NCBI GenBank assembly: GCA_000310025.1
Contig: FN649729.1
Span: 4,713,915 to 4,777,914 of the forward strand
From: Ectocarpus siliculosus
Taxonomy: Eukaryota; Sar; Phaeophyceae; Ectocarpales; Ectocarpaceae
DNA: 64,000 nt
Direction: 5' to 3'
Position numbers and translations under genes: made by a program. This document shows, piece after piece, positions 1-64,000 of this stretch (the stretch's first letter is position 1; each line of letters begins with the position of its first letter). The notes beneath the pieces are model-generated. The model did not search any database, was not told the DNA's origin, and saw only the letters and a list, made by a program, of their open reading frames with translations.

Positions 1-59
1 GGTTGTTCCAAAACACCCACAACCAATCGAAACGTTCTACTACTTAAAATACATTGCAG

Positions 60-2518
60 GGGCCCTAAGAATGGTATCAAAGACCGTAGCAGAACATTGC
101 CCACCAGAAAACAGAGTGCGCACCCCCCTTCGGCTCGAAACCCGAAACACGCAGCAGGGGCAGCAGCGGCAGCAGCAGCAACTCCCTGACGGCTGGTCTC
201 TGCACGAGGACCCAACTACTGGTCACGCCTACTATCTCCACGACGCCACTCACGAATCGGTGTGGGCCGAGGCGGACGGTTCATTCCCCAGGGTGAAGTG
301 TAACGCCGCTGCTGAACGTGCACGACGAGAAGAGCACGATGGGGGTGGCGATGACGCGTGCGCGGAATGGGATGCCGGGATTGTTCTCGGTGTTGGCGCA
401 GCGGGGGCGAGGCCCGCGCCCACCGCGCCCCCACCGTCGTCGTACACCCTGGAGCTCGCAGAGCATGGAGCTGAAATCCCCAATGAAGGCAAGAAAACGT
501 GATTCTGCCGTGCATTGGAACTTCATATTCTGTTTTTCGTACGAAAAGGGTCGTTGTTGTCACATGCCTGTGTACAGTAGTTGGATCGCAAGACCCACTA
601 TGGGTGATTCCTGTCGGCAGTCTTCGAACCGTAGACACGGATGTTCCTAAAAGCCCAGGCAGACGTAAGTCAGCTGTTCGAGGCACCAAGCTTCGGTCAC
701 CGAGGTGCTCCGCGAGCCGCTCACCAGCCACATCCCCAGCAATGCCTCCGTTTGATTTCGCTTTTGTCGCGGCGCTCCGCACCTTGGACGACTACAGCAA
801 CCCAATCCATCACTTTCCCCAAACACATGGGTTGGGGGTGGAGAGATAAGCCTTCTCACCAATACCCTCAGATGGGAGGAAAAGCCTTGTGTCGAAGTTT
901 TCTGCTCCGACCTCCGTGGGATGCGAAACGTTTTTTTTTGGTGTTGCGTCGTCTCCGGGGTGCTCTCCTTGCCAAATCTTCTTGCAGAGGGACTGTCCGA
1001 GACTGCAGACGGGGGCGAGGACAAGAGCATGCTTCTGTGCACCCATGGGGTGATGTCAACGAACAACTTCTTTGCGGCGCAGCAGTTGGAGATCTTGCCG
1101 TCATCGTCCGGGGGCTCACCCATGGCCTCCGCGCCCCCAGCGGCGGAGAGCGGAGGCAGGAGGAGCTCAAACTCTCCGCTTCGTTCAGATGCCACCGGTG
1201 AAGATGACAATGTTGTCGTTGGTGTCGCTTTCTGTCGTCGTTGTTGCCTTTGTCGACGTTGTGTTCATTGCCGTTTTTGATTCTGTAGCTGAGGCTGCTG
1301 CCACGGCCATCATGTTCGAATCCATGTTTCCTCGACGCCCTCGCCAATTGTAACAACATTGCGATTGGTGTTTTGATCACCGCAGGTTTCGAAATCGCCA
1401 CGTTTTCAACGAAAACCACCGCGTCTTTTCGGACAGTTACAGTTGTTGGTGTCCCAATCTCTTCATGACAGAAACTTCAAAAGGCGCATTACCCCGAGCC
1501 ACAAACGATCGTTAGAGGTTAAGCCCTGCCCGCTAGACGAGTGCATCGTCACGTTAAGCGCTGAAATATTGTGAGGAAACGAACGGCTACGTGAACACTT
1601 CCAGTAAAAACATCATCTTATTCCAGTCATTCATGGGAAAACAAAGAATGACGAGACTTGTTCTTACAGAAACAAGTGGCCTCAAGGAACCGGCAGGCTT
1701 CAGTCGTTTTGAAACGGCTGGTTGTGAAAGTCTTTTCCCATGAGAGGCACAAGCAGAGGATAAGAAGGCCTGTGAGCCCCTCGCGCCGAAATGGGGGTTG
1801 TTTTTTGACACTGAGATATCTAATTTCCGTCCTTACGTGTTTCACGACAGCTTCGACAGTTGTAATCCTTCGCTCGCCCTCCACGCCCTCCTCACCCCGC
1901 TCCCGATAAGTCACACCACACTTGCATCTCCCCCACCCGCCCCCCCGCATCACAGCACCCACAGCCGGTGACGACAGCGAAAGTGAGTCCACCCTTGATG
2001 GGTGTAGCCCACATCAGAGTGGTGACCACGAAACCTATGACAGCAGCAGCGAATTCACCGGCAAACATTTCTCTACCGGGAAAAACGATCACAACAACAA
2101 CCTCGACCACCAACTGCGGCCAAAGTCATTCGCCTCATCTCCGCTTGGATACCGTGACTCCGGGGGGTCAGATTCCCCCCCGCCGGCTGTGGTCGTTGGC
2201 GTGTGGGACACCGCAACGGAGGCCATTTCGAGTTCGAACAATGGTATCGGCGTTGCCGGTAACACTACCGGTGTCAAGTGCACTACACTGCCACCGCCGC
2301 CATCGCAATCGCGATCGCAACCAGCGGAAGAGGAGGTGGTGGCGGCGGTGACGACCCAAACAAAGACTGCTGCTAGGGACGGCGAAACGGAAACGCCGTA
2401 CGATGATACCAACACGCCCAACCACGAGACTCTCCTTGAAAGTTCGACGACAGCTGCGGGGGGAGGAAGTAGCGGCTTCTACCCAAAAGTGGTAGATAGG
2501 GATGGATTTTCTGGTTAA
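60..2518 (+). CDS. WW-domain protein, 3' part (three exons seen)
   Basis: The window opens in an intron. An acceptor (TTGCAG) at 59 starts an exon that reads through position 71 (a Met codon) to about 500. It encodes a Gln-rich stretch, then a WW domain: LPDGW, a YY pair, and a second Trp 23 residues after the first. The usual Pro after the second Trp is missing. WW domains bind Pro-rich ligands. A second exon, 988-1197, follows a strong pyrimidine-rich acceptor (CTTCTTGCAG), is Ser/Gly/Ala-rich and ends ACCG|GTGAAG in phase 1. A third exon, 1956-2518, begins after CATCACAG in the matching phase and runs 187 codons, Ser/Thr/Pro/Asn-rich, to TAA. The donor of the WW exon could not be fixed, so joining it to exon 2 is inference; exons 2 and 3 join cleanly. 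The WW domain is firm; the rest of the protein is probably disordered and unrecognised. Confidence 0.55.
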
Positions 2519-3853
2519 TATTGTTAATTTATCACCCTTGTGAGCGTACATGGTAGGAACGGAGGAATAAATGGAAAACGCAACGCGAAGGGGCAATGGA
2601 CTCAAAATGGGGCTGGAAATAGGGGGAATCATGTGACCGAAGAAGAGGTGACTTGAAAGACGGACGAGCCAAATGTTTCGACCGACGCTGGTGCCGCCAA
2701 CCCGGGACGCGGAATTTCTGGAGGGGGCACCATAGCGACGGGGGGAGGTAGTATTCCGGGCCATACGTACCGCGAGTGTGGAGGTTCATTCTTTTAAGCT
2801 GGTGCGTCAGTAGTCATCCTGACTGGCAACCATAATGAGGGCACGGCGATAAGTGGCGATTTAGGCATGGCGATTTCAACCGTGTCGGGGCGGATATAAT
2901 AGATTTTGGAGACAAACACCATGCAAGCAACGTGTCGCGAGATAAGTTTTTCTTCGAAGTACGTATCGTGCAAACTAGTCTAAACGAAACTTCAGCCTCA
3001 GCGGCAGTAATTGGGCGTCAGCGGCAATTGATTGTGCATGGTTGCCGAGATTGGTGGGCCCATGTTCTTGCTGGTTCCACCGAAGAAATGAAAACTTTAA
3101 ATGTATCATTGATCGTTAAATGACTACAATTATAGAGCAAATTAGCGATCAATCGTGTGAGACAGCTAGTACGTAGGGCACAATATTATTTCCCGTATGG
3201 GGTTTGAGGGAACCTGAGTGAGAAGGTAATGTGTTCCACTCCACTAGTCCAGAACGTGGAAGGAAGAAACGAAGGAGCTGCTGGACCTCCGATCCCGGGG
3301 GCTACGGGGCAACGACGATGACGACGGATCCGAGAAACAGTGTGAAAGGAAGATAGGTGATTTTCTTGTAGAGGTACATTATAGACACCGCGCGGGTCGA
3401 CGGCTGGAGAATTAGGGAAAACATGGCACATCCGGATATGACTGGTGCACCGAAGGAAAACGCAGAGGTCGGTGCAGAGGAGGGGGGACGGGGCACGGCA
3501 ATATGCATCCTGATGTTGCGCCCGACAGGGAGATGCATCTAAGGGTTCCGGCTAGCCACGTTTTTGCTATAGTCTATACAGATATTTGAATCGCTAGATC
3601 CCGTTATTCAACCTTTTGCTCGAGAATATCTTCCTCTTTCTTCTCAGGACCAACAACCGAACATCTAGGGGTGACCAAAGACAGCAACATGTCCTGAAAA
3701 AAGGGGCGTCACGGCCCATGGATTGTCCGGAAGTGCCCCATTTTGCACTGAGGGGGCGAAAACGCCATTCGTGTTGTTTCATGGGACTCTCGAACATGCC
3801 TGGGGGGACCATAAGTCTCTCTTACGGGCACCTACTTGTCGGGATATAGAAAA
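2519..3853. other. Intergenic, no gene seen
   Basis: Downstream of the WW gene only short frames without convincing splice sites are present. Nothing else was recognised. Confidence 0.5.
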
Positions 3854-3921
3854 TGCGAAGGTGTACCGATTCAGGTAAAAGTCAATCGACGGATACCCTG
3901 CGAATTGGGTCCTCCTTAACA
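3854..3921 (-). repeat. Terminal repeat (3' LTR in minus orientation)
   Basis: 68 bp with TG...CA ends, matching 4132-4200 apart from a few substitutions and one missing base. A purine-rich run lies immediately inside it (3922-3931 on the minus strand). Confidence 0.65.
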
Positions 3922-4131
3922 CTCTCCACCCACAGAATTTACCCTCAACTGGGAACCTCTTGTGGCCAGGACGGGTGATTCAATGGAAGTGTCAGAAGGT
4001 TCTTTGTAGGATCGACTCCGAGGTGTTCTCAGGGCTGACACACATTTGTGTTCATGGGAAAATGCCCAAGTCTGGAGAAAAATGTGCACCCAAGGAGAAT
4101 CGAACCAGTATCCTGCCGCTGATGCCATATA

Positions 4132-4200
4132 TGCGAAGGTGTACCGATTCAGGTAAAAGTCCAATCGACGGATACCCTGCGGATCGGGCCCTCCTTAACA
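4132..4200 (-). repeat. Terminal repeat (5' LTR in minus orientation)
   Basis: 69 bp with TG...CA ends. The primer-binding-like TGG starts three bases inside it on the minus strand. Confidence 0.65.
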
Positions 4201-5869
4201 AAACCAGCTCCCAGTGAAAAATTCTTCGGTCGCGCGAGGCTCGCGGCAGGTCGGCCACCACCCGCCAAGGACGTTTCTCTGATGCCAAACGCTTTTTTCG
4301 GTCAAGGCGCTAGCCCGGTGTTCACATTCTGGACTAGTCTTTCTGCAAAGTGTGCACGTACGTGTCAGACACAACGACTTTGTATCTCGTCTCTTTCTTA
4401 GCATCCTCGAGACGTCATGGCGAAAATACCATGACAAGAAACGACTTCGGCAACCTCGACGTTTTGAGACCCACAACAAAATGCATTTCGCACTGCATTG
4501 GCCTGCCGGTGTTGTTGATCCTTCTCGAAGAAAGAGAGTTTGTCCATCGAAAGAGTAACGACGAACAAGAGCAAATATTTCAGCAGCAGCAGCAGAGAGA
4601 GGAAGTCCCCACACACACACATCCCAACCCCCCATCGGCCCGGAGGTTCTGGAAACGCCCTTGACTACATGTATGGTGCACTCGTTGTGTTTTACCCTGG
4701 CATTGGTTCTCAAGACTTGTTCGGCGTGAAACCTGTAGTACGGATGGTCCGTGTGTTCCTTGTTTACTCGGGAAATGCAACGTAGACTACTCTTACTGTT
4801 TGGATAAAACGCCATCACACGAGAACACTTGAAAAAGGCTGGCATTACTTGAGAGATATATTTCTCAATTTTTCCCTTGGATCGGTCTGGATGGGTGCCA
4901 TCCATTTTGAACACACACCAGTAGCTCGTCATGCGTGACTCGAGTCATTCGCCTTAGATTCTGACTTCGTGTACTGTGCCCCACGATGTTGTTCTTTGGG
5001 CAAGGCTCATGCTTTCATTCGGGGTTTCCTCACATCGTTTCGATATTACAATCGCCCCCCGGTTCTGCCATTTTTAAAGGGGGTACATAATATTATCAGT
5101 ACCTCGCGGTGCGCGGGGTGATCTGCAAGTTAGCACCGAAGAGCCACGATTTCTGACCACTCGGCCTGACGAGCCACATGCTGGCTAGCAGCTGATTCAG
5201 CATGTCCACGGCGGTATGTGATGAAGCTTCCGACCGCGAGCCTCAGGGTGGTGGGGTGTCGGTCATCTCTCGGCGGTCTCCAGTGCCAGAGATACACGCA
5301 GCGAGAGGCAGACGCGGTGCGAATGCCTCATAGTATACCGCGCGGATACATGGATGCATGCCTCATAATGGCCGCACGGACCGATTATTATTGGAGGAGG
5401 GGTGTTTGCATAGCGTTTTTGGGCATACCCTTGGGGACGTGGCTACGCGGAATTCTTGGGAATTTGTGCTTCATTTCTACGGCAGTTCCTCACGCGGTGG
5501 ACGCGTCCGCGGAATATCCGTGGACGTTCGTGGAAGTCGCCCGCGGATGTCCACGGACGCGTTCATATTTATTACCAAATAAAAAACCCACCGCCAGTTG
5601 GAAAGTGAACATTTTACGAGACAATGCGCGTAGACCATTTTTGCAGTCAAGGTCAACAATGAGTCTGTATGCATCTGTTCAACCAAGAGTACCCTGATGA
5701 CAGATAAATATACCGACCCACGGTTGCTCATGTCCTCGCCATTATAGCCACCGCGTTCGGGACACCGCTCGTTTCAGTTTAGGAGCCACCAGTAAAAATA
5801 TCGATCCGTTTTAGGTGCCACAGTGAAAGCATCATCAGTGAAATTATTGTTGAGACATTTTTCTTCGAG
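4201..5869. other. Intergenic; possible extension of the retroelement
   Basis: Frames here show no recognisable domain. A 480-bp open frame at 5218-5697 (+) has no reverse transcriptase or RNase H motif although it lies where these would be expected upstream of the integrase. An imperfect GC-rich inverted repeat lies at about 5498-5570. Confidence 0.4.
5498..5570. repeat. Imperfect GC-rich inverted repeat (hairpin)
   Basis: The left arm contains GGACGCGTCCGCGG and the right arm contains CCGCGGATGTCCACGG followed by ACGCG. The two arms pair imperfectly around a loop of about 15 bases. Confidence 0.5.
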
Positions 5870-6331
5870 TTGAGACCATGGTATAGGGACACCGCCACGG
5901 TTTACGGACCGTCTGCTCGACCCCACACGGATACAGCTGCATTTGCGCTCCCTATCGACGACACACAGACCGCCGACGATAACTCTCGGTTGCCCCCTGT
6001 CGTGTCTCCTGCGACCGCAACTGTCGACGCCGGCTCCCACTCTGATCGTTTGGATGCCGCCGACTCATTGCCGCCGCCTTCGACCTCTCGGTTGCAACCG
6101 CATCGTATTGATCCGTCGGAACTGATCTCTACTCGTACGCGTCGCAGAACCGCGGCTGCTGCGGGTCAGCCTCAACCCGATGTAAACTACGGTGTCGGTC
6201 CTGATTTGTCGATCCCCCCACACGCTCCGCGTGCAGCTGCCGCTGCAGGTGCTTCTCGTCGTCAAACACGAGTGACGCCAGCTGACACCACGACTGAGCT
6301 GCTGTCGAACCTGTCCCAACGGTGCTCATAG
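5870..6331 (+). pseudogene. Pol linker upstream of integrase
   Basis: A 153-residue open frame rich in Ala, Pro, Arg and Thr ends just inside the next frame. Its composition (Ala runs, Gln-Pro) continues smoothly into the start of the integrase frame, which suggests a single-base frameshift near 6320 rather than two genes. No catalytic motif is visible. Confidence 0.5.
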
Positions 6332-7719
6332 CGCCGCCGGAGACGGTTACCGACGCCCGTACGGGTCCTCTGTTGGGTTCGTCACAACCGGCTGCTGCAG
6401 CTGGTAAGGCAACGCCCGCAGTGGATTCCATGGTCCTCAATCCTGCAGAGTTCGAATTCCGTGAGTCCGTCGAACGCTACACGCGTGCCGATTGGGCGCG
6501 GGAACAGCAGAAAGAGCTGGTGTGTGAAGCCACCATCCGCTACATTCTCCTCAAACGCCCTCAGAGTCTACCTATCGATTTCTTTGCCAGAGTGTCATAT
6601 CACTCCAGGCATAGACCATCGTTGGAGGATATTCGAGAGCATGCAGATAAAGGACGCCTCGTCACTGACGATGGCCTTTGCCTCTTGGTACGAAAGAATA
6701 CCAAGCCCCCGGTCTCTTCTGACCGTCCCGGAGGACGAGCTGCACGTCTGTTGAATGACGATCCCACTCGTATTTACGTGCCCATGTTAATGCGACCTTG
6801 GGTCATGCAAGCTTGTCATGCCAACGCCCTCTGCCACCTTGGTACCGCTCGCACGCTTAGCTTGCTTGAGAGGTTTTACTGGTGGATTGGGATGAGTATC
6901 AGTACTCGTTTTTGGATTCGGCGATGTTTGAAATGTCAGGCCCGCAAAACTGCGCGCCAGACTATTCGCTGGCCGATTCTCACGATCCCTCTGCCTTCGG
7001 CACCAGGGGTCGCGATTAGCGTCGACTATTTTGGTCCGCTTCCCACAACCCCGCGAGGTTTCTCGTATATTTTGCTGTTCACTGACCGTTTCAGTCGGAG
7101 AGCCAATATGACCGCAGTGACTGACGCCGAGTTCACAGCTGAAGGTGTGTCTGACGTCCATGTCAATAAATACATGCCTGTTTGGGGATGCCCCCTCAGC
7201 ATTCTTTCTGACAACGGATTGCAGTTTTGCTCCAAACTGTCGGTTGCCATCCTAAAATTGCTACGCGTCCGGAAAATTACGACGAGCGCGTACCACCCTC
7301 GCGGCAACGGAGGAGTTGAGCGCGTGAACCACACCATGGCCCAGATGCTGGCGATGGTTGTGAATGAACGACAAGATGATTGGGACGTTCATCTCCCTCA
7401 GGTTGAATTCGCATACAACAACTCCGTTAGCGCTGCCACAGGATTGGCGCCCAATGAGGTGCATATGGCGCGCCTTCCCAGGTTTACACTGACCGTTTTT
7501 GACAACATTTACGCTCGTGGTCACCAGTCGCTTGCCCACGATCAGCTCGAGTATTGCAACCTTGCCGCCGATCGGCAACGGCGCTCCTACGAGCTAGTGC
7601 GTGAACAACACGCACTCACAGTTTCCCGTTTGGAAAGACGGAACTCGAAACTGTCTGATGCCTTACAAAACTACCCGTTTACGCTACCGGTGGTTGGGTG
7701 TGGGTCTACAACCATTTGA
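6322..7719 (+). pseudogene. Retroviral-type integrase (HHCC zinc finger and DDE core)
   Basis: A 465-residue frame. The zinc-binding N-terminal domain has His166, His172, Cys202 and Cys205 (HANALCH and CLKC). The catalytic core shows the complete DDE triad: Asp235 in SVDYFGP, Asp297 in LSDNG and Glu333 in GGVERVN, with 35 residues between the second Asp and Glu, as in active integrases. The frame begins at GTG, so it is a fragment of a longer polyprotein. It loses frame after SDALQN near 7670; the natural continuation (GGWVWVYN) lies in another frame. The catalytic residues are intact, so the inactivating frameshift may be recent. Confidence 0.9.
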
Positions 7720-8459
7720 CTACCATCTGCCAAGGTGCCAAACTCACTTCCAAGGCCCGCGCAGACGCTGACTCCCAGGTACTCAAGAAGAAGCTGTCCT
7801 TGAATTGGACAGGTCCTTTTAAATTCCTCGCAGTCGGTCCTTGCAACAAGGCTCCCGATGGCAGCCCGGTGGCTGACAAGCTCCTGTACTTGGATCTTCC
7901 CTCCGATATGCCCGGAGTGGATGCCAAGCACCGAGTTTCTGTCGCTCGTTGCAAACCGTGTGCGAATCCACACGATAGTGACGACATGCCTCGGTTCTTG
8001 CCTGCAGGCCTCACGCAGTATGTTCTCAACAACTACACGACGAAGTCTCCGCCGTACCATGTTACCGCGGACGCTGTTTCGGCGCCTGTCCGTAGGCTCG
8101 AGGTTGAGAAAATCACGGGACACCAGTCGGTTCGAGGACGTGGCGGCGTCATCGCAGTCATGTACGAGACCCACTGGAAAGGTTTTATGCGCCCCTCGTG
8201 GGAACGAGAAATGGACCTCCAACACTCTCGAAAACAAATTCTTCTGTATTGGGCTGGTACACCCGACCAACACCGGCAGACTAACCGTCTGTATCGTTTG
8301 ATGCGCATCGGCGTAGCGGAACGTGAACTGTCTCGCATCAAAGGCCTGGGTTCGAATATGTTCCCCGCGATGTTTGGGCCCGCCGTTTTCGCAACACCGT
8401 GCTGCCTGTTGGCGCACACTTCTGGTACAAGGCTCAAGACGCTCTATTATGGTGGCTAG
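7698..8459 (+). pseudogene. Integrase C-terminal domain plus chromodomain
   Basis: This frame starts with WVYNHLT, the usual strand of the integrase C-terminal domain, and continues with NWTGPFKF and KHRVSVARCKP, both typical of the region after the core. Residues about 131-185 form a chromodomain: RRLEVEKI, then YETHWKGF, then SWEREMDL. A chromodomain after integrase marks the chromovirus branch of Ty3/gypsy. The frame then drifts out near 8380, and the remaining residues up to its stop are out of frame. Confidence 0.85.
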
Positions 8460-8665
8460 GGAAAATCTCCGGACACACTCCAACTACAAACGTCTTCTTC
8501 GTTCGCTTCCTGGATGACCCTGGACCTGTCAAGATCACCCTCTCCCCTTCGCGCTACACAACAGCTATGGGAGCTGTTTGTGGTTCTTTTGGTGCCTTCA
8601 GCTGCACCGAAGTAGTCCCTTCATGCGAGGTATCTTGCGCAATGTAGACGAATCGCGCGGTACGG
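8399..8665 (+). pseudogene. C-terminal pol tail
   Basis: The frame continues the retroelement with FWYKAQDALLWWLGKI and VRFLDDPGPVKI. A further shift near 8580 is needed to read WCLQLHRSSPFMRG and RNVDESRG. I recall similar tails after the chromodomain in stramenopile gypsy elements; this was not checked. It has no known catalytic role. Confidence 0.55.
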
Positions 8666-8760
8666 CTATAGATGTGTTGCCCTTGTTTTTATGTGTATGT
8701 ATATGTATCTGTATATGTTTGTGTGTTACATGTTTGTGTTTATGTATGTTTGTCTGTATG

Positions 8761-8967
8761 TTTCTAGCTCGCCCTCTCGATCTATTTTCGAGACTGGCTA
8801 TTGCTTCTGTATGTTTCTAGCTCGCCCTCTCGATCTATTTTCGAGACTGGCTGTTGCTTCTGTATGTTTCTAGCTCGCCCTCTCGTATATTTTGAGACTG
8901 GCTATTGCTCCTTTATGCTTTCCGCTCGCCCTCTCAATCTCTTTGAGACTGGCTCTTGCTTTTGTGT
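8761..8967 (+). repeat. Tandem repeat, about 53-bp unit, four copies
   Basis: Units start at about 8761, 8814, 8867 and 8918. Each carries CTCGCCCTCTC and GAGACTGGCT. The first two are almost identical, the last two shortened. The array lies directly after the pol tail, so it probably belongs to the retroelement's 3' non-coding region. A short TGTATG microsatellite precedes it (8690-8760). Confidence 0.75.
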
Positions 8968-11900
8968 TGCGTGCTTTCTCGCCCCCGTTTGTCACTGCTC
9001 GGTCGGTTGTCGAAAGTTTTCGCTCCCCTTTCCCTATTTTTTAATGCGACCTAGGTTCGTCATTAGTTGCGGTGACGCCCAAATTTGGTGCATCGTTTAA
9101 CTCCCCCCCCCCTATGGTTTGCTTCGCATATTTTTTGGTCCAACGTTCCGCCAGTGCTTCTATTGCATGCCACGGCCAACGTGTTCCATCTTGGTACTTT
9201 CTTCAGCATTTTTCTTGATGCAATTGGCCTTGACGTACAAGTAGGATTGTTTTCCTCGCCCCCCCCCCGATCGCAAGCACGTTGTATCGTGACATGCGAA
9301 CGTTTTTTTTGGCGTTGGTTCCTGTCCTTTTCTTCGGCCGTTGTTTACGTTCCCCGGAAACCCCCTTTTGCCATGCTTTTCTCGATTTTGGTCGACCCTT
9401 AACGGTTTTCCATGTCGTTTTGATCCTGTGCAGGCTCGGTTTTCGTTTCTTACTCTTTATGTTTACGTTTCAGCACTCGATCGCATCGTCGCCCCCCTTC
9501 CCGTAAGGTTCTGGCTTACTTGATTGCGTATTCGATCGGTTCATTCGTACGAGATCGTTTGTGATTTTCTCTTCACGATTTCGTTACTTCGTGTTATGGT
9601 CTTTTCGGTTCGGATGTTTTGATTATTTTTCGCACCCATCCATGTGCCTTTTTCCGATTTTATCCGCCGAGTTTGCCGCCCCCGGTTTCTTTGTTTTCTT
9701 CTTTCTTGGTTCCGCTTCTTTGGTTTGGTTAACCCTTATGTGACTACAGGCCGATTCAGCTCCGTTCTCAACTCCGATCACTCTGCGTGCCGGAAAATCG
9801 CCGTTGTGCCTCGGCTAAGAGCAAAAAACATACATAGAGACCAGCAGGGAGACACAGGCAGCCCACCCCAAAAGCACGCTTATCAGCAATGCGCACAGGA
9901 CTCACATAGTACAATACTATTCACCCATGCTTAATCTCTCTGACGTGGGGCAGATATCCTTTCCAGATCCAATCTACTGCCTACCAGCTGTCAAAATACC
10001 ACCACTGGAGGGTACATACAGCACCCTGGACGTGATCAACCCGGTGCCGCATCGGCGTGGAAGAGCAGAGAAAGCGCACACCGGAGCCGATGCTAATGTA
10101 TTGCCTCGGTGCTTGATGTTGTTGTGATTGCGGTGCGTGTGGTTCCCAATATTGGGAGTGAAGGGTGGTTCGTCTGCTGTGTGCAAAATTTCGCTCAAAG
10201 GCAAGGGTTTTCGGGACCACAGCTCCGATCACAGCTCCGATCACAGCTCTCTATTTGTAGTACAGAATAGTTAAATTTATCACGATTTTTATGCATTTTG
10301 TGCGATAGTGGATGATGGTCTCGATTCTCTGATGAGCGGGCCGTTTTTTGTCGATCTGGCGCTTCTGTGAGGCGGTTTCCCGTCAGCGTCTTCGCATCTA
10401 GCGCCGCTAGCATTGGCGCTTGCCGTATGCTCTGTCCAAGGATGAGGTGGAGAAGATGTGCCAACAGGTATTGCTTGCACAGGTACATCCTCTGTGCGGA
10501 GGGTTGCTGTCGGAGACAGGCATGCACACCTGCTCAGAAACTTCTGCTGCTGCTGCTGTACAGCAGTAGTCTATTTCTCTCCGCATAGCTGCTACTGCTG
10601 TACAGCAGTAGTATTACTGTACTCCCGTTCGTCACCCTTACATATACCGCGTCCCCATCCCTGTGAGCCCCACACATGGACCCACTGCTGCACCATCCTT
10701 GCCGCCGTGATTTACGGGTGTACACGCATACTTGGAAGATCTTTGAGCGCAGAGAGCCAGTTGTGGGCAAAAAAACCGGACCGGTGCGGGTGAGGGTTTT
10801 GAGTTGTCGTATCTTCGATCCATCCCGCAATCCTCTTGATTGACTATTTAGAGTCCCTCCGAGGTTTGTATTTGTATCTGCATCTACGTCCACTCAGGGT
10901 GGGCTATTGTTATGGTATTTGGAGGTAGACATGTGATCGTGGTTGATCATGGTTATTTGGCGCCGTCGGATGCTAAGACATGACGTCATGCTAGATCAGG
11001 GCTTTATGCCGAGACATGCAGTCATCTGCCCTTCTGTTCAGTGTGTACGTACAGGCGATCTATGATCGTGTGTGCGCGGGATATTGTGAGTTGGCTTGGA
11101 AAGCATTAATCAAGAGACAGAGAACAACGGAAAGCAACAACAACCTGCTACTACTGTGGTCGGACAAGAGAGTTCCACACAGCTCAAAGGTGATTGATTC
11201 TGAAGGAAGGGGTCAAATACCATTACACCAGCCTATTGGTGGAACCTGGTCGATCCGCATACCGTGACATTTGAAGACGTCACGCGTACCGATTACCGTC
11301 TCCGAATCCTGTTGGCGTGGAAGGCTCGAGGCGAAAAAAGGCTGTGGGTGGGGTCTGAACCGGCACTATAGCGGGCAGCCCTCAATAGTGCCAAACCGGC
11401 ACTATTCAGGCCTGTGTCTGTGTCGAGAAATTTTACCGGCACTATACCGGACGTTGGCACCATTCAACCGGCACTATATCGGGACACCTACTGCTGTACA
11501 GGGCGCCCCCGGGCCTGGAGGAGAAAAACGAGAGCGGCGGGATCACGAATGAATAACGTTATAACGTTCCCCGCAAATAAATGTTCCTGTTCACGTCGTA
11601 GATTTCGTAGAACGCCGTTGAGGAGTCTTGTCTCTCGAAGGGGAACACGACCCATACGACCGCTCAAAACATCAATCTCCCCCACAAGTCACGCACTTTC
11701 TCCTCCTCCTGCATTTTTCAGTTGTCCACCTTAGTCACGAACATCTGCCGCCTTCTGAGTCCGACAGGTGAGATCAACGTTACCCCACTGCGTCGTTCAT
11801 ACAAAGAACGGCTTGCACTGGTGTCGGATGTCGTCACAGGCAGGTAGTAACCGGTGTGTTGTGGTTCCGGTTGATGCACGACTCCTTCCGTGGTGCCGAC

Positions 11901-12829
11901 CCATGCAACTTACGATCAACACAGACAGGACCGGTCGCTCCCCTTCTTTTCTGAGGAGACAACAAAGGCGGGCATTATTAGACTCCGGGAGGGGCTACGG
12001 TACGCTACTAATACTGTAGTTTGAAAAAACCTAAGTGCCCTGTTGTTCTTTTTTGAAACGGCTCTTCGTGCGTAATATGCAAAGCCCGTGCGCGGACCGA
12101 GATGTTTTCCCAAATGTTCTGCTGCAGTCACAGCGTGCCCGCGGGCTGTGAGAGCTGCTGGGTGCCTCTTCTATAGCGGGCGGCAACGAGCGTATCTCTC
12201 GTTTGGTAAGGCTATACCGCACTCCCATCACTCAATCCAGGTGTCGATTCGTCCTACTAGTCAATCAACCGCAGAGTCATGCACGAATGTATTCTTTTAT
12301 GTAGTACTCAGATGGCACACGACACGTGCTTCGGTGCAGAACTCGTGGCCTCCAAAAGCAATCTCCTCGCACGTGTAGTCTGACCCACATGCTCGTCTTC
12401 TGTCCCTTGGTATGGTATCAACGATTTCGCCCCGCTTAGACTATGGTACGAGCTGCTCGGCGACATTTTTTTCAACGATGTTATTACTCGCATGCATCAA
12501 GTCTATGTTGATTCTATGTGTCAATCCCCTCACTCGTTCAATCACCCGCTCCCTGCCCTCTCCGGCGTGCCTGGTCCTTGTGCCCTAGGTGTGATTCCTC
12601 ACCATCTATCGCCTCACCATCTATCACCTCGGACAAAATGACGACGGTCCTTTCTGTAGGACAGCTCGTGAGCTTCGGAGCACACATTCTTGAATGGTGC
12701 TTGCTGCCTGTCGTCACAAAACCCACTAACCAATAACATACCGCCTCCATTCTCTTTCCTGCCTTCTGTCGTCTCGCAAATACTTTCACAGGCGATAGAT
12801 ACAACACCGTGGGTGGACGACCGATCACC
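8968..12829. other. Intergenic, T-rich then mixed sequence
   Basis: From about 9000 to 9740 the plus strand is T/C-rich, plausibly the retroelement's 3' end or LTR, but no partner LTR was found upstream. An 18-bp perfect palindrome (TACTGCTGTACAGCAGTA) lies at 10593-10610, and CGGCACTAT repeats lie at 11358-11478. No gene was recognised. Confidence 0.4.
11358..11478. repeat. Four ACCGGCACTAT boxes with a small hairpin
   Basis: The motif CCGGCACTAT occurs four times in about 120 bp. At 11383-11405 an inverted copy (AATAGTGCC) faces a direct copy (GGCACTATT) across five bases, forming a hairpin. This could be the remnant of a miniature inverted-repeat element. Confidence 0.45.
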
Positions 12830-14920
12830 ATGGGCTTCCTGGGTATACTGCTATTCTTCGGGACCGCGTCACTGACCTTCACCAGCGCCGTGGACAACGA
12901 TTCTCTCTTCCGAGACCTAGCTGACGACGGCCGCGAAATCATCAAGGTATCGAACGCCCTCTCTGCCGGGCTCCGAGGGCCTGAGGCCAACGGCCCGCCT
13001 CTCGAGCAATCGTTGTCAAGGAGTTTGAAAAACAAACGTTCACACCGCGGCATCAACCACGGCGGAAAAGGCGGCGGTGGTGGCGATCGTGGCGACCGTG
13101 GGCGGAGCAATCGTGACGATCGTGGCCGTCGCGGCAATGGGAATGGCGGTGGTCGCGATCGTGCTGGTGGTGGTCGTCGTGGCGATCGTGAAGGTGGTGC
13201 CCGCGGCGACCGACGTGGTGATGGTCAGTCTGCCTTCACCTGCGAGGATGGCATCCTCGAAGACGGGTATTGCTGCTCGGTAAGACTTCCAGATTCGGTA
13301 CATGTATGTACCACAACGACGGGTTTGCCCGCCGAGCTTGCGGTATTGCTGCATGGCAGCCTCGAGATCGTTTCCGCTTTGTCTCTGATTATCTGGTGTC
13401 AACCTCCCTGGTCCTCGGTGGTACGCCGCCCGACCCTGTATGGGAAGTGGGTGTCTCTCATGTGGCCATCACGCCCAAAATTGAAGTCGTTCAAACCATG
13501 CTGTGAACAACGCTTGTCCAAACGACAGAAAACGTGCGGAGTGGGCGGGTGCGGTGGCGTAGGATGCAGAAGGAGGAACGGCTTGAGGACGGCAGACGAC
13601 TGCTGCTTCTCTCGCATTACCGACCTCTGCTCGGTCACAGGGTGTGCCCCGTGCAAAATGGACGGTGAGTGCTGCTGCTGTTACTGTCGTGTTTGTAGTC
13701 TAATTGCTGTTGTTGTTGTTGTTGTTGTTGTTGTTGTGGTCGTTGTTTGGTAAACGGCCTGGAATCTCAAATGTCACGTACGATTTAGAATATTGATACC
13801 CAATCATTGGCGAGGAATGACGACCGGCAAGTGCGGATTTGTCTTATTGACGCATGCATGGGTTCTTCTCCATAAACAAGCGCGACGATCACCCTTTAGA
13901 CGGCGACGTACTGTACGGTAGAGTCAACAGTAGTTCTGAAACGCTTGTCGGGAGTATTTGAGTCTTCGTTAGTAATTACTTTTACATCGCCGACCCTACT
14001 GTGAATATCATCACCACGTAGTACATACCAACGTTGGTGGTGAATACACCCGTCGCTCACAACTGTCATCGTTAGGGGTGCGGACGTCGCGAAGGCCAGC
14101 GTAGATTCAACGGAGCAAAACCGTTTGAAAGAATCCGTTATGATGCAATCACCAGCATACCTTTGAAATACCGACCCTCCCTGTACTTAATCATGGGTAA
14201 CTCTCCGTTTCGTTCTCCACAACTACACCTGTCTCTTGGTTTTGCTATTCCTCTCTCGAAGACGACGCAGAATTTCCCACGCTAGACCGCGACAATGAAC
14301 GCCAATACCATGGTGGTGATCGTATTGGTGGTGGTCGCCGTGGCGATCGTGGTGGTGGTCGCGATCGTGCTGGTGGTGGTCGTCGTGGCGATCGTGATGG
14401 TGGTGCCCGCGGCGACCGACGTGGTGATGGTCAGTCTGCCTTCACCTGCGAGGATGGCATCCTCGAAGACGGGTATTGCTGCTCGGTAAGACTTCCAGAT
14501 TCGGTACATGTATGTACCACAACGACGGGATTGCCCGCCGAGCTTGCGGTATTGCTGCATGGCAACCTCGAGATCGTTTCCGCTTCGTCTCTGATTATCT
14601 GGTGTCAACCTCCCTGGTCCTCGGTAGTACGCCGCCCGACCCTGTATGGGAAGTGGGTGTCTCTCATATGGCCATCACGCCCAAAATTGAAGTCGTTCAA
14701 ACCATGCTGTGAACAACGCTTGTCCAAACGACAGAAAACGTGCGGAGTGGGCGGGTGCGGTGGCGTAGGATGCAGAAGGAGGAACGGCTTGAGGACGGCA
14801 GACGACTGCTGCTTCTCTCGCATTACCGACCTCTGCTCGGTCACAGGGTGTGCCCCGTGCAAAATGGACGGTGAGTGCTGCTGCTGTTGTCGAGGTTGCT
14901 GTGGTTTGTAGTCTAATTGC

Positions 14921-14957
<37 letters not shown>

Positions 14958-17270
14958 GATGTTGTAGTTGTTGTTGTTGTTGTTGTTGTTGTGTTGTCGC
15001 CGTCGTTGTCGCCGTCGTTGTCGCCGTCGTTGTCGCCGCCGCGACACTATAGCTCATGTAGCCCACGGTCATGACCAAGTCTATTTATTGTACTTCGTCG
15101 GAAAAAATTGACCCAAACTATTACTGGATAACACGTTGAGGCCCTTCCGTCGTTCCTCAGTTGCGTCGTCGGGGGCATTCATGGTGAATACGGTGCACCT
15201 GCGTTGTAGAGGCGGTCGACGAACAGACCATATTGAACGGTCTACATAGAAGATGCATTGGTGATGATGTGGTCACCGGTAGGTGGAAAATCCTGCTCCT
15301 CCGCTTCATGTGCTCATTTCCTTGCTTCGTTTGGGACTAACCGCTCTCTCCAATCATTTTGTTGCCGCGCGAAGACGACGCTGGTCCCACGCCGACGCCT
15401 TCGCCGACGCCGTCACCGACGCCTTCGCCAACGCCTTCACCAACGCCATCGCCGACGCTTTCGCCAACGCTATCGCCGACACCTTCGCCTACGCTTTCGC
15501 CTACGCCTTCACCAACACCATTTCCAACGCCTTCGCCGACACGTCCGCCGACACCTTCACCGACTCCATCACCGACGCTTTCACCAACGCCTTCGCCAAC
15601 ACCTTCGCCTACACAGTCGCCCATGCCCCTTATCCAAGAAGAACAACAAGGAGCTTGCTGCGAAAGCGGATCAAAACACTTTCGCGTGGCAGTGGACAAC
15701 CTAACTCAAGACGAGGTGATGAACGGAACGGCGCCAAAAAATTAGCACATTCGGCATGAGCTCGGCTTGAACAGGTGCTGCTATGTCCGTGCAGGTAGCT
15801 GAGGTCCAACTCCTATTGTAAAGACAAAGCAAGTATGTCTGCTCCCAGACCCACTCGACCACTGTCGAAAGCTTTGTTTCCAGACCTCCGTCGAAGGGCA
15901 CTCAACGAAGAGACCAAACAAAACGTAGTTACTTGTAATCACACAGAACAACAGCTGATGCAATGATAGTCCTCTAATTGCCGAAGCCTGCGTATCATAT
16001 ATATATATTGGCTGGTTGCTGAACAAGCTCGCCGCCCTGATGCCGCCCAACCAATCCAACGAATTGCAACCAGGTCTTCAAGCAGGGCCCCATCACAATT
16101 TTCGCGAGCTGCAACGCTGCTTGGTTCGAAGGTTACGACGCTGTAAGTGGGTTCTACTCCTGGTTTGTTTTTGTTTTCCTTGCAAAGTTTCTCCTCCGGT
16201 ATAAGGGACCGCCATAAACACTAAAAAAAACTAACGCTACATCGTTTTTCGCCTCCTACAGTGTCTGTCGCTTGCTCTTCGTTACCGTTGGCAAGAAACA
16301 GATTTTCAACGAAAATATTTGTTGAAGAAGCTGCCCACGGCAAGAAATGACAATCTGTTGTTTTGTTGCTCGCCCCACCCGCAATTACTATCCACACCGC
16401 CGGTCAGAATTAGTGTCTCTTCCTGCGCTGGTACAGCCGGGTTGTCCGACCAAAAATGCAATATCTCCTCTAATTCGGCGTCACGCCCTCCGCCCCCTTT
16501 CACTCCGTGGAAACTTCTGTACATTCATGTTCAGGCTCAGATGCTGTTGAGTGTGCTGGTCCAGCCGGACGCAGAGTCCGATACGGAGTACGTTATGGTT
16601 TCGTGGGCGGATGAGATCGAGACCGCCACCCACGCGGCGCCATTCTCCACCTTACCACTCCCGACAACTCGACCAGACGAGTACACGTGGACCGACGTTG
16701 GCCCCAACTCCGGGATTATTTCGATCGCGACCGCTTCTGGCCACTCCGTCAGTTTTGACGGTGTGTTGGGTTGTTGCTTGTGCAAAAAACGATATACCTC
16801 AACATTCTTTCTCTGGCGCTGCGTTTCCCTACCAGCCCACCGAACTAACGCAATCACGTTATGATCGATGAGGGCACGTTCGCAAATCGAATTGCATTGG
16901 AGTCCAGTAGAATAAAAATTTATTTATATATTTGTGTTGAATGCCATGCTTTCGATTACCGTTATTGTTGTGAACGCGTACGTACGTGCCTGTCTGCCAA
17001 AATTTCAAGCTACGGAATCAGTAGCGCCAGCGTTTAACTTGGTTCTTTTGCTATTATTGCAACTTCGCTCGCGTGATCGAAACTGACGTTCGCCTTTTTT
17101 TTTGTATATCTTGTTGTTCAGGTGCCGGAATGATGAATACCGTCGTTTCCCGCGAAGACGAGCCTGCCTGGGAATTCGCAAGCCAGATCAGCCCACCGAC
17201 CGACGACTTCATCACCAAGCGCTGCGTCATCATCGGCACCCTCAACGTACACGGGACAAGCACCAACTGA
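12830..17270 (+). CDS. Gene A: secreted Cys-rich modular protein, Pro/Thr stalk
   Basis: Six exons: 12830-13279, 13529-13664, 15375-15715, 16074-16142, 16535-16760 and 17122-17270. Phases match at every junction and the product is 456 residues. The ATG has a strong context (ACCATGG). Order: signal peptide ([14 protein letters not shown]), acidic then Gly/Arg-rich linker, Cys module part 1 ([12 protein letters not shown]), Cys module part 2 in exon 2 ([20 protein letters not shown]), a PTPSPTPS stalk in exon 3, then a C-terminal domain of about 170 residues ([39 protein letters not shown]). It is likely exported and disulfide-bonded, and the Pro/Thr stalk could carry glycans. The exon structure is supported by gene B (59668-63393, minus), which has the same splice sites. 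The Cys module recalls short secreted algal and oomycete modules; this is from memory. The C-terminal domain is unrecognised. A second copy of exons 1-2 sits in the second intron, so which exon 2 is used is uncertain. Confidence 0.8.
14297..14945 (+). repeat. Tandem duplication of gene A exons 1 (3' part) and 2
   Basis: The stretch repeats 13091-13739 at an offset of 1206 bp with only scattered differences. It includes the 3' end of exon 1 (to 14485, donor TCG|GTAAGA), the intron, and a complete exon 2 copy (14735-14870, donor GACG|GTGAGT). Splice sites and reading frames are intact, but the signal peptide is not repeated. It lies inside gene A between exon 2 and exon 3. Phases would allow exon 3 to join either exon 2, or both Cys units to be included only if another acceptor exists. 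Confidence 0.85.
14920..15050 (+). repeat. (TTG)n and GTCGTTGTCGCC microsatellite
   Basis: A run of TTG triplets followed by tandem GTCGTTGTCGCC units, within a gene A intron. A shorter TTG run sits at the equivalent place in the other copy (13706-13740). Confidence 0.9.
15390..15625 (+). repeat. Repeat encoding the Pro-Thr/Pro-Ser stalk of gene A
   Basis: Degenerate six-base units (CCNACG/CCTTCG-like) encode alternating PT and PS pairs, about 75 residues. The unit length keeps all frames open, which produces long spurious frames on both strands. Confidence 0.9.
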
Positions 17271-18482
17271 CGCCGAAGCCTTCAATGGTCACATGGATGA
17301 CGGAGGTGCTGAGAGGTATACATAAAATACATGATCTGCCAATATTTATATTGAAAAATTGAGTATGAAACCTGGCTGGTACTCTTTTAGGTAGCAGAAA
17401 TATCTCAGCCCCACGGAGCACGTGTTTATTGGAAATGGGCATGTTTCCAAACAATGTTCACAAACGTCGACTCCGATAATTCGGGACTAGCTGCTCGCTG
17501 GCTCTTATGTTGGGTTCAGGGACAATGGGGTCTTTTCGCTAATACGATGGGTTTTGACGATTAATCGCTCAGAGGTGCGAGTGTGCCGGGGAGGTAGTGC
17601 TCCCGCAACTTGTTTTTTTTTTCTGGCTCAGTTAAAGGGCACCGGAGACTCATTGGCCGCTGTTCTTTAAACTTTCATTCAAATTGGAAGTGATGCTCAT
17701 GGTGCGAAAACTTAGATAGGCAGGGATTGCCTGGTTGGTCATTGTTGTGGCTCAAACGTCGCCAAAGTACGTACGAGGAAAATGTGATTGTATTGTTCAC
17801 GTGGAAAGAGCCGCATCCGATTCTGGCAATGTAACGAACAGTAGTGGTGTGTTTGGCGTCGAGGGAAATACATATACTACATCGGATAGGGCGAAGGGTC
17901 ACTCGAGTAGGCCGCTCTGATTAGCACTTTTCACTTTTCACTTGTATGAGTAAAAACGCGTGAAGTAGGTGAAGAGCGGGAGTGAAAAGCAGGAAGACCA
18001 GTGTGATGAATGTATGGCCAATATGGGCCTTTAGTGGAACAGAAAGTGCCTGTATCAACCTTTCTTTTGTTGTCGAGGAAATATTCCCGAGCACGTAGAT
18101 ACGCTTCAATATGTATTCTGATGGATCTACTAATGCAAAAAGGTTTTGCGCGAGGTTCTGAGGTTCTGAAATTAGCGTGGAGCTTTGCTTTCGGATACTG
18201 TAAACATCTACTAGGCACTGTCCGGACCAGTTGCGAAGCACCGCGCTATACTCTGGTCTTGGAAAATCGTTTCGAGTTTGAGTCGATCGGAACTTAGGCC
18301 TTCGTTGTAGATATATGTCAAGGAGTTGGCGCAATGTACTTCTGTACATCTAATTCCAGCCTGAAAGAATCTGTATTCAACACAACAGAAATAGCGAGCC
18401 ACGAATGAACGAATTGTTGGTCAACTTGAACGACATTGTGCGGGTGAGAATCTCGGTTGTTACCATATGTATGTACTCCCCA

Positions 18483-18598
18483 AACCCAAATACAATTAAT
18501 TTATTAAATCAAACACCCCCATATATACATGTGTGTTCAAAACCCAAAAACAATTAATTAATTAAATCAAACACCCCCATATATATATATGTGTGTGT
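18483..18598. repeat. 58-bp tandem duplication, AT-rich
   Basis: Two copies starting at 18483 and 18541 share ACAATTAATT, TTAAATCAAACACC and a (TA)n(TG)n end. The dinucleotide tail is longer in the second copy. Confidence 0.8.
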
Positions 18599-18900
18599 GT
18601 TCAAGAAAACACGGTTTCGTTTTTTTTCGTGTTTTATTGGTCGATAAGAACGACCCTAATGAATGGTTTGATTTCCATATCGCGCCGACCAACCACACAA
18701 TCACGGCCGACATGCCGTACAACAACGTATCCTCACATTCCTGCAGGAGAACATATAGTCTACTTCGTACGGGTTTAGGAACGAAACAGGAAAAGGGGAA
18801 TAAGCAGCTCATTTTGTTGAATTTTGCTGACCCAAGCCGCAAGCTGTGCGCAAACAAACCATCCCCTGACAATCATCTCATGCAGGGAGCTCAGCCTTGA
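18589..18900 (+). CDS. Hypothetical short open frame
   Basis: 103 codons from ATG to TGA. After a poor start within the TG repeat, the sequence reads KNDPNEWFDFHIAP, TITADMPYNNV and a basic Lys/Gln-rich segment, which has the look of coding sequence. No domain is recognised and no flanking exons were joined. It may be one exon of a lost or partial gene, or chance. Confidence 0.2.
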   Translation: MCVCSRKHGFVFFRVLLVDKNDPNEWFDFHIAPTNHTITADMPYNNVSSHSCRRTYSLLRTGLGTKQEKGNKQLILLNFADPSRKLCANKPSPDNHLMQGAQP

Positions 18901-21520
18901 TAGAAATATTCACTCAACACCGAAAGAACACAGATTCGAGGCCATTCTCTGATGCGTTCAGGTAGAAGTCTTTATTGTTCTGATCTTGTTTATCGTTTCG
19001 GAAAGCCCTCCCGTTCAGATCGCTAGATAGTCTATATCAACTCTATTTGTGTTTTTTCGCACTGCATGGCGGGAAAGACGTCGATCGGCGATGGGAACAT
19101 CCAATGGCGAGGAGAGGGGATTCTCCTGAGCTTGGCACACCACGCCGGTGCTTGTGCTGCACATCGGCATGTTTGTCGCATGTATGTAGCACGTGACTGC
19201 TGTGCGTGGCGAAGCACTGCTCGCTTGACTATCGTCGATGTTATATAACCGATGCTCCAAAAACCCGGAATTGAATTGCACGCATATATATATATATGCT
19301 GAAGAAACCTTCTCCTCAGAAGCATTTTTTGTAGACTTTGCCTCACGCAGAGAACACAAAACCGGCGCCCTGCACGGCCATGCGTATGCTGTAGACTAGA
19401 CAGTTTTGACAATAGGTTGTGGCAATACGCTGACACTTTTGTGCACTGTCCAGGTAGCCTACGGGATGCATGGATGTGGCTCGCATTCAATGTCCCATCG
19501 GTTATATGTGTGTGTGTAGACTAGTCTAACGAAAAAAAGCAGAAGATTGCAGAGACAGAGGCGTTGAAATCTGAGTTTTATGAGGAGCGGAAGATAAAAT
19601 ATCTGTTGGCCAATCAGAGAGCAGCAGCATTGAGTCAGCGTGAAAGTGTTTGAAACCTGACTTGAAGGGTAGACTTGGGGGCACTTGTTGGTCTATGGCT
19701 TCTCAGCGGGGGCCCCGTGGTTGGTTGGGGGCCCCTGTCTTGGGACATACTGTAGACCTCACGCACACCCAACCATTTGGTGTACGCGCGATACATACTG
19801 TGAAATGGGCAGCAGGGAGCAGCAGGGCGCAGACAACGGCACGCAGGGTCCTGCGGCCCTTGCCCACGGTTACCATCGTCGAATGAAGGCCATCAACATG
19901 GTGTGCGGGTTTATTGTCCTGGAGGTACATCATGTACATGGGTTTGTTGTTCTGGAGGTAGAGTAGTATGAATACGTAGGCACATAGTGCTGTAGTGCGC
20001 CATCATTCCTGATAGCCGGGTGCATGTTCAACACACGCCTTTTCCTTGCGGTAAGTGATGGCATACACAACACCGGTATGGGTGCTGTCCGCCCGGGTTT
20101 TACAAGATCGGGAAAAGGATTAGAAAAGAAAGTACCCGGAGTAGGCTCGTGCGTTGTTACTATTGGCTCGTTTACCACGCAGCAGCAGCGTTGAGTGTTC
20201 GCGTGTGTGCATATGTATAGGAAGGATCTGAGGACGCGCACGACAGCGCCGGCCGCTGAGGACGGTTCTGTGTTCCGTAGATGAAGGGACCTGCTGTGGT
20301 ACCTGTTGTGGCAGACTTGGATGAGACTGCGTTGCCCCCATGCTGCGTCAGCCTGTACTGTGTGGGGCACTCTCTTTCTCCTCTGTCTGTCGTGCGTTTG
20401 TCCTGCGGATCTAATACAAGCCATGAACGAGACTTTCTAGGCACTGGACACAAATACGGGCATACCCGGCAAACACTCCGGCTCTAGGAGTGATCAACAT
20501 TGAGTGTGGGGGCGCCAGTGTGATTTGCAGAGAGGAGGGATGGTGTTCAACACCATTAGCTAGGAGGGGGGGTGGTGTAAATCATCATCAAAGAGAGGGA
20601 GGCAACTATAATGGGTGACCATACTAGCACGGAAGGCACAGGTCGCACACTAAACCCTCCCGCACAAGTGTAGAGAGGCGTACATCAGTACGTACTGCAT
20701 CAATGCTGGTGCGTAGCAGCGTCAGCGTGTGGGTGTTGTTGGTGTGATGTGCCTCTCTCCAAGAGGAGGCCGCTGCCGCCAACTTGCTGCCGCTGCAAAA
20801 AAAATTGAACAAGAGCGGTGACCGAGAGACAGACCCCCAACCAAACGAGTATCTCTCCTCTCGCCTCCTCCGCCGTAGCTAACAGCAGTAAAGGTATCAA
20901 CAGGCACCTCGTCTCAAAATAATTCCTTGGGGCAGTATTCGCATGGCAGGCCGGGGTGCGGGTGGGCGGATGCTCTGGCTGAGTGTGGCCGTATCGTATA
21001 TCTCAATGTACGTTCTGCCCATCAGCAGTAGTGTCGCGTGATACTGTAACGAACATATCACCAGGGAGTTTGCCTCAAACGAGCCAACGAGGCATGAGTC
21101 TATGGGAGTATGAAACGCAATTAACCACACCGGACCTCGCTATGCGGACACATCTTCGAGTCGTCTACGGGAAATCACGATCAAGCCGTCGTTTCATGAG
21201 CTAGACGCGCGGTTGCCATTGCAGTTGAAGTGCCCGCATGTATGGCGGGCGTCGGCGAGTCCGAGGTTGCTATGCTAATGTTTTGCTATCCCTCACTCAC
21301 TGGAGAGGCAGCATTTTGGCGCTTATTCCGCAGGTCAGTTAGACTATTGGGGTAGTCTATGGATGTGTGCTCAGTCGTCCATGGCGTTGCGGGCGGTTCT
21401 GGCTACAGCAGTACATCCAGCAGTATAGCAAGGCCTGCAACCTTTAGGAACATGTGCCGCATTCTCCCAGAATAGGAAGGTCTTGCCGGGTGTGATCAGC
21501 TTGGTGTAGTTTCAAGGGTG

Positions 21521-21720
21521 CACCTGTAGCCATTCGGCTACCCTGCCAGGGTGGGGAAATTTCACCCTGTCAAGGTCACCCTGGAACTACGCTGTAGTCT
21601 TGACCCAAACGCAGGGTGACGCAGGGTGGGTACCCTGCCAGGGTACTGATCCCACACCCTGTACGTACCCTGCCACTCAGGGACCCTGGCGGGGTGCACA
21701 CCCTGGGAAAACCCTGTAGA
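21521..21720. repeat. CCAGGGT palindrome cluster with terminal box
   Basis: It begins with a 25-bp box (21521-21545, core TAGCCATTCGGCTA) whose inverse occurs at 26741-26766. It is followed by at least eight ACCCTG or CAGGGT motifs, including TACCCTGCCAGGGTA, a palindrome at 21631-21645. Confidence 0.7.
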
Positions 21721-21757
21721 GATCGTGTCAGTCAGTGGTACTAACGGGGCCGAAAAA

Positions 21758-21970
21758 ATGGAGATTTTCCTTTCCTTTCGATATTTGTTTGGTTATTTTC
21801 TTGTCGCGTCCCTCGCAGCAGCATTTGGTGTTCCTACACGTACAGCAACGCTCAAGCTCATCCACGCCATTTACAGTAGAATGCATCCCAAAACCCAAAC
21901 TTCGACGACCACTTTCGACATTGCAAAACGTAGTCACGACGTGCATCAACCAACTCAGGACGCATCGTGA
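21758..21970 (+). CDS. Possible small secreted protein
   Basis: A 70-residue frame starting at the second Met of a slightly longer frame. The first 22 residues (MEIFLSFRYLFGYFLVASLAAA) form a signal-peptide-like hydrophobic segment ending in small residues. The rest is basic and Thr-rich with no Cys. AATAAA-like sequence follows near 22000. A chance frame cannot be excluded. Confidence 0.2.
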   Translation: MEIFLSFRYLFGYFLVASLAAAFGVPTRTATLKLIHAIYSRMHPKTQTSTTTFDIAKRSHDVHQPTQDAS

Positions 21971-22410
21971 ACCACACAATTTATTAACATAAATACAATA
22001 AAAAATCCAAAACAAAATGTATCAACCCATTCCTTCACTACCGAAAAATCGCACCCCTTGCCTTCAGGTTCACGCAACTTGCATGTACCCGCTCAAGCCC
22101 ACATTCTTGTGCATACGGAGACTCAACTCAACGAAATAAAGGTCCGACCAAACCTACTTGCCCCATGCCCGTAGCACCGCCATACTTGGGTGCCCCTCCC
22201 CCCGGCGACACGCAAAATAACCTCTGCGTTGTGTGTATCACGTCCAAGGTACGCACGCACTTGTCAAAATGCAGGCGTATGACGCGTGCCTCGATAACAC
22301 ACGTGATAAAATAAAAGTTTCACCGGTTCACGATATAGACTGCCTACAGACTATTGCCGAACGCTATGTACAAGCAACCTGCTCCCTCCCACTCCCACCA
22401 AACACCATAC

Positions 22411-25137
22411 CAAGCGCTAAGGCCGAGAACACTGCCAGCAATTTCGCGACCCAGGCGGATGTTGAGTGCTGATCCGTCCATCTCGTCGAGAAATGCGCCG
22501 AGCTCGGCATCGTCGACGTGCACGTTTGCGGCCGGGGTGTCTTCCACGATGCGATTGTCGTCCCCGCAGGCGCACGGGGACAGGAAGCGCATGATCTTGG
22601 GGTTGCCGCAGTGCGACTTGGCGATGGTCAGGAGTCCGGAGGCTATGCGACGCGGGCCCGTTATGAACTGCAGCATGGAGTACCAGAAACTGTTCCAAAG
22701 CACGTAGGGAAAGGGAAGGCATGGATGCGCAACGACATGAAACAAAAAGTTCACGTTTGATTCCAGAGCGGGCGTAAACTCGATTAGGTGGGGTGACAAG
22801 CAAAATGCGCGACGAGCATAAAGAGCATGAGAATATTACTGTTTTATTCCGTGACGTACAACATGGAGGTGAACGATTGTGTTGGTAACAGCGCAAGAGT
22901 AGGAGGTGGGGGGGGGGGTCTGAAAAAATGAAAATATCACCCCCGGGGCGACTCTAATCGGGGAATTCCGAAACGTACAGAAGAAAACGGAACACGTCTG
23001 GCCGAAACTGCATCTGCACGAAGCGATACTTTGGAGTAAACAGATCAAGAGGGACGGGGGGCAGTCACTGCATGCGTGATGTCACGCATACCTTACCTGC
23101 TCCTTCAAACCAGCAGGACCGCCGGCTCTCGACGTGCACGAAATCGTTGACAACTCCAAACGATCGCAAGTTAAAACCGGGAACAACAGTGCGACAACGC
23201 AATGGAGAAAACCACACCCAGATTCGGCAACGACGACCAGCAAACAGCGAGTACGCTGTGCTTGACTTATGCTCAACCGGAGAGAAAAAGCTCATTCCAC
23301 CACGTGTCCAATTTGGAAACAGCAGGAACCGCCCGCCATGTAGCTCACGAGGAGACATACTCCCCCTTCTTGCAGTTGAGGTTGTGGAAAGGTCGGTTCC
23401 GGAAAGCTCACCTCTCTTGGAATATGCCCTGGCGTTGGTGGTGCTGAATCCACCGTTGCAAAGCCTGCCACACGCCCTCGCCTTCCTCGTGCACTTGCAC
23501 ACGATACTCTCGTGTTTGCCAACCTCGTTGACCGGGTGGGCGGCGATGTTGTTCGCGGTGTGCAGTAGAGCCGACGTGACGACCTGGCGTACAACATGAC
23601 GTCAGCAGGCAGCGGGGGAGAAAAAGGTGCTGCTGAACGTGTGCATGTGGAGACATGTGAAGCGGTGCAGTGCGTGTACCGTGTTGCTGCTTCCTACCGG
23701 CAATCGAAATGTTGTGTACATGCTCCGGCGTTCGTATATTCTTATCGTCTCAATATTTTCAAGGGTTTACTCGGTACGTGTTTTTTAGGCGGACACGTTT
23801 TCGGCGGTATTGCTATTTGGCGGTATATGTTTTGGCGGTATCGGCTTTGGCGGTGGCGGTACGAAAAAAATCGGCGGCATTTTTTCGGCTGTTTTGCTGG
23901 CGGTACCTGTTTTAGCGTTCGGCGGTGATGCGTTTTTCGGCGGTATCGACTTTGGCGGTGGCGGTAAAACAATAAAACGGCGGTATTAATTCGGCGGTAA
24001 TGCCATACGGCGGTGTCGTGTTGGCGGTTGGCGGTATTCGCGTTTTTCGGCGGTATCGACTTTGGCGGTGGCGGTAAACCCGAAAAACGGCGGTAAAACG
24101 GCGCCCACCACGGCGGTATTTTGACGGCGGCAATGATTGCAAATGGTCACAACTTCAAGCGACACCAAACAACAGCGCCCGAACAGACGGCAACCGTCTT
24201 TTCCGAAGATTGACCACGTTCTTCCATGGTTTTGTCGTTTTCACCGGTGACTTTCACATTTCAACAAAAAACATGAGACGGATGTCTCCAGGTTTACGTG
24301 TGGACAAGTTACCCTTGGGATGTGTGGTGTGGGTACACACCGGTTCAACCTCTGGTGGAGAGGCTGAAGAGCACGGATAGTTGTGTTCTGAGTCAGGGGG
24401 GAATTGAGCCTACTGCAGCAGGTTCAGCGTCCAGCATACGCTGACTCCATCTGTGGCAACACCCCTAAGGTAGATCTCCGACAGGTCATCTGGCGTGACA
24501 ATCTACGACAGTCTGGCATTCACAACATAAAACACACTCGAATGCTTGACATTCGCTTTGACTGTACTTTGGATGAGACAAGGTCTCTACCCACTCACCC
24601 GTTGGTAGGCGGTAATGCACCTATGGGCGGTAATTTTTCGGCGGTATTGCCATAGACTACGGCGGTATTTTTTCGGCGATATTGTCATAAGGCGGTAACA
24701 GTTTTGGCGGTCGGCGGTATTGCGTTTTTCGGCGGTATCGACTTTGGCGGTGGCGGTACAATCGAGAAACGGCGGTAAGACGTATACCGGTACCGCCCAC
24801 CACGGCGGTATTAATATTTTCCTGCTGCGCGCTGGAGTGTTCTCTTACAACATCAGGAGGGCGAATCTCTGTATTTCCTCACATGTGCTAATACACGACT
24901 TCGTCTCGTGGGGACGCGGAACAAGCGATGGGTTTGAACTGCGATCGTGAATATAGGTGTGAACATGAAAATAAGTCACGGGGGGACACCAGTCGTTGAG
25001 GGCAAATCAGATGGAATCAAATTATCACCTGCGCCACGAAGTCCTCGTGTAGCCGATCCTCTTCCAGCAGTTGCCTCTCGGATAGGTCCTGACGTGTCGA
25101 CGCCATGTGCGCCTTGGTGACTCGCAAGACCATGTCC
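22411..25137 (-). CDS. Unrecognised gene, internal exons only
   Basis: Minus-strand exons 25029-25137, 23412-23583 and 23097-23153 join with matching phases. They read DMVLRVTKAHM, a charged helix (SERQLLEEDRLHEDFVAQ), then VVTSALLHTANNIAAHPVNE, VCKCTRKARACGRLC and a short aromatic/Cys segment. A further exon at 22411-22689 (FWYSMLQFITGPRRIASG, CGNPKIMRFLSPCACGDD, an acidic stretch) ends at a GTATGG donor. Its phase does not match the previous exon, so at least one small exon between them is missing. Neither end of the gene was found. Splice sites are good and the amino-acid use looks coding, but no family is recognised. The largest intron holds the GGCGGTA repeat array. Confidence 0.45.
23795..24130 (+). 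repeat. GGCGGTA-rich array, first block
   Basis: Irregular units of 10-20 bases built on GGCGGTAT and TTTTTCGG. A longer unit (about 38 bp, CGTTTTTCGGCGGTATCGAC and continuation) recurs at about 23930 and 24041, and again in the second block at about 24723. Confidence 0.85.
24600..24815 (+). repeat. GGCGGTA-rich array, second block
   Basis: The same motif family as 23795-24130, separated from it by about 470 bp of unrelated sequence. Both blocks end with CCCACCACGGCGGTATT, so they look like two copies of one repeat element. Confidence 0.85.
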
Positions 25138-27830
25138 CTAGCACGCAATAAAAAAGACAACCAAAAGGCACGCATCAGACCGAGAACAATAGAGACGTTG
25201 GATGGGTAAGACCACATCTGCACTCCCTACAGGGCACAGATATCTCATCATCCGCACCGCTCTTGTTACAACACACATATTTAGTTGAACAGAGTTCGAA
25301 CAGGCAATACCACCTAGCGGCACCACCCACTTCTTCCATCGACATTACACAAGGTAACAGTGGGTACAATCCATGGGAGAAATCTGATCTACATGTAAGA
25401 CGAGGTTGCTGTAGGATATTAGAGGGGTGTAAAACACAACGCCGGATCATCAGCAGTCATGCTATACAAACAGCAAAGATCACGGTCATAACGGTCGTGG
25501 TGCCATACACGTAGGTTGAACTAGACAAATACAGGCAGGGGATACATGGTACGACTGCACAAACGCGTCGCACATGGTAGTACAGAGACTCGGGGGTTCA
25601 TATTGTACACCATAGATACCACACCCGTGGTATCTTACGCGACCTACAGAAACTATAATTTCTCTTCGTACGAGCTTTGCGCTAACCCGCCAAGAAAAGC
25701 ACGCGTTCGCGAAGCGATGTGAGAGACGCCTATGCGTGGAACCGTGCAAGCATGCGAGCGTGACGTATGCTACACGCACCAACAGAGGCTGACTGCTGTT
25801 CTGTTGCCATGCGGGTCTCTCGTTGCCGTTGGACAATTTTGTACATCTGAATATGGACTGTAGGCTGCTGCTGTACTCCTTGCGTCTGGGTGGGGGTGCG
25901 CCGGTGAATGTCTATACGAGGCAGCTTTCACCTGAGATTGCGATGCCGAGGAAAGGTTGTGCCCGATTGCTCCTGAGTGTGTGCCTTGACCTGCTGTCCT
26001 GTTGAGGTCCACTTTACCCTCCAGCGGCCGGCTGAGTCAAAGCGGTTTGTTGGTTGGGGTGGCCTCCACATGCTTTCCCGCCAATCCGAACCGCATCAAA
26101 GCATCGATTCCCGTCGGCGGGAAGGCAAGCTGTGGCATACAGTGCTAAACATCGACATTACACGGCACTTACGGTGCGTGGTGCGTGGTGGGTGGCGCGT
26201 GTGGTCGTGTCCCTCGTGTTTCTTGTCCATCTCCCGTCTACCATCATGCCATGCGTCTGTTTGTGCGGCCGAGGGGCGCCGCGGCTAAGATATGAAGCGT
26301 ACGGGGGCTCCGTTGATGAAGATGGATGACGGTCTACATCATCACCCACACACACCTCTGTCCTGCCGCACCGCATGCAGTCACTCTGTCATGAACAAAT
26401 GTCATTATAGCACGCGCCTCTGTGGAGCTGCCCGTAGTGTGATGATTTGTGCGTAAGAAGACGTGAAATATCGTCACCAAGGCGGCAAATGTCAACATCG
26501 CAATGCGGCAATAGTTTCAGTCTTACATGTATGTATGTACAGCAGAGCACTTGGTGTGTGCATGTGAAGGATCTTCCTGGCGGTTTTGCCTTTCACGGCC
26601 CACAGATCTCCTTATTTATTTACAATCCTGGCAGCGTCGACATCCTGACAGGGTTCCGGCCCATGGACCTTGTGGGGACCAATTACCTTCCCAGGGTGTC
26701 ACAGTGTCCGTGCAGGGTCTATTTGCCTGCAGGGTTCACACAGGGGTAGCCGAATGGCTACAGGTGTGGGGAGCAGCGGTGGTGGTGCGCGACGAGTGGG
26801 GTATCATGTAGGTGGCGAATGACCACGACTACATACTTTGCCTGCGGTATGTAGCTGTGTACAATAGCAGCTGTCAGCAAGATTCGGATCGGCTACACTA
26901 CCGGGACATGCAGCCTCGTCCCTGGGCAATCAACTGTATTGTCAAAGTTCAAAGTTCAAATATTTGCTAAATATTGCTGCACACGACCTTCCTCGCTCTG
27001 CCTTGTGACCAACAGCACCCGGACGCTCTCGATGATGATGCCAGATGGAAGCGATTCAGGCGGCGGGACCGGCCGGGTGGCGTCAAAAAAGGAACCAGGT
27101 TCTAGATTGTCGGAACCATCTCAGCGGCTCCGCTGCGGAGCTCCGCGGGATCATCTGTAGCCTGCAGCTCTGACAGCAGCCGTGACCGGACGTTGCGACT
27201 GGTCTCGCCTTACGGCAGGGGGGGGACCGGTTTCTATCAAACGTTCTTGGACATGTATGTGTAGCAGCAAACGGTGGGAACACTATATGGTCCAATAGGC
27301 AACATGTGAGTCCATATAGCGAATAGTAAGCACTTTGAGATCAGCAAGAAGACGTTCGCGAGGCATTTTGCTGAACAACACAAGGAGGCGTGTTTGTTTG
27401 TGAAGAGAGAGAGCTCTGCACCAGCTGCACACACAGCCGCCGAGGCATCGAGATGAGGCTACGCTTTCGGGGTCCGTGTTGGGATGACGGCGAAGCTTCC
27501 GCGTCAGCATTGCCGACCGCTGTAACACTGAGCACACCCCGATCCGGAAGACCTTCGAACCCGCTGCAATCGCTCCGCAACTTTCTGCGGAGTGAACGAC
27601 GTCTCGCGCCTCGTTCGCCTATTGGACTACTTGGTAGCAGGGTGCCACCAAGTACCGACCTTGCATCATGGTCGTGTGCTGCAGCTATCAAGCAAGGCTG
27701 GGCTATGCAAGAAAGGGACCAGCCGGGATCCGAGGAGCAAGGGCGTGATGACGAAGCTACACCAGCCGGGTGTGCCTTGCAGTCGGTGCGCTGAATGCAG
27801 CAAAAGTTGCCTCGCTCTGCGTTCTTTTGA
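25138..27830. other. Intergenic, weak frames only
   Basis: A plus-strand exon-like piece lies at about 27016-27160, after a pyrimidine-rich acceptor (CTTGTGACCAACAG). It encodes a Ser/Gly-rich 48-residue end with a stop, but no partner exon was found. CAGGGT motifs cluster at 26640-26766. Confidence 0.35.
26741..26766. repeat. Inverted copy of the 21521-21545 box
   Basis: Core TAGCCGAATGGCTA. The 26-bp box is the reverse complement of 21521-21545 with one extra G. Like the left copy it has several CAGGGT motifs on its inner side. Confidence 0.75.
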
Positions 27831-27845
27831 CTCTATCGTTTTCCT

Positions 27846-28508
27846 TTGCCACTTGAGGGAGCTTCGAGCTTCAGTGAATGTGTGAAGCCAATTATACCGA
27901 GAGGGTGTCTGAAGCGCCTCAGGTTAATGGTCAAGCACGCTATAGTTGCGTCAAACTTGTCCTCCTGGAGCGCAGTACGCGCGTACCTGGAATGTAACAC
28001 AACGATTTTCAAATGTTCACTCCACCACCTCCAGGGCAATACCATCAAGAACAGTCTACCGGTGGAATCGGGGGACATCGCGGCCAAGTATCCCCAACAG
28101 CATTCGCCCACACAACCACTGCCAGCGTCGCCAACCTGCTGCGTGATCGTTAGCGACCCCACCTCAGCGCTCACGCCCAAGTTGTCTTTCCCCAAAGTGA
28201 TGTTGACCGACCGGGTCCATAGAGAGGCGCTCTTTTCGGTGACACAAAGCATGCTGAGCACAACCATGGGGCTACCTTGGCCGACAGCTTCCTCAAGCAA
28301 GAGGGCTCAGGGTCGGAAAGCTGTCATCGCTCCAGCTGACAGTGTCGGTGCCGGGATATGTCTGCTCGAGCTCGTAGCCAGCCACGAAGGCAAGGCACTG
28401 GAGCCACCCTGTCCTCCAACGGTGAAACTAGCACAAGGGAGAGCGGAGAAGGTACGATACAAGCGGGGACATATATCAGTACATTTTTTGCAGCATACAC
28501 GTTTCTGA
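27846..28508 (+). CDS. Hypothetical open frame, 220 codons
   Basis: A 220-codon plus-strand frame with varied composition but no recognised domain. A 155-codon frame overlaps it on the minus strand, and I cannot decide which, if either, is coding. No splice partners were identified. Confidence 0.2.
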   Translation: MPLEGASSFSECVKPIIPRGCLKRLRLMVKHAIVASNLSSWSAVRAYLECNTTIFKCSLHHLQGNTIKNSLPVESGDIAAKYPQQHSPTQPLPASPTCCVIVSDPTSALTPKLSFPKVMLTDRVHREALFSVTQSMLSTTMGLPWPTASSSKRAQGRKAVIAPADSVGAGICLLELVASHEGKALEPPCPPTVKLAQGRAEKVRYKRGHISVHFLQHTRF

Positions 28509-28628
28509 AAATGAATGTTCCATACCCGATACCACAGGAAAAGAACGGTTCTGCAGAGGCCAGTGAAGGTTGACGTCGGCGCACCCAATCTCCCACACTA
28601 CTGGCAGTTTTGCTAAGCCGCTCGGGCA

Positions 28629-29185
28629 GCCCATGGGCCGCCCATGGGCACTTCATGTGCTACCCATGAGCTGTCTATGAGCTGCCCATGGGTGGGCTCA
28701 TGTGCAGCCCATGAACTGCCCACGAAGTGCCCACCGTGGGCACTTCAATCTAGAACTCCGCCACCAGAATACCAACCATGGGTAGGCCCATGTGCAGCCC
28801 ATGAACTGCCCACGAAGTGCCCACCGTGGTACTTCAATCTAGAACTTCGCCACCAGAATACCAACCTACGTAGAACTTCGCCAACGGCACATCAACCTAC
28901 AGTAGAACTTAGCCACCCAGTGCCAACCTGTCACGTATCGTGCGGGCTTGGGGTTAGGGATAGGGTTAGAGTTTGGGTTTTTTGCTGTAATAGTGCCCCG
29001 TCCTAAGCCGATAATGCTGTTTAGGAGTACAATGGTTCCGGTTGAAGGGCACTCATTGACGGTCCATGGGCCGCCCATGGGCGGCCCATGGGCTGCCCAC
29101 GGGCTACCCATGGGCTTGCCCGTGGCCATTCCCCATGGGCAGCCCATGCGCACTTCGGTGCCCATGGACAGTCCATGGGTGCCCT
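28629..29185. repeat. GCCCATGGGC palindrome array with 90-bp direct repeat
   Basis: Ten-base palindromes GCCCATGGGC and close variants occur at 28629-28700 and again at 29070-29180. Between them a 90-bp unit is directly repeated (28687-28776 and 28777-28865; shared AAGTGCCCACCGTGG and TCAATCTAGAAC), with a third partial copy. A TTAGGG-like run lies at 28950-28975. Confidence 0.8.
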
Positions 29186-29305
29186 GTGGGTGGTTTAGCG
29201 AAACTGTAGAAAGCGTGGGAGACCCGGCGCACCTCATCGAAGCAACTGTAGCCATTATCCATGCCCAAATCAGCAACAAGTACATCCGAGCTTGGTACAG
29301 TCTTT

Positions 29306-29845
29306 TCATAGTCTTGCGAACAGTCGTTGCAAAATGAAGCCAACTGTTGAGTGAATGACAAACGTGCCCTGTGACCGCAACATCAACAGCAGCTGCAGCA
29401 GCACTTTGTGGCGATCACACTGGACCTGGATGAGGACGCCTCTGTGCTGCTCCGGAAATCGTTTCCCGGCATTGGTAGCAGCACCAGCACCCGTCATCTG
29501 GACAACGGGGACGCTGGCGATACGTATGGCTCTTTGCCGCTCAACAAACACCACAGCACTTTGAACACAGAATGCCCGGCGCCTCCTTCTGTTTGGAGAG
29601 CTCTTGATCTTGGCCGGCTTCTGGAGGTGATCATCCACCGAGGAATTTATATTTTCATGCAGCGTTCGAACAAGATCCAAGATTGGGTCGTGTAGGTTGA
29701 ATGAAGCGACAACATACAACGCATATGCGTACGTCTGTTTGTGGGATTTATCCTCCTCTTGATGTAGAAACGTGGGGAAGGCTACCGTTCGACCAACAGA
29801 TTGGGGAATCGTTGCGGTTGTAAAGTCGCACGTCCAACACCACAC
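29306..29845 (-). CDS. Hypothetical open frame, 179 codons
   Basis: A minus-strand frame with no internal stop and coding-like stretches (VGRTVAFPTFLHQEEDKSH; DLVRTLHENINSSVDDHL). No domain is recognised. It may be a fragment of an old transposable element, since the surroundings are repeat-rich. Confidence 0.2.
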   Translation of the reverse strand: MWCWTCDFTTATIPQSVGRTVAFPTFLHQEEDKSHKQTYAYALYVVASFNLHDPILDLVRTLHENINSSVDDHLQKPAKIKSSPNRRRRRAFCVQSAVVFVERQRAIRIASVPVVQMTGAGAATNAGKRFPEQHRGVLIQVQCDRHKVLLQLLLMLRSQGTFVIHSTVGFILQRLFARL

Positions 29846-31541
29846 ATTATTGTACCAGGCATTACTATCGTTCTCCGTCTTGAATAGCCGAGCAATGAAA
29901 CTTAATGTGCGGCAGGTGTCCCGTCACCTGAATGTTGTGTTTGACGAAAAGAGTTCTTCTCATGCGTTTTCATCCGATGATTTACCTGTTTTTGCCAAGA
30001 AGGACTCCTTGGTTGTATTTGTCCCGTGCTGCGCATGGCTTTCAGCTGGTGGCAACAGTTAACCGTATGAAATCACACAAATTCAACAGGCGCGGCCGAT
30101 TGAGCAGCGACGCCGCCGTTCGGCTGTGATGGATAGGAGCGTTCTACCCTGGGAGTCATGTAGAGAGCAGTGGTCGACGCGAATTGAATTCTCCCCTGAG
30201 TCTGGAAAACAACCGCACAAGCCGTCATCGAGAGGTTGTTGCGACAGAGTTGCTAGCGAGGCCGAAGGTGGGACTGCTGCAGTCTTTGGAATGGTTGGCC
30301 AAACGTCCAGCGGCCTCCCCGATGTGGTGGGGCGTGGTTTCGATGTCTTCACAAGGTGCGTCTTTCCATTTCCAGTACGTCCCCCCTCAATACCCGACGA
30401 AGACAAGCTGAACATTTGCACATGGTCCGAGTGTATTCTGTACATGGCTATCTGAACAGTGTGGAGTATCGGGTTGTCGAACCTGTGTGATGTAGTTCCG
30501 CGCCAACGTGTAGCCTTGCTGTTCCCGGAGGCCGTCTACATGATGTGGTATCTTCTTGTATCTATTGGCATACCACGATGCCGCCTGTGCATCCTGGGCA
30601 AGGAACACTCGGGCAGCTGTTCCCGAGGTCTGTACCAGAGTTTTTTGTGGCGACCAACAAGACGTTGTTTAACACGCCCGCAGCAAGTAGCATAGCACCG
30701 CGGTTCCTTCGGGATTTGCGGCGTATATCCTGCGCTCTTGGTGGTGGCTTCAACAATGATTTGGGAGCGAAAGTTTAGGTAGTTTTCCGTTCGTCATGTC
30801 ACCTGAGATGTGTTTCCAAGCCTTCTGGAATGCACCGGTCTGATGTCAAATCTTTTTTTGGACGGGAAGCGCAGTCCTTGAGCTCCTGCTGCATTTCCAT
30901 TTGTAGCCTGGATTCTGTTTGCATATTTCTGAACCCGGAAAGGCCCGCTTCCTTTTTCGTTGAAGAACTTCGATCACTGAACATTCAAGCAACAATATAT
31001 TTCATGTCTTCCCTCCCTCTGGAGATTTTTTCCGATGTTTTGTGTGTGTTGTTGAATGTCCGCGACGTTGCCACCCTGGTATTATTCTTGCGTCTGCATT
31101 TTTGCAGCGGTTGTTTAGAAACAGGATGGACTAATACGTCCCCCCTTACATATCCAGCGGCTCATGAGGGATGGCTAGAGTATGGAACGCGAATGCTGGA
31201 TGAAAGGTGATGCATGATACTTCAAAACGAATTTCTAGTCAACGACGACAACATCATCATCAACAACAACCATAACATTTCAACGGCAGCAGGACAAGCA
31301 TGCCGGGGCCGAACTGTGATGAAGAGCTGAGGCTGCACGACCCTTCACCACCCAAGCGCGTTGGACTGCTCCATCTACTTGGGAACGTTTGTCGTGAAAC
31401 TCCGGTAGGTCGGCCTGTTTAGCGGCGAACAGATGATAGCTTTTGCAGGATGTGGACCATAGGTGCGCGTGTACTTTTTGCCAGAGGTCGCTTCATCTCT
31501 CAAGGTGGGGCGAATGAAGGTAGACCCGCGTGCACATACAG

Positions 31542-34500
31542 CTAACCTTCGATATCCTGGCCGTACTCCACACTGACAAACGTCTGGATCCAACGGCTTG
31601 CTTTGCCGAATCTTTGCTGCTACAGCTTGTTGCCGCTGACAGGCTCAGGTTCCATCAACTAGCTGACGAACACGATCGGCCCGGATTCGAACCGGCCAGC
31701 AGTCTGAGTGTGAACGCCGGTCCCCGTTCCCTGTTTCCGGGGTGCTCTCCATCCATTCCGATGACCAATGTTGTCGGAGGGCCAAGGAGTGGGCGAGGAC
31801 GCCAACCGCCTCAAGAACTGGGGTTGGGATCGCGTCAGAATCATGGGTTGGGTTTGGAAAGTGGCGGTGACAACGATAGCCGGCAGCGAAAGAAAAGCCT
31901 GCTCGTGCTCGCTCGGTTGTTTGCAGAGCTCCGAAAGGTACGTCCATGGGGTTGGCGAACGATGATCGGATAGTACGAGTCGTTTCGGCTACAAATGCCG
32001 ACATGGTAGGGACTTACGGGGCAAAGGCCTGGCGTAGGTTGTGACAGTGTGGTGACTTTTGCCTCCTCAACATACGCGAGGTGAGATGAACACGTGTTCA
32101 GCCAATATCCTGTCATGTCCTTGAACGGAAACGGGGATACGCTCAAAACCTGTGCTGCACTGCACGGTTACTCTTTTTGATACCTTGGTCGTTGGGGTTC
32201 TGTCAGGAGGAGAGTATCACGCTTTTGAAAGTGTTCTTCGGTACCAGTGCGGTACCTTGTATCCTCGTGCATGTATCAAACTCTCTCCAACGCACCGGAC
32301 TGTCATCCCAGATGAGACACACCAGACCAGGCCGGGTGTCAACACAGCAGTCACTGCTACAGGAGCTACCGCCCCATCGGCAACTCGCTACTGCACGGCA
32401 AGGGCAGTACATCAACGCGCTCTTCGGCGACAATCCTGTTTCAAGGGCCCTGTCGATGGGGAACACGACGAAACCGCATGAATCGGTCACCGCGCCAACG
32501 GACAAGTTGCTAGATGACATACTGGGTGAGCGCACCTTAGTGTCCGGAGTGCGTTGGTATGTTTTTTTTTTTTAACGTTGGGGGAGCGAGAACAATTTCT
32601 TTTCTCCACACCCGTGCACCTCGTGTGTGAACGATTAGTCCCCCACCTCAATCACGGCACAATGATGGCAGAGATCACTCCCTTTTCTGGATGTTCGGCG
32701 TAGCTCCACTGCGAGACATTTTACTCGACATCTATGCCGCCAGCTACTGCTACTGCTGCTCGTACTGCTTCTTCTCCCCCTGCGGCCGCAGGCGTGGGTC
32801 CGCGATATTGCCTTCTGAGTCACTGCTATGCAAGGAATTATTTCCGAAACGCTTCGTTGACGTAGATGTTTTCCCAGCCCGCGATGCTCCATTGCAACCA
32901 GCAGTTCACGTACTTATAGCTGTCAGTGGTTTATCTCCACGTCGTTTCGAGAGATCAACAAGACCGTTTTCCCCAACAATATGTGTTGGGCAGCATCCTG
33001 GCGGGAAACGCATGCTCCTCTTCCCGCTGGCAATGCCCAAGGTCCGCAGCAGCAGGATCCACCAAACCATCCAAAGGTGGACCGGGCAAGAAGAGCCGTT
33101 CCACCGTCGCCCCCTGCCGCGATGCCAGCGGCCTCCTGCCAGCGGTCGCAACCTGGAACAAAAACACCTCTGCCATCGCACGTAGTTCCGAATCCCCTCC
33201 GAGAGCAAGCGCACGACAATCCAATCATGAACGCAGTGCGGAGCCCGCAGGATGCACCACCATACGAGGGAACACCACGGCGTAGTGACGAACCGGTGCA
33301 GGGCGGCTTAATCTCTCTGCGACCCATTGGCGAGGTTCTAGGAGGTGTCGAGCCTTCTTCTCAGCAGCTTCACCGTGGGTCAAAGGTTGCCGCGCAGGAG
33401 GAAGGCGGTGGGGGCGTAGGCGATGGGATAAGCACGACGGCGAAATCAGAGGCGGCTCATGCAAAGCAGGTCGCGGTTCGAGCAGCAGTGAAAGCAGCCG
33501 AGCATGGAAACTCAGCTGTGAGCAAGAGAAAGCTTGGTGAAGTCATGTGGGGTTTTGGTGCAACACCCAGCCGTGCAAAGGGTCGAACATCGCCTCCACC
33601 TGCCCCCATGGCGGTAGGAAGCACAAGTGACTCTGCGGGAAGGACGGCCACGTCGGGTGGCGGCTGTGCCTTGGTCAGCCATGGTTGTAGTTTGGGGCCG
33701 GGAGAGTCGTTGACTGTAGGCGGTGGCAGTGAAGGCAATGCAGGTGCTGCTGGCAATACCGCACCGGCAGAAGCTTTGGGGTCGCTCTTCGTGGCCGCTC
33801 GGCATCCCCACCAGCAAGCGGCAACAAAGGCTGGAGGCGGAATACACACTCAATCTAATCACCGTGCCCAAGGTGGCGGTGACGATCCCCGGGCGGTTGC
33901 AGTCGCCACCACTGCCGCCAGCGGTCTCCCCGGCACGAGCCAACGACCCCAAGTTTCAGAGGAGTCTTGCACTGCTATTGTCTCCGATACTCCCGAGTTC
34001 GTGAAAGATTCGCACCGATCTGGGGAGATTCGGTCTGTTGGGTTGGGTTCGCGGGACAAGACAACGAGAAAACGGGTGGTGGGTAACTCCGCCGGTGCAC
34101 ATCTCTCCCAGCCGAAAAACCCATCCAATGGCGCGCTTGTCTCAGAGCCGAACCACGCGCATTCTCCACGCGGTGCCGTCTCGGAGTGTGACCAGGTATC
34201 CACAGGTTCTGCCAGATCCCCAGCTCGGCATGCAGTCAGCTCGCCGTCGGTGCAGCAAGGTGGTACCACCACCGCACGTCCTGACCGGGATGCAAACGGT
34301 TCTCGGCGCCTGGTGTCGTCCACAGAGCGGGACAATCGTTCGCATCGCCCGACGTCAGTGGGCCCGGCCCACTTGGTGTCGACGGGGACGGCAATTTCCT
34401 CGATGTCGATGGTCAGGCAGGAGGGATTGCCGAGCGGTAGAGGGGCCAAGCAAGAGGGAGAAGAAGACGCCGCGATGGCAGGTAGGTCAACGGGGAACTC

Positions 34501-34555
34501 TCTTGGGATGTTCGGCAGGTTTACCGCAGGAACTGTTGGCGGCATGTGTGCATAG
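31542..34555 (+). CDS. Large disordered protein, 3' three exons
   Basis: Exons 31542-31937, 32312-32525 and 32994-34555 join in phase and give 723 residues plus stop; the 5' end is missing. The first begins after ACATACAG and contains a helical start (LTFDILAVLHTDKRLDP, ESLLLQLVAADRLRF) and ends KKSLLVLARLFAELRK. The second carries YINALFGDN and a helical end (DKLLDDIL) before a CTGG|GTGAGC donor. The third is a 1.56-kb uninterrupted exon, Ser/Gly/Ala/Pro-rich with many Gln and basic residues, and probably disordered. An alternative acceptor for it is at about 33040. No domain is recognised; low complexity plus short helices suits a scaffold or nuclear regulator, but this is a guess. Confidence 0.55.
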
Positions 34556-36704
34556 ACAACACGTCCCTTTGGTTGAGCAACACCGACAACTGACTTGGTC
34601 GTGTTCAGCCTCGGATGAGCTGCGGCCACCTTTGCTGACATTCCTGCTAGACTACGAGGGGTAACATTGCAAGCACGAGGAGTGATTTTCTCCATGTATG
34701 AAACTAGCAAATACGATGAGCAACAGCTGTTACCGTCACTTTACAGGCTGTGAATCGACTCGGCAGCGCGAGATTCTTGCCTTGATCCGGGCCGGTTCTG
34801 TAGGAGAAACCTTCCTCCTTTCGAGGGGGCGACACTCGACCTCAGGTATGCGTATAGTGCACCATGCCCCCTCAATACCGATGAAACGGTTCACCTCTAG
34901 CAAGGGACGCCCCAGGTTTCACTCGGAGGGGAGCGGGAAGTAAATAACGAAAACGGCGTATTTGTGTTTCGCTGTCGAGAAAGCACCACAATGAGTGCCA
35001 TGTATCACTCGACATTCTGTACGCTCAATCCGGAAAGGTGCCGCGGGGAATAAACGGCAGCTGGATTCGACGGCCACCGGAACAAAGACACCACGGCGGC
35101 ATTCCGAGCCCAGCGGCGGCGGTGCTATTAATAGCTTTTCTGCGTCAACATATAGGGATGGCGTGTCTCTCCGACCTACAACTTCCAGTGCGGTATGACT
35201 GCTTTCGGATCTTCCACTGTACCCAGAAAATACAGCAGACGAACGATATGACTTCGAGGCGTTGAGTTGAGACAAATCTTAGCAAGTAAGCGTCTTGTCG
35301 TTTTCTCCGACTAGGCCGACCTCGATGGATTCTACAAGTTCAAGAGTCACTCACTCGGTACTCTCCGACTCAAACGGACATCCCGTCGTCAGCCCCCTAC
35401 CTCAGAGTGCCTCACACAACAGTTCTTGGTGTGTCCATCGCTGATCAAGATGGTGTCTATCCTTAGCAACGCTTCCCTTACCAATGCAGGCTTACTCGAC
35501 TACCTTCAGGAAATGCCGTTAGCATTTTCGTTGGGGCTGTCGCCAAGCTTGAAACTACTGTCTTGCAGCCAGCCGTCAATTACCCCGCTCTAAGTCATCT
35601 TGTCTGTCGACTCGGCATTTTCAAGAGGACAATGCCCTTCACTTCGACAACCGGTGTCCATTTCTGAATTTTTCAAGGTGTTATCGTTTCCATGATGTTC
35701 CCGGGCGCATTGTGCCCCCATAAAGTACGTTGACCGGACGGCTTACTACTGTTTATTGTTTCCAGGTCGGGAAGCAATTCGACAGACCACTCTACGCGGT
35801 CGTATCGGAGGACTTCGTGAGTGGCGCGGGCAGCATGGTTCGTACCCTATCGGCGCCGCGAGCGACGCCTGGTGCTATCAGTACTTCGCGAGTGGCGCAG
35901 GAACCCATCGCGTTTCGCAGCGAAAGACCGGAGGTGGCAACTGCTGCAACCGCCACCGCTGCGAGGGCTGCGGCTGCGGTTTCCCGGTGTGGCGGACGGT
36001 TTCACCTGCTGGAGCTCCCGGTGGAGCGTCCCGTGAATATGGTCATTGGAAACAGGTGAAACAGCGGACAGGTTGTTCTCGACGCGCGTTGATGTAGTTC
36101 CGCGACCAGCAGCGAAGAGGTTGTCCTCGTATTGGAACACGTGGAGACCTTCTTTCCACACGTCCAATGTCCGATGAGCACTCCCTTGCCTGGCAACGAT
36201 TGACAACCCTTGGTACGCAGCTTACCTTAGATGTGACCACGAGCGCCAACAACAGAATGTCAGGCGACAAAGCGAACCAGGAACCGCACAACTCTCGGCC
36301 TTGCCACCTAGAACAAGATATAGGCATGATCCCATACAGGAGCAGGGAGATCGCTTGGATTCCACACATCTATTAGTTGAGGTACAGCCGAGAGTTGTTG
36401 ATAGCAAGGGGCGAATACTGCGAGAGTCGTTGAGGGTAGATTTCGAGGGCTCGCATCAGGTCAATGCAGACTATGTGTATGACCAGCGAGCGATGGCGAT
36501 TGCGGTTGTGTTGAAGAGGAGTGTCACAAGCACGGCCGCAGCTACGATGAAAACCATTCCTAAGAACAGCGCAGCGGAAAATGGCCGGAGATAACCACGC
36601 CGGTTCTCTGTGGGGCCATTTTTTTTTTTTTGTTCACTTCAAATCAGCGCTCACAGCACTAGTGCCGTTTATTCCAAACCGTGGTCACACAGAAGAGCCT
36701 CTCT
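34556..36704. other. Intergenic or unassigned exons
   Basis: Candidate exon pieces occur on both strands: plus about 35768-35818 (donor TTC|GTGAGT), and minus about 36027-36190 (ends CAGCAG|GTGAAA) with minus 36230-36280 (donor AAG|GTAAGC). They could not be joined into one gene. Confidence 0.3.
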
Positions 36705-37004
36705 CTACCCTCCCCTCCTGCGGTACTTCGCCTTGGTGTAGGACGAACGGTTGCTGTAGTTTGTCATGGGCTTGTAGTCCGCAGACGAGTTATGGCTGAG
36801 TCTGGGAATTAACAAGGAAAGCTCGAGCACTCCCAAGTTCATGCTCTGGAGGATGAAATTCTCGCCTTCGATGAACAACATCCAAAGAGCATGAGGCAAG
36901 TGCTGGCGTGCGGATGAAATGCTTTCGAACGGTAGCGCAACTTGTTGAACAGCAAGATTTGACATGAAAATTGCGAAACACCTTCGACAAGCAAGCGTGA
37001 ACAC
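36705..37004 (-). CDS. Possible terminal exon, minus strand
   Basis: A minus-strand frame of about 99 codons ends TAG at 36705. It reads LACRRCFAIFMSNLAVQQ, HALWMLFIEGENFILQSMNL, LELSLLIPRLSH and a basic, Ser/Tyr-rich tail, which looks like a real helical protein end. An A-rich run on the minus strand lies 75 bases beyond the stop (36619-36631). The 5' part is not resolved and the family is not recognised. Confidence 0.3.
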   Translation of the reverse strand: MFTLACRRCFAIFMSNLAVQQVALPFESISSARQHLPHALWMLFIEGENFILQSMNLGVLELSLLIPRLSHNSSADYKPMTNYSNRSSYTKAKYRRRGG

Positions 37005-37399
37005 GAACGGAGGTCCGGTCGGTCGGCCTCTTTTGTTGGGAGAAGACGTAGAATGAAATTCGAAGCCTGCCGCACATGTGCCATTTCAGTCCGTAGCTTT
37101 CGAGAACGCAACTGGTCTTGATCGGGTAGTTGCAGCCGTCGCCGCACGAAAGTTCTTGACGCTTTTTGCAGTACAACGAAACCGGGCGAAGTTGGCTAAA
37201 ACCACTCCGTCCCCTTGCTTTATTTTATTCTCGGTGGATGGAACGAAAATAGATCCAGTGCGGCGAAGTGACCAAATTCGCACATCTCACTCGTCTTGCG
37301 GAACCTTCGAAGCGCTTTGGTGGAGAAGCGGCGGCGGTTTTACGTTTGAACACTTTACAAACTCAGTTTACCCTTGTGTTTTGTTCCATGCGGTGATAG

Positions 37400-39679
37400 G
37401 AGCGCCGTCGTCATCCTCGACAATCGCAGAAGAGAGTCACGCGCAGCGACCTCAGAAGGAGTAGAAGCTGCTAGAAAGGCGTCCCGGGGCGATAGATGGG
37501 GGGGCGAGGGCGATGCGATAGTTAGCCCCGGGGGTGACAACGGTGAGCGCAAAATCACTCCTACATAATGGCCTTCCTCGGGCATCACACCCAATCGCGT
37601 CAGTTCCTTGTTTCGTATTCGTCGAGAACCGTTACTAGGGAAGCGTAGAATGTTAATTGGCCAGACGATCGGGGATAATTTAATCGTAACCTAATCTCCA
37701 CAAACGGATCAAGGTTCTATGTTACCGCTATGTGCCGGAATTCAAGCCATCAGATCCCGACGTTTCAAAGCTTAGAGAAAAAGGTTGACAGATTGACCTC
37801 CATCGCGGCATATGCCGTACACATTTTGTAAGTTTGAATTTGTTTGTTCACCTGTTTCATTCGCCATCGGTCGAGTAAGGCGGAGGATCGTCTGACGGGG
37901 CGGACGGTGGGGCGGCGGCAGCATCAGCTGAGGAAGCAGCAGCAGCAGAGGAAGAAGCCGAGGCGGCTGAGGCAAAGGAAAAACTCCGCCTCCTCCAGCT
38001 GCAATCGCTCAAGTACTCCACGCTCTGGCTCATGGTGCAAGTGAGAAAACCTCCAACGTTCGCAAACCTGGAAAGCCCCCCAAAACATGACACGTATGCA
38101 GAAGTGAGTGGAATTTCACGACACGGCAGTCAACAAGAGATACCACAAACGAGAGACCCGCGTACTTTTCATTTTTCAAATCTATTCGAGGTTGGCTTAT
38201 GTAATGGTTAGCCAAGCGCGTTGCAATTCCCTCACTTGGACGTATTTCCGTGAGAAGCCACTCCCGACTATAGAAATGAGCCCTCGAACTTCCGCTCTCT
38301 GCGGCATCTGGAACAGAGATGGCATGCTGCGCAGCTCCTAGCTTTTTGTCCCCCGTGATGGTGGCCAGAGGCTCGCAGCATTCGTTCAATTCACAATGCA
38401 AATACAACACGTGTGCCTGAAGAACAAAATACTTTAACCCTGTAGAAGAATCTGTCTGGTGGGAGAAGAGAAGCTGAGGAATCCCTAGGGAGTGCGAAGT
38501 GACCGTTTCCATCGCATGTTCGCCCGGCAGATGGAAAAGGTCCGTGTCGGGGCACCAGCGGATGGAAGAGACGGCGGAGGAGGCACCCGACTTCGCCCCG
38601 CGCTGGAAAAGCTTGAGCAGTGGCTGGTGGGGTTCCCCTGCCGCGTTCTCATCAGGCATGTTTATGAAAGTAAACTCGTGGGCGGAGTATCCTCGCAGAG
38701 AGAGAGAGGGCGGCGTGGGTTGGAAGCACTACGACTGTTCAGGGTGTTGTTGGCGTGGTTGTTTTTTTCATTCACACGTTCCGATCCCTCGGTACTTTCT
38801 AGAGCATATCGCTCATTATAGACACGTAGGCCAAGCAATACGAAAAGGGTGGCACAACCCCGCGACTATTCCTCTCACAGGTATAGCTACAGTGAAGCAC
38901 AGCTGGCGGAGCTCATCACACACGCGGCCACCACCGAGCAGCAGCAGCAGCAGCCACGGCGGAAAACGAAAGGCGTCGGTGCTACCAGTGTTGCCATCAC
39001 CGGGGCGGGAGACAGTTCCGCACAGGGACCCGGAGGAAAGCGGCAGCGGCTGGACGCAGGAGTTTCACCAGGGACCGAGGCCCCTTCTGAAGGGAGTGTC
39101 TCCAGGAATGCGGCTGCTGGTGCTGGGGTGAGGTCGCCGCTTGAGGCCGTCGACGAACGCTCCAGGGCTGACTCTGATTGGGCGGGGATGCACCACCGTC
39201 AAGCATGGTTTCTCCAGGTAGTGGTGCCTTTTGGTTTTTGGATATTGCCTGATCTCCGCTGCTGTACGTCTCCACAAAAGCGTTGTTTTTCCCTGTCTTT
39301 TGCACTTTCATTTCTCTCGACGTTGCCCACTTCCGTTTTTAATCGCCTTCTGCCCTTATTTCATGCTCCACTGTTTTCCCGGCAACAGACCCGCTGCGCA
39401 TAATGTTCTGTGAACCTGTCTCATTCCATTCTTGGTTAATGGAGAGTTGATATCTATTCTCTACGTCCTCCTAGATTGTTCCTTGAAGCTGTTTGGGCAG
39501 TGCAACATGCAAGCTGTAGACTCCCGTCGTGATTTGAGGCTGGACTATCACCGCGGCGAGCTACGTCAACCGGTGCCCTGGAAATGGTCATCGAGCGTCT
39601 CTCTGTCGAGCACCGCACTCCGCCCGAAGAGTATTTTGCTGCAATTGGTCGGCAATGTCAGGGCGGTAGTGTTTCCTAA
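37400..39679 (+). CDS. Unrecognised gene with Ala/Glu-rich helix, 3' five exons
   Basis: Exons 37400-37542, 37880-38040, 38489-38655, 38881-39217 and 39539-39679 join in phase and end at TAA; 5' exons are missing. The second exon encodes an Ala/Glu-rich coiled helix (EEAAAAEEEAEAAEAKEKLR) ending LQSLKYSTLWLMVQ. The third has FHRMFARQMEKV and LEKLEQWLVGFPCRVLIR. The fourth has YSEAQLAELITHA, a Gln run and a basic RRKTKG patch. The last has ALEMVIERLSVEHRTPPEEY. The third intron would use a GC donor (CAG|GCATGT), the weakest joint. Helical segments and a Lys/Arg patch suggest a nuclear or cytoskeletal protein, but the function is unknown. Confidence 0.5.
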
Positions 39680-42600
39680 ATTTTAAACTGTAAATTATCG
39701 CACTATATCTCTCACGCCAATCTGCCTCCCTGAAAAAAACATGCAACATATGGCGAATACGTAAGCGGCGCTCGGATGTTGGTGATGCCTTTTTTAAGAA
39801 GCAGGACCTTCTCGAAGACGAAATTGTGCTTGGCCAATGACAGAGTGACTCTGGTGGCAGCAAGCATCTCCCTCGATCCTAGTTTGGTGGAAAGCGCTGT
39901 AGTGTATACTCCAAACCGGCTTCCACATAATAATTGGGACAAGGAACAACCCGTGAATATATGAACTACATAGGTCATGGTGTCACCTTCGTTTCTTCTA
40001 GTTTTCTCCCCCGTCCATCGTCACACACATCCCCGCCCTGGGACGTCCCTTGTTCATGTGACTGGTCAACAATGACGTCGCCTGGTCGGGCTGCCGTCGT
40101 CAACCGACACCAACACACACACACCTCATCCGACAACACCGACTGTCACCACCACCACAACCACTACCACCACCCGGTATCACCATTGCCATCGACATCA
40201 GCTTTTTCCAGCGTTGAACGCGTTCTCAGCATCAGCGCTGCTTTCGTGCGCATCCCTGAAACACCTCATCGTCGCGCCCTTCGACGAACTGGCCCCTGGT
40301 TTGCTGGGGAGGAGCGGCGGTGGCGACTACGTCCCGGGAACCGACGGCAGAAGCTCGAGCGGTGTAGGAGCCGCAAGGGGGGGAGTGAAGGCCGAGTGTC
40401 TCCTGGATTTCTGTTCGGCCGTTCGCCTCGAGGGGGAGCAGGGGAACGGTTAGGTAGGTGCCGCGGGGATGAGATGGTGGTTCTTTCGCGAACTTGGTGG
40501 AAACAGGGCACGTTGGACGGGTGTGGAGGCTGTGGGGGCCATAAAGTGAGTTGGGATGGTTCCTTCTGGACATTCGTGCGCATCACGTTTCGTGTCTGGG
40601 GACCCCGTGCGGCAGTCAGTGGTGGGGAGGGGGGGTAGAAATCCCGTGGCATCTGTTTTAGTAGTAGGAGAGAAAAAATTGGTTTGCACAAGGATGCCAC
40701 AACGGGGTTGATGGGAGTGGGTGTTGTTTCGGCACTGACCTGCGGTTGAGGCAAAAATGGGGAAGAAACAATGGAGCACTGTGGGCGCTGATTGGGGTTG
40801 GAACCCCTGCTATGATGTACCGTATGGGAAACGTGACTGCGGCGGCGGACTTGGGAGTTTTTTTGCGTGTGTGAGAGATTCGGTGAACATCATCAATGAT
40901 GCGTCGAATATACTCGAAACCGGGTGCTGGCGACGGTTTGCTTTCAGAAAGGACCCGGGACACGTAGACGGCGTTGATACTCAGGCATTGTAGGTGTGGG
41001 GTGTGCTTTGTTCCATTAGAATTGCGGAATGGGGGTTATAGCGGGAACCAACATATCCATGTTGTGGACACGTGGTTCAACTCTTCGTCTCCAATGTGCG
41101 TATGGTAGAGGAGTACTCATCAACTGTTGGCAGTCGTTACGGCGAGAAAGGGATGAAAACCACGTCACTGTTCTACCCGGAGCTGATTTTGGGTTAGGGC
41201 TTGCAAAATACTTACAGGTCTTGCATCATCTTTCAGCCTTTTGGTGGTAGCAACTACTGCAGATTGTGCACACAATTCTTATGTGGAAGTAGTGGGAGGC
41301 TTCCTCCTTCTATTCTACACTTCGATGGAATCCCGGAGCTACACTCACTCGTGAGATATTTTGGGGCTGAAAAAAGTCGGTCGGTATCGCACCTGTTCGG
41401 TTGTTCTAGTTTTTAATGTTTTAGCCGTTGTGTTTGGATTTCCTGAAATCTCTGTTGGCGTTTTCACGTTTTTTTAAGCGGGGGAACTCTGCGACGGCGG
41501 TACTACCAAAACACCTGCCCGAGGTTCGGAGACCGGCACTGACTTTGGTGTCCGGCAACACATAGCTTGGAAACCAGCAAGCAAAGGAATACAGGGCGCC
41601 GAGCGCCACTCCTTGATTGCATCTACATGTACATGTACTTCTTTCCTCTTGACGCGAACGAAACCCAGATTGTACTTCGTAGTTGAGGAAAATCGAAGGA
41701 ATATTCTGCAGGTACACGAAGTTGGACCCCACCCCATGCCACAACATACTATATGGTATATCTCGAATGGGTAGTCTTTCTGTGTGTGTTTTTATTATTC
41801 CTTAATATACCCTCTGTCCGTTTCCTCGGAGAGGAAATAAACCGTTTCCAAAACATTCCTTATGTATACGTAGTCTACTGCATAGTTTCTTCTGGAGTCG
41901 GTGCGAAAAGGGCATTGATTGCATAGCTATGGTTAATCGGAGTGAATTTCCGTGTTCGGTGGCTTCAGCCCCAAAAGGCTCAAACAAAAAGACGGCAAAG
42001 ACCCGCCCTAAGTCGTGAAGAATTATTCTCCATTTACTTGTAGAGCGAGAGTAGGGTCTGGTGTTTCAGCCAAAGAGTTGAGTGAAATCTGATCACTAAA
42101 ATACGTGTTCCTACAATACGTTTTGACTGTAGTCAGTCTACATGGCAAGTCTATTGTAGCTACCCTTACCAGCAGTGTGTTCATCGTCGGCTTTTGTTTT
42201 GGCCGACTTTGCCAACCTCTTTCAAGCGCTGGGGGTGTGGTGGCTCTGGGTGTGCATCCAAAAAAGTTTTCAGAGAGTGTTCAATCCGCACTCGTCGTAG
42301 ACTGTAGTAGAAGTCGGCGCTACGAAGGTTTTCGGAGGCGTTCGCCAGCCGTCGAACCGTTTCATTTGCCACTTTCTGAAAAAAAAAACGGACGACTGCT
42401 GTGGCGTACATCCGCTCCAGCGACCACAACTTGGTGAGCATCGTCACCAAGACCTGGACAGGGCACGAAATAGCTGTGCATATAGCTTCAGGACGAGAGG
42501 TGCGAAAGGTTCTGCGGGAAGCACCGAGCTATGTGTTCATTCGGTGGTGTCGGACTGGTACAGTAGATAAAAACTGGTTAGATATCTATCTCCCTTGCGG

Positions 42601-43038
42601 GAGAGGCCCACACGTACGTGTGCAACCTCGCCTAGCCGTCTTTGCAGAATGCTTTTTCTGTTGGCGCCGAAGTCTGTGATACGCCACACAAGAATACCAC
42701 GGCGCCGTCCACCTGCCCAATCGAAGTTCTCAGCGGTGTGCTACATACCTTCACGCCAATAGGTCTACCGAAAAGGTTTTGTGCGCCACGTTCTCTCTGC
42801 GTGAAGAGGCATCTACCAAGAAGTAAATTCCTTGTCTTGGTCAGATTGTCGATTCGGCTACATCTCGTTGAGATAGCTACGCGCGCAACGTCAAGTGCAC
42901 CTCGCGCTATGCGTATCGATATATCACAGCCACCCACTATTGTGTGCCATGCGCACGAGAACTTCGGTTGTTTCTATCGCCGACTCGAGTTCAACCCCAA
43001 TCTCGTCCTCTTGCTTTTTTACGGTTTCAAGACATCAG
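39680..43038. other. Intergenic; weak frames on both strands
   Basis: A 234-codon plus frame at 39934-40638 has His/Ser-rich low-complexity and is probably spurious. A minus-strand exon-like piece at about 42230-42387 follows a perfect acceptor (TTTTTTTTTTCAG) and reads KVANETVRRLANASENLRSA; no partners were found. Confidence 0.3.
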
Positions 43039-43165
43039 TAGGTGGCGGGGAGATCCAAGCGGGAGGTCTTCAGGAGAACACAATCAGGAGGATGAGCTTC
43101 CTGGTTGACATGATCGGGAATGCCATGGTTTCGTTGCGCTCGAAGCTCCAGCAAAAGAATAAGAG
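43039..43165 (+). CDS. Possible upstream exon of the kinase gene
   Basis: Reads GGGEIQAGGLQENTIRRMSF then LRSKLQQKNKR, ending AAGAG|GTGAGT in phase 2. An acceptor in matching phase (GTCCGGCAG at 44059) would join it to the long N-terminal exon of the kinase, giving a continuous charged helix (QQKNKR-DDEVEERC). The alternative is that the kinase starts at the ATG at 44049. Confidence 0.4.
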
Positions 43166-44048
43166 GTGAGTTGCCGCAGCTTGCATTGCTAGCTGTCAAG
43201 ACTAAAGACAAGACTAATCAATAAGAAACATATTTTTTCCAACATGAAGGAAACAAGACGCCAGGCTCAGGTTCTACAATAGCTGCATTACAGTAGTCTA
43301 AACATAAGATTTATTTCTCTACGGTAGTCTAATAACCGCGTGAAAAAAGGAACTCGGTCGCCGACGTTACACTAGATCTACATCGTGGTGTACATGTAGT
43401 CGGCGCTCATTTGTTGAGACACAGAAAGGCTTCAAGCCATATTGCTCGAAATACAATGTAGTCTAGGTGCTTCATTTCAGTCGGCCGGCACTGTTCCGGA
43501 GCATCGTACATCCATCATGTCGATCAGTTCGTCGGCTACCACTGTTGCTTCTCTCTCTTTTTCAGCAATTTCCGTATCTACCTATCGCCCCAACACTTAC
43601 TTCGCGCTACTGCCTGATGTTTCAACGGATGTAGATTGAGACTCCGACCTTGACCATGAGTTGTGGCTCACCGTTCCACATATCGCTATATCGAGCTTAC
43701 AAATCGAAACCAACAACAGTGATTGCGCTCCTCGGAGAGGGAACAAAGATTCTACAAAAAAACACCGGGCAGCGAGGGTAGATGTGACACACTCGTGGAC
43801 CTAATGCGTACAGCGCAACACAAAATATATTTTGGTACCATTGACTAAACGGATTGGCCAGGCCACGTACCGGGTTCTTGTTGCTGCTGGATTCATCTGT
43901 CTCATTGTCGGCTACGTGCGAAGTTGCAGTCTTTCACGAAACCCACTAGAGGAGTCCGCAGTGCTACTGACATGGATATGTTTGAGAAATGGCTCCCACA
44001 GACATGACGCACCCATGGGAACGAGTTCTCTACCCGTGATGCTCATCG

Positions 44049-47000
44049 ATGTCCGGCAGAGACGACGAAGTAGAGGAGCGCTGCAACACATGGCTTTTTG
44101 ACTGCGCCACATCCAGCACCTCGGGTATCTTCGGCGAGTCGAAGCTCGAGCTATGCGCTATGGCAGCAGACCCAGAGTGCCTCCAAATCTTTGACGGTAG
44201 AGCAGCAACCCAGCGTTGGGGCCGTGTCAATTCCGCCGACCGCGCCTGCGAGGGGGCTCCCTCGAACGCAATCTTCGCGGTAGCTGAGGGACATCACTTG
44301 AGTTCATGTTTCTCGGCAGATGGATACGGCGAGAAGTTCGCGGACTTCGACGCATTGTCTTCGCAGGGCGTTTTCGCCGGAACCGAGTCTTTCTTGGGCG
44401 CTGGACTCGTGATGGTTTACCTTGCTCGGAAGGCGTCGACGTGGCGAATCCGACAGCAGCCGGCAGCCTCAATGCTAGTCGAGACCGACATGGGACAGCA
44501 CGGGGTCAACGGTGTCGACGGCACGCCTGGACTACGTACAGCCGAGAAGGGTGGTGATGCCGTCGTCGAACCAGACCAGGTGAGAACATCCGACAGGTGT
44601 TCCAAACCCCCATGGTTACCTCGCCAGCTTCGTACGCTGGGCAAGCGACCAGTGCGCAAGAACAAGATTTTGTCCAAACATCCGCCAATACGGACATTGG
44701 TTAACATTCCTGTTGATCCATTCACAGCCCATCGAGGGGCGCAATGCATGAGCCTCTAGCTTGGGCATGAATCACTTTTTCCCAGTCTGTGGCCATAGAC
44801 TGTATGATACTTGGGAAAACAGTTGGTGAAAATTTTGGCGTGATGCTGTCTTCAAGATTGAAGGGGCGGTCTGGTTGAACGAGTCGACAGGCACTCGAGG
44901 CGCGGGGGCAATTGCATTGAACCCACCTGCGGTTGTCCCGACCGATCGAGAATTCACAGCGGCATGAATGGGTGATGGCGGCCAAGCGCGTCATCTCCAG
45001 GAACACTACACTCCGTTTCTTCACGATCACCAACGTCGACTTTTCTCCAGCACATGGAACTCACGGGTCCAATAGCTAGTACTCCCGCCGGCGAAACAAC
45101 CAAAGACACCCACATCCTCCGATGCCATGGGCACCGACGCAACCGGCGAAACGTACAGCCTTGTATTGGAACCTCGCACGTTCGCTAACGCCACTTACCC
45201 TCGCGGTTTGTGCACACGCTAAGTTCAGCTAATTACGTGTTTGAAGCTGCAGCCGACAACAACTACCAGGCGGTACAAGTGAGAGGCCGGCTACCAGACC
45301 GTACAACGTGAAAGGACGCCTACTTTGTGGGCCAACCGTGTAACGGCCGTCTTCCGTCCTTTTCGGAGTTCCGGGAATCTGCATGGCTGTTCGGTCTTCC
45401 TCGAGAGATCTTTGGACATTCGAATGAGGATTTAGAGGATGGCTTTGGATTCCCAGCTTGATGTTCATACCGCTCCATCTTTTGCCAGAACGCGAATGTT
45501 CCCATTCCTTCAGTAAACACAAAAGAGAGAGGGCTCGAAGAGTTTAATGTATCACATGTTGTCTGTTGTGCCCGCCATGATCCTTTGCTACAGGTGCAGA
45601 ACACCACTAAGGCGATCGATCTCGGACCCAGAAGCACCAGCACCAGCACCAGCAACAACAACAACAACAACAACAACAACAGCTCCGTGTGCCCTAAGCC
45701 CCAAGCGGTGTCTACGGGCGAACCCGGTGACGGTGCGGTCGAGGCAGGTGGTGGCGAAGGCAACCACCCGAACGGCGGCGGCGGAATCGGTGGAAGCCAC
45801 AAGCTCGAGCTGATGGCGGGGGAGGAGTTAGAAGCCGGATCGCAGATGCCGCAGAGGCTTGTCTCGGAGGGAGAGAAGGGAAAGCCCCGCCGCTGGTGCA
45901 TGGAAGACATGGTGTCTGCTGAGGACGATGGCCACGGCAAGATGATCGGGAGCGGCAGTTTCTGTGAGACAGCTTGGGTAGTGGCGCCGGTTGGGTAGGA
46001 GTGCTTTGGGGTGCCGTTGACTGCGGGCGATGCCTGACGCTGCTCGATCCATTTCTTTTCTGACTTGTGCTTGAATGCGAACCCAGGTGAGGTACTCAAG
46101 ATCGCCATGGCAAACGGCGTGTCGATCGCGGTGAAGGCAATGTGCAGGTGGCGCCAAGACTTGGGCTCACAGGTAAAAACGTGAAACAAGGGTATCGCCG
46201 GCGTTTTGATTTTGATTTTCTCCATCGGTTGTTCGCCAAGCAATATCAACACAAGAAAAGCATGTCGGGTCGCTGAAAACCCATGGTATTTAGAACAGTA
46301 ACCTGTACCCTTCAAATCGCGCGTTGGTACGTCTGCTGGTTGCTGGACGTTGTTTTCAACAACGTTTCGTTGCGTGTGGGTGTCAACAGCGTTGTGGACG
46401 CCAATTTTTCCAAATACACTATTATAGATGTAGGTTTGAAGCTCACCTTCAGGTGGCTGAGGCACGCTGTGTAGAACGAGACAATGACCAATGGTTGGTG
46501 GAAAAGTGAGGCCGCCTGAATGTTCATTCTTGGGTTCTTCTCATTGTCTGCCTATCCGGTGATCGATCGGTCCATCTGAAGCCTTACACAGACTGGTACC
46601 CATACAAAACTTGCTTGTCCGGCGTGCCACTCAAATGGAAATTGCGGTCCGGATGTTCCTGAATTCACAGGATAAGTTTATCGACCGGGAGATTGCGATT
46701 TTGCAGGAATGCAACGTACACCCATACGTGGTCGACATCTTCGGCTACATCAGGACTACCGAGAGGTGACACACACAAGCTGCCTGAAGAGCAGAACGTC
46801 GCTCGTTTAGAGTTGTCTAAGTGCGTGTTGGGCACACCCGCGAGCGATGGCGCTCGAAAGGCCCCCACGCGTATGCGTAGTGTCTCGGCCGAAGAGACGC
46901 CATGTTCGAGCGTGTGTCGTCCACATGAAAATACCGATCACAGCAAAAGCCACACCCAATGGGACCCTGCATGTCGCGCGGAAGCTAGCTCTCAGTTTGT

Positions 47001-50000
47001 TGACCGCTCCAGTGCGCTCATACAACAATGATACATGATGGATACGATAGTTCTCGATGAAACTCTCCGGGACCATATCCGTGGCAACAACATGAAATTT
47101 GCGGCGAATCGAGGTTGAAGCCAGCGCAAACCCGAACGCCGCCCTCCGTCCCTTAGCTCCATGTTCTTCACTGGCTCTCCTTGACAACAATATTCCTAGG
47201 TCACGTGCCCCCTCGCATTATTTTTCTTTCTGCTCTATCTGTGCCTCTGTTTGTTTGTTTGTCCGTCTCGGTCTTTCTCGGTCTCTCTCTGTCTCTCTCT
47301 GCCTCTCTGCCTCTCTTTCTCTCTCTCTCTCTCTCTGGATGCATGCTTGTGTGTATCCTCCATTGCTGTACCATGTTGCGGCTTGCTGCCTCGATGACAA
47401 CGGGAACCCGAACACACCGAACACGTTGATTGCCTGGTCAGGGTCCTGATCATAATGCCAATGGCCATGACCGATTTGAAGACAATGCTAAAGGTGCGAA
47501 GTGTACAAACGCCGGATAAATGGAGAAATTTCCAATCGCATCCAACAGTTTCCAATATTACGTTCCGCGAGCGTTACGACATTGATCGTCGGGTCTAGTT
47601 GTCCTTGTGAGTGTTCCTCTTAATGTAAGTGTGTGCGCTGCGAGGAAAAACGCAAATACTCAATTTGCTAACTCCAACCCTTGCATATTTCACGTTCCGA
47701 AATTCAGCGCTTGCTTCGTTGGCGGACTGTACTTTTTCGACATTCCAACAGAAAATGGGTCCACCTTCCTATGAGTGTGACCTTGCCGGGGTTTAATCAT
47801 GTTGTGGTTGGTGGACAGGCCGAAAACGATGATGGTCGCCCGCTCCCCGAGGAATGACCTTCGGTTAACGTACAGTCCGATCTCGGCCCGGTTATAGTTT
47901 CGTTGCCACGTTTCTAGTGCATTCAAGTATATCACATAGTACGCCCCTGAGGCCAGGTGCTGGCCTTCGGCGATCAGACATACGCACTTTTGATTAACCG
48001 AATGTGCCACAATATTTCACTACGCTACTTCCTCTCCTTCGCGTCAGCACTCACTCTCGACTACGACTTCTCTCTACCTTGGTGCTTACGATCTGTCTTA
48101 ATGTTAACCCACCGCCAACGCCGCAACATTTATTGTTAGGGAAAGCCGTTCAGCAATTTGGAGACCCAACACTTCATTCGGCAACTGCTGTCTGCCTTGG
48201 AGTTCCTGCACAGCAGGCACATTGTCCAACGCGATATTAAGCCCCACAACCTCCTCCTCCCCGACGGTGAGCGGACGCGGAGTACAACAACAACAGCGCA
48301 CAGCCCTGTCAGCAGATACATGATAGCGATGTGATGAAAGCGTCCGGACCAGTTCTGAGTCATTCCACTGGTAAACTATGTATTTCATGCAAATCTCTGT
48401 TCCGACAATCCCGTACATTGCGAAAGGCGTGTTCCTTTGACTAGCTTCAGGATGAGTTTCATCATGAAACACGCAAGTTTTTCGGTTTTTCTCGTCCCAT
48501 TTCTGTTGAACCCTTTCGAAGGGCGATGTGGCTCACGTACAGGCACTCGTGTCTTGGGCGAGGAAACAAACTTAGATGCCGAATCGATCGCGAAATTCCC
48601 CCAAGAAGTTTCAACTGTTCAGTTCATGGCGTGGTCGGGTTTTACTGCCTGAGTACTCGTAAAAATTGCCACGGACCACGGCCGAAAAATGCTAAATCGT
48701 TTCGTCCGGTGGTGTCGTTTTATTTTGCGTCAGGATATGGCGTAGGTGGGGCTTCAGGCAAGAAGCTTCTTCTCGCCGACTTTGGCCTCTCGAAGAAGTT
48801 GTCCGATGAGCACGGATTTTTGACAGACGTCGTCGGGACCAAGGTGCGAACAGTGTGGGAGTAAGACGCATTCCGTTCACCAGGAGACTACATGTAGGAG
48901 AGATGGTCACATGGTTTTGGAGATTTGGTCCCACGGCGTTCACCTACGGCCAATCCTGGGCAGACTGACCACCCCCCCTCCCTGCTGAGAAGGTGGAGTT
49001 ATCTCCAAGGAGTAGTCGTTGTTAAAAAAATCGAGAAAATCGAGACGAGTAGGTCGTGATCGTAGTACGTGTTGCACCTCTCTCCAGGAAAAGGGCGTTC
49101 CTAGTCGCACTCCAACGTTGACTCGATCGAGGCACTGAATCAGTCAGTGTTTGTTTTCCCTTACAAACCCTAACCAGTCATAGAGGTACGAAACCCAACG
49201 CTACAAATGACCAATACATGTACCGGGATCCCGACCTGTAACTTTGTGTGCTTCGTAAACGTTGAAGGTAGCATTGTATCGCGTTTGTCCCCAAAACAAA
49301 GTCGAGGACGCTTTGCTTCAATTTTCCTCCGAGGTTTAGCCTCGTTTTCGTTTGGCGTTTACACGAAGGCTCTCTGTTGCTCGGAAAACTCTTGGTTTGG
49401 GCAGAGGTTGAAGCAATATTCTGCCGATTGCCGATCTCGACGCAGCGAAGGGTGAATGAGATAAACAATGATAACACGCATCCAGATTTGGGCGATCTTC
49501 ACTGAGAAAAGGGGAGAATGGATCGAAGAATACTCGGTGCAGACTCCGGACCTATTTTTCCCCACTTGTACTGTATACGTGGATGCGCCATTCCCACGTT
49601 TCCTTGTCCTTCTGCAGCCGTACATGGCTCCGGAGCTGCTCAGGAGCGATGATGCAGACCTCAAGTACGGCAAAAAGGTGGACGTGTGGGCGGCGGGGGT
49701 GGTGACTCACGAACTTCTGGCTTGTGTGACACCATTCAGGTCAGTCGGCAACCTCTTCGCCGTCGCGTTGTGTTCATGTCAACGGTCGGTACACATGGAC
49801 TTCGTTTCCAGCTCCGACTCCTATGTTGTCCCAATAAGATCCATTTTATTACCCATACGAATCTCCACCAAATCAGCCAAAACTAACGCGCGGTAGAGCT
49901 TCACTACTTGCAAGGTTTGTAGGTTGTGTCTGGTAGATACCCGTCGTCATGTTTCTTTGTGTCTAGCCTCAAGGTGTGTCCGAGCTCCCGACAATACATG

Positions 50001-50853
50001 TTTTTGATCGGTGTTTCCACCGGCGATATTCACCCTCTACATATGGCTCCGAGTCGTGTTGCCATATAGTATATCCTCACCACGCGGCTGTTCTTGAACA
50101 CCCGCGAAACCCGGCCTGGCCTGGTGAGTGCAATTTACCATCTCCCCGTACCAACTCTCCAACACTCAAGGCACGGTGGGGTCGCCAACGTGTCGGGACT
50201 GACTAACGACGCAACGGATGAGAACGGGGTGCAGGAGGCAAAGGGGGACCGCACAACCCCCGCAGGAACGAAGACGAGGGAGCAGCTGGAGGACGACATT
50301 GCTTACGAGGCGGAAAAGAACAACATTCGCGAGGGGCGCGCCATCTACGACTCGTCGCTTGTCAGTGTGGAATGCCTGAGCTTCTTGAAGCAGGTGAGGC
50401 CAGATCAGAACGAAAACATTCGTCAACCCCAACGAGTGTACAAGTACGCGATCGAGGATATCTACTGTATCCGCTCGATCGACCGTCTCAAGAAGGCAAG
50501 CTTTCGCCGCCCAAAATCAAAGCGTGTTCATCATTCGTGCCCCGCTCCCTGCTTCCCCTCCGCTCCTGTCGCACCAGCTGCTCCAGGTCGACGACAGCAA
50601 GCGGCCGTCTGCTCGCGAGGCCGCCGACCACCCGTGGCTGGGAGGGCCAGAGCAGGCGGCGGCAATGCGGGCGAGCGTGTCAGACGAGGTGGAGGCAAGG
50701 GAAGCTGCTGAGAAGGCCGAAAAGGATTCGCTTGTAAGAAGGTTACGCCGGGGACCGAGGATGCAGAAGACGGCGATGAACGCGGCTGCTGCTGCAGCGG
50801 CGGCACCTGTACCTCCGTCTGCAAGGGTGGGGTCGACGGATTCGGGGAGGTAG
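44049..50853 (+). CDS. Serine/threonine protein kinase
   Basis: Exons 44049-44579, 45594-45963, 46087-46172, 46671-46765, 47442-47493, 48140-48266, 48758-48843, 49618-49739, 50171-50393 and 50578-50853 join in phase (about 655 residues). The kinase core is complete: Gly loop IGSGSFCEV across exons 2-3, ATP-binding Lys in SIAVKAM (46134), helix-C Glu in FIDREIAI (46689), hinge region in LIIMPMAMTDLK, catalytic loop HIVQRDIKPHN with Asp at 48233, DFG in LADFGLSKKL (48778), APE in YMAPELL, DVWAAGV, and the C-lobe end DDSKRPSAREAADHPWL. The HRD His is replaced by Gln, while Arg and Asp are kept, so activity is expected. The N-terminal 300 residues are low-complexity with Asn repeats; the C-terminal tail is helical, Ala/Arg-rich. 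Group not assigned; it transfers phosphate from ATP to Ser/Thr. Confidence 0.85.
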
Positions 50854-52078
50854 AAAACAGGCTGTTTACCCGCGATAGGACTGTCGGGGAGTAGTTAAGG
50901 GACCGGATCATGCGGTTCATGGTAGTTTGGGAAGGAGCACTGAGGCTTGGACTCGTTCCGGTGTCATTTCGGCCATTACTTTTGGCCGTACTGGTCAGCA
51001 CCCGCGGACAGAGGTTGCCACCCAATCTTCGCGGGCAATTGGGGTGCCGGGACTGTAAAGTCGAAGATCTGGAGGGGGTCAACATTGTAAGCTATGGACT
51101 ACACATCAAGACAAGCCAGTGTTACGGTAGCACTACAGTTGTTGCACGCTGATCACTATACAGTTTTTGCACGCTGTTCGTGGGGTATGCAACAATGTAC
51201 GGTAAAATTTTTGCATCGTGATACAACAAGGTCGAGGTGGTGTTCGTAGTTGGTAAACCTGCCCGCAGATGTGGTTGTTTCTTTGCACCGTTCCGTGCAC
51301 CATTGTTGCACACATACATAGACTGTAAACAGATAAGTTTGACGAGTGCACGCAATAGACTACGATTAGACAAAATAGTTAGGGCTAGGGCTGGGGTTAG
51401 GGTTAGGGTTAGGTGTTCGGCGCTCTATACCAAGGGAGGGACCAAATCACTATGCCCCTCACGTACTGCCGAAAGAAGGTTGCCCGCAGGCCCTGGCATG
51501 CGCCAGAGCTCAACGGTACGAAAAACGACTCTATTGTACTTTAGTTAGTTGCCTCTCTCTGTTTGTGGTGGGTTGCTTGACGCCGCGGACGGACCGGCAC
51601 AACCAATTGCTACACCCTCTCACGACCGCTCATAGGCTCCCACAGCGTAGCAGCGTATACCACACCAGAGTGGGGGAATAAACCGCCAAACCATCATGAT
51701 GGTGCCTCGATGCTGCTGCCGTGGGCGCTGCTGTGGGCGCTGCTTTGTTGTGTTCCGATCGTCCCCTAATCGCTTCTCCGCTTCTCGGGTGTGGTGAAGC
51801 GGCGCAATATCGTCCTCCGTGTTGATTTGATTGGGTGCGATTGACCGGATTGCCATGATCTGAACCTCTGTGATTGGTTGATCCTCGCAAAGGTTCCGCG
51901 CACTGCTTTGTGGAAACGTGGAAACGCCTCTTGCAAGTACTTCAATCGCGGTACACGCTAGCAGGAGCAGTTGCTGCAGCAAACCTGTGTGTACCCACGT
52001 GTCGATGGTATGATAGCTCTAACCACAGGAGGGACAAGCAAGGGAGAGGCCGAGACAGGCAGCTAGGACGCCGGGACA
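50854..52078. other. Intergenic with telomere-like repeat
   Basis: Contains the TTAGGG-like run at 51378-51412 and direct TTTTTGCA/TGCACGCTG-type short repeats at 51140-51220. No gene was recognised. Confidence 0.5.
51378..51412 (+). repeat. Interstitial TTAGGG-like telomeric repeat
   Basis: About six hexamer units (GTTAGG, GCTAGG, GCTGGG, then three TTAGGG). Such runs mark old telomere insertions or repaired breaks; the window clearly continues on both sides. Confidence 0.8.
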
Positions 52079-55000
52079 ATGGATCCGGTTCTAACGGCTA
52101 GATCCACACGAAGAGGTAGCGTCCTCCGCAGAGAAGTTCTTGAGCGCTTGCGGCAAGGTGACAAAGAATCATCACTTATCCAAGGGGGTGGTCGTCCTGA
52201 GGGGGGATCATCCGGGAGAGGTGGTGGCCCAGGAACGGACAAGGCGGGTAAGAATTTAGTCTGCATATGTACGTCCTGCTGCCGTCTTCCCTGCCGCCCG
52301 GCCGCCACCCCAACTACAGTAGTAGTACTGCTGTACAACCCTGACAAAACCGCATTGAGAATGCGGTTCTTGATTGATGAGGGTGCTGGCCTATTGGTGA
52401 AATGGTATTAGGAAAATAGTGTAAACACGGCCAGGGTTTTTACCAAAGACTCCGACCTTGTTATTGTACTGTAGCACTACAGTAAATCGAGAGCCACAAT
52501 GTAGCGAAAACAGTGTCGCCTTGGGACCTTCGACTACGGTGTACTACAAGACAGACCTACAGTAGTCTACAGATTGATAGTCAACACCAGTAGACATAAA
52601 AATTGTCTATTTTTCTTGTAGTCTACGGTATGGAGTTTACATGCAACACTTGCCTCAAGCCCTGTGCATACGGCGGCCACTTGCGGATGCACTATGTACA
52701 TACAGACTGTGTATAGTAGACCATGTAGTTGCATATTGTATGCATATGGTTTTTCATGGAAGACCTCTACGCTGCGGGCGATATACTACTTCATAAATAT
52801 TAGATAAATATATATGGTGGTGGAGAATCCATCGACACAAAAAAAAAAAAACATAACAAAACATACAAAAAAAAATTCGTCAACAACAATACAAGCCTCT
52901 TCTTTTAACCAGCGGCAACGCTTTATCCGTGACAGGTGCGCCTATGTTGGCTTGGGGAGAGGAGAAACATCCACCTGAGAGCGGGAAGCAAAATGGAAAG
53001 CAACAGCAGCAACAGCAACAACGCCGGCGAAAGCCGTCCGGACTTCTTGCCGCAGAACACCAACCATTACCAGACGACACAAGGAACGTCTATATATCCC
53101 CTTCCGCAGTGAGCAATCTTTCCGACTTGTACGGGCACGGCGTCAACGTAAAAGGCTCCAATTCTGCTGCGGGCTCGGCGCAACGGACAGCGGCCGAGGG
53201 TGCTAACGGCGGTCGCGACATCACGGAAACTTCCAGCCAACGCGCCAAGGAGGTGCGAGAGCGTAGAAGGAGCCGACGCCGAGAGTCTTCATTGAGAATC
53301 AAGGTGAGATCCCACATTCTCGTCTTGGCAGGCCCCTCAGCAACAACAAACTTGTACCGCATTGAAGCATATCGAGCTTGGGTGCTTCGAAATGAAATGA
53401 CGGTGACATAACGATACGACGCAATGAGGCATCACCACGACCCCCATCATGCTATCGCCCAGGATCTTGAACATTCCTCGGTGGAGAAAATGAGTGATGC
53501 CATCAGAAGGTTGTACGTGCCCCCGCTCGGTCCACTTGACGACCCCCCCGGGGTCGTCTACCTCGATGGAAAGCCCACCGAAAAGACCGTGGATTCGAGT
53601 TTCTTGGACAGCGTGGGAGAAGGAGTACTGGAAGCCAGGAAGGAGCTCTTTGATCTGGGCACCAGAAGACGTTCTCTGGTGGAGGAAATCCGTGCCCAAA
53701 ATAGAAGGGTGCGAGCAAAGGGTTCATGAGAGAAGGAGATTAGACTAGTCATGTGACTTGGGATCGTCTCAACGCTGGAAAGTGTGGACTACATAGTTGA
53801 GAGTCTAAATAAGTATATGTAATGAACGCCGTTCAGGTTGACTTCTGGAGGCACACATATATGGAGGCTTTTTTCCCGGAGGGAAACCAGGTTTTCCGAA
53901 AAAAGGGAAAATGAGGGGTCAGACACCCGTGAATGAACAAGCTCCAGTTAAACCCGCTTCCCACGCAGTTTACCATGTTTTGTGCTTACGTTGGTTCCTG
54001 GGCGTTCTGCAATAGGTCAGCTTGGGCTTTCCACGCAACCCTGCGGCGGAAGATGTCCTCCAGAAGAGAGCTAAAGAGGCTGACGAGGATAGGGAAAAAA
54101 CAGAGAGCAAGCTCAAGAGACGCTTGGACCACCGTCGCCGGCTTCTCAATGTCCTCAAGGCCTCGCATGTGGGTACAGCACCGATGGACATTCCCTCGAA
54201 TCTAGCGAATATCGGTGACCAGCCAACAACAATCAGCACAAATGCCTCCTTGATTAGCCGTACCACGGCAGGGCGAAACTCGATCAACAGCCACAACATC
54301 AGCTACAGGACGACACAAGTTGAAACTCGCTACGCCTCTTGTAGTCTTCAAACTATGCGCGTGCGGCGTGGTCTGGGAAACACTTCGGAGCCAACACGCA
54401 AACCTCCGCGACGAGGAAAAAAATGAAGAAGCTTCTTCGTTCGTGGTCCCGACAAACTCCTCGACCAGCGGTGTTCCGCCACCTCCTCTTGTTGTTTCTG
54501 CTCTGATTTCCGTCCGCCAAACGTAGGCCCACGACAATAGGTTGTGCACAGCCTTCCTCTATGAGGCAATCCAAGCCCCACGTGTTGCGTCTTAAGAGAG
54601 GGTCGGGGTCCAGGAAGGTGGGTTGTTTGCCTGCCACGTCTCCGCCGCATCCCGAAGATAGCTTGCATAGGGGGGGTTGAGCACAGGATTCCAGAAGAAA
54701 CAATTGACTGAAAGAACCGTTTGCACCACTGTCGTCCCCATCCTTGAAGAAGTAGAGTTGTCATTTCGGGTTGCTAATGACTCACGCACGGTGTCTTCCA
54801 CCCCATCCCACCCAGGTCGAGGACAACGACGGTGCTGACCTGGTTTCAAAGATCGCTCGATCCGAGATGCCGCGGGCGGGAGTCGGCACAGGCACTGCTG
54901 ATGGAGCCGGCCACGGCTCCGGGCCTCGGAGGTCTTCTCTGGCCGATCTCAAGGCGAGTCGACGGCAGATTGTTGTCGGCCACAACAAACGGTGTGCGAC

Positions 55001-55397
55001 GCGTCAGCGTCAAAACAATGCAGCAAGAATGTCGACCTTACTCTGCAAACAGCATGCTTGGTAGCACTTTCTCCACCTCGCTGTGTGCTTGCCCCAAGCC
55101 TGAATGAATGGGGTATGCCCCCGACACCCCTGAACTACTACCTACCGTAGCAATACACATATTCTTGTGTTTTTCTTTGAGGCCCTCCATATCCTTGTCC
55201 TTATCCCGGGTTGCCTCCAGGACCTGGCAAAGGAGCTCATGGCTAGGGAACCTGTCCCGTGTAGTAGGAACGTGGCCACCGTGGACTGCTCCCGGCGGCC
55301 ATCAGTCAAACCGGTGGAATCGAATCGGGAGCCATCGTCAAGAGAGGCGAAGAAACGGGCGCTGAATCAGGCAAGCCACGGACGGTGCATTTTTTAG
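52079..55397 (+). CDS. Six-exon coiled-coil protein, unrecognised
   Basis: Exons 52079-52247, 52936-53303, 53463-53708, 54016-54168, 54816-54953 and 55221-55397 join in phase to give 416 residues from ATG to TAG. The N-terminus is basic (TARSTRRGSVLRREVLERLR), then Gly-rich, Gln-run and Arg-rich (ERRRSRRRESSLRIK). Exon 3 has VPPLGPLDDPPGVVYLDGKP and a helix (LFDLGTRRRSLVEEIRAQNR); exon 4 is a long charged coiled coil (KRAKEADEDREKTESKLKRR). The fifth intron uses a GC donor, AAG|GCGAGT, with an otherwise perfect consensus. A second GC donor (CAG|GCAAGC) at about 55369 could join a strong acceptor at 55503 and replace the last residues. Family unknown; composition suits a cytoskeletal or ciliary scaffold, but that is a guess. 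Confidence 0.6.
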
Positions 55398-55939
55398 CTC
55401 CTAACACGACCATGGCCAAAGGCAGAACTGCGTCGAGTTTGGGCACAAGGGCGGTCGTGCAGGGACCAGTGTATGTTGCTGTCGTCGTTTTCTTCTGCAT
55501 CAGCGTGGGCCCTGGACGTATGTTGTATACCCGACGTAAGACGCTAGGCGCGTCCTCGAAAGATGGAAAGCTGTTATTTTTCTAGGCATGCTACCAACGC
55601 CAAGGTCAGGGCTCTGGATTTTCTCTCGCCATAGGTATTCAGTCGCCCCCAACCCTTTGTGCAAATTTTGATAGCGTGGGTCAGAGGCGGTCGATCCCGA
55701 TGACTCTTCCTCCTGCGGCTCAAAGCACCTTAAGCTAGGTCGTGAGTTCTCAAAGCGCGGTATTTTTTCGCGCGTATTCTTAGCAAGGGTGGCGCGTTGC
55801 GACGGAAGTCGTGTTCGCAGAGGCGCAACAGTGAGCAAAGAAGCAATCTCAACAAAACTTTAAAGAAAAAACAAGACTGAGAAGAGGACATAGCAGACGC
55901 AACGATGGGCCGCGGCCCAACACAGCGGAAGAGCACAAT

Positions 55940-56083
55940 CTAATTCTTTCTCCGAACACTATTATATTAATACAATGCTGCAGGGATGGCGCGAGGTGGT
56001 AGAAGCGGTGTCTAATTCTTTCTCCGAACACTACTATATTAATACAATGCTGCAGGGATGGCGCGAGGTGGTAGAAGCGGTGT
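55940..56083 (+). repeat. 72-bp tandem duplication spanning a start codon
   Basis: Two copies (55940-56011, 56012-56083) differ at one base. Each contains an ATG followed by LQGWREVVEAV. As 72 is a multiple of three, the two starts are in the same frame. Confidence 0.9.
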
Positions 56084-58600
56084 TCCCAGAAGAAGCCGAC
56101 CGACGCCGGCAAGTGGTCCGCTTTCGAGAGGGGTCTGGGGAGGAGGACAGGGAGCGCAAGGTGCGAAAATGACCCCAGAGCGCTTGATAGAAGGTTGCCG
56201 TGAAGGCGAGAGCGACCGACTTGTTCGGGCAAGGGAGGACGGGGGGGGGGTTCTGGGTTTGTGCATCCTGTCAAAGTCAGGGTGGAGCGCGCTGAACACT
56301 TGCCGATTGCCTACATACCCAGCAAGTCTCAGGAGAACGGCAAGCGAGGGGAGGGGGGGTTCGGGCTTCGGACAAAGGTGGTACAATAGCGGGGATAGGC
56401 TCCTCGCATCATCCTATCGTTCTTTCTGTCTTCTAAGGTGTATTGTTTATATTATTCTGTATATATATATATTGTATGGAGTATGCAATTTTTCTCTTCA
56501 CTGTTCTTACGCGGATTCTTCTGCGTCCTGAAGAAAATGTCGTGGGGCTCCGTGGGGGTAACCACACCGAACGAAATGCTTTTCGAACACTCTGACTTCC
56601 CCGTACTTCTTGACAATCTCCGTTGATCAAGGCGCTAGCAAATGCGTGCCGGTAATAGTAACCTCATTCGTGTGCTGCGCTGGTCACGGTGTGCGCGTAC
56701 GCATATTGCCCTCGAAGGAACACACAGGATTGATACAGCGTTGCCAAGTTTTTGTTTTGAGGCCTCTCATTGCCCTCATTGTTGTTAATTTGGTGCCGAA
56801 TGGCCCACGAAAAGGAAGCAAGCATTCGAGGGTTCATGGCGGCGACCACACCCAAGGAGCACGTAGAGTTTCTCATCGCAGCAATGGATCCCGCTAGGGC
56901 CAACGACCTCTCCTCCGTGATTAAGGTATGCCTTCAACTCGTACACAGCCCCTGCGAATCAATTTTCCCCCACGCTGGATTTGGCGTGTACCGTGGCCGT
57001 TGTCGCTGCTTGCTGATCGTGATGCGTACGGTGTCTACATCTAATTTCAGGTAGTCCTATGATCAACTTCTCGTTGTGGTCGGTCAGAAAAATATGTTCT
57101 CGAGAAACACGTTGTCCTGTGTTTGGTGGAATTACGTGCGTATCTGCTTGTTTTTCCAATACGCCGCAGCGACCCATGATATGGCGCCATATCGAGGGAG
57201 AAGGAGTTTCGCGCAATCGGCATAGCTGATGGCTATGGTATTGCTGGTGCTTTTGATGATGACGATAGTGATAATGCTACTGCTGTCGCTGACATTTTGT
57301 TTCAGAGGTTGGCGTTTTTCTTCGGCGATCTTCGCTCTTGACTAAACACCACGTGCTGCGTAAGCAGCTTTCGAGAACGCATTTGCACGACGATATGCCT
57401 GACCATCAGTATTCTCCCCTACACAACAATCGTTAAATAATTACTGGCTATCCTTGCTTGTTTGCAGTGTCTGTTGCTGCACTACACTGGTCCCGTGGCA
57501 GACGAGCTGGACATCTTGCTCGGAGGAAGGATTGGCGGAATGGAGGTGTGTCGAAAAAATCGAACATGAAGAAGCCACTGTGTTTCATAGCCGCAATAGA
57601 TGCCACGTGGAACAGAAAAAAGAAGCGGCAATGTCAACGCTATACCGCTGTATTGTTGGTAACAACTTCTTCGCGTGTTGCTCGAAGGCTCAATATGTCT
57701 AAGGGAAATCCGTATGAAACTGCCCTTTGGCACGCTTGAGAACTTTTAGAAATTCTTACCCACCCTACTTTGAGCAGAGAAGACTCCGCCATGCACGTAA
57801 TTGGTCGGCAGGGTATTTCCATGCCGTTTTGTCTCCCCGAGGTTGAAACCGGGCCACGAGCGATTTCAAGCGGCCACGAAAGTACTCAGGCTACCCTTTG
57901 TAAAGGAACTCGAACGACTGACACTTCGCGATCCGTTTCTGAAATTCAGTCTCGGCTGCACCCCAGGTCACACGGCCGCCTTGACGTCTAGGTCATCATC
58001 TAGCCTGTGCCTCTATGCTCGGCCGACCGACCAGTTTCGAGACCTGTTGTGTGTCTCACGGTCCCGACCCTTCACTATGCGGTACCTCCCGCTTTGTAGG
58101 GGCACCTCCCGTCTTTGCCCCACATGCGTTGCAGCGATCCACGTTGGTTCAATGTCTTCCCAGCCGGTGTGGAGAACCTCGCAGTTCGTGCAGGCCTTAT
58201 TTATTAGACACGAGAGGTATTACGTTTTGCAGCATGTGGATGGAAGTGACCACCCATTCGTCCCTTCCCCATGCCAACCAACAACAGAAACCTGCGACTT
58301 CAATAATATTCCAGACTGAATGTCAGCTCCTACCCCCCACCGAACAAGCAGATTCAAGAGCTGCTGGAGATGAGCTTGGAGGCGCTGGACCACGCGCACA
58401 CCGCCCATGTTCCCTCGATTCTCATGCTGCAGTGGCTGCTGGGCAGGGCTCCGCACCTCCGGTCTCTACTGCTTCAAGGAGGCGTGGTCTCTCGAGCGTT
58501 TCGTCGGCTGGAGAGGGCCGAGGCCAAGGGATTCGGGCCAGGGGAACGAGCGATGCAGTACGCCACGCTGTTTCTCGCCACAGGGCTAATGTTTGAGTGA
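56047..58600 (+). CDS. Helical protein, unrecognised, partly resolved
   Basis: Exon 56047-56160 starts at ATG (a second in-frame ATG is at 55975) and reads MLQGWREVVEAVFPEEADRR, a charged helix. Exons 56815-56925 (TPKEHVEFLIAAMDPARAND) and 57468-57545 (LLLHYTGPVADELDILLGG) join in phase 0. A further coding-like piece near 57846-57970 (LPFVKELERLTLRDPFLKF) does not join in phase, so an exon is missing or misplaced. The last exon, about 58352-58600, encodes IQELLEMSLEALDHAHTAHV, MLQWLLGRAPHLRSLLLQ and ERAMQYATLFLATGLMFE before TGA. The amphipathic helices suggest an all-helical interaction protein. No family is recognised. Confidence 0.45.
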
Positions 58601-59667
58601 ATGAGAGCCGCGCTGGAAGCCCGACATTGTTTGCGCCCGCCCGTGGTTGGCCTTGTGACCGTCGAGTTGCGATTTTGGTCGGATGAGGCTGACCCAAGAC
58701 GCCTTTTTGGCTGTGTTGAAAGAAAAAATGGGGCGTTCGCTTGTACTGCCCAGAACGCGGAGATATATCTTGGCCGTGTGTGTGGCCGAGATCCGTCGTT
58801 GGTACAGCATGGTAGGAAACACGTTTCAGGCTTGATTTCAGGATCATAACAGATATTGAGCGCGATTATTTTCGGCTCTTGTTTCGACGACACGTGGTAA
58901 GCACGTCTGGCGTCAACATGCACATCAATGGGCAACATGTTATTGTCCGTCTCTGACTCACACAAATGACACGGCGTCGTCAGAAAGGGCAAATCCATCC
59001 GGATGAAAGCGGGCGATGAACAATCTTATCCCTCTCGCAGCCGTGAATTCTACATTGCTCTCTTAGCAACATGGCTCGTTCCAGAACATGAAAACATGAA
59101 CCGTCCGTAACTCAACACCTCATAGGTTGACGAAGCCTTCCTGTTTGGGAAACACTCTCAGATACACCTCATGAACTAAACAAGTTCCTTCCACCAGTGT
59201 TCCCTAACTACCCAACCCGTCTTCCCTTACCTAAAAGCTGTTTCTTCGAAGTAGTAATACTTGGTGACTTAACTATAGCGTTTTTTAGGCACAACGAACA
59301 AACCGTTGAACTTACTTCACCCCGTTGAACTTGACGCAATTCTAAATTGATTTCACAGCCGTTTGACACAATGAATCGATATAAAAGCTGTCTCGTCCTC
59401 ATTAACACCAGTATGTGTGCGTCTACCCTCCCACAATGCAGAGCCCGGGGCGCACGGGATGACTACCAGAGGCCCGTTTTTATCGCGCCCTCTCGTTGCT
59501 AATGTTCCCCGAAAAAACAAAAGAACATAACCAGGTCGCCCAAGAACGGACATTGCGTGTTGAGCTTGTTTTCTACGATAGTCTACTTTGGATGCGCGGC
59601 CTGCATACATGCATTCGTCCCTCGTCGTTTTTGCTTTCATGCGTTTTCGAAAATCCTCCGTGTCTAA
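58601..59667. other. Intergenic between convergent genes
   Basis: The stretch separates the plus-strand helical gene from the convergent minus-strand gene B. No exon-like frame with splice sites was seen. Confidence 0.5.
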
Positions 59668-62600
59668 TCAATAAACTTCGAGGGGGCCCATGATGATGCA
59701 GCGCTTGGTTCCCATGTCGTCAGTTTCCTTGATCCTGCTCGCGCACCCCCAGCCGGGCTCTTCTTCGGAGGACACGACGGAAGCCATAATGCTAGAACCT
59801 GAATAGGAAAATTGCAGGGCAGGGAAAAAAATGTGAATCGCAGCACTCATGGCAAGAGTACATAGACCATGCCTCGAACCGTGAGCGAGTGGGCTACAAC
59901 GTTGCTATCCATGTAGACTGCTAAGATTGATGCAAGGGGTACACGAAACACGATGAGTGGTCAGTACTCTCCGCACCCCTTGCTTGTCTGCTACACCCGC
60001 AAGACCGCTGCGGCATTCAATTGCTAACACTTCCATTCGTTGAAGGTGTCGAGCATGTCTCATAGGTCGCCGAGACCACGACTTTGATGAGGGATGCAGC
60101 ACCTGGAAATGATGAGAGAAAAAGAAGCACTTCCCAAGATTACGCCAAAGAAAGTACTGGAATGTGCAAACTCATACGAAAGAATTCAAACCAGCCCACC
60201 GTCGAAGCCGACGTAGTGCCCAGAAGCCGTCGCGATCGAAATCATGCCGTAGCTGCCGACATCGGTCCACGTGTACTCGGCCAAGTTGAGGGACGTTGGA
60301 AAGGTGGAGTAAGGTTCATCGGAGGTGGCGGTCTGAATATCGTCCTCCCACGAAGTCATGACGTACTCCATTTCAGAGTCGGAGTCCCCTGGCGTCACTA
60401 ATACACTCAGTATCACCCTCGCCTAGAAAACAGAAAACGGAGGGGGGGGAGGGGGTCCGTGAAGACGAGGTATCTGTTTGAAAGCAGCTCTACCAGAGTG
60501 CCTGAAGGAGAAAAAGTAAACCGGTGAAAACTGAAGATAGGATGATGAGCGGTGGTGCTGCAGCCTGCTGTCACCGCACCTTGTTGTACACCGACTAAAG
60601 CAAGCAAGTGAACAGGTGGGCGCTGGGGGTAGGGCTCTTGTTCGGGGGAGTTGATTAAGTTGAAGAGGGGATAGGGGAGGCGCGGGCCACCTTCGGAGAG
60701 GGCGCCTTGGACAACATCTTGAGTCTGTGGGCAGTCCGAGAGGAGAAAATGTATCTAATGAATATGAAGTGGATGAATGCAGGCATTTTATGAGATGGAG
60801 GACGTTGGTAGGAAATTTCCCTCGGTTAGTGGCACATGAGCTTTCTGGAGTAGTCGTCATTTGTGGTAAATGATTTCCCCCCCAAAACAAAATGTTTGTG
60901 TCGAAGAACAACACAGAGACGATTGAATTTTGTGTGTGTCTATTTTTCTTGCAGGTATTGCAGTTTTCAAATGTTGTGTCAGGGGAAGACATGGCCAGTT
61001 CAAAGAACAATAAAGAGAAAGAGCATGAACTTACAGGGAATGCTTCATTGTCAGCCATGCAGCCCGCGAAGATGCTGATGGGGCCATTGCTGTAGACCTG
61101 ATTATTTTGATCGGACAAAGTCGGTCAGGGCGGCGAACGTGATCAAGCAAGCTTAAAAAGGACAACATACCTACAACTGACCCGATGTTTCTTCTGCATC
61201 ATTGATCGTATCTGCTTTCGAGCGTTCTCTGCTTGCTGGCGGGATGAAGGTGAGGTATTCTGAAGTCTCTATGCTTCTTTGGGCGTCCCTACAGACGCAG
61301 TTACATGGTCATCGCTCTCACCAAACAATACCGGATGTCTACACAAGACCTTTGAGGGAAACACCGCCTTCTGCTGTGCTTCTACGCAACGTTGAGTCTC
61401 ATGTTGAGCATTTTTCAACGGGTTGCTCTTGTTCAATGTTCTCTCTCCCACAAGGGATGCAAGGAATGGTGCAGAGAACTCTTCAACTCGATTCCACACC
61501 AAATCTGCAAGCGTCGCCTTCAATATTCGAGCCACCAATTCCACTCTTCATCTTCACCTCCTCCTGTACTCCGTCATCTACTACAACGCGCAGTAGTTCG
61601 GATGTCTTGTTGCAGCAGCTTCCGTCGCCGTCAGACTCCTCATCGCCGTCTTCCTCTCCGCCGTCTTCCTCTCCGCCGTCTTCCTCTCCGCCGTCTTCTT
61701 GTTCGCTGTCTTCGTCGCAATCTTCTTGGTTGGGTTTCTTTCTGCGTCCATGTTCTCCACGTTTCGGCTCACGTTCAGGCTTGCGCTTAGGTTCGCGTTC
61801 AGGCTTGCGCTCAGGCTCGCTTTCTGGATCGCGGTCTGCTTCAGGTTCTGGGTCGTTCTCTTCGTCTCCGCCGTCTTCGTCTTCACTGTCTTCATCGCAA
61901 TCTTCTTGGTTGCGTTTGCGCCCACGTTTTTCACGTTTCGGCTCACGTTCAGGTTCAGGTTTACGTTCGTGTTCGCGTTCATCTTCATGCTCTGGTTCGC
62001 TCTCTGGGTCGGTCTCTAGGTCATCCTCTGGGTTGGGGAGGGTAGGTACGATACGGCATCGCGTTGACGAGGGAACGACGACAGAAGAAGAATAGGGGAA
62101 CAATTAAGCTGATGATTCTCAGACCGGCTAGGTAACCAAAACGTTCCTGCTATGCGAAGTGAGTCATAAAACGGCATCGCTTATTCATAACCAATGCCCT
62201 TCGGCCTATGGTTAGCTCTGAACACACAATAAAGGTGACCCAACAAGTTCCAGTAGATCGGATTAGTAGATACGCAAAACGTAGATGTGCGGTGCCCGAC
62301 AATATGAGTGTCTATGGGCAACGCACCAAATGATCGCCCCAGGAATCAGGTTCGTTTCCGCCAGCGTGTTGGCGTCGATAATGTTAACTACTCTACGTGG
62401 GTGGTGGACGCACTCGCGAGTATGTGGAGAACCAAACGGTAAAGGTGGTCGTCCCATCTGAAGGAGGTACGTATGCATGCGTCCGCGTAGCCACTCACGT
62501 CACGAGGAATTAGTCATTTTTTCTGATCCATGTTGGGGCTGGCTGATATTTTAGAATCAGTTTCCACGAAAACCGTTTTTAGAAGCAGTAGTTTTCAAGG

Positions 62601-63393
62601 CAACGGGCTAGGTTCCTGTTTACATGCGAAACAATATTTGAAGAAACACGTACCATCCATCATGCATGGGGCACAGCCTTTGACGGAGCAGGGTTCGGTG
62701 ATGTGGGAGAAGCAACAGTCGTCCGCCGTCGTCACGTCGTTCCTCGAACCGCAACCGGTACCACCGCACCCGCCCTCGCCGCACATTTTCTGTCGGTCAG
62801 ATTGGTTAATGTTCAAAGGCGGTGACGATAATAAGAAAGATCCTACGTTTTTTCTTGGGAGAAGGGTGACACAATGCCGACGCCTCATTAGTACACAAAG
62901 CTGTCAGTCGTGGAGAAAAGGCATTTCGACACGTTTTCCCTGCTCAAACGTGCACCCATGTGGTGGACCCAATTCGGCTCGTGTAAGTTTTTTTCAGTAC
63001 CGTCATGACTAGTTTTTATTTTAAAAGTCTCACCGAGCAGCAGTATCCGTCTTCCAGGATACCGTTCTCGCAGAGGAAGCCAGCCCCACCACTTCCTCTA
63101 CCGCCACCACGGTGGTGACGCCCACCGCCATCTTCTCCTTCGCCGCTGCTGCCGCTGTCGCTGGATCTCTTGTGCCCGCTCTTGCCGCCATGGCCGTTGT
63201 TGGTCAACTCTCTCCGCCACGATCGCTTGCGGGGGAGGTCGTCGGCGTGGGACCCGCGAATGCCGGCCGAAAGGGGATGTGACAGCTCGGCCAACTTTCG
63301 GCCGTTATCATCTTGGAGGGAATCATGATCGCTGGCGCCGACAGAGACCAGCACCGCGGCTCCGAAAAATAGCAGGCAGCCCGAGCCACGCAT
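59668..63393 (-). CDS. Gene B: secreted Cys-rich modular protein, charged stalk
   Basis: Minus-strand exons 63034-63393, 62654-62789, 61558-62027, 61035-61097, 60200-60422 and 59668-59798 join in phase to give 460 residues. Order: signal peptide (MRGSGCLLFFGAAVLVSVGA), linker with a basic patch (PRKRSWRREL) and a Gly/Ser/His-rich stretch, Cys module part 1 ([13 protein letters not shown]), part 2 (CGEGGCGGTGC, DDCC, GCAPC), then a stalk of about 130 residues made of Glu/Arg/Lys/Pro and Asp/Glu repeats with NQEDCDEDSE twice, then the C-terminal domain ([44 protein letters not shown]). It is a full paralogue of gene A (12830-17270, plus): exon 2 is 136 nt in both, and every intron phase agrees. 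It is probably exported; the charged stalk could bind polyanionic wall polymers or metal ions, which is speculation. An in-frame Met at 63600 is rejected because the signal peptide would be buried. Confidence 0.82.
61620..62010 (-). repeat. Repeats encoding the charged stalk of gene B
   Basis: Purine-rich (minus strand) short repeats encode EPER/EPKRKPER units and a GGEEDGGEED tract (three near-identical 15-base units at about 61646-61691). A larger unit of EPxR block plus NQEDCDEDSE occurs twice. Confidence 0.85.
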
Positions 63394-64000
63394 GAGATCG
63401 CTGTAGCAGCAATGGGGGCTGCTCGTACAACGGTTCTGCGTTTCTTTGGGGAACCAGACAAGCAAGCAAGTAGACAAGGAGGGGGGACAGGAAATCAGCG
63501 CGAGGGAGGATTGGAGAGTTTGACTGTAGTTCTTTGTTGTGGGACGGAAGCATGGTTGAAATGTATGCTCCGATAAGCTCAATTCAGGGTCGGGCATCAA
63601 TGGTACAGATGAGCAGTAGGGGTCTCTACAACTCCAGGATTTAATGGCCAGGCAACATGGAAGGGGCAGTCAAAAGCGAGTGCGTACATGGGTGCAGGAC
63701 GCAAAAGGAGGTAGTCTTGTGCAACAGTGAACACCATGTGGAAACAATGTGTCGAGAATCTCGCGAGCTGTCAAGTGTGCCAAAATGGCGAACATTTGGC
63801 AACAAAAGGACAGAGTCTCGGTCAGACATCGAGGGTTCTTAGGCACAAGTACGAAGCTCTCCTAAGAGATCACATGCAAGGGTCCAACGCACAGGACGAG
63901 CTCGTGGTTTTAGAGGGTACCACAATGCAGGCATGCCGAAAGGGTCGAAATGTCTGATTTCATGGCAGGTCGTCGACACAAAGAATATTTTCCTCTCACA
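63394..64000. other. Upstream region of gene B; no gene recognised
   Basis: The first 200 bases should hold the gene B promoter and 5' leader. Beyond 63650 a plus-strand frame (to 63957) reads CVENLASCQVCQNGEHLATK and a basic tail; this faintly resembles an integrase zinc finger end (CxxCQ) but is too short to call. Confidence 0.35.

Follow-up and report, generated by a model that had tools for sequence, protein, structure and literature searches.

Gene structure and conservation of the pair

The window, by which we mean the whole 64,000-nucleotide stretch that was analysed (G000:C4:4713915-4777914), holds two genes on opposite strands that resemble each other at both ends and are an inverted paralogous pair. 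An earlier, sequence-only reading had placed gene A at 12830-17270 (+) and gene B at 63393-59668 (-), ends that are borne out here, and had described both as six-exon genes with five introns at the same place and phase and an exon 2 of 136 nt. The five common introns (phases 0, 1, 0, 0 and 1 in both genes) and the length of exon 2 in A and in B stand, but gene A has eight exons, not six. Intron borders are GT..AG throughout. The comparison proteins P0001 to P0005 named below come from Ectocarpus sp. 4, 6 and 8 and represent gene models rather than transcripts.

12830-17270, + strand: gene A, eight exons, 576 residues
12830-13279, +: A exon 1, signal-peptide-like start, Gly/Arg/Asp-rich linker and first part of Cys module 1; junction fits P0004 and P0005
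13529-13664, +: A exon 2 (136 nt), remainder of Cys module 1
14262-14485, +: A exon 3 (phase 1 start), own short linker, Gly/Arg-rich linker and opening part of Cys module 2; also in P0004 and P0005
14735-14870, +: A exon 4 (136 nt), same sequence as exon 2, remainder of Cys module 2
15375-15715, +: A exon 5, stalk of P/T/S repeats in 12-nt units and beginning of the C-terminal domain
16074-16142, +: A exon 6 (69 nt), C-terminal domain
16535-16760, +: A exon 7, C-terminal domain
17122-17270, +: A exon 8, end of the C-terminal domain and stop
63393-59668, - strand: gene B, six exons, 460 residues
63034-63393, -: B exon 1, signal-peptide-like start, linker and first part of the Cys module; junction fits P0002 and P0003
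62654-62789, -: B exon 2 (136 nt), remainder of the Cys module
61558-62027, -: B exon 3, stalk of charged E/D/K/R/P repeats with a doubled 180-nt unit and beginning of the C-terminal domain
61035-61097, -: B exon 4 (63 nt), C-terminal domain
60200-60422, -: B exon 5, C-terminal domain
59668-59798, -: B exon 6, end of the C-terminal domain and stop

All seven junctions of A could be placed gap-free in P0004 (sp. 6) and P0005 (sp. 4), as could all five of B in P0002 (sp. 8) and P0003 (sp. 4), and 7 to 10 of the 10 residues around each junction were identical to those of the Ectocarpus model proteins. P0001 reaches three of the five B junctions, and its start looks like another stalk frame. Both copies of intron 1 in gene A (13280-13528 and 14486-14734, +) are 249 nt long and free of stops in frame, so that an unspliced copy would keep the frame open and lengthen the protein; this intron is spliced out in the sp. 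4 and sp. 6 models, and its counterpart in B has 244 nt, which is not a multiple of three.

Alignment of the two spliced proteins, a check proposed in the sequence-only reading, joined the two ends and left the stalks unaligned. By blastp the N-terminal parts were 46% identical over 193 columns and the C-terminal parts 52% identical over 168 columns, confirming that A and B share an N-terminus, a Cys region and a C-terminal domain. At the nucleotide level, identity was 68-79% in exon 2 and in the three final exons, compared to 60-63% after shuffling, and exon 1 showed 69%, compared to 64%. The stalk-bearing exon reached 59%, compared to 61% in shuffled sequence, which amounts to no alignment and agrees with the claim that the stalks are unrelated. 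Values of dN/dS between A and B (Nei-Gojobori script) were about 0.44 in the head, 0.21 in the Cys module and 0.45 in the C-terminal domain, indicating that the coding frames are constrained. The signal peptides were judged by eye.

The top named match to the C-terminal domain of B was P0001 from Ectocarpus sp. 6 AP-2014 (98% identical), and that to the C-terminal domain of A was P0004, also from sp. 6 (96%). These two proteins are apparently encoded on one contig, and the pair is therefore probably linked in that species as well. A single-sequence search (E <= 0.001) found no third paralogue in the window or in the rest of the same genome (189 Mb, 492 contigs). Parts of the A stalk, the intron repeats and the Gly/Arg linker had DNA matches at five places on other contigs, which we take to be low-complexity matches.

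Likeness between the two genes extends to one intron and to one flank. The branch-point motif is CTRAY, and a possible branch-point region occurs in the intron before the short exon of each gene:

16030-16040, +: CGCCGCCCTGA, 33 nt before A exon 6
61125-61135, -: CGCCGCCCTGA, the same 11-mer, 27 nt before B exon 4

With one mismatch allowed, the 11-mer was found at three places in the window, a number reached in 15 of 100 shuffles. Among six comparisons of matching introns, only the pair that carries it stood out (score 16.5, reached in 1 of 200 shuffles), the next best pair being equalled in 55 of 200. Conservation of the intron before the 69/63-nt exon thus appears real but modest, and the conserved branch-point region noticed earlier before exon 4 (exon 6 of A) is upheld at that strength. 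The 400-base flanks upstream of the start codons (12430-12829, + and 63394-63793, -) also aligned, with a score of 18.4 against a shuffle maximum of 17.5 (0 of 200), and could possibly represent a shared promoter or 5' leader; the 400 bases downstream gave no alignment beyond shuffles (40 of 200). Upstream of gene A, at 6298-7719 (+), lies a reading frame with Pfam Integrase_H2C2 and rve domains that probably belongs to a retroelement.

Two module copies in gene A

The Cys region, described earlier as a two-part Cys module, is instead one module of about 57 residues, usually with 10 Cys, that is cut by an internal intron. Exons 3 and 4 of gene A are a second copy of it, forming a frame-keeping, phase 1-1 two-exon unit, so that the duplication leaves the reading frame intact.

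13122-13745, +: duplicated tract copy 1, partner 14331-14958
14331-14958, +: duplicated tract copy 2, partner 13122-13745
14038-14282, +: probably an older, diverged portion of this same tandem duplication, 73% identical to 15182-15392, spanning the exon 3 acceptor

The two tract copies were identical in 604 of 634 columns, 16 of the columns being gaps, and mismatches numbered 2 in the 136 nt at the end of exons 1 and 3, 5 in the 249 nt of the intron and none in the 136 nt of exons 2 and 4, after which the duplicated tract continues into a repeat-rich stretch. The more distant likeness, between 14038-14282 and 15182-15392, comprised 150 identities in 205 aligned bases, with a score of 21.4 where the best of 1000 dinucleotide shuffles scored 20.7, and it spans the acceptor and the first bases of exons 3 and 5.

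Comparison among species suggests that the duplication is old and the similarity of the copies maintained. In the window, in sp. 6 and in sp. 4 alike, the two 63-residue module copies are identical to each other, and the sp. 4 protein differs from that of the window at the same four residues in both copies. The linker that belongs to copy 2 is common to all three, indicating that the duplication is older than the species split. These observations point to one tandem duplication of about 1.2 kb, of which about 0.6 kb was likely homogenised later. Gene conversion is the simplest account of the near-identity and is probably what keeps the two copies alike, in which case gene A would offer a clean natural case of a duplicated module whose copies stay the same.

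Copies that are nearly identical over about 620 bases are of the kind that assemblers and annotators can mishandle, and the second module pair could in principle be an artefact of assembly or annotation, the true gene having six exons. We give this explanation hardly any credence, since exon 3 has a stretch of its own that is absent from exon 1, the two-module layout recurs in P0004 and P0005 from two other species, the latter with its own substitutions in both copies, and the diverged outer part of the duplication is itself probable.

The Cys module family and its exon borders

To delimit the family we searched with a chain of seven module pieces; of 6105 candidates, 83 proteins matched up to E 10, and these included P0002 and P0003. 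In 65 of 86 fetched proteins a pattern picked out 130 modules, which were made into a 57-position profile without use of the A and B modules; by this pattern, which excludes A and B, 129 of the 130 have 10 Cys. Outside the A/B family, 81 proteins carry the module (i-Evalue < 1e-3), 65 of which had supplied profile seeds and 16 of which had not. P0004 and P0005 pass the profile, P0002 and P0003 missed the filtered cut-off and P0001 is without a module; in an unfiltered search the A copies scored 24.8 bits each over positions 1-57 and the B module 25.1 bits.

In the four A-type modules that were scored, Cys 4 and Cys 5 are separated by four residues and an extra Cys stands just ahead of APC. In the 206 other modules the spacing of Cys 4 and 5 was two residues in 166 and three in 10 (30 unparsed), and the extra Cys was found in none (18 unparsed). 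Profile scores and spacing together place the A and B modules as a divergent branch of a brown-algal 10-Cys module family, and the extra Cys and wider spacing may point to another ligand or to disulfide bonding with a partner.

The named carriers are nearly all brown algae, including Ectocarpus, Scytosiphon, Pylaiella, Ascophyllum, Laminaria, Choristocarpus, Sphacelaria and Hapterophycus, together with P0011, which bears an Undaria-like code. Carriers from elsewhere were a diatom, Odontella (P0072), and a Deltaproteobacteria MAG (P0084), and many carriers come from metagenomes without an organism name. In the proteins scanned, the modules were not covered by any Pfam or NCBIfam model. The module array of P0011 gave a predicted fold (30 rows; mean pLDDT 84.0, pTM 0.46) with no match in the PDB; in a viral library the module fold had two weak matches, to Satyrvirus and Tupanvirus proteins (E 0.05 and 0.36). 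A viral origin was considered and set aside, as no relative was confirmed in viral contigs among 10 stretches found with two C-terminal patterns and 382 found with one module pattern. A narrow test of bacterial genomes with one module sequence (534 stretches) likewise confirmed none, P0084 being labelled Deltaproteobacteria. We found no printed account of the module in titles and the openings of abstracts, or in the portions consulted of PMC11468063, PMC8307928 and PMC6426991, although an account may be in print.

Within its own genome the module is usually bounded by phase-1 introns, which is a mark of exon shuffling. A search with one B module returned 41 matches at E up to 10 on several contigs, eight of them at E <= 0.001, including three from A and B; 30 matches were taken as loci and six regions were added, giving 34 module rows. 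A phase-1 G|GT donor was found by script just after the module in 27 of the 34 rows (A and B contributing three), compared to 584 of 20000 random places (2.9%), although the rows are not independent, array rows being paralogues and overlapping loci repeating at least one row. Of the remaining seven, two end in a stop codon and five, by eye, have a phase-1 donor further on or A in place of G. On the upstream side, the whole module lies in one frame in 30 rows; 28 of these show a YAG no more than 29 nt away, and in 26 of the 28 the nearest YAG, which is not a proven acceptor, gives phase 1, where one third would be expected. The modules of A and B end GA(C/T) G|GT, with the phase-1 intron directly after the module, and the internal phase-0 intron after CCS is common to A, B and genes on contigs C15 (L020, L021) and C26 (L028). 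About 0.62 Mb beyond the window (G000:C4:5399500-5436000) Cys-module exons stand in a tandem array, most of them with phase-1 introns on their flanks; the array resembles module-only proteins such as P0008 (Esi_0531_0003).

Linkers, the C-terminal domain and possible function

The stalk of A is a run of 12-nt P/T/S units and that of B consists of charged repeats with a 180-nt doubled unit. In both genes the exon that carries the stalk continues into the conserved C-terminal domain and encodes its first ~22 residues, which rules out exchange of the stalk as a whole exon. The earlier proposal of a swapped middle thus holds as regards a freely changing linker, but not as a plain exon swap. Both stalks are tandem-repeat tracts, and repeat growth inside the exon would explain why they differ; the linker would drift by repeat slippage, since it would only space the two ends. 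The offset between the last APC and the CC in the C-terminal domain varies between orthologues, being 100 in A, 100 in P0004 and 86 in P0005, and 143 in B and 133 in both P0002 and P0003. A P/T-rich linker stands beside the module in 17 of 81 carriers by our own rule, and charged runs like those of B occur anywhere in the protein in two of 81, so the A stalk appears to resemble linkers beside some other modules, with the charged stalk of B the odd one. The P/T/S-rich backbone sought in an arabinogalactan-type check was present in A and absent from B.

At the sensitivity used, the C-terminal domain of about 160 residues is shown to be restricted to A, B and their Ectocarpus orthologues. Its five database relatives, found in a set of 5.8 billion proteins (one query, up to E 10), are all from Ectocarpus; the set held no match outside the genus in a search that needs shared 5-residue words, so that distant relatives may exist. 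No Pfam family was found for any of five sequences up to E 10, the best profile hit among PDB sequences had E 0.69 over 59 residues, and the 81 module carriers gave no meaningful match (best E 0.74). The earlier statement that this domain matches no known family is therefore sustained, and a match to a common family, named there as one outcome that would refute the proposed matrix or adhesion family, was not found. The brown-algal and oomycete proteomes suggested there for searching were covered to the extent that the protein set includes them. Four Cys are invariant in five aligned sequences, from which AlphaFold2 gave no usable fold (mean pLDDT 31.6).

The company that the module keeps offers an indication of its role. 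Pfam accessions were present in 41 of the 81 carriers and absent from 40, and by our own sorting 33 of the 41 were polysaccharide-related, a count that has no background rate of such domains beside it and in which orthologous carriers from related Ectocarpus species are numerous and do not count as independent cases. The 33 comprise beta-helix/NosD (9), WSC (8) and polysaccharide deacetylase (8), with one each of SASA esterase, dockerin, alginate lyase 2, and accessions which we take to be GH114, chitin-binding, GH26, GH17 and ricin-type lectin. The other eight are LRR (2), CHAP (2), reprolysin, subtilase, an Ig_J label and PF22842 (one each); the PF22842 carrier, P0032, has weak beta-helix and chondroitinase-B-like matches. 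By the same uncontrolled sorting, the module is attached to different types of carbohydrate-active enzyme. Several polysaccharide deacetylases (P0048, P0053, P0059, P0061 and others), all metagenome proteins, have three or four Cys modules.

Three carriers are linked to alginate. P0026 is named 'Mannuronan C-5-epimerase N-terminal fragment', P0068 combines the module with Alginate_lyase2, and P0047 (E. siliculosus 'FirrV-1-B30 precursor') has a P/T linker, WSC at 514-599 and the Cys module at 622-674. According to PMC6426991, the E. siliculosus proteins that stand closest to the proven alginate lyase SjAly bear the name 'FirrV-1-B30 precursor', and four of these relatives have C-terminal extensions; the link between P0047 and SjAly is through the shared protein name.

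Taken together, these observations lead us to lean towards the view that A and B encode secreted mosaic proteins of the cell wall, or matrix, in which the module docks on wall polysaccharide, followed by a changeable linker and an orphan C-terminal domain. The proteins would be secreted, and the Cys module or modules would bind most likely alginate or sulfated fucan; gene A, with two docking modules, could bind more tightly by avidity than B, with one. The linker would set the reach, perhaps glycosylated in A (P/T/S) and strongly charged in B, and the C-terminal domain would carry the specific function, a second binding site being more likely than an enzyme. The matrix-type family with a changeable stalk proposed earlier is thus supported to the extent that A and B are paralogous, apparently secreted modular proteins. 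It is also conceivable, though we place this broader proposal somewhat below an even chance, that brown algae use an undescribed carbohydrate-binding Cys module as a phase 1-1 exon for building wall proteins, in the way that EGF-like exons serve animals, with A and B a recent product that combines the module, a free linker and a new domain. Brown algae evolved complex multicellularity and a wall of their own independently of animals and plants, and to our knowledge few of their wall proteins are known. A shuffled module that ties orphan domains to the enzymes that make and degrade alginate would, if confirmed, provide a handle for listing them across the group.

Other functions can be postulated from the same evidence. 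The module also occurs with LRR (P0014, P0045), reprolysin (P0021) and a subtilase accession (P0080), it fills proteins that have no Pfam domain (nine modules in P0006, seven in P0008) and the array at 5.40-5.44 Mb of contig C4, and its fold has no match in the PDB, all of which would suit a protein-protein or protease-control module such as a granulin- or inhibitor-like knot, with A and B acting in signalling or defence instead of wall binding. The preponderance of polysaccharide-related carriers (33 of 41), including the three alginate-linked types, makes this rather unlikely in our judgement. Less likely still is an enzymatic role, in which the C-terminal domain would belong to an undescribed kind of enzyme that acts on polymers of the wall, and A and B would be CAZyme-like proteins targeted by their Cys modules. 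Their layout is that of P0047 in reverse (catalytic-type domain, P/T linker, binding modules), and many residues are invariant, including W, D, E, H and the four Cys, among only five sequences of one genus; yet neither Pfam nor PDB sequences furnished a family, constraint on the domain is loose for a catalytic one (dN/dS about 0.45), and it is found only in Ectocarpus.

A and B can be compared with several known systems. They share with P0026 and P0047 the same module and order of Cys, and with P0047 the P/T linker, and the module of the C15 gene, which has the same internal intron after CCS as A and B, matches that of P0047 by eye; P0026 differs in having a beta-helix enzyme domain and P0047 in its enzyme-type N-terminal part, whereas A and B have an unrelated orphan domain. 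P0010 of Scytosiphon promiscuus has five modules with P/T linkers, is 56% identical to the A module over 64 columns and has a near-A junction, but no C-terminal orphan domain was found in this partial record. Brown-algal WSC-domain proteins are similar in having a Cys-rich module of secreted proteins, and WSC accompanies the module in eight of the 41 carriers; A (in its six-exon version) and B differ in having no WSC match, with no Pfam family up to E 1. The EsV-1-7 (IMMEDIATE UPRIGHT) proteins are a Cys-rich brown-algal family whose motif spacing is presumably unlike that of this module. Exon shuffling has been described in the brown-algal ROCO family (PMC11378527), but those genes encode ROC-COR GTPases.

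Between the two genes, the window also contains local repeats at 23797-24812, with several copies of a ~110-nt unit rich in GGCGGTA, and short CCATGGGC/GGGCAGCCCAT-type repeats at 28624-29185, with an inverted self-match at 29046-29185.
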